Source of the DNA: Planctomycetota bacterium
GTDB taxonomy: Bacteria > Planctomycetota > Uabimicrobiia > Uabimicrobiales > JABWCH01
NCBI GenBank assembly: GCA_017993505.1
Contig: JAGOMP010000002.1
Location: forward strand, 1-64,000
Length of the DNA: 64,000 bases
Direction: 5' to 3'
In this document: one piece after another, positions 1 to 64,000 of the stretch
Numbering within the stretch: the first letter of the stretch is position 1
How the letters are laid out: each line of letters starts with the position of its first letter
The notes under the pieces: model-generated
Told to the model about the DNA's origin: nothing
Database searches by the model: none
What the model saw: the letters and a program-made list of their open reading frames with translations, nothing else
Translations under genes and position numbers: made by a program

Positions 1-12
1 AATAATCTATAA

Positions 13-47
13 AATTCTATAAAATAATATAAATATTTTATAGAATT
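13..47. repeat. AT-rich perfect hairpin next to tnpB remnant
   Basis: A perfect inverted repeat has arms at 13-25 and 35-47 (core arm attctataaaat and its complement) and a 9-base loop. It ends exactly where recognisable TnpB coding sequence begins. A related set of tttatag motifs lies on the other side of the remnant at about 287-327. IS200/IS605 elements use subterminal hairpins, so this may be a decayed element end or a later insertion that cut tnpB. The distinction cannot be made from this window. Confidence 0.6.
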
Positions 48-48
48 A

Positions 49-294
49 TGTGGAAATATCAAAGCTGATTTAACACTAAAAGATAGAGTGTATATTTGTA
101 ATGAATGTGGTTTAAAAATAGACAGAGCTTACAATGCAAGTTTGAATTTACTAACAGAATTAAAAAAACAAATAGGCAAAGTTCTTGCCGAATTTACGTC
201 TGCGGACTTGACGGCAATGCAATCAGATTTAGTAATAAATCAGATTGTAACCAGCAAGGTTGAAACAGAAATACAACAGAAATCTTATTTATAG
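49..294 (+). pseudogene. 3' remnant of IS200/IS605-type tnpB (RNA-guided nuclease/OrfB C-terminus)
   Basis: The reading frame opens after a stop at 25-27 and becomes TnpB-like at Cys (49-51). It reads [13 protein letters not shown], then the zinc-knuckle half CNECG, then the RuvC-III-like segment [12 protein letters not shown], and ends about 40 residues later. Full TnpB proteins are roughly 350-400 residues, so only the last fifth remains. The first Cys pair has lost its first Cys at the junction with the upstream hairpin. A GTG at 88 could be called as a start, but the similarity runs upstream of it, so I read this as a truncated fragment and not a gene. No tnpA is seen. The rest of the element may lie left of the window or be gone. 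Confidence 0.75.
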
Positions 295-327
295 ATTTTT
301 ATAGCTATTTATAGGATTTTATAGGTT
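287..327 (+). repeat. Short tttatag direct repeats after the tnpB remnant
   Basis: Four closely spaced copies of a tttatag core occur in about 40 bases directly after the tnpB stop. They resemble the right arm of the hairpin at 13-47. They may be a degenerate element end. No function is assigned. Confidence 0.35.
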
Positions 328-374
328 TGTAGGAACGGATTTACAAAGAAACTCTTCATGAAAGTAATGAGAAA

Positions 375-2474
375 ATGGCAACAATACTTAAAGCAATTCG
401 TAGTGGGAAAAAAATCATTGTTGACTATAAAATAGAACGTGCAGAAATAGAAGAAAAACTCTACTTATGCATTATGAACAACCAAGGTTCTGTCACAAGT
501 CGTCCACTAAAAATGAAACCTGGAAAAGATCGTCTTTCCTTTAATTTTGGCGATGATAGTAATAAATATCGAAAAGTGTACATTGGGGATAGCGATAAAA
601 AAATCATAGGAAGCAGTGTAAACATACCAGAAACTATGGACAGAGAACAATTAAAAAAATTATTTTTAGAATGTATCCTTCCGCCTATCCTTTTCATTCT
701 TTTTATTATCATAGTTATAAAATTTACGATTATTAAAAATACAGAACTCGCATCCTTTAAAATTCACAAAGCTTTACAACAAGGACTTAATAAAATTCAA
801 GTGCAAGGTGAAATCAAATTATACCAAGACATCGCACCTTCTATTGCATTTACTATCTATTCTGCCACAAAAATAGAACTTTGGGAAGGAAATAAACTAC
901 TACAATCAAAGACATTAGCAAATTTTGCTCCTAGTGCACAACAATTCTATGTAGAATGGGAAAATAAATATTCTCATGAAAAACAATATACAATTCAATG
1001 CACTTACAAAGATAAACCATTATTAGATAAACCTATCATCGTTCAACTCGATAAAGCATATCCCATTGCTCATTTGGAAGAATGCAACTTCACATCTGAT
1101 AAACAAGTTGATATAAAAATCAATACACAATTTATAGGGGATGCTCAGTTATATATTCAAACTATGCCTGAAAATTTTTCAGAATTCACTGTAAAAAAAC
1201 CTTTACAAAATCAACAGGGCAGACAACATACTAGACTAGGCCCCATGTCTGTTTATTCTCCTTTTTACAAAGTGCAATTATATGCTCAATTTTCAGATAA
1301 ACAAAGTCTTTTAGACGAACAAAAAATTCCATGTACTTTTTCTAGTGCTACGATTATAACAGCTCAATTTTCCTCTTTAGATACTGTTTTATGCTCTGGG
1401 AAATGGGATGGACCTGATTCCCATGCTTCCTCTATTGTATGTGAAATTTTTGATGAGTCCACAAAACAAAGTGTAGCGTCACAATCTTTATCAGACAAAC
1501 AATTCTTGATCTATCAAAAAGTCCCTACATACCATAACAACTACAAAGCACGCATTTTATACGATTCAGAAATTCTTGCTTCAAAAAATATTGTATCTAC
1601 TATAGAACTCCTTCAATTCATAGACCTCAGGGATAAAATGATCTATTTTGCCCCCACAATAGACAACGTCGTACAAAAAATGGCCTCTGAAGGACTACAA
1701 GAAAATATTCGAACTGAAATCCTACAACTTTCCAACTATTCCAAAGAAAGTGCAGAAAAAATTAAACGACTATTTTTTCAATTCAGCGACCAGATAAAAA
1801 GTCAACAAATCCAAAAATACTATCACAATATACATCAATTCTTTCATTTTATTTTGCAAGAACACGACACCATAGCACAAAAAGATCAAAAAAATATATG
1901 GAAAATTATATGCAATACAAAAATACAAGAATTATCTAGAATATTTAATCAAATCGAAAATATGCTCCTGCATATACATCCCCAAGCACAAAATAAATTT
2001 CCATTTATAAAATCCACGATTGAAGAAGCCCGCCTACAACAAAAAATGCAAACATACCTAGATAATATTTATTCCTGTGTTCAAGAAGGACAACTAATAT
2101 TAGCAATCGACATTTGCACACAATGTCTACAAATATATAATGACCATTGGGAATTTTTATATGCTCGTTACCATATTTACAAAGCTCTTGCAAATAAAAA
2201 ATCATACACAGACGAAGAAGCCATGTACAAAAAATATGCAAAACAAGACCAAGAAAAACTAGTCCAACAATTAAACGTTGAATTTCAAAAACAAATTCTT
2301 ATCCTAAACTATCCCCAAGCATATCTTTTAGGTCTTTACCTAGAACAAATTCAAGAAAATTCTGCAAACCTACAACGACAAATGAAAGATATTTTAGGGA
2401 AAATTACCTTAGAACAAAAAATCGAAGCATACCAAAAAAGCTTAAAAATCAAATTTACTTATGAAAACATATAA
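375..2474 (+). CDS. Single-pass membrane protein with large outer region, unrecognised
   Basis: A 699-residue protein that I do not recognise. Residues 1-99 are soluble, with a beta-rich stretch around 40-85 (SRPLKMKPGKDRLSF, KVYIGDSDKKI). One strongly hydrophobic segment follows at about 101-120. About 580 residues then lie on the other side: first beta-strand-rich (about 130-400, perhaps Ig-like), then helical and Gln/Lys-rich (about 430-699). There is no cleavable signal, so the N-terminus is probably cytoplasmic and the C-terminus outside. It starts 18 bases ahead of the next gene's start region and shares its strand, so the two are likely cotranscribed. The envelope role is inferred from topology only. 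The start at 375 has only a weak upstream GAG. Confidence 0.75.
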   Translation: MATILKAIRSGKKIIVDYKIERAEIEEKLYLCIMNNQGSVTSRPLKMKPGKDRLSFNFGDDSNKYRKVYIGDSDKKIIGSSVNIPETMDREQLKKLFLECILPPILFILFIIIVIKFTIIKNTELASFKIHKALQQGLNKIQVQGEIKLYQDIAPSIAFTIYSATKIELWEGNKLLQSKTLANFAPSAQQFYVEWENKYSHEKQYTIQCTYKDKPLLDKPIIVQLDKAYPIAHLEECNFTSDKQVDIKINTQFIGDAQLYIQTMPENFSEFTVKKPLQNQQGRQHTRLGPMSVYSPFYKVQLYAQFSDKQSLLDEQKIPCTFSSATIITAQFSSLDTVLCSGKWDGPDSHASSIVCEIFDESTKQSVASQSLSDKQFLIYQKVPTYHNNYKARILYDSEILASKNIVSTIELLQFIDLRDKMIYFAPTIDNVVQKMASEGLQENIRTEILQLSNYSKESAEKIKRLFFQFSDQIKSQQIQKYYHNIHQFFHFILQEHDTIAQKDQKNIWKIICNTKIQELSRIFNQIENMLLHIHPQAQNKFPFIKSTIEEARLQQKMQTYLDNIYSCVQEGQLILAIDICTQCLQIYNDHWEFLYARYHIYKALANKKSYTDEEAMYKKYAKQDQEKLVQQLNVEFQKQILILNYPQAYLLGLYLEQIQENSANLQRQMKDILGKITLEQKIEAYQKSLKIKFTYENI

Positions 2475-2492
2475 AAATTTGGAGTATCCATT

Positions 2493-4949
2493 ATGAACAA
2501 AGAAAAATACTTATTCATTGTATCGTGCATTCTCAGTTTTTGGACTATAATGCATTACTCCAATATAGAAGAAATAAACATTTCATCGAATCAATACAAA
2601 ACAAGCAACGAACATATACTCCAACATACATTATACACAGAAATACCCTATGCAGAAATTTTATGGGATACTAGCAACACAAATCCATTTGATCAAATGG
2701 TCGATCGCCAAAACATGCCGCCTGTGTATTTAGAACTCCCTACTATTCCTGATTCACTGAAGCTATTTCTGCCTCCAGACCCAGCCCCGAGACAAGAATA
2801 TTGGCATACATTTACTATAGATAACATACTTCCACCTGATGACGTTTCTGTAGACTTAAACGCTATCCAAGAAATGCCCAAAAAACAGCCATTTGAAGAA
2901 TATACAAATAACTTAACAAAACAAATTAGACCATATGATGAAATTATACTCTATGATGGAAGATCCCAGCAAGGCAAAATCATCCGCAGAACTAATACAA
3001 GAATTTTCTTCCAACAAAAAGGGAGAGAACACACATTAGAATATCCTATGGAAAATATACTCAAAATTATAGAAAAAGTCAGCATAGAACAAATTTGCCA
3101 AGAAAAAATTAAACATGCTAACTACGAAGAAAAAATACAACTAGCTCAAAACGCAAATAATCTAGGGTTAGCAAAGATGGGAGAAAAACTCTTTCAACAA
3201 CTCATATTAGACTATCGCCTTAAAATAGAACCTTACATTGCTTATGCACAATTTTGTCAAGACAACTGCGACTATGCCAAAGCCATTGCCATCTTAGAAA
3301 AAGGCATACAGACCATAAAACAAAATAATGAAATCAAACTTAACTTAGCCAAAATATACCTACAATTCAATCTGCATGAACAAGCATTGCAACTTTTACA
3401 AGATTGTAATAATTTTGATTGCATAGAATGCATCGTCAAATTCTATTTACAACAACAAAACAAAGAAAAAATACAAGAATACTTAGATAAAGCAAAGCAA
3501 ATTGCACAATATGAACATAGACCACGCCTATATAGCTTAGAAGCACAATTTGCACTACAAAATGGCAATCCTGTATCATGTTTAGAACTCTGTACCCAAG
3601 CTCCTCAAGATGATGTTGCCCTATACCAAGGAATTTCTCATTATTTACTAGGAAACTTAAGCGAATCCATCTCCTACTTTAAAAAAGTCATTCAACAAGG
3701 CGATATTCGAGGCATATATAATTTAGCTCTTGTATATGCCCAAGGAGACTATCCTGAAGCAGCCATCACCCTTTTACAAAAAAATCAAACACACCCATCA
3801 TTAATTGCTGATCCATCTACATACAAAGCACTTTTAGGATACTTGCTTTTTCGAAAAAAATCAAAAAATGCCCTAGACATGATCAAATCAGCCCAAGGAA
3901 ACAATCCACAAAATCCACTTGTCTACTATTACCTAGCTGAATTATATTATCAAACAAAAGACAACCTAGAAGAAGCTAATCAAAACTACCAAAAAATACT
4001 GCGATCTAACTTTTCTTTGGCACAAATTTTATGGCGTCTTGCTTTTCTTTCTTTTCAAGAAAACAACTTTAACGAAAGTATTAAATATATCGATGAATGT
4101 TGCCTCCATCCTTGGAAACCAGAACAAAAATGTACACTCCATACACTCAAAGCCATTATCTACTTTAACCAAAAAAATATAAAAGAAGCACGATTTCAAC
4201 TACAACAAGCATTGCAACACAATCAATATAATCGAGAAGCTCTACAAGTCACACTTTGGTTTGAAAACCAAGCCAATCAACAAGAACAAGCACTTCAAAC
4301 CGCTGAAATCATACTCTCTCAATATGAAAATGATCCCTACACACAAAAAGCAAAATCAAAAATAGAAATCAACCAAAAACTCATACTATGGCAAGATAAC
4401 TTTCAACGTCCTGACAATCCCTATGTACGTGCTGGTTGGCAAGAAATCGAACAAAATGGATTAGAAATCTACTTAGAAAAACATCAAATTACATTTACTG
4501 GTCAAATGAACTTACAAAGGAAACCAGGTGCTCTCCTTCGATTAATCGACTATCCTAAACTCCACTCATTCCAAGGTGAATGCAATTATACAGAAGCTAA
4601 TAAGACAACTGCAGGTCTTTTTATAGGAGTCTGGGAAAAAAAATGTCTGTACTTTGGTAAAAATGACCAAAAACAACTTGTATACGCACTATGTGACGAA
4701 AAAAAACCTTTGCAATGGACAACTATAGACCACACATTGCTTCCTAATATACATTCCCACATTCTGAAAATAGAAAAAATACAAGATCAAAAAGATAGAT
4801 TCAACCTTTTTTGTGATGACATTCCTGTGATGCCCATTACTTTACCTAATTTTGAAAAAGAAAAAGTACAAGCTGGATTCTTTGCAACGTCGCTAGACGA
4901 CCAATGGAAATTTTTTGTCGATAACGTAGAACTTCGAGAGATAAAATGA
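2493..4949 (+). CDS. Membrane-anchored TPR protein with C-terminal jelly-roll-like domain
   Basis: An 818-residue protein. An N-terminal hydrophobic segment (residues 5-22) acts as signal or anchor. Residues about 148-192 form a DEIILYDGRSQQGKI module of the type DxIxLxDGxxxxGxI. This is a small beta-domain pattern I associate with envelope proteins of PVC bacteria. About 205-640 is a run of TPR-like helix pairs (for example AKAIAILEKGIQ, ARFQLQQALQHNQYN). About 645-818 opens with WQDNFQRPDNP and ends with WKFFVDNVELREIK, like LamG or 3-keto-disaccharide-hydrolase jelly rolls. RBS GGAG lies before the ATG. Its last 4 bases overlap the next gene, indicating translational coupling. Probably an exported scaffold; no enzymatic residues are claimed. 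Confidence 0.75.
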   Translation: MNKEKYLFIVSCILSFWTIMHYSNIEEINISSNQYKTSNEHILQHTLYTEIPYAEILWDTSNTNPFDQMVDRQNMPPVYLELPTIPDSLKLFLPPDPAPRQEYWHTFTIDNILPPDDVSVDLNAIQEMPKKQPFEEYTNNLTKQIRPYDEIILYDGRSQQGKIIRRTNTRIFFQQKGREHTLEYPMENILKIIEKVSIEQICQEKIKHANYEEKIQLAQNANNLGLAKMGEKLFQQLILDYRLKIEPYIAYAQFCQDNCDYAKAIAILEKGIQTIKQNNEIKLNLAKIYLQFNLHEQALQLLQDCNNFDCIECIVKFYLQQQNKEKIQEYLDKAKQIAQYEHRPRLYSLEAQFALQNGNPVSCLELCTQAPQDDVALYQGISHYLLGNLSESISYFKKVIQQGDIRGIYNLALVYAQGDYPEAAITLLQKNQTHPSLIADPSTYKALLGYLLFRKKSKNALDMIKSAQGNNPQNPLVYYYLAELYYQTKDNLEEANQNYQKILRSNFSLAQILWRLAFLSFQENNFNESIKYIDECCLHPWKPEQKCTLHTLKAIIYFNQKNIKEARFQLQQALQHNQYNREALQVTLWFENQANQQEQALQTAEIILSQYENDPYTQKAKSKIEINQKLILWQDNFQRPDNPYVRAGWQEIEQNGLEIYLEKHQITFTGQMNLQRKPGALLRLIDYPKLHSFQGECNYTEANKTTAGLFIGVWEKKCLYFGKNDQKQLVYALCDEKKPLQWTTIDHTLLPNIHSHILKIEKIQDQKDRFNLFCDDIPVMPITLPNFEKEKVQAGFFATSLDDQWKFFVDNVELREIK

Positions 4950-5938
4950 AATTTAAAAAAAGTATCCTATTCATCATCTTAGTTCTCTTAATATCGTGTT
5001 CACAAAAACACAATGATAATACAACCTACACAGAAGAACAAAATAAACTCATCCAACAACTTTCCTATGCTCAAGGAGAACAAGATATAGATCTATGGCC
5101 TCGCACAATTTCTATCCAATACAAACATAGAAATTGGATTACAGGCGAGAAAAAAACTATACAAAACACATATACTATACAACAAAAACCAAAAAAAATC
5201 ATTGCACAACCTGTAGGAATTGCAGAAATCTTATATGCCATACTGCCCCATGAACGATTAATTGCCTTTCACAATACTATCCAAGACTCTAACACAAGCA
5301 TTCTTGCAAAAAAAATAGATAACAAAAACATATTTTCCAGCAATCAAACAGAAATTGTCATCAAGCTACAACCAGACATTGTATTTGTTGCCTCCTACAC
5401 AAGCCATGAATTCCAAAAAACACTACAACAAGCCAATATTCCCCTTATCAATGTTGGCGAAGCCAATACTATTCCAGAAATCTTACAACAAATATCCATA
5501 CTAGGAAAAATTACAGGCGAACAAGGCAATGCCCAGAATCTTATCCAAAATATACAAAACATATTACAAAAATACATTGTGAATTCTGAAAAACCAGTAC
5601 GCGTACTCTCGTATACACCTTTTTATAAAACGGTTGCTGGGACTCATACTACGTTTGACTCTATTTGCCAAACATTAAACATACAAAATATAGCTACACA
5701 AAATAATATAGAAGGATTCCATAGAGTAGAAGCAGAATGGATATTACAACAAAATCCTGATATACTCATTGTTACTACAGAACAAGAAAAAAAACTTATA
5801 CAAAACGACATTCTACTCCAACAAACCAATGCCACAAAAACAAACAACATACATGCTATACCTAGTCAACACCTTACGCCTGTTTCTCAATACATTCTTT
5901 TAGGAATCCATGATCTCTATAAAATAATATATAAATAA
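4946..5938 (+). CDS. Substrate-binding lipoprotein, FhuD/BtuF-like (periplasmic binding protein)
   Basis: A 330-residue protein with a lipoprotein signal: hydrophobic core 6-16 and lipobox LISC with Cys18. The body matches class III periplasmic binding proteins that deliver siderophore-iron, cobalamin or metals. Visible pieces are KKIIAQPVGIAEILYAI, then LQPDIVFVASYTS, then IPLINVGEANTIPEILQQISILGKITG, then LQQNPDILIV near the C-terminus. It is tethered to a membrane and would feed an ABC importer, but no permease or ATPase gene is adjacent. It overlaps the preceding gene by 4 bases and a TRAP-type binding protein follows. The substrate cannot be read from the sequence. Confidence 0.8.
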   Translation: MKFKKSILFIILVLLISCSQKHNDNTTYTEEQNKLIQQLSYAQGEQDIDLWPRTISIQYKHRNWITGEKKTIQNTYTIQQKPKKIIAQPVGIAEILYAILPHERLIAFHNTIQDSNTSILAKKIDNKNIFSSNQTEIVIKLQPDIVFVASYTSHEFQKTLQQANIPLINVGEANTIPEILQQISILGKITGEQGNAQNLIQNIQNILQKYIVNSEKPVRVLSYTPFYKTVAGTHTTFDSICQTLNIQNIATQNNIEGFHRVEAEWILQQNPDILIVTTEQEKKLIQNDILLQQTNATKTNNIHAIPSQHLTPVSQYILLGIHDLYKIIYK

Positions 5939-5991
5939 AACTCATTCTTTATCACGAAACGCATTAAAAAATGCGAAAAAGGAAGACAACA

Positions 5992-6978
5992 ATGAAAAAA
6001 ATATTATTACTACTTCTTATAGCCATTCTTCCATTTACAACCTATGCACAAAGCACAAAAATACGAATTGCTACAGTAATCCCAGAAGGTTCCTCTTGGA
6101 TAAAATGCATGCGTAACATTGGAGACGAAGTCCAAAGACTCATGAACATTCAATTCATTATCTATGCAGGCGGAACAGCAGGCGAAGCCAATGCCATCTT
6201 AGAAAAAATAAAATACGGACAACTTGATGGTGGCGGATTCATGGGTTCCACGATTAGCGAACTTTCACCTAAACTCCGCATCCTAGACTTACCTTATAAA
6301 TATAAAAACTTAGAAGAATGGAAATACGTATTTAAAAAAATACGACGTGAGGCTACAAAAGACCTAGAAAAAAACAATTTCATAGCTTTAGGTTGGAGTT
6401 ATGGTGGATTTGTAGATCTATATTCTAAACAACCTATTCGCACCCTTCAAGATTTACAAGATGCTAAAGTATGGTTTTCACCTAGCGATCCACTTATGGA
6501 CGCATTCTTTAGAAAACTGAAAATTCATGGCGTACCTCTTAGTACTACCAACATCTATCCATCCTTGCAAACTGGACTACTCAACTGTGTGTACAACACA
6601 CCTTATGGAATTATGGCTATGCAATGGCACACACAAGTGCAATACAAAACAAACTACCCTATTGTCAACACTATGGGGACTGTTATTATCACCAAAAAAG
6701 CATTTGAAAGCATCCCTTCCCAATATAGACGCCTTTTTCTTACAATATGCACCAAACACTTTAATAAACTTGCTGAAGAAATCGAAAAACAAAATCAACA
6801 AGCTGAACAAGATCTTGCTACACGATTTAATATTCAAACTATACAACCAGATCAAGAATGGTTAAAAGAAACAGAAAAAATTAGCAATGAAATCGCTCAA
6901 GAAGGAATCGGTAAACTCTATACAAAAGAACTCTACGAAGAAGTTGAAACCTATCTTAAAGAAATTAGAAAAAAATAA
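5992..6978 (+). CDS. TRAP transporter solute-binding protein, DctP family
   Basis: I start at the ATG at 5992 because AGGAAG lies 8-9 bases upstream and the product then begins with a clean signal peptide (MKKILLLLLIAILPF, cleavage likely after TYA, residue 19). A start at 5971 would add 7 basic residues. The 328-residue protein has DctP features: TKIRIATVIPEGSSW at the mature N-terminus, GGTAGEANAILEKIKYGQLDGGG, LPYKYKNLEEW, DLQDAKVW, and LQTGLLNCVYNTPYG. These periplasmic proteins bind carboxylates or related solutes for DctQM-type symporters. No dctQ or dctM lies in the window. It is the last gene of the left operon-like run and is followed by a strong terminator. Confidence 0.87.
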   Translation: MKKILLLLLIAILPFTTYAQSTKIRIATVIPEGSSWIKCMRNIGDEVQRLMNIQFIIYAGGTAGEANAILEKIKYGQLDGGGFMGSTISELSPKLRILDLPYKYKNLEEWKYVFKKIRREATKDLEKNNFIALGWSYGGFVDLYSKQPIRTLQDLQDAKVWFSPSDPLMDAFFRKLKIHGVPLSTTNIYPSLQTGLLNCVYNTPYGIMAMQWHTQVQYKTNYPIVNTMGTVIITKKAFESIPSQYRRLFLTICTKHFNKLAEEIEKQNQQAEQDLATRFNIQTIQPDQEWLKETEKISNEIAQEGIGKLYTKELYEEVETYLKEIRKK

Positions 6979-7114
6979 ACAAAATTTGTTTTTTGGCTCA
7001 CTCTACTCAGAGTTCTATATAAAAAAATCTAGAATCAACTCTTTTTACTTTGAGTGTCAAACAATAAAATCTGTTTTTTCAGAATCGATTTGCTCTGCTT
7101 AAGATTCAATAGCT

Positions 7115-7150
7115 AAAAAAAGTAGCTAGGCAACATAGCTACTTTTTTTT
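7115..7150. terminator. Bidirectional rho-independent terminator
   Basis: The stem agtagcta (7121-7128) pairs with tagctact (7136-7143) over a 7-base loop. It is flanked by an A run on the left and a T8 run on the right. It lies between the convergent DctP gene (plus) and the gene ending at 7251 (minus), so it can serve both. Confidence 0.85.
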
Positions 7151-7250
7151 ACAACATTACATTTTTACAATTATTTATTAGCAAAATCATTTCCATAAGT
7201 ATTATATCGTCAGCTTGGGAATTGTACTCATCTTTACCGCAAAAAAAAGA

Positions 7251-8963
7251 TTACTTACGAAACACTTCACATTGATATTGTATGGTAAACCTTGGAGTCG
7301 TACTCATCTTTGCCTCAAAAAAAAGATGATCTGTAGAAATCGTTCTATATTTTAATTCTCCTTGCAATTGAGCTTGTTGTATATATCGTAAATTGATGTC
7401 ATAATGTATAATGCCATTACTAAATGTAGCTTCTCCTGCAATTTGTTGATTTCGTTCTGTATCTTGCATTTGGATAGTAGAATTCTTGATTTGAAACACT
7501 GCATAATTTTGATTGTTTTTTTGCATATCATGCAAACGATGTAGCCCAATAAATCCTTTAGTTGTATGCCTCATTCTGGGATCTAAAACACTAGCTATAT
7601 TTTTTGCATCTACCTTCCAAGAAGTACCTATATCTAGCCTTCGAAGTGGTTGGTCTTTGTCTTTAAAAATATAATAATCTGACATATAAAACGCTCGTTC
7701 TATCAATTCTTTTTCTTGCAAACTCAAAATATCTGCTGTATCTGTAGTGTCAATACTTGTCAAACCCACTCCATCCTTATATGTGAGTCGAAACATTTTC
7801 CCTTCTAGCAAATTCAAACGTTTAGGATACCCTAAAATTTTTCCTTTCATAATAACGTGTTCTTTAAATGTTGCAAATTTTTCACGAAGTCCTAAATTAA
7901 TTGTATTTTCTTCTATAGAGTCTAGTATTTGTAAAAGTTCCTCTTCTGTAAAAGAAAAATACTTCTTCACCAACATAGAAACAGTGGGCAACACCATATG
8001 CTCGGAAAGTTTTAAAATACGACTTCCCATTTTCAGAGCAACTCCATTTTGTGGCATCAAAGGTATAATATAATCGCTGACCATATCTATTGCCCATGTA
8101 GATTTTTCTAAAAAATATTTCCACCATTCTTCATTAATGTCAAAATAAAACCTTGTAGGAGAAAGAACTAAATTTTGTTGTACTTTGTCAAACTTTCTTG
8201 TTTCAATAATCGTATCTCCATTATTAGACTCAATTGTAGATGTATAATTAATCATATAAAGATATTTATATTGAACTTCGCCTGTAATTCCCCAATCTTT
8301 ATTTTTCCCTCGTCCTTCTACAATAGCTGTTGTATTGCCTTTATATATATATCCTTGCTTTCTTGTTTCTTGAAAATCTTTAGGATTATTTATGGCTTGT
8401 GGGACTGGTTGTTTTTGAGGAACTTTAAAATGAGCAGTCAATTGAATATTATTATCTAATTCAAATTCTAAGGGCTGAATTCCAGAAGCTCCTTGCGACC
8501 ATTTTTCAAAATAATAAGGTAGTATGGCCATTGGTTTTATGTATACTTTTGTACGTGCTGGAAGTTGCCCATCTTCATTCAATGGTGGTATGATTTCCAC
8601 TTTTCCTGCACCTTCTGGTAAGATATTCACTTGGATAGTATACAATGGACTTTTTTTCTCTTGCTGAATATTTTCTATTTTTTGTTGCTCTTTAATACTT
8701 TCCCATTGATTTTGTTTGCCTTGTTGTTGACCTTGTAGATATTCTCCTAACTTTTTTGTAAAATCCGAACTAAACCCCATATCTCTTAATTTATAAAAAA
8801 GTTGAGGAGTGAGTTTTTCTTGTATTCCTTTCTCTTTAATCTCCTGTAAAATCTCTTCTTCTGACAAATTATATTGTTTCATATTTAAAATGTCATGCAA
8901 CGTCCAATTTTGCCCATAAAGACAACTGATGAAAAAAAATAATAATATAAAGTTAAATTTCAT
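7251..8963 (-). CDS. Exported protein with InlB-like bacterial repeat domain, function unknown
   Basis: A 570-residue protein. The signal peptide is MKFNFILLFFFISCLYG; Cys14 makes a weak lipobox possible, otherwise cleavage falls after Gly17. Residues 18-75 look like a small helical motif (DILNMKQYNLSEEEILQEI). About 100-180 resembles the divergent InlB B-repeat or 'bacterial repeat' fold (EGAGKVEIIPP, then YFEKWSQGASG, then IQLTAHFKVP). The remaining 380 residues are mixed alpha/beta and not recognised; they contain two beta-rich stretches and may be a lipid or surface-binding domain. It stands alone on the minus strand. Upstream (9000-9050) is AT-rich and presumably carries its promoter. 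Confidence 0.7.
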   Translation of the reverse strand: MKFNFILLFFFISCLYGQNWTLHDILNMKQYNLSEEEILQEIKEKGIQEKLTPQLFYKLRDMGFSSDFTKKLGEYLQGQQQGKQNQWESIKEQQKIENIQQEKKSPLYTIQVNILPEGAGKVEIIPPLNEDGQLPARTKVYIKPMAILPYYFEKWSQGASGIQPLEFELDNNIQLTAHFKVPQKQPVPQAINNPKDFQETRKQGYIYKGNTTAIVEGRGKNKDWGITGEVQYKYLYMINYTSTIESNNGDTIIETRKFDKVQQNLVLSPTRFYFDINEEWWKYFLEKSTWAIDMVSDYIIPLMPQNGVALKMGSRILKLSEHMVLPTVSMLVKKYFSFTEEELLQILDSIEENTINLGLREKFATFKEHVIMKGKILGYPKRLNLLEGKMFRLTYKDGVGLTSIDTTDTADILSLQEKELIERAFYMSDYYIFKDKDQPLRRLDIGTSWKVDAKNIASVLDPRMRHTTKGFIGLHRLHDMQKNNQNYAVFQIKNSTIQMQDTERNQQIAGEATFSNGIIHYDINLRYIQQAQLQGELKYRTISTDHLFFEAKMSTTPRFTIQYQCEVFRK

Positions 8964-9049
8964 ATTATATTCTCCTTTATAAATATAAATCTGCTTTCTC
9001 CTATAAATTATATAACATTTTATATTAAAATTTTTTTTTGAAATAAAAA

Positions 9050-9112
9050 TTGACTACCTATACCAAAAAAATACAATACATATATTGACTCCCTATACTA
9101 AAAAAATACAAT
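9050..9112 (+). promoter_or_regulatory. Tandemly duplicated sigma-70-type promoter
   Basis: Two copies of a 35-bp unit each carry TTGACT, a 16-base spacer and TACAAT: 9050-9055 with 9072-9077, and 9085-9090 with 9107-9112. They differ at few positions. The nearest gene start is 9156, about 44 bases after the second -10 box. Near-consensus boxes in both copies support real promoters; duplication could raise expression. Confidence 0.65.
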
Positions 9113-9155
9113 GCATATATATTCTAACATCATTCCATATAAGGAGACCTTCCCT

Positions 9156-9950
9156 ATGAACAAAAAACCATTAGAGAACTTTATCCAAGCTACAGGCGGC
9201 GATAGATTAGTTGAAAAAGTCTCGAACCTTGTCCAAAATAACGAAACATTGCAAAAAACACTTTCCCAAGGCATGGAATACGCCTCCCAAGGCCTAGCCA
9301 AAGGCATAGAACTTGCAAATCAAGGCATTCAAAAAGGAAAACAATTTATCCAAAATATACAAAACAACGCACAGATAGAACATGCACAAGCACAATATGA
9401 ACAATATTTACAAGACAAATACAAAGAAACACAATACAAAGAAGAACAATTTAAAAAAGAACAATGCAAAGAAACACAATACAAAGAAGAACAATACAAA
9501 GAAGAACAATTTAAAAAAGAACAATGCAAAGAAACACAATACAAAGAAGAACAATTTAAAAAAGAACAATGCAAAGAAACACAATGTAGTCAAGAACAGC
9601 AACCTTCAACACCGCACCTAATCGAAATTCAAGAAAAAACATTATATCAATTTTTTGATGAACTTTTCTATCATACAGAACAACATGAAGCAAGAAGAAT
9701 AGAAAATAAAACATTGGCTCCCATCCTCGTTATCTACATCAAAGGCAACTTTGAAAATCGTTTTGTAGAACTACAACAAATCGGACAAGGAAATCATACT
9801 ATCATCTTCCAAAATATCCTGAATCATGCACAACAACAACAATACCAAAGCATCTACATACAAGGCATGCGATATAACTCTATCATGCAAAAACAACTCA
9901 GTAAAATTAGCTCATCTCAAATCCAACAAATCTTCTTTGACATTTCTTAA
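9156..9950 (+). CDS. Glu/Lys/Gln-rich repeat protein, unrecognised
   Basis: The start at 9156 is chosen because AAGGAG sits 10 bases upstream; an upstream ATG at 9111 overlaps a promoter -10 box. The 264-residue product has no signal peptide. Residues 1-80 are helical with quasi-repeats (GMEYASQGLAKGIELANQG). Residues about 88-143 consist of 15-residue repeats YKEEQFKKEQCKETQ (three full copies plus partials), predicted to be coiled or extended and Cys-bearing. Residues about 150-264 form a compact alpha/beta region (LAPILVIYIKGNF, YQSIYIQGMRYNSIM) that I do not recognise. Monocistronic, between duplicated promoters and a terminator. Likely cytoplasmic. Confidence 0.7.
   Translation: MNKKPLENFIQATGGDRLVEKVSNLVQNNETLQKTLSQGMEYASQGLAKGIELANQGIQKGKQFIQNIQNNAQIEHAQAQYEQYLQDKYKETQYKEEQFKKEQCKETQYKEEQYKEEQFKKEQCKETQYKEEQFKKEQCKETQCSQEQQPSTPHLIEIQEKTLYQFFDELFYHTEQHEARRIENKTLAPILVIYIKGNFENRFVELQQIGQGNHTIIFQNILNHAQQQQYQSIYIQGMRYNSIMQKQLSKISSSQIQQIFFDIS
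9420..9584 (+). repeat. In-frame 45-bp tandem repeats (15-residue unit)
   Basis: Three near-identical 45-bp units at 9435-9479, 9495-9539 and 9540-9584, with an extra 15-bp partial unit at 9480-9494 and a degenerate start at 9420. All keep the frame, so copy-number change would alter protein length without breaking it. Confidence 0.9.
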
Positions 9951-9981
9951 AACCATCTTATCCTAAATATAAATACATCAT

Positions 9982-10022
9982 AAAAACTCTCGACAAAATA
10001 ATAAATTTAAGAGAGTTTTTTT
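9982..10022 (+). terminator. Rho-independent terminator after the repeat-protein gene
   Basis: The arm aaaaactctc (9982-9991) pairs with gagagttttt (10011-10020) over a 19-base loop and runs into a T tract. It follows the stop at 9950 by about 30 bases. Confidence 0.75.
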
Positions 10023-10117
10023 ATAGATTATGGTATACTATACAAAAATATAGACAAAAATTAGAACAAAATATCATCTAAAACAATTAAAAAAACACCA
10101 TAGAAAAAGAGGAAAGA

Positions 10118-10633
10118 ATGTCCGACGATTCACAAGAATTTTTAGGCCAAGAATTCTTAACTTGGCTCTGGTTTTATGGAGAAACAAATAATTGGTGCAT
10201 AGACATACCCAACATGGGAGAAATTTACTATGGCATTGATAGTCTTCTTGTTATGGAAGAAGATGAAAATATCGGTTGCACACAACGACTCCACGGCCCT
10301 GCTCCCACAAATTCTCCAGAAGCTGATGCAGCCTTAAAAGACGGGAAAAAAATTACAACACTTCGAGTGATGATAGAATATGACGAACAAATATGGCACG
10401 CAACTTGGAAAGCAAAAACATTCAACTTTAGTTCCGTAAAACTCATGCAACCCACTACAAATGACCAAGAAGATAGATTCCAAGAACTTGCCTTAGGCAT
10501 AGAAACGATATCTGCTATTTTTGATAAAATCTATGACATATTTTTACAAACACGCCTTTCCGATACATGGGGAAAAGAAACATTGCCCCAAATGCAACAA
10601 TGGGTGCAAACTAGAACACCCATACAAAACTAA
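10118..10633 (+). CDS. RdgC-like C-terminal-domain protein (tentative)
   Basis: A 171-residue soluble protein. The order of pieces recalls the C-terminal half of recombination-associated RdgC-family proteins: FLGQEFLTWLWF near the N-terminus, then SPEADAALKDGKKITTLRVMIEYDEQIWHATWKAKTFNFSSVKL, then an ETISAIFDKIYDIFLQTRLSDTW end. RdgC proteins are usually about 300 residues, so the N-terminal half is absent. If the assignment holds, it might bind DNA, but that is inference. RBS GAGGAAAG precedes the ATG. The stop lies 9 bases before murA, so the two form an operon. Confidence 0.55.
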   Translation: MSDDSQEFLGQEFLTWLWFYGETNNWCIDIPNMGEIYYGIDSLLVMEEDENIGCTQRLHGPAPTNSPEADAALKDGKKITTLRVMIEYDEQIWHATWKAKTFNFSSVKLMQPTTNDQEDRFQELALGIETISAIFDKIYDIFLQTRLSDTWGKETLPQMQQWVQTRTPIQN

Positions 10634-10642
10634 GGAGAAAAC

Positions 10643-11923
10643 ATGTCCGAACGAATGATAATTGAAGGCGGACATCGCCTCCAAGGCGATGTCTATATTA
10701 GTGGTGCAAAAAACGCTGCACTACCCATACTCGTTGCCACATTGCTCACACAAGAAGAATGCATCATAGAAAACGTCCCCTTTTTAGAAGACGTTAAAAT
10801 CATATTAGAAATATTGCGAAGTTTAGGAGCACGAGTAGAACATCAAGATGACGGGACTGTTGTTACAAAAGTAGAAGACGAATCTGCTGTCATTGCTCCA
10901 TATGAACTTGTTCGAAAAATGCGAGCCTCCATTTGTACACTTGGCCCACTACTAAGTAAACGAAAACGTGCACAAGTTTCCTTACCTGGTGGATGCGTTA
11001 TAGGATTACGTCCCATTGATCTACACCTTAAAGGAATGCAAGCTTTAGGAGCAGAAATTGAAATAGAACACGGCTATGTTTATGCTTCCTCACCACAACT
11101 CATTGGTGCAGAAATGTTCCTAGGAGGTGCTTTTGGATCGACTGTTCTTGGTACAGCTAATGTTATGATGGCAGCAACATTGGCTAAAGGAACAACTATT
11201 ATAGAAAATGCAGCATGTGAACCTGAGGTCCAAGACTTAGCACAATTCCTAAACAAAATGGGAGCTAAAATCGAAGGTGCAGGTAGCCCTCGCATGGTCA
11301 TTCATGGCGTTCAAGAACTCCATGGTGTCCGTCATAAAATCATCTCAGACCGCATTGAAGCTGGTACATTCATTGCAGCAGCAGCTATCACGGAAGGCGA
11401 CGTCACTATTCATAACACTAATCTTAGCCACCTACTTGCAGTTGCAGACAAATTTCAAAGCATTGGTGTGAAAATCCAAAAAGTAGATAGCCATCCTACA
11501 AAAGGTGATATTATCCGAGTACGAGGAAGCAAAACATATAAACCATGCTCTCTTACCACACTTCCTTATCCTGGATTTCCTACTGACTTACAAGCTCAAT
11601 TTGTTTCTATTTTAACGCTTGTACCAGGAATTAGCATGGTCACAGAAAAAGTCTACCCTGATCGATTTATGCACATTGCAGAACTCAATCGAATGGGAGC
11701 AAAAATCACAAAAGAAGGATCTACTGTTATCATTGAAGGCGTGGAATCATTATCAGGTGCTCCTGTGATTGCTTCAGATTTACGTGCCTCTGCAGCTTTA
11801 GTTCTAGCTGGTCTAGTCTCTCGTGGAGAAACAATCATTGAACAAATCTACCACTTAGATAGAGGCTATGATAAATTAGACAATAAACTTGCACAACTTG
11901 GAGCTCATATTAGTAGACAATAA
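10643..11923 (+). CDS. murA: UDP-N-acetylglucosamine 1-carboxyvinyltransferase
   Basis: MurA transfers enolpyruvate from PEP to UDP-GlcNAc, the first committed step of peptidoglycan synthesis, in the cytoplasm. The 426-residue length is normal. Visible are the N-terminal ISGAKNAALPILVATLL, RASICTLGPLL, and the catalytic loop LPGGCVIGLRPIDLH with Cys118, the residue attacked by fosfomycin in Cys-type enzymes. FPTDLQAQF and RAGAAL-type DLRASAALVLAGL are also present. RBS AAGGAG precedes the ATG. It follows the RdgC-like gene by 9 bases. Together with murD in this window it shows the cell makes muropeptide precursors. Confidence 0.97.
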   Translation: MSERMIIEGGHRLQGDVYISGAKNAALPILVATLLTQEECIIENVPFLEDVKIILEILRSLGARVEHQDDGTVVTKVEDESAVIAPYELVRKMRASICTLGPLLSKRKRAQVSLPGGCVIGLRPIDLHLKGMQALGAEIEIEHGYVYASSPQLIGAEMFLGGAFGSTVLGTANVMMAATLAKGTTIIENAACEPEVQDLAQFLNKMGAKIEGAGSPRMVIHGVQELHGVRHKIISDRIEAGTFIAAAAITEGDVTIHNTNLSHLLAVADKFQSIGVKIQKVDSHPTKGDIIRVRGSKTYKPCSLTTLPYPGFPTDLQAQFVSILTLVPGISMVTEKVYPDRFMHIAELNRMGAKITKEGSTVIIEGVESLSGAPVIASDLRASAALVLAGLVSRGETIIEQIYHLDRGYDKLDNKLAQLGAHISRQ

Positions 11924-11930
11924 CATAACA

Positions 11931-12042
11931 AACTTGCCAAGTTGGTGTCGCATAGAAGAGAATTATGAAACAAACTTGCTCTTCGTAGCAACATAGAAAA
12001 GAATTATAAAACACACTCACTAAGTCGACACCACATGGCAAA
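11931..12042. repeat. Structured intergenic repeat region after murA
   Basis: A long imperfect stem pairs ttgccaagttggtgtcg (11934-11950) with cgacacca (12026-12033) plus tggcaa (12036-12041). Inside it, about 22 bases starting catagaagagaattatg at 11951 recur at 11992 with few changes. The region is therefore both a tandem repeat of about 41 bp and a potential long hairpin. It has no good open frame and no terminal T tract. It may be a small structured RNA, an mRNA processing site or a degenerate repeat. Confidence 0.5.
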
Positions 12043-12110
12043 CAACAATAAAATTTTTTGTAATTTATAAAATTATAAAAAATACAATTTATGCAGAATA
12101 GGAAATAAAC

Positions 12111-13124
12111 TTGAAAAACAAAATTTTTCTAACCCTACTTATACTCTTTTTAGGTAGCTTTATCCTATATCCACACATCCAGAAACACATTCTTCCACAA
12201 CAAAAAAACATTAACATCCTATGCAGTACATATCCCATTACCTTAATTACAAAAAATGTAACACAAAACTGTCCTACACTCCACGTTGACACTATGCTAC
12301 CAGCGAATTTAGGATGTCCCCATGACTATATGCTCACGCCGCAAGACATGCTTAAACTCACACAAGCCGATATACTTATTATCAATGGATTAGGCATGGA
12401 AAACTTCCTGCAACTTCAAGAACTAGAAAATATTCCTATATTGGACAGCTCGCAAAACATCCCGAATATACTCTACGATGACACCACTCCTTTACACCTT
12501 ACTACTCATAAACATACAGACAAAAAAACATGTGTACATACACATCAACACACAGATAACAATACATGCAAACACATACACCAACACATAAATAATGCAA
12601 ATCCTCATTTATTTGCTAGCCCTTTAAGAGCAGGACAAATCTCCATTCAAATCGCAGAACAACTCAGTACAAAATATCCACAATATACAACACAATTACA
12701 AACAAATGCACAACAATATCAAAATAAAATGAACCAACTCCATAAAGAATGGCAAAACGCTATCTCTCAACTACAAAATAAAAAAATCATCACATACCAC
12801 AACATCCTAGACTACCTAGCACAAGACACAGGTTTAGAAATCATCACAACATTACAAGAACATACAAATGCAACAGCCTCTCCATCAGAAATTCTACAAA
12901 TCATACAAACTATACAAGAACACAATGTTGGGGCTATTTGTACAGAACCACAATACCAACCAACACTAGCCAACACCATTGTACAAGAAACAAATATTCC
13001 CTTAATACAAATTGATCCTGTAGCCTCAGGTCCAGACAATCCATCTTTAGACTATTACATCACCACTATGCAAGCCAATATACAAAACATCTTAAAACTA
13101 CAAACTAATAGAAAGGAAAAATAA
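12111..13124 (+). CDS. Zinc/manganese ABC transporter substrate-binding protein, ZnuA-like
   Basis: A TTG start at 12111 is used, with AGGAAA upstream; 337 residues. The N-terminal hydrophobic segment (7-20) is a signal or anchor. The body is a cluster A-I metal-binding protein (ZnuA/TroA family): CPHDYMLTPQD with His71, ADILIINGLGME, a His-rich loop at 133-159 with repeated HxHxHxD-type residues, NPHLF with His166, KIITYHNILDYLA, and PLIQIDPVASG. The His ligands and His-rich loop favour zinc. It would hand metal to a ZnuBC importer, which is not in the window. The next gene, cysS, is a zinc enzyme 3 bases downstream, so coexpression is likely. Confidence 0.85.
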   Translation: MKNKIFLTLLILFLGSFILYPHIQKHILPQQKNINILCSTYPITLITKNVTQNCPTLHVDTMLPANLGCPHDYMLTPQDMLKLTQADILIINGLGMENFLQLQELENIPILDSSQNIPNILYDDTTPLHLTTHKHTDKKTCVHTHQHTDNNTCKHIHQHINNANPHLFASPLRAGQISIQIAEQLSTKYPQYTTQLQTNAQQYQNKMNQLHKEWQNAISQLQNKKIITYHNILDYLAQDTGLEIITTLQEHTNATASPSEILQIIQTIQEHNVGAICTEPQYQPTLANTIVQETNIPLIQIDPVASGPDNPSLDYYITTMQANIQNILKLQTNRKEK

Positions 13125-13127
13125 ACA

Positions 13128-14549
13128 ATGCTTTTTCTATACAATACTCCAGAAAGACGCAAAACAGAATTTCAACCACTCCATCCTGACAAAAAAACTG
13201 TAGGAATGTACACATGTGGCCCCACAGTGTATAATTTTGCACACATTGGCAACTTAAGAACATATGTTTTTGAAGACATACTTAAAAGAACATTGCTATA
13301 CAATGGATACGAAGTAAAACATGTCATGAACATCACCGACGTAGGACACTTAACAGATGATGCTAGCGACGGTGAAGATAAAATGGAAAAAGGTGCAAAG
13401 CGAGAAGGGAAATCTGTTTGGGAAATCTCAGAAATGTACGCTGACGCCTTTAAAGATGATTTAAAAGAACTCAATATTCTATATCCTACGATTTGGTGCA
13501 AAGCCACAGATCATATAGAGCAACAAATCGAACTAGTAAAAAAACTCGAAGAAAATGGCTTCACATATACAATCGAAGATGGCGTCTACTTTGACACTTC
13601 CAAATTTCCAGATTACACAAAATTTGCAAACATACAAATCGACAACATCCGTGCAGGTGCTCGCATCGAAGTAGTCGAAGGTAAAAAAAATCCCACAGAT
13701 TTTGCATTGTGGAAATTTTCTCCTAAAACAGGTCCCAAAAGACAGATGGAATGGGAATCACCTTGGGGTACTGGATTTCCTGGATGGCACATTGAATGTT
13801 CTGCTATGAGTTGCCACTATTTAGGCGAACAATTTGACATACATTGTGGTGGCATTGACCATATTCCTGTGCATCATACAAATGAAATCGCACAAGTCGA
13901 AGCTGTCACAAAAAAACAATGGGTAAAATATTGGTTGCATGGCGAATTCTTACTTATTTCTAAAAACAATGATGAAGCAGACGCAGGACGCATGGGAAAA
14001 TCAGAAGGCAACTTCCTAACATTATCCCTTTTAAAAACTAAAGGATACCAACCATTAGAATATCGCTACTTTTTACTCAATGCACATTATCGACATCCTT
14101 TAGTATTCACAGAAAAAGCCATGGAATCTGCTAAAAATGGCTATAGAAATCTTGTACAAAAAATTCTAGAACTCAAATCAAAAGCAACATCTCCTATAGC
14201 ACCTGAAGACAATACATATTCTCAACAATTTCGTGAAGCCATCAACGACGACCTCAATACATCACGTGCTTTAGCTGTACTTTGGAAAACATTAGATGAT
14301 AAAGAACTTACACCAGAAAACAAACTCTATCTACTCTATCAATATGATCAAGTCCTTGGCTTAGATCTTGAAAATATCCAAAAAACACAAGAAGACATTC
14401 CAGAAGAAATCAAGGAACTTGCCATACAACGACAAGAAGCAAGAAAAAACAAAGATTGGACACTTGCAGATCAACTTCGAAAAAAAATCCAAGAACTTGG
14501 ATACGACATTCTAGACACAAAAACAGAAAGTAAAATAATAAAACAATAA
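13128..14549 (+). CDS. cysS: Cysteinyl-tRNA synthetase
   Basis: A class I aminoacyl-tRNA synthetase of 473 residues. Evidence includes [20 protein letters not shown], with zinc-ligand Cys30 and a HIGN variant of HIGH at 39-42. Also present are [18 protein letters not shown] with the second Cys ligand, [20 protein letters not shown], and [15 protein letters not shown] as the KMSKS-loop equivalent, preceded by a short insert ([10 protein letters not shown]). The C-terminus has the usual [20 protein letters not shown] helix. It acts in the cytoplasm and charges tRNA-Cys. It begins 3 bases after the ZnuA-like gene. Confidence 0.97.
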
Positions 14550-14560
14550 TATGTTACATA

Positions 14561-14627
14561 AAAAAATAATTGATGATTTTTAAATTGATTCCTAAAAATA
14601 CAATGCAAAAATCATCAATTATTTTTT
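14561..14627. terminator. Strong bidirectional terminator between cysS and mvaA
   Basis: A perfect 21-bp inverted repeat has arms at 14561-14581 and 14607-14627, with A-rich left and T-rich right flanks. The convergent genes cysS and mvaA end on either side. The rest of 14628-14799 holds a weak second hairpin (atgctat 14639-14645 with atagcat 14657-14663) and nothing else I can support. Confidence 0.85.
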
Positions 14628-14799
14628 ATTACATTTTCATGCTATTAGAAAAACTCATAGCATTCTGTAATAGGAATTTTATTGATAAAGATGTGCTATT
14701 CTATTCTACATTTACATAAGATTTCTTTGTATTTTAAATCTCTTACAAAATATTGAAATATAAATAGACAGCAATCTTATCATAATATGCTACTTTGTT

Positions 14800-16074
14800 T
14801 TACTGTGAATTGTCAGAAGAAAGCAATTCTTGCACAATCTTTTGTGCCTTATCTAATCGAATGACACCAGATGACTTCAAACGTTCCACAACAGTATCCA
14901 CAAGTGCTAAAGGAGCTCCAGCCATAATCGCTAAATTGCGAGCATGGAGTGACATATGCCCTTTTTGAATGCCTTCATTTGCTAAAGCACGAAGTGCACC
15001 AACATTTTGAGCTAAACCAACAGCAGCAATCACCTCGCCTAACTCATTCGCACTTTTAATATTCAAAATTTTCAAATTTGTACGAACAGTTGGATGACTT
15101 TTTGTAGCTCCACCTACAATTCCAACAGCCATAGGCAACTCAATAGTACCTACAAGATGACCTTCTCTATTCTTTTCCCAAGTAGTAAGAGAAGTATATT
15201 GTCCGCCTCGTGCTGCATACGAATGTGCACCGGCTTCCAATGCTCGTGTATCTTGCCCCGTAGCAAGAGCAACAGCAATGATACCATTCATAATCCCTTT
15301 ATTGTGCGTTGCTGCACGGTAAGGATCTGCCTTAGCAAATTGATATGCTGCAATAATTCCATCTACAACTTCTTCCCCATCCAATGCTTCCTTATCAAAA
15401 ACAGCATATGCTCTAGCAAGACGATGTACAGCTAAATTTGACAAAATACGAAGGCGTGACGTTGCTTGTGCAATCTCTGCCACAATAGGAGCTAGAGCTT
15501 CTGCCATAGTATTCACTGCATTGGCTCCCATAGCATCCTTGCAATTGACCAAAATATGACAAATAACCATCTTATCACCTTCTGTATCAATTACCTTGAC
15601 TTCCCAATCAATAGCACCACCACCTAACTTTGTTAAAATAGGATCTTGCTCATTCGCAAGACGCAAGATCTTTTCTTTAGCTAATAAAAGACGGATGCGA
15701 GCACCATAAGGATCTTGCAAATTTGTCAATTGAATTTGTGCAATCATCACAGGATCTGTACTAGTCGTATAAAAACCACCATGAATTGCTGCAATTTTTG
15801 CCATTTTTGAAGCAGCAGCCACAACAGACGGTTCTTCAATGGCCATAGGAACGATATATTCCTTTTCATTAATCAGAAAATGAACACCTAAACCAACAGG
15901 CAATTCTATAGTACCTATTACATTTTCAATCATATGATTTGCTTGGTCTAAATTTAATCCTTGGCTACCTTGCAATGTTTCTTTTTCAGACTCATCTAAA
16001 TTGCAAAAACGCACAACTTTATCTAGCCTCTCATTAGGCGAAAGTTTATAAAAATGACTAGCGGGAAATTCCAT
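14800..16074 (-). CDS. mvaA: Hydroxymethylglutaryl-CoA reductase, class II
   Basis: Interconverts HMG-CoA and mevalonate with NAD(P)H. At 424 residues it has class II (bacterial) length. Catalytic features present are EEPSVVAAAS with Glu80/81, KDAMGANAVNT with Asp180, ATHNKGIMNGI with Lys259, and KGHMSLHARNLA with His377. These correspond to the Glu, Asp, Lys and His of the family. In this cell it could serve mevalonate-based isoprenoid synthesis or mevalonate breakdown; no other pathway gene is nearby. RBS AAGGAG lies before the ATG, immediately after a perfect hairpin in the leader. It follows the hsdS array on the same strand but is separated from it by about 195 bases. Confidence 0.95.
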   Translation of the reverse strand: MEFPASHFYKLSPNERLDKVVRFCNLDESEKETLQGSQGLNLDQANHMIENVIGTIELPVGLGVHFLINEKEYIVPMAIEEPSVVAAASKMAKIAAIHGGFYTTSTDPVMIAQIQLTNLQDPYGARIRLLLAKEKILRLANEQDPILTKLGGGAIDWEVKVIDTEGDKMVICHILVNCKDAMGANAVNTMAEALAPIVAEIAQATSRLRILSNLAVHRLARAYAVFDKEALDGEEVVDGIIAAYQFAKADPYRAATHNKGIMNGIIAVALATGQDTRALEAGAHSYAARGGQYTSLTTWEKNREGHLVGTIELPMAVGIVGGATKSHPTVRTNLKILNIKSANELGEVIAAVGLAQNVGALRALANEGIQKGHMSLHARNLAIMAGAPLALVDTVVERLKSSGVIRLDKAQKIVQELLSSDNSQ

Positions 16075-16090
16075 ATATTTTTTGCTCCTT

Positions 16091-16137
16091 AATTATATAA
16101 AAGAAATACAATGAAATTATATTTCTTTTATATAATT
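16091..16137 (-). promoter_or_regulatory. Perfect 18-bp inverted repeat in the mvaA leader
   Basis: The arms 16091-16108 (aattatataaaagaaata) and 16120-16137 are exact complements with an 11-base loop. On the minus strand the hairpin ends directly before the mvaA RBS. It is AT-only apart from one base per arm, with no clear T tract. It could be an operator, an RNA stabiliser or a weak terminator of upstream transcription. Confidence 0.6.
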
Positions 16138-16166
16138 GGTCAAGTCTTTTATTTTTTTCTATTTTT

Positions 16167-16210
16167 CAAAACTTTCTATGTACGTGTATTCCATGCTATA
16201 GAAAGTTTTG
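16167..16210. repeat. Perfect 13-bp inverted repeat between hsdS array and mvaA
   Basis: The arms caaaactttctat (16167-16179) and atagaaagttttg (16198-16210) are exact complements around an 18-base loop. There is no T tract in the minus-strand sense, so it is not a classical terminator for the hsdS genes. Confidence 0.55.
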
Positions 16211-16242
16211 CAATACTACTTCATATTATTATTGCTTTTGTT

Positions 16243-16283
16243 ATACTACAAATTTATTGATCATCATGTTTAAAAATTAGACA
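16243..16283 (-). pseudogene. Remnant of an hsdS second target-recognition domain
   Basis: This 41-base stretch, overlapping the end of the last hsdS gene, matches 19548-19588 inside the first hsdS gene at 34 of 41 positions by eye. In the first gene it encodes a [13 protein letters not shown] segment of the second recognition domain. Here the frame hits a stop at once. The last hsdS gene is therefore a full-length gene that lost most of its second half by internal deletion. Confidence 0.65.
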
Positions 16284-16869
16284 GTTCTATGATCTTTTCA
16301 GAAATCTCGTGTATATATTGTTCATTGAATAATACGTTTCTATAATATTCATATTGTTTTGTCCTAGCTCTATATTCTTTCTGTAATGCAGTCATATAAT
16401 CTGTAAACTTATCTAGTATTTGTACAATTTTTTTTTGAATTTCAAAGGACGGAACTGGAATTTTTATTTGTGAATATTTTGAAATCCACAATCTTTTATG
16501 TTCTGTTGTATCTACTTTTATATTTTGCATGTAATGGTAACAATATCTTAAATTAACACCTTTTTTAGGCTTTAACATTTTCATTGCAGATGACTTTACT
16601 TTAAAACGAAAATCTACCCAATGATTACTAGCTGTAAAATCATCAAAGATAATGACTGGATTTTCTTCATCAGCCTCATAGATTCCATGTTTTTCATCAG
16701 TAAATCCCAATATAAACGTTTGACCAGCAGTTAAAACTGGAATACTATATGTATCATCATAATTCGTTGTTGTAACAATATATTTTGTTGGTTGTTCATA
16801 ATCTATCAAAGAGGCAAGCTTTTTCCATTCTACTGTCTCCTTTTTTAGCAATTCAGAAATTTTACTCAT
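16270..16869 (-). CDS. hsdS: Type I specificity subunit HsdS, single-TRD (truncated) copy
   Basis: A product of 199 residues, about half a normal HsdS (around 400). The start at 16869 is set by MSKISELL and an AAGGAG Shine-Dalgarno inside the end of the previous gene. It contains one target recognition domain and one conserved helix ([34 protein letters not shown]). It ends soon after an ISEKIIELSNF tail, where full copies go on to a second domain. It overlaps the preceding hsdS by 8 bases. Half-size HsdS can work as a dimer, giving a palindromic target; whether this one does is inference, given the signs of deletion downstream. Confidence 0.85.
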   Translation of the reverse strand: MSKISELLKKETVEWKKLASLIDYEQPTKYIVTTTNYDDTYSIPVLTAGQTFILGFTDEKHGIYEADEENPVIIFDDFTASNHWVDFRFKVKSSAMKMLKPKKGVNLRYCYHYMQNIKVDTTEHKRLWISKYSQIKIPVPSFEIQKKIVQILDKFTDYMTALQKEYRARTKQYEYYRNVLFNEQYIHEISEKIIELSNF

Positions 16870-18064
16870 TTCCAATCTCCTTGGGGAAATGTAGTAATTG
16901 ATCTCTGTAATATTCATATTGTTTTTGTCGTAATTTTATTTCTTTTGGCAATCCATCAGAAATATCATGAACCAAAGCATGGAATATATCAAGAATAGAG
17001 ACTATATATTTTTGAACTGGAATAGAGGGAATAAAAATATCAATATTTTTCATATTCGCTTGGTTTATTTTAGGAGAAATTCCTTTTACAATGGGAGATA
17101 CATCTACTGTAGTTAAAAAATAATATATATATTTTAAAATGTACTGTGATGACAATTTCCCTAAAACATGAGCATGATTATTGACCCAAATTTTACTACT
17201 GTTTACCCAATGTAAAACTGGAGTATTATCTTTATTGATGACAGATCCATCTTCTCCCATTAAAATAAAAGATCCTTCAAAAATATAACTATCTACATAA
17301 TCTTGGATTCCATTTGCTCCATAGTATGGATACTTACCTGTACTTCTCTTAGATTTTGCAATTAATTTTCTTTTATAATTTAAAATTTTACAAACTTCTC
17401 CTAGTTTCTTCCATTCTACTTTTTCATTTTTTAACCATGCAGAAATCTTATGTATATATTTTTCACTGAGTAGTAAGTTTCTATAATATTCATATTGTTT
17501 TGTTCTAACCTTATATTCATCTTGCAATATAGTAATATAATTTGTAAAACTGTCTAATATTTTTACAATTTTTTTTTGCATTTCTATAGAAGGAATAGGA
17601 ATTTCTAATTTTAAAATTTTATCTGTATCTACTGTTGGTATATTTGCTATTCTCTTATTCTTTTTACAATATTCTGATATCTTTGAGAAATAATATCTCA
17701 TATAATTCATATTCACTTTATTTTGAAATTGTTCTTTTGTAGAAAAAACTATAAATTGTTGATTTACTATAAAATCAACGTTTATAAGTGCATACTCTCC
17801 AATAGTTGCAGTTATGGAAAGAATTAAAGAATCTGCTTTAAAAGGTACTTTTTTAACTCCACTTTGAGAAATTTTTATATTTGCATCATGAAGAACTCTT
17901 CCTCTATCTCTAATATCTTCTATTGTAAACCAAGGCACTGTTCCATTTTTCCAAAATTTTTTATTTCTTTTAGGGGGAGTATATCCTGTCCTTACATGAA
18001 AAACTTCACCTAATTTTTCCCACTCTACCTTTTCCTTTTTCAACAATTCATTGACAAGACTCAT
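16862..18064 (-). CDS. hsdS: Type I specificity subunit HsdS, two-TRD copy
   Basis: A 400-residue full-length HsdS that binds the two half-sites of the DNA target and positions HsdM. The first TRD runs from KLGEVFHVRTGYTPPKRNKKFW; the central conserved region is [18 protein letters not shown]-like. The second TRD is from KLGEVCKILNYKRKLIAKSKRSTGKYPYYGANGIQDYVDS, and the end is LRQKQYEYYRDQLLHFPKEIGNE. The second TRD is nearly the same as the single TRD of the preceding gene. The ATG at 18064 (MSLVNELL) is chosen over an ATG 2 codons upstream because of RBS spacing. It overlaps the neighbours by 17 and 8 bases. Confidence 0.92.
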   Translation of the reverse strand: MSLVNELLKKEKVEWEKLGEVFHVRTGYTPPKRNKKFWKNGTVPWFTIEDIRDRGRVLHDANIKISQSGVKKVPFKADSLILSITATIGEYALINVDFIVNQQFIVFSTKEQFQNKVNMNYMRYYFSKISEYCKKNKRIANIPTVDTDKILKLEIPIPSIEMQKKIVKILDSFTNYITILQDEYKVRTKQYEYYRNLLLSEKYIHKISAWLKNEKVEWKKLGEVCKILNYKRKLIAKSKRSTGKYPYYGANGIQDYVDSYIFEGSFILMGEDGSVINKDNTPVLHWVNSSKIWVNNHAHVLGKLSSQYILKYIYYFLTTVDVSPIVKGISPKINQANMKNIDIFIPSIPVQKYIVSILDIFHALVHDISDGLPKEIKLRQKQYEYYRDQLLHFPKEIGNE

Positions 18065-18650
18065 TTCCAAGCTCCTTAGGGAAATCTAGCAATTTTTCTC
18101 TATAGTATTCATATTGTTTTTGTCGTAATGCTATTTCTTCCTGTAATGTAGCTTTCAATGCAGTAATGTAAGTTGTAAATTCATCTAGTGTTTTTACAAT
18201 TTTTTCTTGCATTTCTATAGATGGGATGGAAATTTCGATATTTTTCATATTGGCTTGATTTATTTTAGGTGAAAGTCCCTTCACAATGGCCGATACATCT
18301 ACGGTAGTTAAAAAATAATATATATATTTCAAAATATATTTAGAAGATAATTCTCCTAATACATGAGCATGATTATTGACCCAAATTTTACCATTGTCTA
18401 CCCAATGCAAAACTGGGCTATTATCTTTATTGATAACAGATCCATCTTCACCCATCAAAATAAAAGATCCTTCAAAAATATAATCATCTATATAATCTTG
18501 GATTCCATTTGCTCCATAGTATGGATACTTACCTGTAATTCTCTTAGATTTTGCAATTGGTTTTCTTTTATAATTTAGAACTTCACAAACTTCGCCTAAT
18601 TTTTTCCATTCTACGATTTCATTTTTCAACAATGTAAAAATTTTACTCAT
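18048..18650 (-). CDS. hsdS: Type I specificity subunit HsdS, half-size (one TRD)
   Basis: A 200-residue protein with one TRD (NYKRKPIAKSKRITGKYPYYGANGIQDYIDD, then GEDGSVINKDNSPVLHW, then NNHAHVLGELSS) and one conserved helix region ending LDFPKELGNESCQ. Both ends carry the standard array sequences, so this is a tidy single-domain unit and not a random break. The start at 18650 (MSKIFTLL) uses AAGGAG within the previous gene's KELGNE codons. Overlap is 8 bases with the previous gene and 17 with the next. The TRD is shared with the second half of the next gene. Confidence 0.88.
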   Translation of the reverse strand: MSKIFTLLKNEIVEWKKLGEVCEVLNYKRKPIAKSKRITGKYPYYGANGIQDYIDDYIFEGSFILMGEDGSVINKDNSPVLHWVDNGKIWVNNHAHVLGELSSKYILKYIYYFLTTVDVSAIVKGLSPKINQANMKNIEISIPSIEMQEKIVKTLDEFTTYITALKATLQEEIALRQKQYEYYREKLLDFPKELGNESCQ

Positions 18651-19224
18651 TTCCAAGCTCCTTTGGAAAATGTAGCAATTTTTTCCGGTAATATTCATAT
18701 TGTTTTTGTCGTAATTTTATTTCTTCCTGTAATTCAGATTGCAATGCAGTCATATAATCTGTAAATGTATCTAGTGTTTTTATAATTTTTTCTTGCGTTT
18801 CAAGGGTGGGAATAGGAATTTTAAAATTTTCAATCATAGGCTTTCTAATAGAAGTTACTGTCGCAGAAACTGCATTTTTTATAATATATTTTTTAAAATT
18901 CTGTAACATGTAATGGTAAATGAATTTTGTCATTATATTTTCATGGATAATATGAATTCTATATGCTCTTTGATGTAGAGCATATTTCCCTTCCACATAA
19001 TGAAAGACTTCTCCTATTTCACCTTCTCCTGGTATGACAATAGCAATTTCATCAAATTCAAATGTATTGATTCTTTTTATATGTTTAGATCTTACATAAA
19101 AAGGATATTTGCCATTCTTTATTTGTTCCTTTGTGTTAGATTTTCCAGTTCCTACTTCAGCAACTTCTCCTAGTTTTTTCCATTCCACTTTTTCATTTTT
19201 TAATAATTCATTGATGAGACTCAT
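18643..19224 (-). CDS. hsdS: Type I specificity subunit HsdS, half-size (one TRD)
   Basis: A 193-residue protein with one TRD beginning KLGEVAEVGTGKSNTKEQIKNG and continuing HVEG-like YHYVEGKYALHQRAYRI. It ends with the array helix (LDTFTDYMTALQSELQEEIKLRQKQYEYY) and LLHFPKELGNE. The TRD differs from all others here, so it should recognise a different half-site. The start at 19224 (MSLINELL) follows AAGGAG within the upstream gene. Overlaps are 17 bases upstream and 8 downstream. Confidence 0.88.
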   Translation of the reverse strand: MSLINELLKNEKVEWKKLGEVAEVGTGKSNTKEQIKNGKYPFYVRSKHIKRINTFEFDEIAIVIPGEGEIGEVFHYVEGKYALHQRAYRIHIIHENIMTKFIYHYMLQNFKKYIIKNAVSATVTSIRKPMIENFKIPIPTLETQEKIIKTLDTFTDYMTALQSELQEEIKLRQKQYEYYRKKLLHFPKELGNE

Positions 19225-20422
19225 TCCCAAGCTCCTTAGAAAAATCCAGTAATTTTTCTCTATAACATTCATATTGTTTTTGCCTCAATTCTATTTCTTT
19301 TGGCAATCCCTTGAAAATATCATTTACCAAAGAATCGAATGTATCAAGAATAGCTACAATATATTTTTGAACTGGAATAGAGGGGATGGGAATTTTATAC
19401 ATCTTCACATCATGGTCGCTAATCGTTGGATAACTCGTTCCTTTCTCATATTTGGCAATATGAGATAAAAAGGAATTAGTAGATAGGCAATATAATATCC
19501 ATTTTGGCAAAACTTTTATTTTATTTGGTCTTAGCACACAAAATCCTGTACTACAAATTTGTTGATCATATTGTTCAGAAATCAGACAATATCTTTGCAA
19601 CAATGGCCTAGTAGTTCCAAATAATATATCATCCTTGTAAACGATTTGTTGTGCTCTGATAGGAGCATTGTTTTTATATATTATTTCTGTTTCTATGATC
19701 TTATTACTATTTCTATCAACGGAAGATAAATCAATATATTTAAATGAAGTTGTAGAAACATCGTTCCATTTAATTTTTTCAACATCTAGAACACATTGTT
19801 TCAATAATTCTCGCTTACATTTATATAGTTTTCTATCTACACTATCTGTTGCCATTTTTTCAGAAACTTTATATAAATATTCTTCACTGAGTAATAAATT
19901 TTTATAGTACTCATATTGTTTTGTTCTAGCTTTGTATTCAGCTTGTAATTCATGAATATAACTTGTAAATTTACCTAATATTTTTACAATTTTTTCTTGC
20001 GTTGTAAAGGAAGGGATGGGAATGATAAAATCTTCAATATCTTGTAATACAATATAGGATATTACTGCTTGTTTTTTCTTACGAAACAAATATTTTTTAA
20101 ATTCCATTTTCATGTAATGCATTAAAAATAATGCATTTACATATTTAAATTTTTGCAGTACATATATCCTTTGATATGCATTAAATTTACCATGGAAATA
20201 TTTTACATCACCAATATTAGCATTTCCTGTAACTAGTAAACTTTCTCCTTCAAAAGCATATGTATCAATATAGCTTATTTCTTTAGAGGTTGTAAAAAAT
20301 GGATATGTTCCATTTGCTGTTTTCTCTTTTACATTAAGTCTACCTGTATATATTTTGCAAACTTCTCTTAATTTCTTCCACTTCACTTTTTCATTTTTCA
20401 ACAATTCATCAAACTTAGTCAT
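19208..20422 (-). CDS. hsdS: Type I specificity subunit HsdS, two-TRD copy adjoining hsdM
   Basis: A 404-residue full-length HsdS. TRD1 is introduced by [23 protein letters not shown]. The central helix is [37 protein letters not shown]2 includes [30 protein letters not shown] and [20 protein letters not shown], and the end is [26 protein letters not shown]. It starts 8 bases inside the hsdM end, so the two are translationally coupled and this copy is the likely primary partner of HsdM. Its TRD2 is the source type of the remnant at 16243-16283. Confidence 0.93.
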
Positions 20423-21995
20423 CTCCCAGCTTTTCTATAATTTTGTTTATGGAAGCTCTCAATTCATCTATTCTCTGGACTGTTTCTTGAATTTCTTTAT
20501 TTAGAGCTTTAATGTCGATCACTTCTCTTGTATCTTCTTTTTCCACATACGTGGAAACAGAAAGATTGTAGTCATTTTCTTCTATTTCTGATGTATCGAC
20601 GTATCTTGACAAATGTTTTATATTTTTTCTATTTCTAAACTCTTCCACAATAGTTTGGATATTTTTTTCTTCTAGTATATTGTTATTTGTTTCTTTTTTA
20701 AATTCTTTACTTGCATCGATGAAGAGTACTTTGTTTTTTGTTTTGTTTTTTGCCATAACTAAGATGCAAGTTGCTATGGATGTACCAAAAAAAAGATTTT
20801 CAGGAAGTTGTATTACACAATCTATAAAATTATTGTCTACTAAATATTTACGAATTGTTTTTTCTGCTCCTTTGCGGTAAAAAATGCCAGGAAAACATAC
20901 AATGGCTGCACGTCCTTTGCTAGAAAGGTAGCTTAAAGAATGCATGATGAATGCATAGTCTGCATAGGATTTAGGTGCTAGTTTTCCAGCTGGTGCAAAA
21001 CGTTCGTCATGGATCAAAGTAGGATCTGCATCACCGATCCATTTAATAGAGTAGGGTGGATTGGAAACAATGGCATCAAATGGTTTTTCCTTGTTATGCT
21101 GAGGATTGATTAAAGTATCTCCTCTTTTAATAGAAAAATTGTTATAATTTACGTTATGAAGAAACATATTCATACGAGCTAAATTAAAATTTGTCATGTT
21201 GATTTCTTGACCAAAAAAACCTTGTTCAATGATATGTTCATCAAATTGTTTTTTCATCTGTAAAAGTAAGCTTCCACTCCCACAAGTAGGATCATATACT
21301 TTGTTAATTCTTGTTTTACCATCCATCACAAGCCTAGCTAAAAGCTTGGAGACAGTTTGTGGAGTGAAAAATTCACCGCCTGATTTTCCTGCGTTGCTAG
21401 CATAGTTTGAGATTAAGTATTCATACGCATCTCCAAAAGCATCAATATCATTATCTTGAAAATCTCCAAAATTAATTTCTGCTATTCCAGTTAATATGTT
21501 GATTAATCTCTTGTTCTTTTCAGCTACTGTTCCACCTAGACGATTGCTAGTTGTATCAATATCTTCAAACAACCCTTTCATATCTTCTTCTGATGGAAAA
21601 CCAATAGCACTTCCTTCAATGGCTTTAAAAATATTTGCTAAATCTATATTTAAATTTTCATTATTTTTTGCTTTTTTAACAACATTTTTAAATAGCTGGC
21701 TTGGTAATATGAAAAAACCTTTCTTTTCCACAGTATTTGGTCTAAAGTCAATGTTTGCTTTTTTATCAGAAATTTTTGCATAATCAAAGGTCAAATTGCC
21801 TGCTTGATGTTCTGCAATATTAAAAAACTCGGTAATATTTTCTGAAATAAATCTATAAAACAAAATCCCTAATATATATTGTTTGAAATCCCAACCATCC
21901 ACTGCACCACGAACATCATCAGCAATCGCCCAAATTTTTCTATGAAGTTCTGCTCTTTGTGCCATTTCATGATTTTCTTTTAAGGAATCTTTCAT
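20415..21995 (-). CDS. hsdM: Type I restriction-modification N6-adenine methyltransferase HsdM
   Basis: A 526-residue methyltransferase. I start at the ATG at 21995 because AAAGG lies upstream; a TTG 5 codons earlier is weaker. The N-terminal helical HsdM domain ([33 protein letters not shown]) is followed by the Rossmann methylase domain. SAM motif PTCGSGS is at about 236-242 and catalytic NPPY at about 312-315. The C-terminal coiled region ([25 protein letters not shown]) joins HsdS. It methylates adenine in the HsdS-set target. No hsdR is found on either side (murD is upstream, mvaA downstream), so in this window it is a modification-only locus. Confidence 0.96.
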
Positions 21996-22144
21996 TTTAT
22001 TACCTTTCAAGTTTGATCAAATTTTTCATTTTTATTTTTGTAATGTTACAGCTATTTTTACTCGCATTTTTGATCAATCTTTCTATATAATAAGGCTATA
22101 CAGCTATTTTTACAACAATATGACTATTTTTTTGCTATTTTATT

Positions 22145-22195
22145 AAAAAAAAACCACCCTAGAGCATAAAAATATCTCAAGGAATGGTTTTTTTA
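22145..22195 (-). terminator. Terminator after murD
   Basis: An A-rich/T-rich hairpin (aaaaccaccct 22152-22160 with aggaatggtttt 22180-22190) lies directly after the murD stop on the minus strand. The T run is in the minus sense. The stretch 22011-22140 between it and hsdM is AT-rich, with two similar cagctatttttac motifs. It presumably holds the hsdM promoter. Confidence 0.65.
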
Positions 22196-23530
22196 TTAGT
22201 CAAAAATTTCATAAACACATTTTTTAAATACTTCAGCACGTTCTACAAAATTTCTAAATAAACCAAAACTAGTGGCAGCTGGTGAAAGTAGAATCACATT
22301 ATTTTTTTCTGACAATGTTTTTGCCATTTGAACTGCGTCTTTCATGTTAGCCACTATATGAATAGGAATGTTTTGAACTACTTTTTGCATTTTAGGTGCT
22401 GTTTCTCCCATAAGAATAAGGGCTTTCACTCTTTGTGAAATGCATTTTCCTAATTCTGTATAATCAAAATCTTTGTCGCCTCCCCCTGCAATGAGAATAA
22501 TAGGCTCTGTAAATGCCTCTAGAGCAGCCATAGTCGATTCAGGAGTGGTGGCATCTGAATCTTCGTAAATTTTTCTGTCCTGGAATGTGCCTATATATTC
22601 TAATCTATGAGGCAGTCCTTGAAAGGTACGCAATCCTTGTGCAATTTGTTCTACAGATAAACCCCAAGATAAACATGCCATAGCAGCTGCCATAGCATTT
22701 TCTATATTGACTTTTCCACGCACAAGGAGTTCGTCTGTATTTATCAAAGGTTGAAATATCCCATTTTTTTGAAATACAATTTTATTTTCTTGCATTTGGA
22801 TATTGCCATGGTTACCAAAATAATATTTTTGACCTTGTCCTATATTTTCCCAATCTTTCAATGTGATATTTAAGATGCAATGATCAGATGGTTTTTGAAA
22901 TCGTATTAAATTTTGTTTTGCCCATGCATAATTTTCCATAGTTTTATGTCGATCTAGATGATTTCGAGAAACATTTGTAACTACTGCTATTTGGGGCGAG
23001 CAATCTTGGGCTCGTTCCAATTGAAAGCTAGATAATTCTAGTACAACAACGTCATTTTCTTTAATGTTCGGCAATTCTGCCAATAAAGAACGTCCTATAT
23101 TTCCCCCCAGCCAAGTTGGAATCCCCGACTTTTCAAATATGTGGTGAATCATTCCTGTTGTTGTGCTTTTCCCATTGCTCCCAGTGATGCCAATAATTTT
23201 TGCTTTGCATTCTCGTAAAAAAATATTGATTTCTGTATCAATGATAGCACCACTTTCTCTAGCAAGTTGTAAATAACGAGATGTTTCTGGCACACCTGGA
23301 TTGACTATCACAATGTCAGCACTTGTAAAATCTTCTTCGCAATGTTCCCCTAGACGCAATTGAATAGGTAAATTTTCTAGTTCTGCTAAAGATTCACGAA
23401 GATCTTCTTTGGAACGTAAGTCAGTGACAAGTACTTTGGCATTTTTTTGTACAAAATACTTCGTAACACCTAAACCGCCTCCAAATAGTCCTAACCCCAT
23501 AATAGTTACTTTTTTTTGACAATAATCCAT
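22196..23530 (-). CDS. murD: UDP-N-acetylmuramoyl-L-alanine--D-glutamate ligase
   Basis: A cytoplasmic Mur ligase that adds D-Glu to UDP-MurNAc-L-Ala using ATP; 444 residues, normal length. The N-terminal Rossmann part is VTIMGLGLFGGGLGVTKYF. The ATP-binding loop is GITGSNGKSTTT at about 114-125. Next come VLELSSFQLE, NVSRNHLDRHKTMENYAWAK, the C-terminal EDSDATTPESTMAALEAF and ILIAGGGDKDFDYTEL. RBS AAGGAG is 11 bases before the ATG. It is a single gene between a repeat-rich membrane protein and the hsd locus. Confidence 0.96.
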   Translation of the reverse strand: MDYCQKKVTIMGLGLFGGGLGVTKYFVQKNAKVLVTDLRSKEDLRESLAELENLPIQLRLGEHCEEDFTSADIVIVNPGVPETSRYLQLARESGAIIDTEINIFLRECKAKIIGITGSNGKSTTTGMIHHIFEKSGIPTWLGGNIGRSLLAELPNIKENDVVVLELSSFQLERAQDCSPQIAVVTNVSRNHLDRHKTMENYAWAKQNLIRFQKPSDHCILNITLKDWENIGQGQKYYFGNHGNIQMQENKIVFQKNGIFQPLINTDELLVRGKVNIENAMAAAMACLSWGLSVEQIAQGLRTFQGLPHRLEYIGTFQDRKIYEDSDATTPESTMAALEAFTEPIILIAGGGDKDFDYTELGKCISQRVKALILMGETAPKMQKVVQNIPIHIVANMKDAVQMAKTLSEKNNVILLSPAATSFGLFRNFVERAEVFKKCVYEIFD

Positions 23531-23584
23531 TGCTATGGTTGCTCCTTATTTATACTATATTTATATACTATGTTGCAGTATTTT

Positions 23585-25183
23585 TTAGTTTTTTATGTAC
23601 ATATTGTTAAATATGTGGGATATTGTATTTCGAGATTTTCTATATTGTGAAGAAGGAACAGTCATGTATATATAGAATCCTCGATTTCTAGTTCGAATTC
23701 CTGTTAATATAATATGTTCTTGTACTTTTTTCTTGGGATTAATCCCTGTGCCATGGGCTTGATGAACTCTCCCTAATTTTCTATATGACACCCTTTGTAT
23801 GCTTTTATCTGTTAAAGTACATTTTTCATATACTTTTTGAATTCCTGGTATAATGCCTATTTTCAACATTTCATTTACACTAGAACCATCTATAAAAGTA
23901 TCTATATCATCAAAAGTATAGCGATATTTTGCCTCTCGATAATAGATAACCATTTGTATTCCTGTTTGACTATCTTCAAAACGCAGTGCATTTATATTAT
24001 TTTCTGAGATTTCTTGTTGTTGCCAATTTCCAAGAGAAGAAACAATATTTAATTCTTTAACATTTGTGTTAATTCCTGCATCTTTTTCAGATTTTGTTTT
24101 TTTCGTTTTTCTTGGTTTTTCAGAATCATTTTTTTTGATGTTTTGCTTGTTTTCGTTATCTTGCTTCTCTGTTTGTTTCAAAGACCGATCTTTCTCGCTA
24201 TCTTGATTCTCTGTTTGTTTCCAAGGGCGATCTTTATTCTCGCTGTCTTGCTTTTCTGTTTGTTTCCAAGGACGATCTTTATTCTCGCTGTCTTGCTTTT
24301 CTGTTTGTTTCCAAGGACGATCTTTATTCTCGCTGTCTTGCTTCTCTGCTTGTTTCCAAGGGCGATCTTTATTCTCGCTGTCTTGCTTCTCTGCTTGTTT
24401 CCAAGGGCGATCTTTATTCTCGCTGTCTTGCTTCTCTGCTTGTTTCCAAGGACGATCTTTATTCTCGCTGTCTTGCTTCTCTGCTTGTTTCCAAGGACGA
24501 TCTTTATTCTCGCTGTCTTGCTTCTCTGCTTGTTCGTTATCAAGAACTGTTTTTTGGGTAGGTTGATTGGGACGATCGTACCAGCGTTTACGTGAAACGT
24601 TTTCAGAATCTACTGTTTCTTGTTGTTTATCTTCTTTATCATGGCTCCAAAATTTTTCCTTGGGTGTAGTAATTTGTTCAGATTGGTTGGGACGATCATA
24701 CCAATGCTTACGTGAAACGTTTTCAGAATCTACTGTTTCTTGTTGTTTTTCTATTCTTTCTTTTGTCTCTGTGGTTTCTGTGGTTTGTTGGAATGTGTTG
24801 GGCGTTTCTGGCTTGTTTTGTTGCACACGATCAAACCATAGAGAACCTTTTTCTTTTTGTATTGTTAGAGAAATTTCATCTTCTATTACTTGCTGTTTTT
24901 CAATTTTTATGCTGGTGTCATCAGAAATTTTTGTTTGCGATGAAATCTTTGTATCTATGTTTTGTTTATCTTGCAATGATAATGTTTTTTCTTGGTTTGT
25001 TTCTACAGTTTTTTTTGCTTTTATTACCTTTTTTGTTCCCATGCTAAAAAATACAAATATAAGACATACAATAATAATTCCAACTATCCCAATAATCATG
25101 TAAAGATTATCATTCCGAGGATGCATATGCGAAAGTTTCTTATTTGAACTCATTTTCCGTATGTTTCGTATTTTTGATGCCAT
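23585..25183 (-). CDS. Membrane-anchored protein with EKQDSENKDRPWKQ repeats
   Basis: A 532-residue protein. The basic N-terminus (1-25) precedes one transmembrane helix (about 28-47, MIIGIVGIIIVCLIFVFF). Residues 48-200 are charged and disordered-looking, with two copies of a QQETVDSENVSRKxWYDRPNQ motif. Residues about 215-335 hold seven near-perfect 15-residue units (A/T)EKQDSENKDRPWKQ plus decayed ones. The C-terminal 150 residues (from ELNIVSSLGNWQQQEI) form a globular domain with beta-strands such as IQMVIYYREAKYRYTF and RNRGFYIYMTVPSS, not recognised. Topology suggests the repeats act as a flexible stalk across the envelope, carrying the C-domain outside. RBS AAAGGAAT precedes the ATG. 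Confidence 0.75.
   Translation of the reverse strand: MASKIRNIRKMSSNKKLSHMHPRNDNLYMIIGIVGIIIVCLIFVFFSMGTKKVIKAKKTVETNQEKTLSLQDKQNIDTKISSQTKISDDTSIKIEKQQVIEDEISLTIQKEKGSLWFDRVQQNKPETPNTFQQTTETTETKERIEKQQETVDSENVSRKHWYDRPNQSEQITTPKEKFWSHDKEDKQQETVDSENVSRKRWYDRPNQPTQKTVLDNEQAEKQDSENKDRPWKQAEKQDSENKDRPWKQAEKQDSENKDRPWKQAEKQDSENKDRPWKQAEKQDSENKDRPWKQTEKQDSENKDRPWKQTEKQDSENKDRPWKQTENQDSEKDRSLKQTEKQDNENKQNIKKNDSEKPRKTKKTKSEKDAGINTNVKELNIVSSLGNWQQQEISENNINALRFEDSQTGIQMVIYYREAKYRYTFDDIDTFIDGSSVNEMLKIGIIPGIQKVYEKCTLTDKSIQRVSYRKLGRVHQAHGTGINPKKKVQEHIILTGIRTRNRGFYIYMTVPSSQYRKSRNTISHIFNNMYIKN
24219..24533 (-). repeat. Seven 45-bp in-frame tandem repeats
   Basis: Seven units that differ only at a few bases encode (A/T)EKQDSENKDRPWKQ. 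Five copies begin with Ala and two with Thr, in blocks, as expected from recent tandem amplification. Because the unit is a multiple of 3 and stop-free in several frames, long spurious frames appear on both strands. Confidence 0.93.
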
Positions 25184-25320
25184 GTTTTATTCCTTTGCTT
25201 GTTTATTTTGAATTTTTTATTGTTTTGTGGTAAAATTTATTATATGATTTTTTATGTATCAATTGCAATCAATTTTTATTTGAAAAAAGTATACTTTGTT
25301 TATAAGAAAGGGTTTTGTCT

Positions 25321-26004
25321 ATGAGTTTTTGCGTAAAAAATATAGTACCGCGTTCTGATTTTATGTTAGGAATGTTATTTGTTGAAAACCTTCCTACTAC
25401 GTTGCCTAGAGAGGTTTTATCAAAAAAATTAGCAGAGTTGCTAGATTTGAGAAGAACAAGTGAGTTGTCTCCTGAAGAAGAAAAGTTTAGAGATGCCACT
25501 CGTAAATTATTAAAAAATGGAAAGTATCGAGCTACTGGTCGTGGAAAACCATCATCAGAATATTTATTGCGAGAAGCTTGTTCAGAATCATTTCCTGAAC
25601 TCCATGCTTTAGTAGATTTAAATAATTATTTATCTTTAAAATATATGGTACCTATTTCATTGTGGGATTTAGATTTAGCAAAAGGAAAAGATATTGTATT
25701 TCGTTTAGGAAAAGAAGGAGAATCATATATATTTAATGTAGGCGGTCAAGATCTAAAGTTAGAAGACTTGATTTGCGGTTGTGTAGTTCGTGATGGTATA
25801 GAAGTTCCTATTATTACTCCTGTTAAAGATTCCTTAGAAACAAAGTTAGTGGAAACGTCTACAAATGTAGGAATGGCAATTTATTATCCTTTAGCTGCAG
25901 GTTCTAGAGATCATTTGAAAACAATTGTGGAAGAAGCACGAAATTTATTTATGGATATGGGAGCTTCCTATATAGAAAGTAGCTTAGTTGCTAGTACATG
26001 TTAA
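25321..26004 (+). CDS. B3/B4 (PheT-like tRNA-editing-domain) family protein
   Basis: The ATG at 25321 is preferred over a TTG 2 codons upstream, with AGAAAGGG as RBS; 227 residues. The protein matches stand-alone B3/B4 domains, relatives of the phenylalanyl-tRNA synthetase beta editing module. Pieces are GKYRATGRGKPSSEYLLREA, ELHALVDLNNYLSLKYMVPISLWDLD, YIFNVGGQDLKLEDLICG and PIITPVKDSLETKLVETST. A role in clearing mis-charged tRNA or binding a small ligand is inferred from the family. It ends 7 bases inside the next gene, so the two are translationally coupled. Cytoplasmic. Confidence 0.75.
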   Translation: MSFCVKNIVPRSDFMLGMLFVENLPTTLPREVLSKKLAELLDLRRTSELSPEEEKFRDATRKLLKNGKYRATGRGKPSSEYLLREACSESFPELHALVDLNNYLSLKYMVPISLWDLDLAKGKDIVFRLGKEGESYIFNVGGQDLKLEDLICGCVVRDGIEVPIITPVKDSLETKLVETSTNVGMAIYYPLAAGSRDHLKTIVEEARNLFMDMGASYIESSLVASTC

Positions 26005-27413
26005 ATATGGAAAATATTTATGAATGTATTTTAGGGTTATCGAATATTGAATATTCAGAACCGAATTTTTATGAGTTGTTAGGTGTGGCTGAATCTGTAG
26101 ATTCTTGTACAATAGAAAAAGCATTTCGTACGCAAATGTTGAAATTACAAGAAAAAGCAAATAATCCTAAGTATAAGGATGTTGTTTTATTTTTAAAAGG
26201 AAAGTTGCGTTCTGCACACCAAGTTTTAATGGATGTAAAAAGTCGACAAGCATACAACAAAAAATTGTTGCACCAACGTTGGGAAATTTGGGAACGAGAT
26301 TGTCATTTATTACAAAAAAAAGGTTTTTTATTAGCACAAGAAAAACAATATTTAGAAGATTATGGACATTCCTTGCAATTATCAGATAAAAAAATGAAAG
26401 ATTTTTTACTGTCTATACAATGTTTTTCTAATATGGATACACAATATATAAAAAAAAATAACAAGAGAAGAAGATTTTTTTTTTGTTTCTTGACAATCGT
26501 ATGGATAATAGTTATTGTGCAGTATGTAGATGTTTTCTTTGAGAATAAGAACTTACAACAACAATGGCAAGATTGGCAACAAAAATATGGCATTTTATTA
26601 CAACAAATGAATAAAGAAAAAAATAAGGGAAAAAAAGTTGCCAAAAAAGAAAAATTGCCTGAGTTTGTAGAAAGATTATCGCATTTAGTGTATGTGCCAG
26701 CTGGTTCTTTTATTATGGGTAGCGAAGATCAGGAAGACACGCAACCTGTGAGGCAAATCGAATTAGATGCGTTTTATATAAGTCGATATGAAGTAACGAA
26801 TAAAGAATATGCTATATTTATACAAGAAACAGGACATGCAGTTCCCTATCAACCAGGGGAAGAAGCATTGTCCTTTACTTGGAATCCTTTGAAAAAAACG
26901 CACCCTGATAATTGGGAAAATAAACCTGTGGTATTGGTTACTTGGGACGATGCTAATGCATATTGTGCATGGTTGTCTAAAAAATGGCATTGGCATGTGA
27001 GTTTGCCTACAGAAGCACAATGGGAAAAGGCAGCTCGCGGTTATTTTGGAAATCGCTTTGTATGGGGCAATGAATTCCCTACAGCCCATGTAAGCAACAT
27101 TGGGAATGCTACCATGTCGCTCTCTGATGTTGGAATGTATGAAAAGGATGTATCTCCTTTTGGTTGCTATGATATGACAGGCAATGTAGGTGAATGGTGT
27201 CTAGATGCATATAGCAGAGACGCATATAAATATACTACGAAAAAAAACCCATGCATAATAGACAATCAAAATATTTGGGGCGTTGTCCGAGGTGGAAATT
27301 GGACAATGCCTTCATTTTCGTTTTGTTCCACAACGTATCGACAAGTAATTCCTAAAAAGAGCAAAAGCATTCGATGGGGCTTTCGTTATGTTGTTGCAAT
27401 CAATAAAAAATAG
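25998..27413 (+). CDS. J-like domain, TM helix and FGE/SUMF1-like domain fusion
   Basis: A 471-residue protein. Residues about 23-92 look like a J domain (FYELLGVAESVDSCTIEKAFRTQML ... RSAHQVLMDVKSRQAYN) but lack the HPD tripeptide needed to stimulate DnaK. A transmembrane helix follows at about 159-176, then a coiled stretch. From 230 on is a formylglycine-generating-enzyme-like domain: LVYVPAGSFIMGS, YISRYEVTNKEYAIF, LPTEAQWEKAARG, YDMTGNVGEWCLDAY, VVRGGNW, RWGFRYV. In true FGE two Cys bind copper near RGGSW; here the first is replaced (GGNWTM) and only one (FC) remains. A binding or structural role is therefore more likely than sulfatase activation. The start is at 25998 or 26007. Confidence 0.85.
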   Translation: MLNMENIYECILGLSNIEYSEPNFYELLGVAESVDSCTIEKAFRTQMLKLQEKANNPKYKDVVLFLKGKLRSAHQVLMDVKSRQAYNKKLLHQRWEIWERDCHLLQKKGFLLAQEKQYLEDYGHSLQLSDKKMKDFLLSIQCFSNMDTQYIKKNNKRRRFFFCFLTIVWIIVIVQYVDVFFENKNLQQQWQDWQQKYGILLQQMNKEKNKGKKVAKKEKLPEFVERLSHLVYVPAGSFIMGSEDQEDTQPVRQIELDAFYISRYEVTNKEYAIFIQETGHAVPYQPGEEALSFTWNPLKKTHPDNWENKPVVLVTWDDANAYCAWLSKKWHWHVSLPTEAQWEKAARGYFGNRFVWGNEFPTAHVSNIGNATMSLSDVGMYEKDVSPFGCYDMTGNVGEWCLDAYSRDAYKYTTKKNPCIIDNQNIWGVVRGGNWTMPSFSFCSTTYRQVIPKKSKSIRWGFRYVVAINKK

Positions 27414-27504
27414 GCATGTCCTACAACTGATTTTTTATATTATCAAGTTTTTAAAATCATGTAATTTTTTTTATTACTAATCTTTAAGGTGAAAGGCATA
27501 TATC

Positions 27505-28467
27505 ATGGAAAACATTTTAATCACAGGATCTATGGGACAAATAGGATCTGAATTGATCTTATCATTACGAAATATTTACGGTAAGGATCGTGTGATTGCT
27601 AGTGATTTTCGCACTCCTTCTGAATCTACCAAAGAATTTTGGGAACCTTTTGAATCTATTGATGTGACGAATCGAGAAAATTTAGAACAAGTCGTAAAAA
27701 AATATAACATTGATACGATTTTTCACATGGCTGCTTTACTTTCTGCTGTAGGAGAGAAGAATCCACAAAAAGCTTGGAATGTAAATATGGGTGGATTATA
27801 CAATGTATTAGAAGTAGCACGAGAATGTAAAGTAGCACAAATTTTCAATCCTACTTCCATTGCTGTTTTTGGACCAGAAACTCCTCGAGATCAAACTCCT
27901 CAAGATACTATATTGACTCCCACAACTATGTATGGTGTTACAAAAGTTTCTGGTGAATTGTTGTGCAATTATTATGTTCGTCGTTTTGATATGGATATTC
28001 GTGGCGTTCGTTTCCCTGGAATCATCAGCAGTGAAACTCCTCCAGGGGGTGGAACGACTGATTACGCAGTTGCGATTTTTTATGATGCAGTAAAAACAAA
28101 AAAGTATACTTGCTTTGTGAAAGAAGATACTGTATTGCCTATGATGTATATGCCCGATGCTATTCAAGGAATCATTCAATTGATGAAAGCAGATAAATCT
28201 CGCCTTAAACACTATTCTAATTTTAACCTTGCGTCCATGAGTTTTTCTGCAAAAGAATTGGAAAAAGAAATCAAAAAGCACATTCCAGAATTTGAATGTA
28301 CTTATGCACCTGATTTTCGCCAACAAATTGCAGATTCTTGGCCTCGTTCGATTGATGATAGTGCAGCACGAGAAGAATGGGATTGGAAACCAAGCTATGA
28401 TTTAGCATCTATGACAAAGGATATGTTGGAAAAATTAACAATTCGACATGAACAGGGGACGCTATGA
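27505..28467 (+). CDS. L-threonine 3-dehydrogenase, SDR/epimerase type
   Basis: Oxidises L-threonine to 2-amino-3-ketobutyrate with NAD+. The 320 residues follow the short-chain (UDP-galactose-epimerase-like) TDH family. Pieces are the NAD loop ILITGSMGQIGSEL, then FHMAALLSAVGEKNPQKAWNVNMGGLYNVLE, catalytic YGVTK with STSIAVFG-type NPTSIAVFGPETP, RFPGIISSETPPGGGTTDYAV, LPMMYMPDAI, HIPEFECTYAPDFRQQIADSWP, and SIDDSAAREEWDWKP. RBS AAGGTGAAAGG precedes the ATG. It overlaps the GT2 gene by 4 bases, placing an amino-acid catabolic enzyme at the head of a membrane glycosylation operon. An epimerase on a sugar nucleotide is the alternative, but the TDH-specific blocks make that unlikely. Confidence 0.85.
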   Translation: MENILITGSMGQIGSELILSLRNIYGKDRVIASDFRTPSESTKEFWEPFESIDVTNRENLEQVVKKYNIDTIFHMAALLSAVGEKNPQKAWNVNMGGLYNVLEVARECKVAQIFNPTSIAVFGPETPRDQTPQDTILTPTTMYGVTKVSGELLCNYYVRRFDMDIRGVRFPGIISSETPPGGGTTDYAVAIFYDAVKTKKYTCFVKEDTVLPMMYMPDAIQGIIQLMKADKSRLKHYSNFNLASMSFSAKELEKEIKKHIPEFECTYAPDFRQQIADSWPRSIDDSAAREEWDWKPSYDLASMTKDMLEKLTIRHEQGTL

Positions 28468-29189
28468 TTTTAGAAACAAAAAACATGGATATTTCTGTTG
28501 TATTGCCTATATATAATGAAGCTGGAAATATAGAAACTTTAGTTCAAGAAATCAAATCTGCGTTGCAACCTTTAAAACGAACTTTTGAAATTTTATGCAT
28601 TGATGATGGAAGTAAAGACAATAGTGCAGAAGTTATCCAAAAATTGCAAAAAGAATTCTCAGAAGTTGTTTTCCTACAACATATACGAAATTTTGGTCAA
28701 AGTGCAGCACAAGGCACTGGTTTTCGATATGCAAAAGGGCAATGGATTATCACACTAGATTCCGATGGACAAAACAATCCTGCAGATATGCCAAAATTAT
28801 TAGAACATGCTGGTGAATTTGATTGTGTTTGCGGTGTACGAAAAAAACGAAAAGACACATGGATTCGCCGTATATCATCTAAAATTGCAAATAAAGTACG
28901 AAATGGAATCACAGGTGATAAAGTTTTAGACGCTGGATGTACTTTTCGTGTGATGCGAAAAGAATGTTTGCGTGAAATTCCTATTTTTAATGGTATGCAT
29001 CGTTTTATTCCCACACTATTGAAGTGGAAAGGTTGGAAAATTACAGAAATTGAAATTGACCACAGAGATCGAGTCTGGGGCGAATCAAAATATGGCATTC
29101 GTAATAGAGCTTGGCGTGGATTTGTAGATTGTTTTGCTCTAAGATGGTGGAAATCACGTTGCTTTATCCAAGAGAGGTGTAAAATTTGA
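28464..29189 (+). CDS. Glycosyltransferase family 2, polyprenol-phosphate sugar transferase type
   Basis: A 241-residue GT-A enzyme without C-terminal membrane helices, like dolichol- or undecaprenyl-phosphate mannosyl transferases. Features: ISVVLPIYNEAGNIETLVQEI, ILCIDDGSKDNSAEVI, RNFGQSAAQGTGFRYAKGQWIITLDSDGQNNPADMPKL (DxD-like DSD), and GCTFRVMRKECL. It likely makes a lipid-linked sugar on the cytoplasmic face, the donor for the ArnT-like transferase two genes downstream. It overlaps the flanking genes by 4 bases on each side. Confidence 0.85.
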   Translation: MILETKNMDISVVLPIYNEAGNIETLVQEIKSALQPLKRTFEILCIDDGSKDNSAEVIQKLQKEFSEVVFLQHIRNFGQSAAQGTGFRYAKGQWIITLDSDGQNNPADMPKLLEHAGEFDCVCGVRKKRKDTWIRRISSKIANKVRNGITGDKVLDAGCTFRVMRKECLREIPIFNGMHRFIPTLLKWKGWKITEIEIDHRDRVWGESKYGIRNRAWRGFVDCFALRWWKSRCFIQERCKI

Positions 29190-29920
29190 ACGAAATAAAC
29201 CAATTGGGCGAAAAACGTGGCATAAAATATATTATTAACAATGTACTCCTTGCCTTTTCTTTTCCTCTTGTATTGTATGTGTGTTATTATTCACCACTCT
29301 ATTCATATTTACAACAAGATTTTATCCAAAAATTTTTACACCAACTCTTAGAAAAGTATCAATATGGACATATCTGGTTACCTTTAGTATATACTTTATT
29401 TGCTGGATTGATTATTTCTATTGGAATGCCTCGTACAGCAATGAGTTTTGTGAGTGCTACGATTTTTGGTTTTTGGATTGGCATTCTTTTATCTGAAATT
29501 GCCTCGATCTTAGGAGCAAGCATAACATTTTGTTACATTCGATGGATAAAAAGTGCATGGATAAAAAATAAAAAATACACAGCACCAGCTTGGTATGAAT
29601 ATGTGGAAAAACATGCATTTTTGAGCATTCTTGTTATGCGGCAATTGCCTTTGCCTGGCTTATTATTTAATATTCTTCTCGGGGCAAGTAAAGTGCCTTT
29701 ACGTACATTTTGTATTGCCTCTGCCATTGGTTTTTTCCCACAAAATTTAATTTTTAGTTTGTATGGTGCAGGATTTAAAGAAAGTTTTTATGTGAATACT
29801 ATCTTTGCTTCTGTTCTTCTTGTTGTATTTACGTTTCTTACATATTTTCTTTGTTTAAAAGTGTCTTTTGTGAAAAATCTTTGGCAAAGAATCCATACAA
29901 AAGGAGCAAGAGCATGCTAG
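29186..29920 (+). CDS. TVP38/TMEM64 (DedA-like, VTT domain) membrane protein
   Basis: A TTG start overlaps the end of the GT2 gene, with GAGAGGTG upstream; 244 residues. It has several hydrophobic helices and a VTT-type core: GLIISIGMPRTAMSFVSATIFGFWIGILLSEIASILGAS, then LSILVMRQLPLPGLLFNILLGASKVPLRTFCIASAIGFFPQNLIFSLYGAG. Family members are thought to move or scramble lipids, including undecaprenyl-phosphate carriers. Placement between a lipid-sugar synthase and a lipid-sugar-using transferase fits a carrier-recycling or flipping role, which is inference. Inner membrane. Confidence 0.82.
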   Translation: MNEINQLGEKRGIKYIINNVLLAFSFPLVLYVCYYSPLYSYLQQDFIQKFLHQLLEKYQYGHIWLPLVYTLFAGLIISIGMPRTAMSFVSATIFGFWIGILLSEIASILGASITFCYIRWIKSAWIKNKKYTAPAWYEYVEKHAFLSILVMRQLPLPGLLFNILLGASKVPLRTFCIASAIGFFPQNLIFSLYGAGFKESFYVNTIFASVLLVVFTFLTYFLCLKVSFVKNLWQRIHTKGARAC

Positions 29921-31656
29921 ATCGAATTTATCAAAAGTGGATAGAATTTACAACAATTTTAGAACATGATTACGAAGAAAAAATTTTTGAACGCATATTT
30001 TTTTACTTTTTTCTCTTTGCCTTTTTTTGCTATCTATGCATTTTAGGCCTTCAACCAGTACGCAATACTATGGAAGCCCGCAATTTTAAAACAGCAGAAG
30101 AAATTGTAGAATCTAATGAATGGTTAGTACCAACATTAAATAATGAAGCTCGTATTTTAAAGCCTCCTTTTCCTACTTGGAGCGTGGCTGCTATAAAAAT
30201 GTTATTTCATGATACGAGGAATTTATGGATCTTGCGCTTTCCGAATCTATGCATTGCTTTTTTTCTTGTATTTATGGTATGGAAATTAGCCAAAACATTA
30301 TTCAATGCACGAACTGCTTTATTCGCTAGTATAATGCTAGCAACTAGCATTAATTTTTTAGGCGATGCACTTATTTCCCGTTGGGATATGTTTGCTTGTG
30401 CGTTTGGAATTGCTGGTATTTATAGTATTTTAAAGATGTATGCATCCACTACAAAAAAAATGGTGGTCAAATATTTTATTTTCTCTGTTTTATTTTTTAC
30501 ATTATCATATTTTAGTAAAGGACCAGCAGCTTTACTCACGCTGTTAGGGTCTCTATATGTTACTTGGTGTTTTATTTTACTATTGAATAAAATCAAGCAA
30601 AACAGTTTAACACAAAATATTATTGAAAATTATCATCCTTTTTTTCCAAAATCTTACAAAGGTTGGCTATTGTTGCTTTTAATTATTATTAGCACATTTC
30701 TTATAGGAAATATTTGGTGGATTGTCATTAAATTCCAAGAGCCAGAAGCATGGACTTTGATTTTTAAAGATATAGGATCTCTAAAAATTAAGCATGCTGA
30801 ACCTTTTTATTATTATATTCTTTTATCTGTTGCTTATATTGGAATTTGGAGTGTATTTTTAATTTTTGCTTTTATGTATCCTATATTGCTTTTCATACAA
30901 AAAAATAAATTGTCAACAATAGAAAAAAAACAACAAGCATCTATTTATTTTACTTGGATTTGGTATTTTATTGGTATCATTTTTTTATCGTCTGTTTCAG
31001 CTAAAAAAAATCGATACTTTCTCATGATTTTACCTACTTGTTGTTTGATGGTAGCTGTGTATGCCGATTTCATTGTTTCTTGGATACAAGGGAAAAAAGA
31101 AAAATGGCACTATATTATATTTGTATTGCATAAATATCTATTGTCTTTTGCATTAATTTGTAGTGCCATTGCTTTAATTGTGGGAATATTTCTAGGTTGT
31201 AGTCTTTGGACATTACTTTTTATTCCTAGTTTGCTTATTCTCAGCTATATTTGCTATAAAGGAGAACTTCAAATTACAAAATTTGTAATAGAATATGGCT
31301 GGATAGCATGTTGGATTATTCTCATTGCTTTCACTACATTATATTCTGGTGGAGCTTTCCCGGACAGATATGAAAACGCAGAACAAGTTCAAACGATTAC
31401 AAATGATGATCCACTATACATTGCATGCCAAGGCAATGATAAACTTCTCTGGGCTATTCATCGAGAAGGAATTTTTATTCATATCAATCAAAAATTGATT
31501 GAAAATTTACTGGGACAATCTAGGTTTTATATTTTACTTCCTAAAGAATCTGAACAAAATATACAATCTATTTTGCAAAAAGCTAAAAAAGTATTTACAT
31601 TTTATGAAAAACAAACAAGAGAAACTATTACATGGAATTTATATCAATTTCAATAA
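29914..31656 (+). CDS. ArnT/GT39-GT83-like membrane glycosyltransferase
   Basis: The start at 29914 is fixed by AAAGGAG; it overlaps the previous gene by 7 bases. 580 residues with about 11 hydrophobic helices. The first outer loop carries the family signature: LQPVRNTMEARNFKTAEEIVESNEWLVPTLNNEARILKPPFPTW, where Glu of EAR and the KPP element are the usual catalytic and donor-binding sites. A second loop SRWDMFA follows. The C-terminal soluble part is about 470-580. Such enzymes move a sugar from a polyprenyl-phosphate donor to lipid A or a protein on the periplasmic face. It forms an operon with GT2 and TVP38. The acceptor is unknown. Confidence 0.85.
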   Translation: MLDRIYQKWIEFTTILEHDYEEKIFERIFFYFFLFAFFCYLCILGLQPVRNTMEARNFKTAEEIVESNEWLVPTLNNEARILKPPFPTWSVAAIKMLFHDTRNLWILRFPNLCIAFFLVFMVWKLAKTLFNARTALFASIMLATSINFLGDALISRWDMFACAFGIAGIYSILKMYASTTKKMVVKYFIFSVLFFTLSYFSKGPAALLTLLGSLYVTWCFILLLNKIKQNSLTQNIIENYHPFFPKSYKGWLLLLLIIISTFLIGNIWWIVIKFQEPEAWTLIFKDIGSLKIKHAEPFYYYILLSVAYIGIWSVFLIFAFMYPILLFIQKNKLSTIEKKQQASIYFTWIWYFIGIIFLSSVSAKKNRYFLMILPTCCLMVAVYADFIVSWIQGKKEKWHYIIFVLHKYLLSFALICSAIALIVGIFLGCSLWTLLFIPSLLILSYICYKGELQITKFVIEYGWIACWIILIAFTTLYSGGAFPDRYENAEQVQTITNDDPLYIACQGNDKLLWAIHREGIFIHINQKLIENLLGQSRFYILLPKESEQNIQSILQKAKKVFTFYEKQTRETITWNLYQFQ

Positions 31657-31725
31657 ACAACATTTATTCATACGTTTGTATAAATAGTTATTTATGAAGA
31701 AAGGACTCAATCATAGGAGAATATA

Positions 31726-32010
31726 ATGGTTTTTACTGAAACTCATAAAGAAGGTTATTTTGACCGATTGAAAAAAGCAATTGGTGGCGTTGTTATAGGT
31801 TTAGTTTTATTTCTCGCTTCTTTTTGGTTATTGTGGTGGAATGAAGGAAATTCTTTAAACACAATAGCATCTATTGATGAGTTTAAAGATACGTATGTAG
31901 CAATTCCAACAGACAAAGTAGACCCTCAAAATGAAAAAAACCGATTTATACAGCAGGAAAAGCAGTTACTTACGATATTTTGCAAGATTCTATTTTTCCT
32001 ATCAGTATGA
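31726..32010 (+). CDS. TMEM43-family protein, N-terminal piece before a frameshift
   Basis: The first 70 residues are typical of TMEM43/LUMA-family proteins (PF07787): MVFTETHKEGYFDRLKKAIGGVVIGLVLFLASFWLLWWNEGNSLNT, then AIPTDKVDPQNE. After NEK the frame leaves the family, and the last 20 or so residues are out-of-frame sequence. The break is an A7 tract at 31934-31940. One more A would give NEKKPIYTAGKAVTYDILQDS and join the next piece in frame. The intact family member would span 31726-32966. RBS AGGAG precedes the ATG. Confidence 0.75.
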   Translation: MVFTETHKEGYFDRLKKAIGGVVIGLVLFLASFWLLWWNEGNSLNTIASIDEFKDTYVAIPTDKVDPQNEKNRFIQQEKQLLTIFCKILFFLSV

Positions 32011-32966
32011 ATGCGATGCAATTTTCTAGAAAAGTAGAAATGTACCAATGGGAAGAACATGAGCATAAAAGAAAAAAAGAAACTGTCAGTGGAAAAAAAA
32101 CAACATATCAATACACATACCAAGGAGTATGGTCAGAAACATACCATGATTCCAATAAATTTAAAGATCCAGAATACAAAGGAAAAAACCCTCCAATGCC
32201 CATTCAATCCGATACTATCTATGCTACTAATATTGAATTGGGTGCATTTAATATTTCTTCTTTAAAAAAATCGATTCAAAATAATGAACATTATGCCATT
32301 CCTCTAGAATCTTATGAAACATGGCGTAAGGATTTAAAATCACAATATATTTTTGAAAATGGTGGTTTATATCGTCCGTTTTATAAAAGAGAAGCCATAA
32401 CAGAAAAAAATAACTCTGATAAAAAAATTTCTGTACAAGATCATGAAGATCTTCCTATTTCCGCAATCCCAGCTGAAGCAGAAATTGGTGACATTCGCAT
32501 CACGTTTTTTTTCACTCCTCCCCAACAAGATGTTACGATTATTGGAGAACAAAGTGGGAACACATTTACTCAATACCTTGCTACTCCTGGAAAATTAGTA
32601 GGACATTTAAGCATTGGTATTGTTCCAGCAGACATTATGATCAAAACTGAAAAAGATGCTGCCATTTTAGTAAAATGGTTTTGTCGTTTAGGTGGTTTTA
32701 TTATGATGTGGCTCGGTCTCTTCCTTATCCTCCAACCACTAGCTATGATAGTTTCTTTTATTCCTTTCTTAAAAGATATTATAGCATCAGGTATAGGCAT
32801 TGCCACTGCTTTGATAGCAATTATGTTGTCATCTACAACGATTGCCATTGCTTGGCTTCGTTTCCGACCTTTATATGCTGTTGTTGCAGTATTCTTGATC
32901 ATATTCTTGTCTTCCATTATTCGTAACCGTGCGAATAGAGCTCGTCAACAAAAAGAAAACATATAG
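31980..32966 (+). CDS. TMEM43-family protein, C-terminal piece after the frameshift
   Basis: This frame is open from the A7 tract on, through KAVTYDILQDSIFPISMNAMQFSRKVEMYQWEEHEHKRKK, the family's hallmark. Next come TTYQYTYQGVWSETYHDSNKFKDPEYKGKNPPMP and a soluble region to about residue 215. Three C-terminal hydrophobic helices follow (RLGGFIMMWLGLFLILQPLAMIVSFIPFLKDI and after). TTG at 31980 or ATG at 32007 can be called as starts, but neither has a good RBS, so I regard this as the downstream part of one gene. TMEM43 proteins are multi-pass membrane proteins of poorly known function. Confidence 0.75.
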   Translation: MQDSIFPISMNAMQFSRKVEMYQWEEHEHKRKKETVSGKKTTYQYTYQGVWSETYHDSNKFKDPEYKGKNPPMPIQSDTIYATNIELGAFNISSLKKSIQNNEHYAIPLESYETWRKDLKSQYIFENGGLYRPFYKREAITEKNNSDKKISVQDHEDLPISAIPAEAEIGDIRITFFFTPPQQDVTIIGEQSGNTFTQYLATPGKLVGHLSIGIVPADIMIKTEKDAAILVKWFCRLGGFIMMWLGLFLILQPLAMIVSFIPFLKDIIASGIGIATALIAIMLSSTTIAIAWLRFRPLYAVVAVFLIIFLSSIIRNRANRARQQKENI

Positions 32967-32984
32967 AAGTAACATATCTCTTAT

Positions 32985-33013
32985 AAAGACGGTTTTTTAA
33001 CCGTCTTTTTTTT
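32985..33013 (+). terminator. Rho-independent terminator between the TMEM43 paralogs
   Basis: The stem aaagacggtt (32985-32994) pairs with aaccgtcttt (32999-33008) over a 4-base loop and is followed by T tract to 33013. It lies 19 bases after the TMEM43 stop. Confidence 0.9.
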
Positions 33014-33062
33014 AAATTATAAAAAATATGTATACAAATAGGAACAGCCATAGGAGAATATA

Positions 33063-33572
33063 ATGGTTTTTACAGACAATCAGAAAGAAAATTATCTGGA
33101 TCGATGGAAAAAAACAATGCATCCCATTGTTTTTGTTTTTGGTTTATTTTTATTGATCGCTTCTTTTTGGTTATTATGGTGGAATGAAAGCAATTCTTTA
33201 GACAAAATAAAATCAACGGGTTTTTCTATAGACATTATAAGAAAATTGGAAAACCATTACGAAGAGGACATTTTTACAAACTGGTATTACCGTATAGGTG
33301 GTTTTCTTATGATGTGGGGAGGTTTATTTTTCCTCTTTCAACCACTATCTAAGATAGTATCTTGTATCCCGTTATTAAAAGATATAGCAGAATTAGATGC
33401 ACCTTCTAGATATACTACTGCTGCCATGGCTCTTATGATAACGGCTACAACTATTACCATTTTTTGGCTTCGTTATCGACCTTTAGATTATATTGGTATA
33501 GTAGTTTTGATCCTATACATGTCTTATCTTATTCATCAAAAAGCGAAAAAAGCTCGTCAACAAAAACAATAA
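33063..33572 (+). CDS. Mini TMEM43 paralog lacking the soluble domain
   Basis: A 169-residue protein. It keeps the family N-terminus (MVFTDNQKENYLDRWKK, helix about 22-40, SFWLLWWNESNSL) and the C-terminal helices (YYRIGGFLMMWGGLFFLFQPLSKIVSCIPLLKDI, then MALMITATTITIFWLRYRPLDY). The roughly 200-residue soluble domain between them is reduced to about 35 residues. The leader (ataggagaatataatgg) is almost the same as that of the upstream paralog, so it arose by tandem duplication followed by a clean in-frame deletion. It may be a partner or competitor of the full protein. Confidence 0.82.
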   Translation: MVFTDNQKENYLDRWKKTMHPIVFVFGLFLLIASFWLLWWNESNSLDKIKSTGFSIDIIRKLENHYEEDIFTNWYYRIGGFLMMWGGLFFLFQPLSKIVSCIPLLKDIAELDAPSRYTTAAMALMITATTITIFWLRYRPLDYIGIVVLILYMSYLIHQKAKKARQQKQ

Positions 33573-33580
33573 AAAAAAGA

Positions 33581-33666
33581 AAATATGTCGTTAATGCCAG
33601 ATGATTCTCGTCAACAAGAAAAAAAATATGTCGTTAACACCAGATAATTCTTATCAACAAAAAAAA
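33581..33666 (+). repeat. Two 43-bp tandem repeats before the kinase array
   Basis: The unit beginning aaatatgtcgttaa at 33581 recurs at 33624, with scattered changes. Part of it (ctcgtcaacaa) also matches the last codons of the mini-TMEM43 gene. The rest of 33667-33777 is AT-rich and likely carries the promoter of the first kinase gene, but no clear pair of boxes is seen. Confidence 0.7.
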
Positions 33667-33777
33667 GTAGCATATCCTTAACAATAACAATGAAGGTTTA
33701 AACGACCTCTTTATAAATTAGAGAAAAAATATGTAGAGTAAAATTATTGTATAAAATACTAAAAAAAGGATAAAAAC

Positions 33778-36144
33778 ATGCACTCTGAAACTTCTGAGCC
33801 TGAATCGATTATAAGAATTCGACATTATGAAATCAAACATGAAATTAGTCGTGGTGGTATGGGAGTTGTGTATTTAGCTGAAGATACAAAACTTGCTCGC
33901 AATGTTGCTATAAAAGTTATTTTAAACACAAAACAGACTATTTTTTATAAACGTTTTCAACGAGAAGCTATGATGTATGCAAGTTTATCTCATCCCAATA
34001 TTGTAAAAATCTACGATTTCGGCATATATCAAAATAAACCCTATATTATTATGGAGTATATCCAAGGAAAGCCCATTCTACAATATATTGAATCATTGCA
34101 ACATGGAAATTATAGAGAACATGCCAATCTCATTTCACAAATTGCCCAAGCTATACACTATATCCACCAAAAAAACATTATCCACCGTGACATTAAATCA
34201 GATAATATTCTTGTCAAAGAAGATGGTACTCCTGTATTAATAGATTTTGGCATTGCTAAAGATTTTTCTAAAGAAAAAAACCAAGCAAAATTAACACAAA
34301 CAGGCTCTCTCATAGGCTCAATCAACATAATGTCGCCAGAACAAGCACTTGGGAAAAAAGTAGACTATCGCACGGATATCTATTCTTTAGGTACTGTACT
34401 ATATCAACTTTGTACAGGTCAATATCCTTTTGATATGAGCGATGCATATTCTACATTATGTGCTATCACAACAGATCAACCTATTACACCGTCTACGATC
34501 AAACCTGACATTTCAGAATCATTGGACCAAATTATTTTACGATGCTTAGAAAAAAAACCAGAAAATAGATATAAAACTGCACAACATTTGGCAAATGATT
34601 TGAAACAATTCTTTTACAAAAAAAATACAACAAATACGTTGTATGGGCTTCAACTAAAATACAAAGCAAAAAGAAAAAAAATGCTTTTTATATTGTCGAG
34701 TTTTATTTTTATAATGTGCATAGCTGGATTATATTTTTTCCTAAAACAACTCAATATAAAACAAAAACCAGCAGTCAATCTTTCTATGATCATTCCTTGT
34801 GAAAATACATTTTCACAATTACAAACACAATTTTCTATGCACATAGACCATATACAAGAAGCTTGCCATGAACCTAGCATATACACCAATTTATTTAAAA
34901 ACATAACAGAAAGTACACAGTATAAGAATACAACAAACAACGAACGATATTTGCACAATCTGGGACAACGTCTTCAACAAACTCCTTGGGATGCTACATT
35001 ATATAAAGATAGTATGTTTTTGCTCACAGAAATGGCAAAGATGCATTTTGTAAATCATCAAGAGGAAAAAGCAAAAGAGTATCAAAAAAAAGCAGAAGAA
35101 AAATTGCGAAAATATTTTAGCATCAAGTCTTACAATAAAAAAATTTTTACTCAATTTACAGAACAATACATTTATATATTAAATAGTAGGACACTACCAA
35201 AAGATTTATATATATCGCAAGAGTTTATCAACGTAGGTATATTGTCTTTAAACAGCATTGAATTTTCAGATTTATTCCCTTATTCAGAGATTTGTAGAAC
35301 ATATTTGCAAAAAGAAAAATCAACATGGAATAAGGATAAATTTGATGTATACAAAAAAATGTTCCAAAACAAAGATAATAGTATTTTGCTACGAAATATA
35401 TTAACTCCCCTTGTATTATCTCCAGAATTTTGCAAATTGTACCAAGAAGACAAAGAAATTCGTGAACTTTTTCAACAAGAACGAGAAGAGGCTATCCAAA
35501 AACATAATATACAAAAAAACATAAAGCAATTATTGGCCCAGTATTATCTTACACGAGACACTTCGTATCTAAGCTATATTTTCACATATAACAATAAATA
35601 TATTCCCACATTGCACCATATTTTAAATCACGATCAAGAATATTTTTTCCGCTTTTTAGCAGCCTATGCACTGAGCATTTGTAAAGAAAAAGAAGCAGGA
35701 AATGCTTTAGAAAAAACTATGAAACATTGGGCTGGTAATCTAGATAGTGCTCTCTTATCGTATATTTGTGCAAAAAAAATGGATTTACAGAGAAAATATC
35801 CTAACATTCTGAATGTTGTTCCAACAAAAATAGCAGATACCACAAAATTAATATTTTTGCAATACTTCTGGGATATATTGGATAAAGATAAAATAAGGGA
35901 TAGTATGCACAAATATATTTCAACATATATACAAGATAAAAATCCAAATATTAGTTTATTATCAATGTTTTTTTTGTTAAAAACAATGAGAATTGTTCTC
36001 ATAGAGGGATTAAAAACAAATTTCCTAGAGTATAAAATAGAATATGCAAAAAAATTCAACAAGTATGGAAAACAATCAAAACATACAACGAAAAACATAT
36101 ACTTTTTTTTATCATCATTTCCAATAAATTTTCACATTTTATAA
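33778..36144 (+). CDS. Receptor Ser/Thr kinase, type A, array copy 1, 5' part (frameshifted)
   Basis: A 788-residue product as read. The cytoplasmic Hanks-type kinase is at about 17-280: glycine loop ISRGGMGVVYLAED, VAIKVIL Lys, HRDIKSDNILV, DFGIAKDF, MSPEQALG, TDIYSLGTVLYQL. The TM helix is at about 302-322 (LFILSSFIFIMCIAGLYFFL). The ectodomain then follows the array family to about residue 759 (LEYKIEYAK), where the frame breaks and unrelated residues run to the stop. The cause is a tract A7 at 36048-36054. Other copies read KNIQQ(V/I)W here, and one extra A restores KKIQQVW and joins the next open frame. The kinase half is intact, so a truncated receptor could still be made. Confidence 0.88.
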   Translation: MHSETSEPESIIRIRHYEIKHEISRGGMGVVYLAEDTKLARNVAIKVILNTKQTIFYKRFQREAMMYASLSHPNIVKIYDFGIYQNKPYIIMEYIQGKPILQYIESLQHGNYREHANLISQIAQAIHYIHQKNIIHRDIKSDNILVKEDGTPVLIDFGIAKDFSKEKNQAKLTQTGSLIGSINIMSPEQALGKKVDYRTDIYSLGTVLYQLCTGQYPFDMSDAYSTLCAITTDQPITPSTIKPDISESLDQIILRCLEKKPENRYKTAQHLANDLKQFFYKKNTTNTLYGLQLKYKAKRKKMLFILSSFIFIMCIAGLYFFLKQLNIKQKPAVNLSMIIPCENTFSQLQTQFSMHIDHIQEACHEPSIYTNLFKNITESTQYKNTTNNERYLHNLGQRLQQTPWDATLYKDSMFLLTEMAKMHFVNHQEEKAKEYQKKAEEKLRKYFSIKSYNKKIFTQFTEQYIYILNSRTLPKDLYISQEFINVGILSLNSIEFSDLFPYSEICRTYLQKEKSTWNKDKFDVYKKMFQNKDNSILLRNILTPLVLSPEFCKLYQEDKEIRELFQQEREEAIQKHNIQKNIKQLLAQYYLTRDTSYLSYIFTYNNKYIPTLHHILNHDQEYFFRFLAAYALSICKEKEAGNALEKTMKHWAGNLDSALLSYICAKKMDLQRKYPNILNVVPTKIADTTKLIFLQYFWDILDKDKIRDSMHKYISTYIQDKNPNISLLSMFFLLKTMRIVLIEGLKTNFLEYKIEYAKKFNKYGKQSKHTTKNIYFFLSSFPINFHIL

Positions 36145-36158
36145 AATTTTTCGATGCA

Positions 36159-37604
36159 ATGGATAAAAATATCATCATAGATATCCATAGTATATTAGAA
36201 CAAACTCAAAATCCTGATATCCAAGAAAATGCTTTAGAATTTTTACAACATTATTCAGAAGATGAATATGAAAATATTGCTCAAAATTGGTTACAAAAAG
36301 ACCACTTAGAGGAAAATGTAAAACTATTTTTAATCTCCTCTATAGAAAATCAACAAATAGATTTTGAATATATACTAAAAAATAAAAATATTTCTTTATA
36401 TAGTAAAATATTCCTATTGCAAGCCATAATTGAGAAAAAAATGAAATTTTTTTTCCAATTCACAAAAAATCAAGATATAAATATAGAACTAATTCTGAAA
36501 AACATACATGATATTCAAAATAATATTAAAAATTATGTTAAAAATATAGAAAATTTAATATTACACCAAGATATAGATAATAGAGAAAAACCTTTTTATA
36601 TTTATATTTTGGCAACGTTGCCCAATATTATCCCTATATATGACATAAAAAGAAAATTATTAGATTCTCCAAATGAAGTCGAGCAAAAATCTATTCTCCT
36701 TTGTCTTGGTTCCTATCCATTTTTGGGATATTGTGATAATGAATTATTTTTCATAAAACCAAAAAATAAAAAAGGAAATACAAATAACCAAGCAATGTTT
36801 CAAGAAGATATTCAAAAGAAGTTGAACACTATTTCTAGTCAAGTACAACCCTATGCTGCATATGCTTATGTTATGATGGAAACATGTGAAAAAATGGATG
36901 CATTGCCAAAACTAACATGTTTTCCTACAAAAGAACAAAAATGGGGAGCATTGTATGGATATGAAAACATTTTATATTATGATTTTCCAGATTTACCTAT
37001 ACAATGGAATTTGCAAAAAAAATATACAATGTTTTTACAACAATTGTACATGATTTTACAACAAAGTATTGGGTCTACCCGTAAAGATTGCAAACTTTCT
37101 TTCAAAGAATTTAATTCTTTGATAATTCCACCAACTAAAAAAAATCTACAAGATTTTATAGATGCTTTAACATACTCCATTCAAATAGCACCAGAAATCG
37201 CAGACATAGCACCAGAAATTGCAGGCTCTATGAATAGTATATATGATTCTATTCTATTGCAACGATATTTAGAACGAGCCCTTGTCTATCTAGTTGCTTC
37301 CCAAAAGTATAGAGACAAAGAAAAAGCAGACTATGCATTGAAAGCATTGAACGATATAAAATTAGTCATACAACACGATAAAACTACACGCATCCTTCAA
37401 AAATACTATGCCTTGATTCTTTATAATGCATTGCAATATAACATAATAGACAAAATTAAGGTACAAGAACAATTAGAATATGCAAAAATGTTGTATCCTT
37501 GGGATAAAGACATTATCCAAACATACAATAACATAGTACAAAATAAGGATACATCTTCTGAATATAAATACAAAGATATAGATTGGATTTTTCCACAATA
37601 CTAA
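36159..37604 (+). CDS. Array copy 1, 3' part of ectodomain after the frameshift
   Basis: 481 residues that are the in-family continuation of copy 1: MDKNIIIDIHSILEQTQNPDIQENALEFLQHYSED, then LPKLTCFPTKEQKWGALYGYENILYYDFPDLP, DSILLQRYLERALVYLVASQK, LEYAKMLYPWDKDIIQTYNNI and tail DIDWIFPQY. The frame is open back to the A7 tract at 36054 without a stop, and the ATG at 36159 has no clear RBS. It is unlikely to be a separate gene. Absence of other defects means the frameshift is recent, tolerated or bypassed. Confidence 0.8.
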   Translation: MDKNIIIDIHSILEQTQNPDIQENALEFLQHYSEDEYENIAQNWLQKDHLEENVKLFLISSIENQQIDFEYILKNKNISLYSKIFLLQAIIEKKMKFFFQFTKNQDINIELILKNIHDIQNNIKNYVKNIENLILHQDIDNREKPFYIYILATLPNIIPIYDIKRKLLDSPNEVEQKSILLCLGSYPFLGYCDNELFFIKPKNKKGNTNNQAMFQEDIQKKLNTISSQVQPYAAYAYVMMETCEKMDALPKLTCFPTKEQKWGALYGYENILYYDFPDLPIQWNLQKKYTMFLQQLYMILQQSIGSTRKDCKLSFKEFNSLIIPPTKKNLQDFIDALTYSIQIAPEIADIAPEIAGSMNSIYDSILLQRYLERALVYLVASQKYRDKEKADYALKALNDIKLVIQHDKTTRILQKYYALILYNALQYNIIDKIKVQEQLEYAKMLYPWDKDIIQTYNNIVQNKDTSSEYKYKDIDWIFPQY

Positions 37605-37619
37605 AAAAAGGATAAAAAC

Positions 37620-40600
37620 ATGCACTCTGAAATTTCTAAGCTTGAATCTATTACAAAAATCAAACATTATGAAATCAAAAAAGAAATTAGTCGTGGTGGA
37701 ATGGGAGTAGTGTATTTAGCAGAAGATACAAAACTTTCTCGAAATGTTGCTATAAAAATTATTTTAAGTACAAGTCAGGCCATTTATTATAAACGTTTTC
37801 AACGAGAAGCAATGATATATGCGAGTTTATCTCACCCCAATATTGTAAAAATCTATGATGTTGGCATATATAAAAATAAGCCCTATATTATTATGGAATA
37901 CATCCAAGGCAAACCCATTCTTCAATATATTAAAGAACAGCAACATGTTGATTATAGGGAACATGCCAATCTCCTTTCACAAATTGCCCAAGCTGTACAT
38001 TATATCCATAAAAAAAACATTATCCACCGTGACATTAAATCAGATAATATTCTTGTCAAAGAAAATGGTACACCTGTGTTAATAGATTTTGGCATTGCCA
38101 GAGATTGTTCTAAAACAACTTTCCAAGAAAAATTAACACAAACAGGTTCTCTCTTAGGTACAGTCAACATCATGTCTCCAGAACAAGCACTTGGGGATAA
38201 AATAGATTATCGCACTGATATATATTCTTTAGGCACTGTATTGTATCAACTTTGTACTGGTCAATATCCTTTTGACATGAGTGATACATATTCTACGTTA
38301 TGTGCTATCACAACAGACCAACCTATTACACCTTCTACGTTCAAACCTGACATCCCAAAATCATTAGACCAAATCATTTTGCGATGCTTAGAAAAAAAAC
38401 CAGAAAATAGATATAAAACTGCACAACATCTAGCAAATGATTTAAAACAATTCTTTTACAAAAAAGATACAACAAATACGTTGTATGGTCTTCAATTAAA
38501 ATACAAAACAAAAAGAAAAAAAATGTTTTTTATATTGTCGAGTTTTATTTTTATAATGTGCATAGCTGGATTATATTTTTTTCTAAAACAAATCGATACA
38601 CCCCCCAAAACAACAGTCGATCTTTCTATGATCATTCCTTGGGAAAATACATTCTCACAATTACAAACACAATTTTCTATGCACAAAGACAATATACAAG
38701 AAGCATGCCACGAACCTAGCATATACACCAATTTATTTAAAAACATAACAGAAAGTACACAGTATGAGAATACAAAAAACAATGAACGATATTTACATAA
38801 TCTGGAACAACGTCTCCAACAAACGCCTTGGGATGCTACATTGTATAAAGATAGTATGTTTTTGCTCACAGAAATAGCAAAGATGCATTTTGAAAATCAT
38901 GAAAATGCAAAAGCAAAAGAATACCAAAAAAAAGCAGAAGAAAAATTGCGAAAATATTTTAGCATCCAGCCTTATGATAAAAAAATCTTTACTAAATTTG
39001 CAGAATCGTACATGTATATATTAGATAGTAGTACACTGCCAAGAAATTTATATATATCGCAAGAGCTTATTAACGCAAGTATGTTATCTCTGGATAGCAT
39101 TGAATTTTCAGATTTATTTCCTTATAAAGAAATTTGTACAACGTATCTTAAAAAAGAAAAATCAACATGGAATAAAGATAAATTTGATGTATGTAAAAAA
39201 TTATTCCACAACAAAGCCCATAATATTTTGCTACAAAAAATATTAATCCCCCTTTTATTATCTCCAGAATTTTGCAAATTGTATCAAGAAGACAAAGAAA
39301 TTCGCCAACTTTTTCAACAAGAACGAGAACAAGCCATTCAGAATCAAGATATACAAAAGCCCATAAAGCAATTATTAGCACAATATTATCTTACACGAGA
39401 CACATCATATTTAAGCTATATTTTCACATATACTCCTAAATATATTTCCACATTGCACCATATTTTAAATCAAGATCAAGAATATTTTTTCCGCTTTTTA
39501 GCAGCCTATGCACTTAGCATCTGTAAAGAAGAAAAAGCAAGAAACGCTTTAAAGGAAACCATAGAAAATAGAATCAATAATCTAGATAGTGCTCTCTTAT
39601 CGTATATTTGTGCAGAAAAAATGGATTTAAAAATAGAATATCCTGACTTTCTGAATGTTGTTCCTACAGAAATAGCATACACTACAAAATTAATATTTTT
39701 GCAATACCTCTTAGATATATCAAATAAAGATAAAATAAGAGATAGTATGCACAAATATATTTCAACATATATACAAGATAAAAATCCAAATATTAGTTTA
39801 TTGGCAATATATTTTATGTTAAAAACAATGAAAACAATTCCCAAAGAAGAATTAAACACAAATTTCCTAGAGTACAAAATAAAATATAAAAAAAATATTC
39901 AACAAGTATGGAAAATAATCAAAACACACAACGAAAAACATATACTTCTTTTTATCATCCTTGCCAATAAATTTTCTGATGTTATAAAATTGCTCGATGC
40001 AATGGACAAAAATGTAATCATAGATATATATAGTATACTAGAACAAACTCAAAATCTTGCTATCCAAGAAAATGCTTTAAAATTTTTACAACATTATTCT
40101 GAAGACAAGTATGAAAATATTGCTCGAACTTGGGTACAAAAAGAGTATTTAGATGAAAGTGTAAAATTATTTTTAACCTTTTCTATAGATAATAATCAAA
40201 ACGATCTCCTAAATATATTAAAAGATAAAAATATCTTTTTATTTAGTAAAATATTATTCATACAATCTATGATTATAGAAAAAATAAAATTTTTTCACCA
40301 AGCTAAACACCCTAACAATCAAGGATTCGTTCTACTAGGCACTCTTATATCTTATATCAAAATGATAGATGAATTCATATTTAAAAAAAATATAGACAAC
40401 AAATCAAAACCTTTTTTTGTCTATATTTTAGCAGCATTACCAAATGTTAGCATGTTACTTGATATAAAAAGAAAATTGTTAAATTCTAAGAATGAAATAG
40501 ATCAATCGTCTTTCCTCCTTGGTCTTGGTTCCCTTCCATTTTTTGGACAGCATAATGGTAGCACATCTTTCCTAAAAACAACAAAAAAACTGGGGAAGGT

Positions 40601-41453
40601 GAAAAAGAAACTGGGAAGAACAAATAATCAAGCAATGTTTCAAGAAGATATCAAAAATAAGTTGAAAACTGCATCGAAGAGAATACAACCCTATGTAGCA
40701 TATGCTCATGTTATGATGGAATCATATGAAAAAATGGAAGCATTGCCAAAACTAACATGTTTTTCTACAAAAGAACAAAAATGGGGAGCATTTTATGGAT
40801 ATAAAAACATTTTATATTATGATTTTCCAGATTTACCTCTACAATGGAATTTGCAAAAAAAATATGAAAAATTTTTACAACAATTGTATATGATTTTACA
40901 AAAAAGTGTAGGAATTACCCTTGAAGATTATCGAGTTTCTACCAAAGCACTTTATTCTTTTCCAATTCAACAAACTAAAAAAAATCTACAGAATTTTATA
41001 GATGCTTTGACGTACTCCATTCAAATAGCACCAGAAATCGCAGACATAGCTCCAGAAATTGCAGGCTCTATGAATAGTATCTATGATTCTGTTTTATTGC
41101 AACGATATTTAGAACGAGCCATTGTCTATCTAGTTGCTTCCCAAAAGTATAGAGACAAAGAAAAAGCAGACTATGCATTGAACGATATAGAATTTGTCAT
41201 ACAACACGATAAAACTACACGAATCCTTCAAAAATATTATGCCTTGATTCTTTATAATGCATTGCAATATAAAGAAGAAAACAAAGATATAGATAAAAAA
41301 GTAGACAAAGATAAGGTAAAAGAACAATTAGAATATGCAAAAATATTGTATCCCTGGGATGAAGACATTATCCAAGCATACAATAACATAGAAAAAAGGA
41401 AGAACATATCCCCAGAATATAAAGATATAGATTGGATTTTCCCACAATACTAA
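37620..41453 (+). CDS. Receptor Ser/Thr protein kinase, type A, array copy 2
   Basis: 1277 residues. Kinase: glycine loop at 24-32, Lys46, HRD with Asp138, DFG 156-158, SPEQ 186-189. A basic stretch KTKRKK and a TM helix follow at about 302-322. The outer part of about 950 residues is helical, with TPR/HEAT-like character, and carries the array boxes LEQRLQQTPWDATLYK, EYFFRFLAAYALSICKE, KLTCFSTKEQKWGAFYGYKNILYYDFPDLP and YLERAIVYLVASQK, ending DIDWIFPQY. By analogy with PrkC/PASTA-type receptors it would sense something outside the membrane and phosphorylate cytoplasmic targets; the ligand is unknown. GGATAAAAAC leader. The kinase-coding 854 bp is identical to copy 5. Confidence 0.92.
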   Translation: MHSEISKLESITKIKHYEIKKEISRGGMGVVYLAEDTKLSRNVAIKIILSTSQAIYYKRFQREAMIYASLSHPNIVKIYDVGIYKNKPYIIMEYIQGKPILQYIKEQQHVDYREHANLLSQIAQAVHYIHKKNIIHRDIKSDNILVKENGTPVLIDFGIARDCSKTTFQEKLTQTGSLLGTVNIMSPEQALGDKIDYRTDIYSLGTVLYQLCTGQYPFDMSDTYSTLCAITTDQPITPSTFKPDIPKSLDQIILRCLEKKPENRYKTAQHLANDLKQFFYKKDTTNTLYGLQLKYKTKRKKMFFILSSFIFIMCIAGLYFFLKQIDTPPKTTVDLSMIIPWENTFSQLQTQFSMHKDNIQEACHEPSIYTNLFKNITESTQYENTKNNERYLHNLEQRLQQTPWDATLYKDSMFLLTEIAKMHFENHENAKAKEYQKKAEEKLRKYFSIQPYDKKIFTKFAESYMYILDSSTLPRNLYISQELINASMLSLDSIEFSDLFPYKEICTTYLKKEKSTWNKDKFDVCKKLFHNKAHNILLQKILIPLLLSPEFCKLYQEDKEIRQLFQQEREQAIQNQDIQKPIKQLLAQYYLTRDTSYLSYIFTYTPKYISTLHHILNQDQEYFFRFLAAYALSICKEEKARNALKETIENRINNLDSALLSYICAEKMDLKIEYPDFLNVVPTEIAYTTKLIFLQYLLDISNKDKIRDSMHKYISTYIQDKNPNISLLAIYFMLKTMKTIPKEELNTNFLEYKIKYKKNIQQVWKIIKTHNEKHILLFIILANKFSDVIKLLDAMDKNVIIDIYSILEQTQNLAIQENALKFLQHYSEDKYENIARTWVQKEYLDESVKLFLTFSIDNNQNDLLNILKDKNIFLFSKILFIQSMIIEKIKFFHQAKHPNNQGFVLLGTLISYIKMIDEFIFKKNIDNKSKPFFVYILAALPNVSMLLDIKRKLLNSKNEIDQSSFLLGLGSLPFFGQHNGSTSFLKTTKKLGKVKKKLGRTNNQAMFQEDIKNKLKTASKRIQPYVAYAHVMMESYEKMEALPKLTCFSTKEQKWGAFYGYKNILYYDFPDLPLQWNLQKKYEKFLQQLYMILQKSVGITLEDYRVSTKALYSFPIQQTKKNLQNFIDALTYSIQIAPEIADIAPEIAGSMNSIYDSVLLQRYLERAIVYLVASQKYRDKEKADYALNDIEFVIQHDKTTRILQKYYALILYNALQYKEENKDIDKKVDKDKVKEQLEYAKILYPWDEDIIQAYNNIEKRKNISPEYKDIDWIFPQY
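37626..38479 (+). repeat. 854-bp block identical to 49420-50273 (kinase copies 2 and 5)
   Basis: By eye I find no difference between this block and 49420-50273, from the third codon to residue about 286. Differences begin at both ends at once (cac/gat codons upstream, g/a at 38480 against 50274). Ectodomains of the two genes differ much more, so this looks like recent gene conversion of the kinase module. Confidence 0.8.
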
Positions 41454-41513
41454 AATATAAAAATGCATCCTATGAATATAAAAATATAGATTGGATTTTC
41501 CCACAGTACTAAA
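41454..41513 (+). pseudogene. Orphan copy of the array 3' tail (scar) before copy 3
   Basis: Between copies 2 and 3 a second tail in the same style encodes YEYKNIDWIFPQY and a stop, directly after copy 2's own stop. It is the kind of footprint left by unequal crossover or tandem duplication between neighbouring genes. Confidence 0.7.
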
Positions 41514-41528
41514 AAAGCGAGAAAAACC

Positions 41529-44500
41529 ATGCAATTTACTGGATTAGAAAATGTACAACAAATTGACCAATATATTTTAAAAAAAGAAATTAGTCGCGGT
41601 GGCATGGGAGTTGTGTATTTAGCTGAAGATACACAACTCCATCGTCCTACAGCATTAAAAGTCATTTTAAAACAATCAGAATATAGTCGTACCATTGGTA
41701 TCAAACGATTTCGTAGAGAAATGGAAGTCATGGGGAAATTGCACCACCCATATGTTATTCAGATTTATACAGCTGGTGTATTTCAAAATAACCCATATAT
41801 TGCTATGGAATATGTGGATGGAGTCCCTCTTTTAGAATATACTCAACAATTACCAGAAAACGATTTTATTTCTATAGCAACATTAATACAAAAAATTTTA
41901 CAAGCTTTTTCCTACATTCACTCAAAACAAATTATACATAGAGATGTAAAATCTACGAATATACTTGTCCGACCCAATGGTGACCCTGTTGTATTAGATT
42001 TTGGAATTTCTAAAGCAAAAGACGTAAAAACATTAACTGCTACTGGTACCATTATTGGTTCTTTAAACATGGCACCTGAACAAGCCAAAGGGCTGACTCG
42101 AAATTTAAACCAACAATCAGATATTTATTCTATAGGAACACTTTTATATGAAATCTTAACAAAACAACCTGTTGTGCAAGCTAATTCCTTTATGGAATTA
42201 TTACAAAAAATCATCTCTGAAGACCCTATTCTCCCTTCTCAATGGAATCCTTCTATTCCTCCTATGTTGGAATATATCACATTAAAATCTTTAGAAAAAA
42301 AGCAACAAAAACGATATGCTACTGCCTCATTGATGGAAAAAGATTTGAAAAAATTTTTACAAAATAAAGATCAGCAAAAACCTTCCTTATATTTATATAA
42401 AAAACAATATAAAAAGCATTTTCAAAAAATAATAATTTTGAGTCTCTGTCTAGTACTTATCTTATTAGGATATTTGCACTTCCCATCTTTTCAAAAAAAA
42501 CAAAAAAAAACAGTAGATGTTTCTATGATTATTTCTTGGGAAACTACACTTTCTCAATTACAATTACAATGTTCTATGCATATAAACCATATACAAGAAA
42601 AATGCCATGATCCTAGTGTATACACAGATTTATTTAAAAACATGACAGAAACGACACAATATAAAAATATCAAAAACAATGGACGATATTTACACAATCT
42701 GGAACAACGTCTTCAACAAACTCCTTGGGATGCTACATTATATAAAGAAAGTACGTTTTTACTCACAGAAATGGCAAAGATGCATTTTGAAAATCATCAA
42801 GAGGAAAAAGCAAAAAAGTATCAAAAACAAGCAGAAGAAAAATTGCGAAAATATTTTACTATCCAACCTTACAATAAGAAGATCTTTACTAAATTTGCTG
42901 AACCGTACATGTATATAATAGGTAATAGTACGTTAAAAGAAGATTTACATATATCACAAAAGTTTATTAATACAAGTATATTATCTTGGGGAAATATTGA
43001 ATGGTCAGATCTATTCCCTTATACAGATATTTGTACAACGTACCTTCAAAAAGAAAAATCAACATGGAATAAGGATAAATTTGATATATACAAAAAAATG
43101 TTCCAAAACAAAGACAATAATATTTTGCTACAAAAAATATTGACTTCCCTTGTATTGACACCAGAATTTTGCAAATTATACCAAGAAGACAAAGAAATTC
43201 GTGAACTTTTTCAACAAGAACGAGAACAGGCTATCCAAAATCATGATATACTAAAACCCATAAAACAATTATTGGCACAATATTATCTTACACGAGACTC
43301 CTCTTATTTAAGTTATATTTTCACATATACTCATAAATATATTCCCACATTGCACCATATTTTAGACCAAGATGAGGAATATTTTTTCCGCTTTTTAGCA
43401 GCCTATGTTCTTAGCATTTGTAAAGAAAAAGAAGCAGAAAACGCTTTAGAAAAAACTATGGAAAACTGGATAGATAATCTAGATAGTGCTCTCTTATCCT
43501 ATATTTGTGCAAAAAAAATGGATTTGCAAATGAAATATCCTAACTTTCTGAATGTTGTTCCAACAGAAATCGCAGACACCACAAAATTAATATTTTTGCA
43601 ATACATCTTAGATATATTAGATAAAGATAAAACAGGTGATAGTATGCAAAAATATATTCAAAAATATATGCAAGATGAAAATCTCAATATTGTTTTATTG
43701 TCTATGTATTTCATGTTAAAAACAATAGATCAAAAGTATCAAAGCGAATTAAAAATAAGCTTCCAAGAGCTACAAAAAGAATATGGAAAAAATATTCAAC
43801 AAATATGGAGAACAATCAAAACACAAGATAAAAAACATATTCTTATTTTTTTTAACATTGCCAATAAATTTTCCAATGTTATAAAATCAATCCATGCAAT
43901 GGGAAAGAATATAATTAAAGACATACAGACTATACTAGAACAAACGCAAAATCCTGATATACAAGAAAATGCTTTAAAATTTTTACAACATTATTCTGCA
44001 AATGAATATGAAAATATTTCTAAAACTTGGTTAAAAAAAGAGTACTTAGAGGAAAATGTAAAACTATTTTTAATCTCCTCTATAGAAAATCAACAAATAG
44101 ATTTTGAATATATATTAAAAAGTAAAGATATTTCTTTATATAGTAAAATGTTATTATTACACGCCATATTTAAAACAAAAGATAAAAGTGTTTTCCAATT
44201 ATTCATACAAGATAAAAATATAGAACTTATTCTAGGAACAATAAACGATCTTTTAAAGGATATTAACAAGATAGAAGATCTAATATTGGAGCAAGATATA
44301 GACAATAGAGCAAAACCTTTTTATATTTATTGTTTAGCAATGTATCCTAATGTTTCCCCTATATATAATGTAAAAATAAAGTTGTTAGATTCTCCAAATG
44401 AAGTGGTTCAAAAAGCTATTCTTCTTAGTCTTGGTTCTTATCCATATTTGGGACATTATTATAATGCTGGGATATCTATCCTAAATCCAAAGAAAAAACA

Positions 44501-45401
44501 GAGAAAAAAAGAGGCAATAAAGAAAAAACAAAGTACAACAAATAATCAAGCAATGTTTCAAGAAGAGATTCAACAAATGTTGCACACTGTTTCTGAGACA
44601 ATACAACCATATGCTACATATGCTTATGTTATGATGGAATCATTTGAAGAAATGAATGCATTACCAAAACTAACATGTTTTACTACAAAAGAACAAAAAT
44701 GGGGAGCATTGTATGGATATGAAAAAATTTTATATTATGATTTTCCAGAATTACCTATACAATGGAATTTACAAAAAAAATATGAAATGTTTTTACAACA
44801 ATTGTATATGATTTTACAGCAAAGTATTGGAACTACCCATGAAGATTGCAAACTCTATCCAAAAGAATTTCATTTTTTTAGTATTCCACCAACTCCAAAA
44901 CATCTACAGAATTTTATAGATGCTTTGACGTATTCTATTCAAATAGCACTAGAAATCGCAGACATAGCACCAGAAATAGCTGGCTCTATGAATAGCATCT
45001 ATGATTCTATTCTATTGCAACGATATTTAGAACGAGCCATTGTCTATCTAGTTGCTTCACAAAAGTATAGAGACGAAGAAAAAGCAGACTATGCATTGAA
45101 AGCACTGAACGATATAGAATTTGTCATACAACACGATAAAACTACACGCATCCTTCAAAAATATTATGCCTTGATTCTTTATAATGCATTGCAATATAAA
45201 AATATATACAAAGAAGAAAACATAATAGACGAAGAAAACAAAATAAACAAAGCTAAGGTGCAAGAACAATTAGAATATGCAAAAATGTTGTATCCTTGGG
45301 ATGAAGACATTATCCAAGCATACAATAACATAGTACAAAATAAGGATATATCGTCTGAATATAAATACAAAGATATAGATTGGATTTTTCCACAATACTA
45401 A
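41529..45401 (+). CDS. Receptor Ser/Thr protein kinase, type B, array copy 3
   Basis: 1290 residues. The N-terminus is MQFTGLENVQQIDQYILKKE. The kinase is of a different type from copies 1 and 2: glycine loop 21-31, Lys44, HRDVKSTN with Asp139, DFG 157-159, MAPEQAKG, and a two-residue-shorter activation loop (TLTATGTIIGSLN). TM helix about 300-318. From about residue 335 the ectodomain rejoins the shared family (SQLQLQCSMHINHIQEKCHDPSVYTDLFKN). In the 3' half its closest match is copy 5 (SANEYENI, KKKQRKKE), although copy 5 has a type A kinase. Ends DIDWIFPQY. Leader AAAAGCGAGAAAAACC. Confidence 0.92.
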   Translation: MQFTGLENVQQIDQYILKKEISRGGMGVVYLAEDTQLHRPTALKVILKQSEYSRTIGIKRFRREMEVMGKLHHPYVIQIYTAGVFQNNPYIAMEYVDGVPLLEYTQQLPENDFISIATLIQKILQAFSYIHSKQIIHRDVKSTNILVRPNGDPVVLDFGISKAKDVKTLTATGTIIGSLNMAPEQAKGLTRNLNQQSDIYSIGTLLYEILTKQPVVQANSFMELLQKIISEDPILPSQWNPSIPPMLEYITLKSLEKKQQKRYATASLMEKDLKKFLQNKDQQKPSLYLYKKQYKKHFQKIIILSLCLVLILLGYLHFPSFQKKQKKTVDVSMIISWETTLSQLQLQCSMHINHIQEKCHDPSVYTDLFKNMTETTQYKNIKNNGRYLHNLEQRLQQTPWDATLYKESTFLLTEMAKMHFENHQEEKAKKYQKQAEEKLRKYFTIQPYNKKIFTKFAEPYMYIIGNSTLKEDLHISQKFINTSILSWGNIEWSDLFPYTDICTTYLQKEKSTWNKDKFDIYKKMFQNKDNNILLQKILTSLVLTPEFCKLYQEDKEIRELFQQEREQAIQNHDILKPIKQLLAQYYLTRDSSYLSYIFTYTHKYIPTLHHILDQDEEYFFRFLAAYVLSICKEKEAENALEKTMENWIDNLDSALLSYICAKKMDLQMKYPNFLNVVPTEIADTTKLIFLQYILDILDKDKTGDSMQKYIQKYMQDENLNIVLLSMYFMLKTIDQKYQSELKISFQELQKEYGKNIQQIWRTIKTQDKKHILIFFNIANKFSNVIKSIHAMGKNIIKDIQTILEQTQNPDIQENALKFLQHYSANEYENISKTWLKKEYLEENVKLFLISSIENQQIDFEYILKSKDISLYSKMLLLHAIFKTKDKSVFQLFIQDKNIELILGTINDLLKDINKIEDLILEQDIDNRAKPFYIYCLAMYPNVSPIYNVKIKLLDSPNEVVQKAILLSLGSYPYLGHYYNAGISILNPKKKQRKKEAIKKKQSTTNNQAMFQEEIQQMLHTVSETIQPYATYAYVMMESFEEMNALPKLTCFTTKEQKWGALYGYEKILYYDFPELPIQWNLQKKYEMFLQQLYMILQQSIGTTHEDCKLYPKEFHFFSIPPTPKHLQNFIDALTYSIQIALEIADIAPEIAGSMNSIYDSILLQRYLERAIVYLVASQKYRDEEKADYALKALNDIEFVIQHDKTTRILQKYYALILYNALQYKNIYKEENIIDEENKINKAKVQEQLEYAKMLYPWDEDIIQAYNNIVQNKDISSEYKYKDIDWIFPQY

Positions 45402-45416
45402 AAAGCGAGAAAAACC

Positions 45417-48400
45417 ATGCAATTTACTGGATTAGAAAATGTACAACAAATCGACCAATATATTTTAAAAAAAGAAATCAGTCGTGGTGGAATGGGAGTT
45501 GTGTATTTAGCTGAAGATATACAACTCCATCGTCCCACTGCATTAAAAGTCATTTTAAAACAATCAGAAAACGATAGCACCATTAGTATCAAACGATTTC
45601 ATAGAGAAATGGAAGTCATGGGGAAATTAAGCCATCCTTATGTTATTCAAATTTATACAGCTGGTGTATTTCAAAATAATCCATATATTGCTATGGAATA
45701 TGTGGAAGGCGTTCCTATTTTAGAATATGTCCAACATTTACCAGAAAACGATTTTATTTCTATTGCAACATTAATCCAAAAAATCCTACAAGCTTTTTCT
45801 TACATTCATTCTAAACAATTAGTTCATAGAGATGTAAAATCTACAAATATACTTGTCCGTCCTAATGGTAACCCTGTTGTATTAGATTTTGGAATTGCTA
45901 AAGCAAAAGATACAAAAACATTAACTGCTACTGGTACCATTATGGGTTCTTTAAACATGTCACCAGAACAAGCAAGAGGCATGACTAGAAATGTAAACCA
46001 CCAATCAGACATTTATTCTTTAGGAACGATTTTATATGAAATTTTAACAAAACAACCTGTTGTGCAATCTAATTCCTTCATAGAATTATTAAAAGAAATC
46101 ATCTATAAAGACCCTATTCTCCCTTCTCAATGGAATCCTTCTATTCCGCCTATGTTAGAATACATTACATTAAAATCTTTAGAAAAAAAACAACAAAAAC
46201 GATATGCTTCTGCCTTATTGATGGAAAAAGATTTGATAAAATTTTTACAAAATACAGATCAGAAAAAACCTTCCTTGTATTTGTATAAAAAACAATATAA
46301 AAAGCATTTTCAAAAAATAATCATTTTTAGTGTCTGCTTAATATTCATCCTAATAGGATATTTTTACTTTCCATCTTTTCCAAGTCAACAAAAAACAACA
46401 AAAAATCTTTCTATGATTATTTTATGTGAAAATGTATTTTCACAATTACAAACACAATTTTCTATGCACATAGACCATATACAAGAAGCATGCAATGATC
46501 CTAGTGTATACACAGATTTATTTAAAAACATAACAGAGACTACACAATATAAGAATATCAAAAATAATGAACGATATTCACATAATCTTGAACAACGTCT
46601 TCAACAAACACCTTGGGATGCTACATTATATAAAGAAAGTGCATTTTTGCTCACAGAAATGGCAAAGATGTATTTTGAAAATCATCAAAAGGAAAAAGCA
46701 CAAGAGTACCAAAAAAAAGCAGAAAAAAAATTGCGTATATATTTTAGCATCCGACCTTACAATCGAAAAATTTTTACTCAATTTGCAGAACCGTACATGT
46801 ATATATTAAATAGTAATACGCTAAAAGAAGATTTATACGTATCGCAAGAATTTTTCAATGTAAGTACGTTATCTTTAGGAATCCTTAAATTTTCAGATTT
46901 ATTTCCTTATTTAGAAATTTGTACAACGTACCTTCAAAAAGAAAAATCAACATGGAATAGAGATAAATTTGAATTATGTAAAAAATTATTCCAAAACAAG
47001 GATCATAATATTTTACTACAAAACATATTAACACCCCTTTTATTGGCACCAGAATTTTGTAAATTATATCAAGAAGACAAAGAAATTCGTGAACTTTTTC
47101 AACAAAAACGAGAACAAGCCATACAAAATCATGATATACAAAAGCCCATAAAACAATTATTAGCATATTATTATCTTACACGAGACACAGAATATTTAAG
47201 CTATATTTTCACATATACCAATAAATATATTCCTACATTGCATTATATTTTAAATCAAGATGAAGAATATTTTTTCCGCTTTTTAGCTGCTTATGTTCTT
47301 AGTATTTGTAAAGAAGAAAAAGCAAGAGACGCTTTAGAAGAAACTATGGAAAATGATGAAAATAATCTAGATAGTGCTATCCTATCTTATATTTGTGCAA
47401 AAAAAATGAATCCGCAGATGGAGCATCCTTCATTTCTAAATGATATTCCAACAAACATCGCAGACACTACAAAATTAATATTTTTGCAATACATCTTAGA
47501 AATATCAGATAAAGAGAAAAAAAGTGATATTACCGACAAATATATTTCACCATATATACAAGATAAAAATCCAAATATTATTTTATTGGCTATGTATTTT
47601 ATGTTAAAAACACTTGCACCAGAGTACCCTCAAAAATTAGAACTAAAAACTCCAAAGCAAAAACAAGAATATGCAGAGCAAAACAAAGAATATGCAAAAA
47701 ATATTCAACAAATATGGGAAATCATCAAAGCACAAGAAGAAAGACACATCCTTCTTTTTTTAAGTCTTGCCAATAAATTTTTCAATGTCATAGAACCAAT
47801 CTATGCAATAGATAAAAATATCATCACAGATATCCAGAGTATATTAGAACAAACACAAAATCCTGATATACAAGAAAATGCATTAAAATTTTTACAATAT
47901 TATTTAGCAGATAAATATGAAACTATTGCCAGAACTTGGTTACAAAAAGAGTACTTAGAAGAAAGCGTACAATTATTTTTAATCTCTTCCATTGAGAATA
48001 ATCTAGAACATCTTACGGATAATTTACTACATAAAGATATATCTTTATTTAATAAATTATCTATATTAGAATCCATGATTAAAGCAAAAACAAACAGTAT
48101 TTTCAATGAAAATGAATACAATAAAGATATGGTATTTGTTATAAAATTAGTAAACGATATCATAGATTATATCAAAATGATAGAAACATTAATATGGCAC
48201 AAAAATATGGACAATAATTCAAAACCTTTTTTTATTTATCTTTTGTCAGCATTACCCAATATTTCCCTTGTATATGACATAAAAATAAAATTATTAGATT
48301 CTGAGAATGAAGAGGCTCAAAAGGCTATTCTCCTTGGCCTTAGTACGTATCCATTTTTAGGACATTATTATAGTGAAATATCTTTTATGAAACCAAGGAA

Positions 48401-49397
48401 GCTACAGGGTAAGAGAGCGGCAGGGAAGAAAAAAGAATACAATACAAATAATCAAGCAATGTTTCAAGAAGATATTCAAAATAAATTGAACACTGTTTCT
48501 AGTCAAGTACAACCCTATGCAGCATATGCTCATATTATGATGGAATCATATGAAAAAATGGATGCATTACCAAAACTAACATGTTTTCCTACAAAAGAAC
48601 AAAAATGGGGTGCATTGTATGGATATGAAAAAATTTTATATTATGATTTTCCAGAATTGCCTATACAATGGAATTTACAAAAAAAATATACAATGTTTTT
48701 AGAACAATTGTACATAATTTTACAACAAAGTGTGGGAATTCATCGTAAAGATTGCAAACTCTCTACCAAAGCATTTGATTCTTTTAGAATTCCACCAACT
48801 CCAAAACATCTACAGGATTTTATAGATGCCTTGACGTACTCCATTCAAATTGCACCAGAAATACAAGACATAGCACCAGAAATAGCTGGCTCTATGAATA
48901 GTATCTATGATTCTATTTTGTTGCAACGATATTTAGAACGAGCCCTTGTCTATCTAGTTACTTCACAAAAATATAGAGACAACAACAAAGATAGAGATAA
49001 CAACAAAGATAAAAATAACAATAAAGATAAAAATAACAACAAAGACAAAAACAAAGATAATAACAAAGATAAAGATAACAACAAAAAACAAGCAAAAAAT
49101 AATGCAATCCTAGCATTAAACGACATAGAATTTGTCATACAACACGATAAGACTACACGAATCCTTCAAAAATACTATGCCTTGATTCTTTATAATGCAT
49201 TGCAATATAAAGAAAAAGACAAAAAAATAGACAAAGCTAAGGTAAAAGAACAACTAGAATATGCAAAAATGTTGTATCCTTGGGATGAAGACATTATCCA
49301 AGCATATAATAACATCATACCAAGTAATGATATAGAACAAACTCATGATACATCCTCAGAATATAAAGATATAGATTGGATTTTTCCACAATACTAA
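45417..49397 (+). CDS. Receptor Ser/Thr protein kinase, type B, array copy 4
   Basis: 1326 residues. The type B kinase has all catalytic motifs (ALKVIL, HRDVKSTNILV, DFGIAKAKD, MSPEQARGMT) and a TM helix near 300-318. Ectodomain boxes are SQLQTQFSMHIDHIQEAC, TPWDATLYK, FFRFLAAYVLSICKEEKARDALEE, WGALYGYEKILYYDFPELP and YLERALVYLVTSQK. Its middle part (ENNLEHLTDNLLHKDISLF ... MIETLIWHKNMDNNSKPFF) pairs best with copy 6. Between YLVTSQK and the last helix it has a 35-residue Asn/Lys/Asp-rich insert. Only 15 bases separate it from copy 3. Confidence 0.92.
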   Translation: MQFTGLENVQQIDQYILKKEISRGGMGVVYLAEDIQLHRPTALKVILKQSENDSTISIKRFHREMEVMGKLSHPYVIQIYTAGVFQNNPYIAMEYVEGVPILEYVQHLPENDFISIATLIQKILQAFSYIHSKQLVHRDVKSTNILVRPNGNPVVLDFGIAKAKDTKTLTATGTIMGSLNMSPEQARGMTRNVNHQSDIYSLGTILYEILTKQPVVQSNSFIELLKEIIYKDPILPSQWNPSIPPMLEYITLKSLEKKQQKRYASALLMEKDLIKFLQNTDQKKPSLYLYKKQYKKHFQKIIIFSVCLIFILIGYFYFPSFPSQQKTTKNLSMIILCENVFSQLQTQFSMHIDHIQEACNDPSVYTDLFKNITETTQYKNIKNNERYSHNLEQRLQQTPWDATLYKESAFLLTEMAKMYFENHQKEKAQEYQKKAEKKLRIYFSIRPYNRKIFTQFAEPYMYILNSNTLKEDLYVSQEFFNVSTLSLGILKFSDLFPYLEICTTYLQKEKSTWNRDKFELCKKLFQNKDHNILLQNILTPLLLAPEFCKLYQEDKEIRELFQQKREQAIQNHDIQKPIKQLLAYYYLTRDTEYLSYIFTYTNKYIPTLHYILNQDEEYFFRFLAAYVLSICKEEKARDALEETMENDENNLDSAILSYICAKKMNPQMEHPSFLNDIPTNIADTTKLIFLQYILEISDKEKKSDITDKYISPYIQDKNPNIILLAMYFMLKTLAPEYPQKLELKTPKQKQEYAEQNKEYAKNIQQIWEIIKAQEERHILLFLSLANKFFNVIEPIYAIDKNIITDIQSILEQTQNPDIQENALKFLQYYLADKYETIARTWLQKEYLEESVQLFLISSIENNLEHLTDNLLHKDISLFNKLSILESMIKAKTNSIFNENEYNKDMVFVIKLVNDIIDYIKMIETLIWHKNMDNNSKPFFIYLLSALPNISLVYDIKIKLLDSENEEAQKAILLGLSTYPFLGHYYSEISFMKPRKLQGKRAAGKKKEYNTNNQAMFQEDIQNKLNTVSSQVQPYAAYAHIMMESYEKMDALPKLTCFPTKEQKWGALYGYEKILYYDFPELPIQWNLQKKYTMFLEQLYIILQQSVGIHRKDCKLSTKAFDSFRIPPTPKHLQDFIDALTYSIQIAPEIQDIAPEIAGSMNSIYDSILLQRYLERALVYLVTSQKYRDNNKDRDNNKDKNNNKDKNNNKDKNKDNNKDKDNNKKQAKNNAILALNDIEFVIQHDKTTRILQKYYALILYNALQYKEKDKKIDKAKVKEQLEYAKMLYPWDEDIIQAYNNIIPSNDIEQTHDTSSEYKDIDWIFPQY
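48978..49089 (+). repeat. In-frame Asn-Lys-Asp microsatellite in copy 4
   Basis: Repeats of roughly aacaacaaagat (6- to 15-bp variants) encode DNNKDRDNNKDKNNNKDK-like sequence. Sister genes have only YRDKEK or similar here, so this is a length-variable insert at a surface-exposed helix junction. Confidence 0.85.
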
Positions 49398-49413
49398 AAA
49401 AAGCGAGAAAAAT

Positions 49414-52400
49414 ATGGATTCTGAAATTTCTAAGCTTGAATCTATTACAAAAATCAAACATTATGAAATCAAAAAAGAAATTAGTCGTGGTGGAATGGGA
49501 GTAGTGTATTTAGCAGAAGATACAAAACTTTCTCGAAATGTTGCTATAAAAATTATTTTAAGTACAAGTCAGGCCATTTATTATAAACGTTTTCAACGAG
49601 AAGCAATGATATATGCGAGTTTATCTCACCCCAATATTGTAAAAATCTATGATGTTGGCATATATAAAAATAAGCCCTATATTATTATGGAATACATCCA
49701 AGGCAAACCCATTCTTCAATATATTAAAGAACAGCAACATGTTGATTATAGGGAACATGCCAATCTCCTTTCACAAATTGCCCAAGCTGTACATTATATC
49801 CATAAAAAAAACATTATCCACCGTGACATTAAATCAGATAATATTCTTGTCAAAGAAAATGGTACACCTGTGTTAATAGATTTTGGCATTGCCAGAGATT
49901 GTTCTAAAACAACTTTCCAAGAAAAATTAACACAAACAGGTTCTCTCTTAGGTACAGTCAACATCATGTCTCCAGAACAAGCACTTGGGGATAAAATAGA
50001 TTATCGCACTGATATATATTCTTTAGGCACTGTATTGTATCAACTTTGTACTGGTCAATATCCTTTTGACATGAGTGATACATATTCTACGTTATGTGCT
50101 ATCACAACAGACCAACCTATTACACCTTCTACGTTCAAACCTGACATCCCAAAATCATTAGACCAAATCATTTTGCGATGCTTAGAAAAAAAACCAGAAA
50201 ATAGATATAAAACTGCACAACATCTAGCAAATGATTTAAAACAATTCTTTTACAAAAAAGATACAACAAATACATTGTATGGTCTTCAACTACAATACAA
50301 AGCAAAAAGAAGAAAAACGATTTTTATATTGTCTAGTTTTATTTTTATAATGTGCATGGCTGGATCATATTTTTTCCTACAACAACTCAATATACTACAA
50401 AAAACAACAGAAGATCTTTCTATGATCATTGCATGTGAAAATACATTGTCTCAATTACAATTACAATTTTCTATGCACATAGACTATATACAAGAAGCAT
50501 GCCACGAACCTAGCATATACACCAATTTATTTAAAAACATAACAAAAAGTACACAGTATGAGAATACAAAAAACAATGAACGATATTTACATAATCTGGA
50601 ACAACGTCTTGAACAAACACCTTGGGATGCTACATTATATAAAGATAGTATGGTTTTTTTCACAGAAATGGCAAAGGTACATTTTGAAAATCATGAAACA
50701 GAAAAAGCAAAAGAGTATCAAAAACAAGCAGAAAAAAAATTGCGTATATATTTCAGCATCCAATCTTTCAATCAAAAAATTTTTACTCAATTTGCAGAAC
50801 AATACCTTGATATATTAAATAGTAGTACGATACAGGAAGATTTATATGTATCACAAGAGTTTATCAACGTTGCTATGTTATCTTCTGATATCCTTGAATT
50901 GTCAGATTTATTTCCTTATGCAAATATTTGTACAACGTACCTCCAAAAAGAAAAATCAACATGGAATAAGGACAAATTTGATGTATGTAAAAAAATATTC
51001 CAAGATAAAGCATCTAAACATAATATTTTACTACAAAACATATTAACACCTCTTTTATTAGCTCCAGAATTTTGTAAATTATACCAAGAAGACAAAGACA
51101 TTCGTGAACTTTTTCAACAAAAACGGGAACAAGCTATCCAACATCATGATATCCAAACGCCCATAAAACAATTATTAGCATATTATTATCTTACACGAGA
51201 CACAGAATATTTAAGCTATATTTTCACATATACCAATAAATATATTCCTACATTGCATGATATTTTAAATCAAGATGAGGAATATTTTTTTCGCTTTTTA
51301 GCTGCCTATGTACTTAGCATTTGTAAAGAAAAGGAAGCAAAAGACGATTTAGAAAAAATTATAAAAAATTGGATAGATAATATAGATAGTGCTATTCTAT
51401 CATATGTTTGTGCAAAAAAAATGGACTTGCAAATAGAATACCCTAACTTTCTGAATATTGTTCCAACAAACATTGCAGATACTACTAATTTCATATTTTT
51501 ACAATATGTCTTAGAAATAGCAGATAAAGATAAAATAAAAGATGTAATTGACGAATACATTCCAATATATCTGCAAGATAAAAATCCAAATATTATTTTA
51601 TTGGCTCTGTATTGCATATTAAGAATAATGGTTTCAGAGGATGCAAGAAAATTACAAATAAACACGCCTGAGCAAAAAAAAGAATATAAAAAGCAAACAA
51701 AAGAATATGCAAGAAAAATTCAACAAATATGGAAAACAATCAAAACACACGAAGAAAAACACATCCTTTTTTTTATCATCCTTGCCAATAAATTTTCAGA
51801 TGTTATAAAACAAATCCATGCAATGGACAAAAATATCATCAAAGATATACATAGTATACTAGAACAAACGCAAAATCCTGATATACAAGAAAATGCTTTA
51901 AAATTTTTACAACATTATTCTGCAAATGAATATGAAAATATTGCTAAAACTTGGTTAAAAAAAGATCATTTAGAGGAAAATGTAAAATTATTTTTAATCT
52001 CTTCCATAAAAAATCAACCAATAGATTTTGAATATATATTAAAAAGTAAAGATATTTCTTTATATAGTAAAATATTATTATTATATACTATATTTAAAAC
52101 AAAAGAAAAAAATGTTTCCCAATTATTCATACAAGATAAAAATATAGACCTCATTCTAGGAACAATGAACGATTTTTTAAAGGATATTAACAAGATAGAA
52201 GATTTAATATTGAAGAAAGATATAGACAATAGAACAAAACCTTTTTATATTTATATTATGGTAATGTTACCTAATGTTTCCCCTATATATAATGTAAAAA
52301 TAAAATTATTATATTCTCCGAATGAAGTGGATCAAAAAGCTATTCTTCTTAGTCTTGGTTCTTATCCATATTTGGGACATATTTATAATGCTGGGATATC

Positions 52401-53298
52401 TATCCTAAAACCAAAGAAGAAACAGAGAAAAAAAGAGGAAATAAAGAAAAAACAAAACGCAACAAATAATCAAGCAATGTTTCAAGAAGATATTCAAGAT
52501 AAATTAAACACTGTTTCTAAGACAATACAACCATATACAGCATATGCTCATGTTATGATGGAATCATATGAAAAAATGGATGCATTACCAAAACTAACAT
52601 GTTTTCCTACAAAAGAACAAAAATGGGGGGCATTTTATGGATATGAAAACATTTTATATTATGATTTCCCAGAATTACCTATACAATGGAATTTGCAAAA
52701 AAAATATGATAAGTTTTTACAACAACTATATATGATTTTACAGCAGAATATTGGGTCTACCCATGAAGATTGCAAACTCTATCCAAAAGAATTTCATTTT
52801 TTTCCAATTCCACCAACTCCAAAACATATACAAAATTTTATAGATGTTTTGACATATTCAATCCAAATCGCACCAGAAATCAAAGACATAGCACCAGAAA
52901 TCGCAGGCTCTATGAATAGTATCTATGATTCTATTCTATTACAACGATATTTAGAACGAGCCATTGTCTATCTAGTTGCTTCTAAAAAAGACAACAATAA
53001 AGATAAAGCAGACTATGCATTGAAAGCACTGAACGACATAGAATTAGTCATACAACACGATAAAACTACACGCATCCTTCAAAAATACTATGCTTTAATT
53101 TTACATAATGCATTGCAATATAAAGATATAGACAAAAAAATAAACAAAGATAAGGTACAAGAACAATTAGAATATGCAAAAATGTTGTATCCTTGGGATG
53201 AAGATATTATGCAAGCATATAATAACATAGGCCAAAGTAAAGACATATCTTCTGAATATAAATCTAAAGATATAGATTGGATTTTCCCACAATACTAA
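49414..53298 (+). CDS. Receptor Ser/Thr protein kinase, type A, array copy 5
   Basis: 1294 residues. The kinase, residues 3-286, is identical to copy 2. Then come QYKAKRRK and a TM helix (about 303-323, IFILSSFIFIMCMAGSYFFL). The ectodomain is its own mosaic: the middle (LLAYYYLTRDTEYLSYIF) is like copies 4 and 6, and the 3' part (SANEYENIAKTWLKKDHLEENVKLF, KKKQRKKEEIKKKQ) is like copy 3. It ends SKDIDWIFPQY. The leader (aaaaaagcgagaaaaat) is of the type B kind although the coding start is type A, which places one exchange point at the start codon. Confidence 0.92.
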   Translation: MDSEISKLESITKIKHYEIKKEISRGGMGVVYLAEDTKLSRNVAIKIILSTSQAIYYKRFQREAMIYASLSHPNIVKIYDVGIYKNKPYIIMEYIQGKPILQYIKEQQHVDYREHANLLSQIAQAVHYIHKKNIIHRDIKSDNILVKENGTPVLIDFGIARDCSKTTFQEKLTQTGSLLGTVNIMSPEQALGDKIDYRTDIYSLGTVLYQLCTGQYPFDMSDTYSTLCAITTDQPITPSTFKPDIPKSLDQIILRCLEKKPENRYKTAQHLANDLKQFFYKKDTTNTLYGLQLQYKAKRRKTIFILSSFIFIMCMAGSYFFLQQLNILQKTTEDLSMIIACENTLSQLQLQFSMHIDYIQEACHEPSIYTNLFKNITKSTQYENTKNNERYLHNLEQRLEQTPWDATLYKDSMVFFTEMAKVHFENHETEKAKEYQKQAEKKLRIYFSIQSFNQKIFTQFAEQYLDILNSSTIQEDLYVSQEFINVAMLSSDILELSDLFPYANICTTYLQKEKSTWNKDKFDVCKKIFQDKASKHNILLQNILTPLLLAPEFCKLYQEDKDIRELFQQKREQAIQHHDIQTPIKQLLAYYYLTRDTEYLSYIFTYTNKYIPTLHDILNQDEEYFFRFLAAYVLSICKEKEAKDDLEKIIKNWIDNIDSAILSYVCAKKMDLQIEYPNFLNIVPTNIADTTNFIFLQYVLEIADKDKIKDVIDEYIPIYLQDKNPNIILLALYCILRIMVSEDARKLQINTPEQKKEYKKQTKEYARKIQQIWKTIKTHEEKHILFFIILANKFSDVIKQIHAMDKNIIKDIHSILEQTQNPDIQENALKFLQHYSANEYENIAKTWLKKDHLEENVKLFLISSIKNQPIDFEYILKSKDISLYSKILLLYTIFKTKEKNVSQLFIQDKNIDLILGTMNDFLKDINKIEDLILKKDIDNRTKPFYIYIMVMLPNVSPIYNVKIKLLYSPNEVDQKAILLSLGSYPYLGHIYNAGISILKPKKKQRKKEEIKKKQNATNNQAMFQEDIQDKLNTVSKTIQPYTAYAHVMMESYEKMDALPKLTCFPTKEQKWGAFYGYENILYYDFPELPIQWNLQKKYDKFLQQLYMILQQNIGSTHEDCKLYPKEFHFFPIPPTPKHIQNFIDVLTYSIQIAPEIKDIAPEIAGSMNSIYDSILLQRYLERAIVYLVASKKDNNKDKADYALKALNDIELVIQHDKTTRILQKYYALILHNALQYKDIDKKINKDKVQEQLEYAKMLYPWDEDIMQAYNNIGQSKDISSEYKSKDIDWIFPQY

Positions 53299-53346
53299 AA
53301 CATAAAAACGCATCTAAAGATATAGATTGGATTTTCCCACAATACT
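53299..53346 (+). pseudogene. Orphan copy of the array 3' tail (scar) before copy 6
   Basis: Directly after copy 5's stop, a second fragment encodes SKDIDWIFPQY and a stop. Its 5' flank (acataaaaacgcatc) resembles the flank of the scar before copy 3 (atataaaaatgcatc), suggesting a common rearrangement process. Confidence 0.7.
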
Positions 53347-53365
53347 AAAAAAAGCGAGAAAAACC

Positions 53366-56300
53366 ATGCAATTTACTGGATTAGAAAATGTACAACAGAT
53401 CGATCAATATATTTTAAAAAAAGAAATCAGTCGTGGCGGAATGGGAGTTGTATATTTAGCAGAAGATATACAGCTCCATCGTCCCACTGCATTAAAAGTC
53501 ATTTTAAAACAATCAGAAAACGATAGCACCATTAGTATCAAACGATTTCATAGAGAAATGGAAGTCATGGGGAAATTAAGCCATCCATATGTTATTCAGA
53601 TTTATACGGCTGGTATGTTTCAAAACAATCCATATATTGCTATGGAATATGTAGATGGCATCCCTCTTTTAGAATATACTCAACAACTACCAGAAAACGA
53701 TTTTATTTCTATTGCAACATTAATGCAAAAAATCCTACAAGCTTTTTCCTACATTCACTCCAAACAATTAGTGCATAGAGATGTAAAATCTACAAATATA
53801 CTTGTCCGCTCCAATGGAGACCCTGTTATATTGGATTTTGGACTTACTAAAGCAAAAGATATAAAAACATTAACTGCTACTGGTACCATTATTGGTTCTT
53901 TAAACATGTCACCTGAACAAGCCAAAGGAATGACTAGAAATGTAAACCACCAATCAGACATTTATTCTTTAGGAACACTTTTATATGAAATCTTAACAAA
54001 ACAACCTATTGTACAAGCTAACTCCTTTATGGAATTAATAAAAAAAATCATCTCTGAAGACCCTATTCTCCCTTCTCAATGGAATCCTTCTATTCCGCCT
54101 ATGTTAGATTACATTACATTAAAATCTTTAGAAAAACAACAACAAAAACGATATGCTTCTGCCTTATTAATGGAAAAAGATTTGATAAAATTTTTACAAA
54201 ATACAAATCTGAAAAAACCTTCCTTATATTTATATAAAAAACAATATAAAAAATATTTTCAAAAAATAATAATTTTGAATCTTTGTTTAATATTAATTCT
54301 ATTAGGATATTTTTACTTTCCATCTTTTCAAAATAAACAAAAAACAACAATGGATGTTTCTATGATGATTTCTTTGGAAAATACACTTTCCCAATTACAA
54401 ACACAATTTTCTATACATATAGAACATATACAAGAAGCATGCCATGATCCTATCGTATACACAAATTTATTTAAAAATATAACAGAAAGTACACAATATA
54501 AGAATATAAAAAATAATGAACGATATTTGCACAATCTGGAACAACGTCTCCAACAAACGCCTTGGGATGCTACATTATATAAAGATAGTACACTTTTGCT
54601 CACAGAAATGGCAAAAATGCATTTTGAAAATCATGAAACAGAAAAAGCAAAAGAGTACCAAAAAAAAGCAGAAAAAAAATTGCGTACATATTTTAGTATC
54701 CAACCTTACAATCGAAAAATCTTTACTCAATTTGCAGAATCGTACATTTATATATTAGATAGTAATACGATAAAAGAAGATTTATACGTATCGCAAGAAT
54801 TTTTCAATGTAAGTATATTATCTTTAGAAATCTTTGGATTATCAAATTTATTTCCTTATTTAGATATTTGTAGAACGTACCTACAAAAAGAAAAATCAAC
54901 ATGGAATAAGGATAAATTTAACTTATATAAAGAATCATTCCAAAAGAAAACCCACAATATTTTACTACGAAATATATTAACGCCCCTTGTATTATCTCCA
55001 GAATTTTGCAAATTGTACCAAGAAGACAAAGAAATTCGTGAACTTTTTCAACAAGAACGAGAACAAGCTATACAAAATCATGATATACAAAAGCCCATAA
55101 AACAATTATTAGCGTATTATTATCTTACACGAGACACAGAGTATTTAAGCTATATTTTCACATATACTAATAAATATATTCCTACATTGCATTATATTTT
55201 AAATCAAGATGAAGAATATTTTTTCCGCTTTTTAGCAGCCTATGTTCTTAGTATTTGTAAAGAAGAACAAGGCAAGGATGAACAAGGCAAAGATGAACAA
55301 GGCAAGGATGAACAAGGCAAGGATGAACAAGGCAAAGATGAACAAGGCAAAGATGAACAAGGCAAGGATGAACAAGGCAAGGATGAACAAATAAAAGATG
55401 CAAAAGACGCTTTAGAGAAAACTATGAGAAACTGGGTAGATAATATAGATAGTGCTCTCTTATCATATATTTGTGCAAAAAAAATAGATTTACAGATAGA
55501 ATATCCTGATTTTCTATATGATATTCCATCAAACATCACAGACACTACAAAATTAATATTTTTGCAATATCTTTTAAGTATGTCGAATAAAAATAAAGCT
55601 GAGGACATTATCTATAAATATGTTCCACAATATTTGCAAGATGAAAATCCAAATATTGTTTTATTGGCAATGTATTGCATATTAAGAACAATGGTGCCAA
55701 AGGATGCAAAGGAAATACAAATAAGTACACCAGACCAAAAAAAAGGATATGCAAAAACAATTCAACAAATATGGGAAATAGTCAAAACACAAGAAGAAAA
55801 ACACATCCTTCTTTTTTTAAGTATTTCCAATAAATTTTCCAATTTCATAAAACTGAACGATGCAATGGAAAAAAATATAATCACAGATATATATCATATA
55901 TTAAACAAAACTCAAAATCCTGATATTCAAGAAAATGCTTTAAAATTCTTACAACATTATTCTGAGTATGAATATGAAAACATTGCCAAAACTTGGTTAC
56001 AGAAAGATCACTTAGAGGAAAGCATACAATTATTTTTAATCTCTTCTATAGAGAACAATCTAGATGCTCTTATGAATATTTTACTAAATAAAAAGATTTC
56101 TTTATTTAGTAAAATATTTCTATTAAAATCTATGATTGAATCAAAAGCAAAAAGTATTCTTGCTGAAAGTGAACAATATAAGAATATAGAATTTATTATA
56201 AAAATAATAAACGATATTGTAAATTATACTAAAATGATAAAAAAATTAATATGGCACCAAAATATAGACAATAAATCAAAACCTTTTTATGTTTATCTTT

Positions 56301-57415
56301 TAATAGTATTACCCAATATTCCCCCTGTATATGACATAAAAACAGAGTTGTTATATTCTGAGAATGAAGAGGATCAAAAACCTATTCTTCTTAGTCTTGG
56401 TTCTTATCCATTTTTAGGATATTATAATAAACCTCTATCTTATATGAAAATAAAGAAGAAACCGAGGAAGGTGAAAAAAGAGGAGAGCAAAAAGAACCAA
56501 GAAGAAACAAATAATAAAGCAATGTTTCAAGAAGATATTCAAAACAAGTTAAAAATTGTTTCTAAGACAGTACAGCCATATGTAGCATATGCTTATGTTA
56601 TGATGGAATCATATTTAGAAATAGATCAATTACCAAAACCAGAATGTTTTACTACAAAAGAACAAAAATGGGGGGCATTTTATGGATATGAAAAAATTTT
56701 ATATTATGATTTTCCAGAATTACCTATGCAATGGAATTTACAAAAAAAATATGAAATGTTTTTAGAACAATTGTATATAATTCTACAACAAAGTGTAGGC
56801 TCTACTCATAAAGATTGTAAAATTTTTCCACGAGAATTTAATTCTTTTAAAATTCAAGCAACTCCAAAAAATCTACAAAATTTCATAGATATTTTAACCT
56901 ATATCATTCAAATAGCTCCAGAAATCGCAGACATAGCACCAGAAATCGCCAGTTCTATGAATAGTATCTATGATTCTATTCTATTGCAACGATATTTAGA
57001 ACGAGCCCTTGTCTATCTAGTTACTTCAAAAAAAGAAAAAAACAAAGAAAAAGCAATCCTAGCATTAAAGGATATAGAATTTGTAATACAACACGACAAA
57101 ACTACACGAATCCTTCAAAAATACTATGCCTTGATTCTTTATAATATGTTGCAATATAAAGATATAGACAAAGAAGAAAAAAATAAAGAAATAGACAAAG
57201 CTAAGGTAAAAGAACAATTAGAATATGCAAAAATGTTGTATCCTTGGGATGAAGACATTATCCAAGCATACAATGATATAGAAAAAAATAACGATATAGA
57301 ACATACTAATAACATAGAAAAAAATAATAACATAGAAAAAAATAATAACATAGAAAAAAATAATGATACATCCTCAAAATATAAAGATATAGATTGGATT
57401 TTTCCACAATACTAA
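53366..57415 (+). CDS. Receptor Ser/Thr protein kinase, type B, array copy 6
   Basis: The start at 53366 (MQFTGLEN) is chosen with the leader GCGAGAAAAACC; a frame-open ATG at 53327 lies in the preceding scar. 1349 residues. The kinase motifs are intact, with DFGLTKAKD as a slightly unusual DFG+1/+2. TM about 300-318. The ectodomain has the family boxes and two low-complexity inserts. One is eight EQGKD units right after FFRFLAAYVLSICKE; the other is an EKNNNI-type repeat just before the DIDWIFPQY tail. The middle part pairs with copy 4. Confidence 0.92.
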   Translation: MQFTGLENVQQIDQYILKKEISRGGMGVVYLAEDIQLHRPTALKVILKQSENDSTISIKRFHREMEVMGKLSHPYVIQIYTAGMFQNNPYIAMEYVDGIPLLEYTQQLPENDFISIATLMQKILQAFSYIHSKQLVHRDVKSTNILVRSNGDPVILDFGLTKAKDIKTLTATGTIIGSLNMSPEQAKGMTRNVNHQSDIYSLGTLLYEILTKQPIVQANSFMELIKKIISEDPILPSQWNPSIPPMLDYITLKSLEKQQQKRYASALLMEKDLIKFLQNTNLKKPSLYLYKKQYKKYFQKIIILNLCLILILLGYFYFPSFQNKQKTTMDVSMMISLENTLSQLQTQFSIHIEHIQEACHDPIVYTNLFKNITESTQYKNIKNNERYLHNLEQRLQQTPWDATLYKDSTLLLTEMAKMHFENHETEKAKEYQKKAEKKLRTYFSIQPYNRKIFTQFAESYIYILDSNTIKEDLYVSQEFFNVSILSLEIFGLSNLFPYLDICRTYLQKEKSTWNKDKFNLYKESFQKKTHNILLRNILTPLVLSPEFCKLYQEDKEIRELFQQEREQAIQNHDIQKPIKQLLAYYYLTRDTEYLSYIFTYTNKYIPTLHYILNQDEEYFFRFLAAYVLSICKEEQGKDEQGKDEQGKDEQGKDEQGKDEQGKDEQGKDEQGKDEQIKDAKDALEKTMRNWVDNIDSALLSYICAKKIDLQIEYPDFLYDIPSNITDTTKLIFLQYLLSMSNKNKAEDIIYKYVPQYLQDENPNIVLLAMYCILRTMVPKDAKEIQISTPDQKKGYAKTIQQIWEIVKTQEEKHILLFLSISNKFSNFIKLNDAMEKNIITDIYHILNKTQNPDIQENALKFLQHYSEYEYENIAKTWLQKDHLEESIQLFLISSIENNLDALMNILLNKKISLFSKIFLLKSMIESKAKSILAESEQYKNIEFIIKIINDIVNYTKMIKKLIWHQNIDNKSKPFYVYLLIVLPNIPPVYDIKTELLYSENEEDQKPILLSLGSYPFLGYYNKPLSYMKIKKKPRKVKKEESKKNQEETNNKAMFQEDIQNKLKIVSKTVQPYVAYAYVMMESYLEIDQLPKPECFTTKEQKWGAFYGYEKILYYDFPELPMQWNLQKKYEMFLEQLYIILQQSVGSTHKDCKIFPREFNSFKIQATPKNLQNFIDILTYIIQIAPEIADIAPEIASSMNSIYDSILLQRYLERALVYLVTSKKEKNKEKAILALKDIEFVIQHDKTTRILQKYYALILYNMLQYKDIDKEEKNKEIDKAKVKEQLEYAKMLYPWDEDIIQAYNDIEKNNDIEHTNNIEKNNNIEKNNNIEKNNDTSSKYKDIDWIFPQY
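55265..55384 (+). repeat. Eight 15-bp in-frame repeats (EQGKD) in copy 6
   Basis: Eight units gaacaaggcaa(g/a)gat sit after the conserved LSICKE helix; a ninth, diverged unit (EQIKD) follows. All other copies lack it. G/A variation alternates, so part of the tract grew in blocks of more than one unit. Confidence 0.95.
57311..57364 (+). repeat. Three perfect 18-bp repeats near the end of copy 6
   Basis: Units aacatagaaaaaaataat at 57311-57328, 57329-57346 and 57347-57364 encode NIEKNN. Each contains an A7 tract that keeps its frame, unlike the A7 tracts in the two frameshifted genes. Confidence 0.92.
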
Positions 57416-57432
57416 AAAAAGCGAGAAAAACC

Positions 57433-60400
57433 ATGCAATTTACTGGATTAGAAAATGTACAACAGATCGACCAATATATTTTAAAAAAAGAAATCAGTCG
57501 TGGCGGAATGGGAGTTGTGTATTTAGCTGAAGATATACAACTCCATCGTCCCACTGCATTAAAAGTCATTTTAAAACAATCAGAAAACGATAGCACCATT
57601 GGTATCAAACGATTTCATAGAGAAATGGAAGTCATGGGAAAATTGAGCCATCCATATGTTATTCAGATTTATACAGCTGGTATGTTTCAAAACAATCCAT
57701 ATATTGCTATGGAATATGTAGATGGCGTCCCTCTTTTAGAATATGCTCAACAATTACCAGAAAACGATTTTATTTCTATTGCAAAATTAATGCAAAAAAT
57801 TTTACAAGCTTTTTCCTATATTCACTCCAAACAATTAGTTCATAGAGATGTAAAATCTACAAATATACTTGTCCGTCCCAATGGTGCCCCTGTTGTATTA
57901 GATTTTGGAATTGCTAAAGCAAAAGATACAAAAACATTGACTGCTACTGGTACCATTATTGGTTCTTTAAACATGGCACCAGAACAAGCAAGAGGAATGA
58001 CTAGAAATGTAAACCACCAATCAGATATTTATTCTATAGGAACACTTTTATATGAAATTTTAACAAAACAACCTATTGTGCAAGCTAACTCCTTCATGGA
58101 ATTAATAAAAAAAATCATCTTTGAAGACCCTATTCTTCCTTCGCAATGGAATCCTTCTATTCCTCCTATGTTAGAATACATTACATTAAAATCTTTAGAA
58201 AAAAAACAACAAAAACGATATACTTCTGCCTCCTTGATGGAAAAAGATATCATTAAATTTTTACAAAATACAAATAGAAAAGACCATACATTTTATTTAT
58301 ATAAAAAACAATATAAAAAACATTTTCAAAAAATACAAATTTTCAGTCTCTGTTTAATATTCATCCTATTAGGATATTTTTACTTTTTATTTTTTCCAAG
58401 TCAACAAAGTCAACCAAAAAAAATATTCCCAGAACAACAAAATGTTCTTCTATGGGAATCAAAAATTCATAATCTTCAATACCAATTTCAAACAAAATGG
58501 CAAGAATACCAAGAATATCTAGAAAATAAAAGCACATATTGTCCATTATTCCATGCACTGGCAAAAGCTGTAGATTATAAAAACATAGAAAAAAATAAAC
58601 AATACCAAACTTCTTTAGATGAATTGATACAACAAAAACCTTGGCAAGAATATTTATATTTTGAAAACGCATCGATTTTAACAATATTGTCTCACCAATA
58701 TTTACAATTGCAAGATATTGAAAATCGAAAAAAATACCAAAAAAAAGCAGAAACAAATATACGAACCTATTTAAAAATCCATCCATATGACTATAAAAGC
58801 ATTGCTAAATTTCTTGAATTGTCGCTATACAAAGACAACATAGAACTTTTACAAACTATGGATAAGTTGTACAACATTATACAAGTATCTTTAGTTAGTA
58901 ATATAGTAGAAACAAAAGATTTATTTTACTTTCAGGAAGAATGCCACTCGTATTTAAATACACAACATACATTTCAATGGAATCAAAAAATTTTTGAATC
59001 ATTATTTTATCAATATATTGCTTGCCCCAATGATATTTTAGAAACTCTTCTTATGCCTTTTTTCTTAACTCCAGAATTCCCTGATAAAATGATGTATTTT
59101 TCACTCAAAATTCCCTTAAGGCAAGAAAAAGAACTTCAACAATTTATAGAATTGCGACAAAAAATTGTACAAAAAACAGATATTTCCAAACAAATTAAAA
59201 TTTTACTAGCAGAATACTTTATTACAAAAGATATAAAACATCTATCAAAGATTTTTGCATACCAAAATAAAGCAATTACCACCCTACAGAACATTTTTTT
59301 ACAAGACCAAAATATATTTTTTCGTTTTTTAGCAGCATATACTTTATTTATTATGTGCCAAGAAGATACAGATTACATTTTAACAAAAACCATACAAAAT
59401 TATCAAAACAATCAAGATAGTGCTTTACTTGCCTTAATCTTTTTTGCAAAAACAAAAAAAATGTCGCAAAAAGATATCTATTTCTATTTGAATGCTATGA
59501 TTCCCCATCAAAATCTAGATATCAAAACAAAAGCTCTTTTTTTACAATATATCCCAAGAAGTTATTTAAAATACATTCAAATGTATTTATATCAACAAGA
59601 TATTCGTATTGTTTTATTGGCTTTGCAACGAATGTTAATCCTTTCTTTAGACCTAGAAGCAAAAATAAACAAAGTAAAGATGTATACAGTAGCTTTTGCT
59701 AAAAAAGAAAAAAATCCCTTAGAAGGCTATATACAAGATCAATGTTTTATTGTTTTAAAAGAAAAACTCTATCCTATTTTAAAAACAAAAAATACAGATC
59801 AACTCATTCTATGTTTTAACCTTATTCAACAATTGAAACTAGACCAACAAAAACAAATCTACCAAATATGGGAAAAAGAAATCCATCAAATGATTTTAAC
59901 ACATTCTAATTCTATGTTAAAATACATTTTATTAAATGTAACGCAATCATTTTTAGAAAAAAATAAATATCACACATTAGCCAATATTATATTGCAACAA
60001 GAAAATATTGATGATAATCTCCAAGTCTTTCTTCTTTCCACAATTTATGATTTTAATCAAGTAATAGACTTACTATTCTTATCTAATTTGCAACCCTATA
60101 CAAAACTTTTATTATTATTTCAAATTCAAGATCAAATATTCTTAAGATATGGTTCTTTTAAAGAAAATATGCCACGTATGATCAAAGTATTTAATGCCTT
60201 ACAAACAATAGAAAAAAATCAAAATTTAGAGCCTTATTTTAAAACATTTACAACATATATCAGCTCTAATGCTTTAAATATAGGAGAGATTGAACCATGG
60301 AAGGTAAAAATGCTGCATTCTCCAGATCAATCTTGCCAAATAGGAATGATTCTAGGTCTTTCCTCTTTTTTAACAGAGGAAAGTATCAAAGTGGGTCAAA

Positions 60401-61206
60401 AGCCTATACAACAACTTTTTAAAACAGCAAACGATGAAATACAACCCTATATTTCCTATGCTAGCATTATTTTTGAATCTTTTCAAAGCATTACTAATAT
60501 ACCTACGCCAGACGTTTTTAAAACAACATCACAACGCTTAGGTGCATCGTATGGATATGGAAAAGTTCTCTATTATGATTTTCCGTACTATGTCCCAGAT
60601 TGGATAGAGGAAGATCAATATGAAACAGTTATAGACCTCTTATATCATGTATTGTGCAATATTCTAGACATGAAAAAAAGAAAATTCATTCGCCAACAAA
60701 GTCATCCTATGCCTACAGAAAAAAATATAGAGGACTATATAAAAATTATCAATTATGCCATATCTGTTGCAAATCCTATACAAGAAAATGCAACTCTTAA
60801 AGACTCTATCACCCTACAATATCACTTAGAACGTGCTATTATATACTTGATTGCTTCACAAAAAGAAAGAAATATACCACAAAAAAAATTATATGCAAAA
60901 CAATCCTTTGACGACATCAATCTTGTTATAAAATACGACAATACAACACAAATTTTATACAAATACCATGCTATGATTTTAGCCAATTTGACCATGTATG
61001 AACCATCTCAAAAATTCAATGCACAAAAAAAGTTGCAATACGCATTTACCTTAAAACCATGGGACTATGAACTTTGTAAAGTATATGCAAATTTTGCAAG
61101 AGAATATAGATTACCAGAAGCAGAAAAAATAGGTCTTCAATATGGTCACAAAGTCAAAAACAAACACACGACATTAGACCCTGACTGGATTTTTACTATG
61201 GATTAA
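57433..61206 (+). CDS. Receptor Ser/Thr protein kinase, type B, array copy 7, diverged ectodomain
   Basis: 1257 residues from the ATG at 57433; an upstream in-frame ATG at 57394 lies inside copy 6. The kinase and TM (about 1-320) are very close to copies 4 and 6 (HRDVKSTNILV, DFGIAKAKDTKTLTATGTIIGSLNMAPEQARG). The ectodomain from about residue 328 has the same order of elements but low similarity: QQKPWQEYLYFENASIL for the TPWDATLYK box, FFRFLAAYTLFIMCQED, RLGASYGYGKVLYYDFPYYVPDW, YHLERAIIYLIASQKE, LKPWDYELCKVYANF, and tail LDPDWIFTMD. It is probably the ancestral outer edge of the array or a distinct receptor that received a type B kinase. A terminator follows. Confidence 0.92.
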   Translation: MQFTGLENVQQIDQYILKKEISRGGMGVVYLAEDIQLHRPTALKVILKQSENDSTIGIKRFHREMEVMGKLSHPYVIQIYTAGMFQNNPYIAMEYVDGVPLLEYAQQLPENDFISIAKLMQKILQAFSYIHSKQLVHRDVKSTNILVRPNGAPVVLDFGIAKAKDTKTLTATGTIIGSLNMAPEQARGMTRNVNHQSDIYSIGTLLYEILTKQPIVQANSFMELIKKIIFEDPILPSQWNPSIPPMLEYITLKSLEKKQQKRYTSASLMEKDIIKFLQNTNRKDHTFYLYKKQYKKHFQKIQIFSLCLIFILLGYFYFLFFPSQQSQPKKIFPEQQNVLLWESKIHNLQYQFQTKWQEYQEYLENKSTYCPLFHALAKAVDYKNIEKNKQYQTSLDELIQQKPWQEYLYFENASILTILSHQYLQLQDIENRKKYQKKAETNIRTYLKIHPYDYKSIAKFLELSLYKDNIELLQTMDKLYNIIQVSLVSNIVETKDLFYFQEECHSYLNTQHTFQWNQKIFESLFYQYIACPNDILETLLMPFFLTPEFPDKMMYFSLKIPLRQEKELQQFIELRQKIVQKTDISKQIKILLAEYFITKDIKHLSKIFAYQNKAITTLQNIFLQDQNIFFRFLAAYTLFIMCQEDTDYILTKTIQNYQNNQDSALLALIFFAKTKKMSQKDIYFYLNAMIPHQNLDIKTKALFLQYIPRSYLKYIQMYLYQQDIRIVLLALQRMLILSLDLEAKINKVKMYTVAFAKKEKNPLEGYIQDQCFIVLKEKLYPILKTKNTDQLILCFNLIQQLKLDQQKQIYQIWEKEIHQMILTHSNSMLKYILLNVTQSFLEKNKYHTLANIILQQENIDDNLQVFLLSTIYDFNQVIDLLFLSNLQPYTKLLLLFQIQDQIFLRYGSFKENMPRMIKVFNALQTIEKNQNLEPYFKTFTTYISSNALNIGEIEPWKVKMLHSPDQSCQIGMILGLSSFLTEESIKVGQKPIQQLFKTANDEIQPYISYASIIFESFQSITNIPTPDVFKTTSQRLGASYGYGKVLYYDFPYYVPDWIEEDQYETVIDLLYHVLCNILDMKKRKFIRQQSHPMPTEKNIEDYIKIINYAISVANPIQENATLKDSITLQYHLERAIIYLIASQKERNIPQKKLYAKQSFDDINLVIKYDNTTQILYKYHAMILANLTMYEPSQKFNAQKKLQYAFTLKPWDYELCKVYANFAREYRLPEAEKIGLQYGHKVKNKHTTLDPDWIFTMD

Positions 61207-61290
61207 AATCTATAATGAAAAATAAATAGCAATACAACTTTACTCATAAATATTCTACAAACGAATATAAAAAAAAATTTTGATATTGAC

Positions 61291-61328
61291 AAAAAAAAAT
61301 GATGGATCGTAATCCATCATTTTTTTTT
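61291..61328. terminator. Bidirectional terminator between the kinase array and hsp20
   Basis: The stem atgatggat (61299-61307) pairs with atccatcat (61312-61320) over a 4-base loop. It is flanked by A8 on the left and T8 on the right, and lies between convergent genes. Confidence 0.9.
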
Positions 61329-61356
61329 GCAAAGACTAGAATCTATTGATTAAACT

Positions 61357-61806
61357 CTATTCTTCTACACATTCAATTTCAATTTCTTTTGTTTTAGGAG
61401 AACATTTAGGCATATTAATTTCTAAGACTCCATTTTTAAATTTTGCTTGGATAGCATCTTCTTTGATTGTTTCTGGTAGAGGTATGGATCTTTGAAATGC
61501 ACCATAATGACGTTCTGTATAGCAATAATTTTTCTCTTTTTCTACTTGTTCTTGTTTTTTCTCCCCTTGAATGACGAGCATATTATTGTGTACTTTAATT
61601 TTAATATCTTTTTCTGTCATTCCTGGAAGTTCTGCTGTAATTTGAATGTTTTCTTCTGTTTCCACTAGATCTAATCTTGGTTGGAATTTATTTTGTCTAA
61701 GAAGAAGAGGAAATATTGCTGTATCTTTAAATAAGTTATCAAAATAATGTTCAAAAGGGGAATCTAATAGACTATTTTGTGAACCCCAAGGAATCAAACT
61801 CTTCAT
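61357..61806 (-). CDS. Small heat-shock protein, Hsp20/alpha-crystallin family
   Basis: 149 residues. The short N-terminal arm (MKSLIPWGSQNSLLDSPFEHYFDNLF) is followed by the alpha-crystallin domain: PRLDLVETEENIQITAELPGMTEKDIKIKVHNNMLVIQGEKK, YCYTERHYGAFQRSIPLPETIKEDAIQAKFKNGVLEINMPK. The C-terminus lacks a clean IxI but has EIEIEC. It is an ATP-independent cytoplasmic holdase that keeps unfolded proteins soluble. RBS TAGGAGA precedes the ATG. Monocistronic; no CIRCE-type inverted repeat is seen upstream. Confidence 0.95.
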   Translation of the reverse strand: MKSLIPWGSQNSLLDSPFEHYFDNLFKDTAIFPLLLRQNKFQPRLDLVETEENIQITAELPGMTEKDIKIKVHNNMLVIQGEKKQEQVEKEKNYCYTERHYGAFQRSIPLPETIKEDAIQAKFKNGVLEINMPKCSPKTKEIEIECVEE

Positions 61807-62353
61807 AATTTATCTCCTAATAATTCTGTATGATACATTTTGTTATTGAATTTTTTACATTTTTTTTCTAAGACGATTCATATAAATTATACTTATCTAT
61901 TGTATACTTAAATGTATATAAATCTAAGTATATTTTATAATTTTAATTTTTTTATTAAAATTTAATTTATAATTATATCTTATTGTTTTATATCATATAT
62001 TATATTTTATAATCTTTAGTTTTTTCTTTTCACCTATCATATAGAGCAAATACAATGCCAATAAAATAATTTTATTTAAAATAACTATAACGCAATATTA
62101 TACAATGAGTTATCATTATTTTATTTTTAAATAAATTATTTCCAAATATTTTCATAAATGACAAAAATGACAAAATATTTGTCATTTTTGCAAAATATAT
62201 AAAGCATCTATAATTTTTTTATCTTATTTTTACTTTTATTTAGATATGGTGAGAATATAATTTCATATTGACAGAATATAAAGTAAGCGTACAATAAAAT
62301 CTATTGTTTTTACAAAATTTTTTTTATTCTATATTTTTCAAGGTGATATATAC
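61807..62353. other. AT-rich divergent intergenic region
   Basis: About 550 bases with no supportable gene. It must hold the hsp20 promoter (minus) and the promoter of the EptA-like gene (plus, at 62268-62295). A perfect hairpin has arms aaaaatgacaaa (62163-62174) and tttgtcattttt (62178-62189) over a 3-base loop. It lies about 80 bases upstream of that plus-strand promoter and could be an operator or a terminator. The rest is A/T runs. Confidence 0.6.
62268..62295 (+). promoter_or_regulatory. Sigma-70-type promoter for the EptA-like gene
   Basis: TTGACA (62268-62273), a 16-base spacer and TACAAT (62290-62295) lie about 58 bases before the start codon. The same 16-base spacing and TACAAT box occur at the duplicated promoter near 9050-9112. 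Confidence 0.6.
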
Positions 62354-64000
62354 ATGTTTTTTGCCACATCTAGTTATTCTACAAAACGAAACATTATTTA
62401 TTTCATTTGTTTTTATATTGTTTTTACCTTATTATTTTTTTTCTTAGATCCTGGATATCGAGGAATCGGGGAATATTTAGGAAATATTGGGAGAAAAAAC
62501 GGCGAAATTTGGAAAGTTATCTATGTAATTTTATACTTATGCATGTCTTTAGTCGGTGTGTTGATATTTTTATCAGAATGGAAATGGTTACAAATTGTAG
62601 GATTCGTGGGAACGTTTATTTCCATGGGCGTATTTATGGCATATCAAAAGATCAATGCATATGGTTACTATTTAGATGAAGCTGTAGATATGCTACATTG
62701 GGGAACACAATATGCTGATGATGCAATCGGCATGTTTTACGATCGTTTTATACTTTCTACGTCTATTTGTATTGGCATTACTCTTTTTCTTATTGTAATC
62801 CTACGCTGGATGCCTAAAATTCGAGGAATTTGGTCACTAGGTGGAGCCACTCTTTTATGTGGAATTATATTTTCCTTGGGAAATGTATTATATTTAGCTT
62901 TTTTTTCTCCTATGTATTTTAAAGTTAGCTTAATTTCCTATTTAGCTATCGATCCACCATATTATCAAGGGAATCGTAAACCTGTTACATTAGAACATAA
63001 TACAGAAAAAAAATTCCCCAACATTTTTCTAGTAGTAGATGAAAGCATCCGAGGTGATTATTTAAGCATTAACAATGAAAAAATGAAATCTACCCCTTTT
63101 TTACAAACTTTACCTTTATTCAATTGGGGTATTTGTTCTGCTGCGGGAAATACATCTGCCATTTCCAACTTAGTTTTACAAACAGGATTGCGATTTCATC
63201 AAATTCCTGACTCTGACCAAATATCTCTACAACAACCTCATATTTTTCAATATGCCAAAAAAGCAGGCTATCGAGTAATATTCATAGAAGGACAAAATCC
63301 CACATCTATGCCAGTGAATTTTATGAGACAGAGTGACCTTCAATATGTAGATGAATATGTGCAACTTTTAAAAGGCAAAATAAATTTTGACATTATGCTT
63401 GTGGATCATCTCATTGCACAAAAAATGGTAGAAATTGCACAAGACCCTCGCCCCACATTTACCTATGTTAATAAAATGGGCTGTCATTTTCACTATGAAA
63501 ATCGTTATCCTGATTCTGCACGCCATTTACAACCCACATTAACTTCTTCCCAATGGATGCCTAATTTAACATTAATTGAAAATAGCTATCAAAATGCTAT
63601 TCGTTGGAACGTAGACGAATTTTTTCGCATATTTTACGAAGGCACAAAAACAAAAGATTGCCTATTATTCTACACATCAGACCATGGCCAAAGTTTTTTT
63701 GAAAATAATATCCCCTCCCCCACAAACATGGTTGTAGATGCTCCTATTTCGCAAGCTAATGTGCCACTTTTTGTATTAGCAACAGGAAAATCTTTTACAG
63801 AATTTCAAAAAATAGCACAAAAAAGCATAGAAAATCAAAAAAATACAACGAGCCATTTTCAAATTTTTTCTTCTGTTCTCCATTGCATAGGATACGAAAA
63901 CCAAACAGGATATGACATATCACTCTTTCAAAATTCTTGGGGAAAAAGACAATTTATCTCAGGCAATGTCTATGGAATCGGAATATATGTTATCAATGAC
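62354..64000 (+). CDS. EptA-like phosphoethanolamine transferase / membrane sulfatase-fold protein (3' end outside window)
   Basis: 549 residues are read with no stop, so the gene continues past the window. The start at 62354 follows AGGTGA. Residues 1-200 contain about five hydrophobic helices (FICFYIVFTLLFFFL, IYVILYLCMSLVGVLIF and others). The catalytic alkaline-phosphatase-like domain then begins: FPNIFLVVDESIRGDYLSI (metal-binding Glu), CSAAGNTSAISNL (nucleophile Thr), FTYVNKMGCHFHYENRYP and YTSDHGQSFFEN (Asp-His metal site). Such enzymes add phosphoethanolamine to lipid A or other outer-envelope glycans in the periplasm. It may work on the same envelope lipids as the ArnT-like operon. 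The target is unknown. Confidence 0.85.
   Translation, partial: MFFATSSYSTKRNIIYFICFYIVFTLLFFFLDPGYRGIGEYLGNIGRKNGEIWKVIYVILYLCMSLVGVLIFLSEWKWLQIVGFVGTFISMGVFMAYQKINAYGYYLDEAVDMLHWGTQYADDAIGMFYDRFILSTSICIGITLFLIVILRWMPKIRGIWSLGGATLLCGIIFSLGNVLYLAFFSPMYFKVSLISYLAIDPPYYQGNRKPVTLEHNTEKKFPNIFLVVDESIRGDYLSINNEKMKSTPFLQTLPLFNWGICSAAGNTSAISNLVLQTGLRFHQIPDSDQISLQQPHIFQYAKKAGYRVIFIEGQNPTSMPVNFMRQSDLQYVDEYVQLLKGKINFDIMLVDHLIAQKMVEIAQDPRPTFTYVNKMGCHFHYENRYPDSARHLQPTLTSSQWMPNLTLIENSYQNAIRWNVDEFFRIFYEGTKTKDCLLFYTSDHGQSFFENNIPSPTNMVVDAPISQANVPLFVLATGKSFTEFQKIAQKSIENQKNTTSHFQIFSSVLHCIGYENQTGYDISLFQNSWGKRQFISGNVYGIGIYVIND

Follow-up and report, generated by a model that had tools for sequence, protein, structure and literature searches.

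A mosaic tandem array of seven giant receptor kinase genes with predicted TPR-HEAT-TPR ectodomains in a genome of Ca. Uabimicrobiales

The window, the whole stretch of 64,000 nucleotides analysed here, carries seven head-to-tail Ser/Thr receptor kinase genes on the same strand (R1-R7, called as ORFs at 33778-61206; Table 1), which encode single-pass proteins of about 1260-1350 aa with ectodomains of about 930-1030 residues. Counted from the ATG starts, the intergenic gaps from R1 to R7 are 15, 75, 15, 16, 67, and 17 bases, and an alternative TTG start of R7 at 57394 would overlap R6. The seven tandem one-pass receptor kinases, 15-75 bases apart, that a preliminary description had reported here are thus borne out with exact coordinates, except that R1 is split. 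DNA identity between the copies is 80-97% over most of about 3.9 kb, far above chance. In R1, a one-base shift within an A-rich stretch near 36053 breaks the reading frame, leaving 6/7 copies intact; the constraint in both R1 halves resembles that in the other copies, so the break is either recent or a sequencing error. Scans of the array for sigma-70 promoters and terminators give results at or below chance level, so the operon structure is read from the gene spacing only. The host assembly (3.08 Mb, 86% complete) has 132 Pkinase hits, and inspection of their list reveals no other run of adjacent kinases nearly as long. In addition, in-frame short tandem repeats occur in the ectodomains of R6 and R4, and because the main repeat units are multiples of three, the length could vary without breaking the gene. 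Two adjacent TMEM43-family genes lie directly upstream of the array, and the second of them matches just the C-terminal part of the family.

Table 1. Coordinates of the array genes and of other features in the window
Feature	Position	Strand	Description
hsdM and five hsdS-like genes	16270-22010	-	hsdM, then the hsdS-like genes
CysS	13128-14549	+	cysteinyl-tRNA synthetase
TMEM43-family genes	31980-33572	+	two adjacent genes
R1	33778..37604	+	type I kinase, type A ectodomain; Pkinase E 6.6e-51
R1 ORFs	33778-36144, 36159-37604	+	788 aa and 481 aa, split by one-base frameshift
R2	37620..41453	+	1277 aa; type I kinase at 17-272, TM 304-322, type A ectodomain
R2 tract identical to R5	37626-38479		854 bases
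R2 glycine-loop coding stretch	37677-37735		
R3	41529..45401	+	1290 aa; type II kinase, TM 301-319, type A ectodomain
R4	45417..49397	+	1326 aa; type II kinase, type A ectodomain
R4 insert	48965-49103 (approx.)	+	in-frame, Asn/Lys/Asp-rich low complexity
R5	49414..53298	+	1294 aa; type I kinase, type A ectodomain with R3-like variable stretch
R6	53366..57415	+	1349 aa from ATG; type II kinase, type A ectodomain; TTG start at 53327 possible
R6 repeat	55265-55390	+	in-frame 15-base unit, EQGKD, 8.4 copies, inside ectodomain
R6 second repeat	57267-57368		in-frame short tandem repeat
R7	57433..61206	+	1257 aa from ATG; type II kinase, divergent type B ectodomain

A Pkinase domain is found in all seven copies (Pfam), and the VAIK/ALK lysine, HRDxKxxN, DFG, and xPEQ motifs, which make up the motif set of an active Hanks-type Ser/Thr kinase, are present in 7/7 copies, each with a TxTG-like activation loop. 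By motif inspection the kinases therefore appear catalytically intact throughout, in agreement with the preliminary description. Each copy has one strong hydrophobic segment at about residues 300-322, with a Lys/Arg-rich run before it on the kinase side; from hydropathy and charge, the ectodomain should lie in the periplasm and the kinase in the cytoplasm. The kinases fall into two classes, class I in R1, R2, and R5 and class II in R3, R4, R6, and R7, with identities of 85-100% within a class and 46-49% between classes. The activation loops differ between the two classes, which suggests two outputs. In the tree, the type II kinases group with another kinase of the same genome (C74), as separate origins of the two classes would predict, but a tree constrained to unite the two classes is also compatible with the data (p 0.42). 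The glycine-loop coding stretch of R2 is 84-92% identical in DNA to that of the type II copies, compared to about 50-65% elsewhere between the classes, perhaps reflecting an older exchange or strong constraint. A second tandem kinase duplication is seen at L111 (G000:C44:16000-33000), where kinase ORFs of 492 aa and 1054 aa have near-identical kinase parts and the ORF that follows the 492-aa kinase carries repeats about 59-76% identical to the 1054-aa kinase; this pair looks like a frameshifted duplicate.

Searches of the array proteins with Pfam and NCBIfam identify the kinase only and no ectodomain family above cut-off; HEAT_2 reaches 12-19 bits in the array copies against a Pfam cut-off of 27.7, and TPR also scores below its cut-off. 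A PDB sequence search with the ectodomain profile gives nothing (a single match at E 0.52), a pattern scan using the ectodomain finds no relative among the named genomes, and BLAST-level matches to the ectodomain within its own genome are limited to the array. Profile A3, built from array sequences only, shows weak, collinear matches to giant proteins from the same family and order. L100 (G001), which is truncated at a contig end, matches A3 in two ordered stretches (E 1.7e-10); L099 (G004, 1697 aa) is a kinase-TM protein with HEAT and TPR repeats above the Pfam cut-off, and L102 (G002, 1590 aa) is a kinase-TM protein with HEAT repeats above it. Profile-profile alignment shows a 'WN/D-x-K ... 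RFLAA' region common to the array and its relatives, and a GY..LYY...W...Y..F-like signature after the HEAT core is common to the array, L100, and L099 and looser in L102. An independent test is provided by profile A6, built from L100 and L099 with no array sequence, which recovers copies of the array (E from 1.5e-7 to 2e-4) as well as a dispersed kinase of the same genome, C17 (E 3.9e-10). Kinases in 6/6 genomes of the order align with the joint profile A5 along almost all of it (2-536), and five further family members all combine a kinase with HEAT repeats, 4/5 of them also with many TPR repeats (Pfam).

By profile, the array fits the definition of this family: an N-terminal Pkinase, one TM, a TPR-HEAT-TPR region, and the W..Y..F signature after the HEAT core. 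Because the profiles link the ectodomain to kinase-TPR-HEAT-TPR relatives, we read it as a diverged TPR-HEAT-TPR solenoid. An AlphaFold2 model of the ectodomain, made with the window sequences only as input, is all-helical at low confidence (pLDDT 54), as the preliminary description had predicted, and a Foldseek search with the whole model returns alpha-solenoids (importins and transportins) with low TM-scores; both agree with the solenoid reading. The same search with the C-terminal ectodomain part finds nothing significant, mostly 14-3-3 proteins at E about 0.1-0.5. The homologues and the low-confidence model together indicate that the ectodomain is a fast-diverging TPR-HEAT-TPR solenoid of a giant kinase family represented in 6/6 genomes of the order, so that it can no longer be called unknown.

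The seven genes are mosaics of these parts. Two ectodomain types are present, type A in R1-R6 and type B in R7. The ectodomains of R1-R6 are about 68-78% identical among themselves, whatever kinase they carry, and that of R7, which sits on a type II kinase, is only 32-36% identical to type A (32-39% in its outer parts). The kinase tree separates classes I and II with 100/100 support and rejects {R3,R5} (AU p = 1e-50), whereas the tree of the variable ectodomain unites R3 and R5 with 100/100 support and rejects {R1,R2,R5} (AU p = 3e-4); the variable ectodomain stretch of R3 is closest to that of R5, and the switch between the conflicting histories falls at the membrane helix. R2 and R5 share 854 identical bases from ORF base 7 to codon 286, which is almost exactly the kinase, and differ immediately outside the tract on both sides, while no other exact match between two copies exceeds 113 bases. 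The leader of R5 resembles that of the type II genes. Such a tract is what conversion of the kinase segment, or its exchange as a cassette, would be expected to leave, and we read it as recent gene conversion limited to that segment. An 854-base repeat exceeds short reads, making mis-assembly possible; the array is known from one MAG, of a genus represented by one genome, and the R1 frameshift and the long identical tract could partly be assembly or base-call artefacts. The proposal that diversity sits outside the membrane is supported for the variable ectodomain stretch and unsupported as stated: the kinases form two classes 47% identical, the R1-R6 ectodomains are alike, and the kinase and ectodomain trees conflict.

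Within the ectodomain, amino-acid change is uneven. Between copies, dS is about 0.2-0.4; it stays near 0.3-0.4 across the parts compared and is even along the ectodomain; the pooled omega is 0.19 for the type II kinases, 0.33 for the N-terminal ectodomain, 0.24 for the first HEAT part, 0.71 for residues ~690-1000, and 0.38 for the C-terminal ectodomain. Fast change is thus confined to one part of the HEAT solenoid (~690-1000) and would reflect either diversifying or relaxed selection. Two windows reach omega values of 1.26 and 1.19 with intervals that include 1; positive selection is not established, and since no window lies significantly above omega 1, relaxed constraint is inseparable from diversifying selection. 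The same result fits an ordinary tandem amplification, perhaps a transient one, that raises the gene dosage of a scaffold or housekeeping kinase; conversion and decay would then be neutral by-products of unequal crossing-over, and the array would have no repertoire function. The broken R1 and the microsatellite-like inserts are in line with such an amplification, and identities of about 80-90% plus one converted tract are what unequal crossing-over and gene conversion would produce. However, six copies are still intact and under constraint (kinase omega 0.19) despite dS of 0.2-0.4, fast change is localised against an even dS along the ectodomain, and the array has retained both of its well separated kinase classes and both ectodomain classes, so we regard neutral amplification as rather unlikely. 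The localised fast evolution could instead belong to a repertoire for recognising the surfaces of prey, host, or kin, each copy being tuned to a different partner, and the type B ectodomain of R7, the in-frame differences in repeat length, and the presence of an engulfing predator among the relatives (PMC6906331, PMC11032199) point in the same direction. Most of the variation, however, lies in one stretch, the R1-R6 ectodomains being otherwise about 80% identical, and the evidence comes from a single genome; we consider this explanation very improbable.

The distribution of the family was evaluated with A5 on a phylum sample of 294 genomes. All six genomes of the order match, and the 288 genomes outside it give one weak match, to a 256-aa non-kinase ORF. 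The TPR-HEAT-TPR profile accordingly defines a kinase family that appears restricted to the order at present sampling (6 vs 288 other genomes). Members of the family are widely separated in the relatives, and no relative that was searched has the seven-gene mosaic array; the count and order of copies that the preliminary description had proposed to compare thus reveal dispersed members and no array, so the array is a local expansion. One genome of the order (G005) contains about 650 kinase candidates and has about 38-39% GC in the stretches read. In the tree, a supported clade (100/99) unites the HEAT-core kinases from G003, G004, and G005.

TPR and HEAT repeats typically act as scaffolds for protein-protein contacts, and homologues occur widely, at dispersed sites, across the order, as might be expected if the solenoids served in the envelope as scaffolds for the assembly of cell-wall, secretion, or motility complexes; the kinase would then report the assembly state and not an outside ligand. 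By itself, such a role leaves the tandem expansion with kinase-module exchange unexplained, and we judge it unlikely. The reading that we favour, and hold to be probable, is that one family of giant receptor Ser/Thr kinases of Ca. Uabimicrobiales has expanded in tandem in this lineage, with copies that recombine and so have their outer and inner modules reassorted. Each protein would have its PknB-like kinase in the cytoplasm, a single membrane helix, and, in the periplasm, a large TPR-HEAT-TPR alpha-solenoid that binds protein or peptide partners there. By analogy with PknB-type kinases, a ligand on the solenoid would cluster the receptors, and the clustered kinases would phosphorylate each other in trans on the activation loop and then their targets. 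The two kinase modules may feed two outputs, and recombination among copies may create new input-output pairings. Prey-derived material would be a plausible input, given that the array host is a relative of a bacterium-engulfing bacterium. The further step, a receptor repertoire whose solenoid inputs and kinase outputs are actively reassorted in the tandem array as a combinatorial wiring of outside signals to two phosphorylation outputs, is put forward only tentatively. The locus displays a concrete route to large kinase repertoires, namely tandem duplication together with exchange of whole kinase modules at a near-constant membrane-helix junction. It also offers a natural swap set on which the wiring is testable: one ectodomain type occurs with two different kinases, and one kinase with two different ectodomain types.

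We compared the array with known systems. The nearest is that of Ca. Uabimicrobium amorphum, which presumably belongs to the same order as the array host, though to another family, and for which the available text of Odelgard et al. (2024; PMC11032199) describes single-pass kinases with periplasmic TPR/WD40 arrays that have undergone a lineage-specific expansion; the claim that no bacterial system of this layout has been described was therefore too strong. As predicted for the array proteins, the kinases in that text have an N-terminal cytoplasmic kinase, one TM, and a C-terminal periplasmic repeat solenoid, and the origin of the Ca. Uabimicrobium repertoires is given there as 'duplication and/or recombination'. 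A HEAT core family, tandem arrays of giant kinases, kinase-module exchange, and gene conversion are features of the array that the available text does not describe, and it reports no well supported cross-species clades of like architecture, unlike the HEAT-core clade of the three genomes above. The tandem Ser/Thr kinase duplications of myxobacteria and other bacteria (Perez et al. 2008, as cited in the available text of PMC11032199) likewise involve adjacent paralogues and recent duplication, but we found no description there of a run of seven genes or of module exchange. The array also resembles the PknB/Stk1 PASTA kinases (NF033483) in its kinase domain (E down to 1e-93), single TM, and predicted outside C-terminus, but it has no PASTA domains and carries an alpha-solenoid of about 950 residues instead; NF033483 matches only the kinase part, with scores of 256-315, all below the family cut-off of 450. 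In the tandem receptor-like-kinase clusters of plants (Arabidopsis; PMC3136440, available text), the copies exchange segments as well, but the ectodomains are not homologous and the domain order is opposite, so the likeness is an analogy only. As far as the literature was searched, the order-wide HEAT-core family, the seven-copy array, and the kinase-module exchange are new.

Two further loci of the window lie apart from the array. In the cluster of hsdM and five hsdS-like genes, two of the latter have two target-recognition domains and three are half-size; the hsdS-like genes share direct repeats of about 69-85% identity, there are no inverted repeats among them, and no hsdR is seen in the window. 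The cluster is a possible reservoir of specificity genes. The best matches of the cysteinyl-tRNA synthetase, at 51-59%, are scattered over many phyla, with Ignavibacteria and Patescibacteria among them, and the gene is therefore uninformative as a taxonomic marker; it was possibly acquired sideways.
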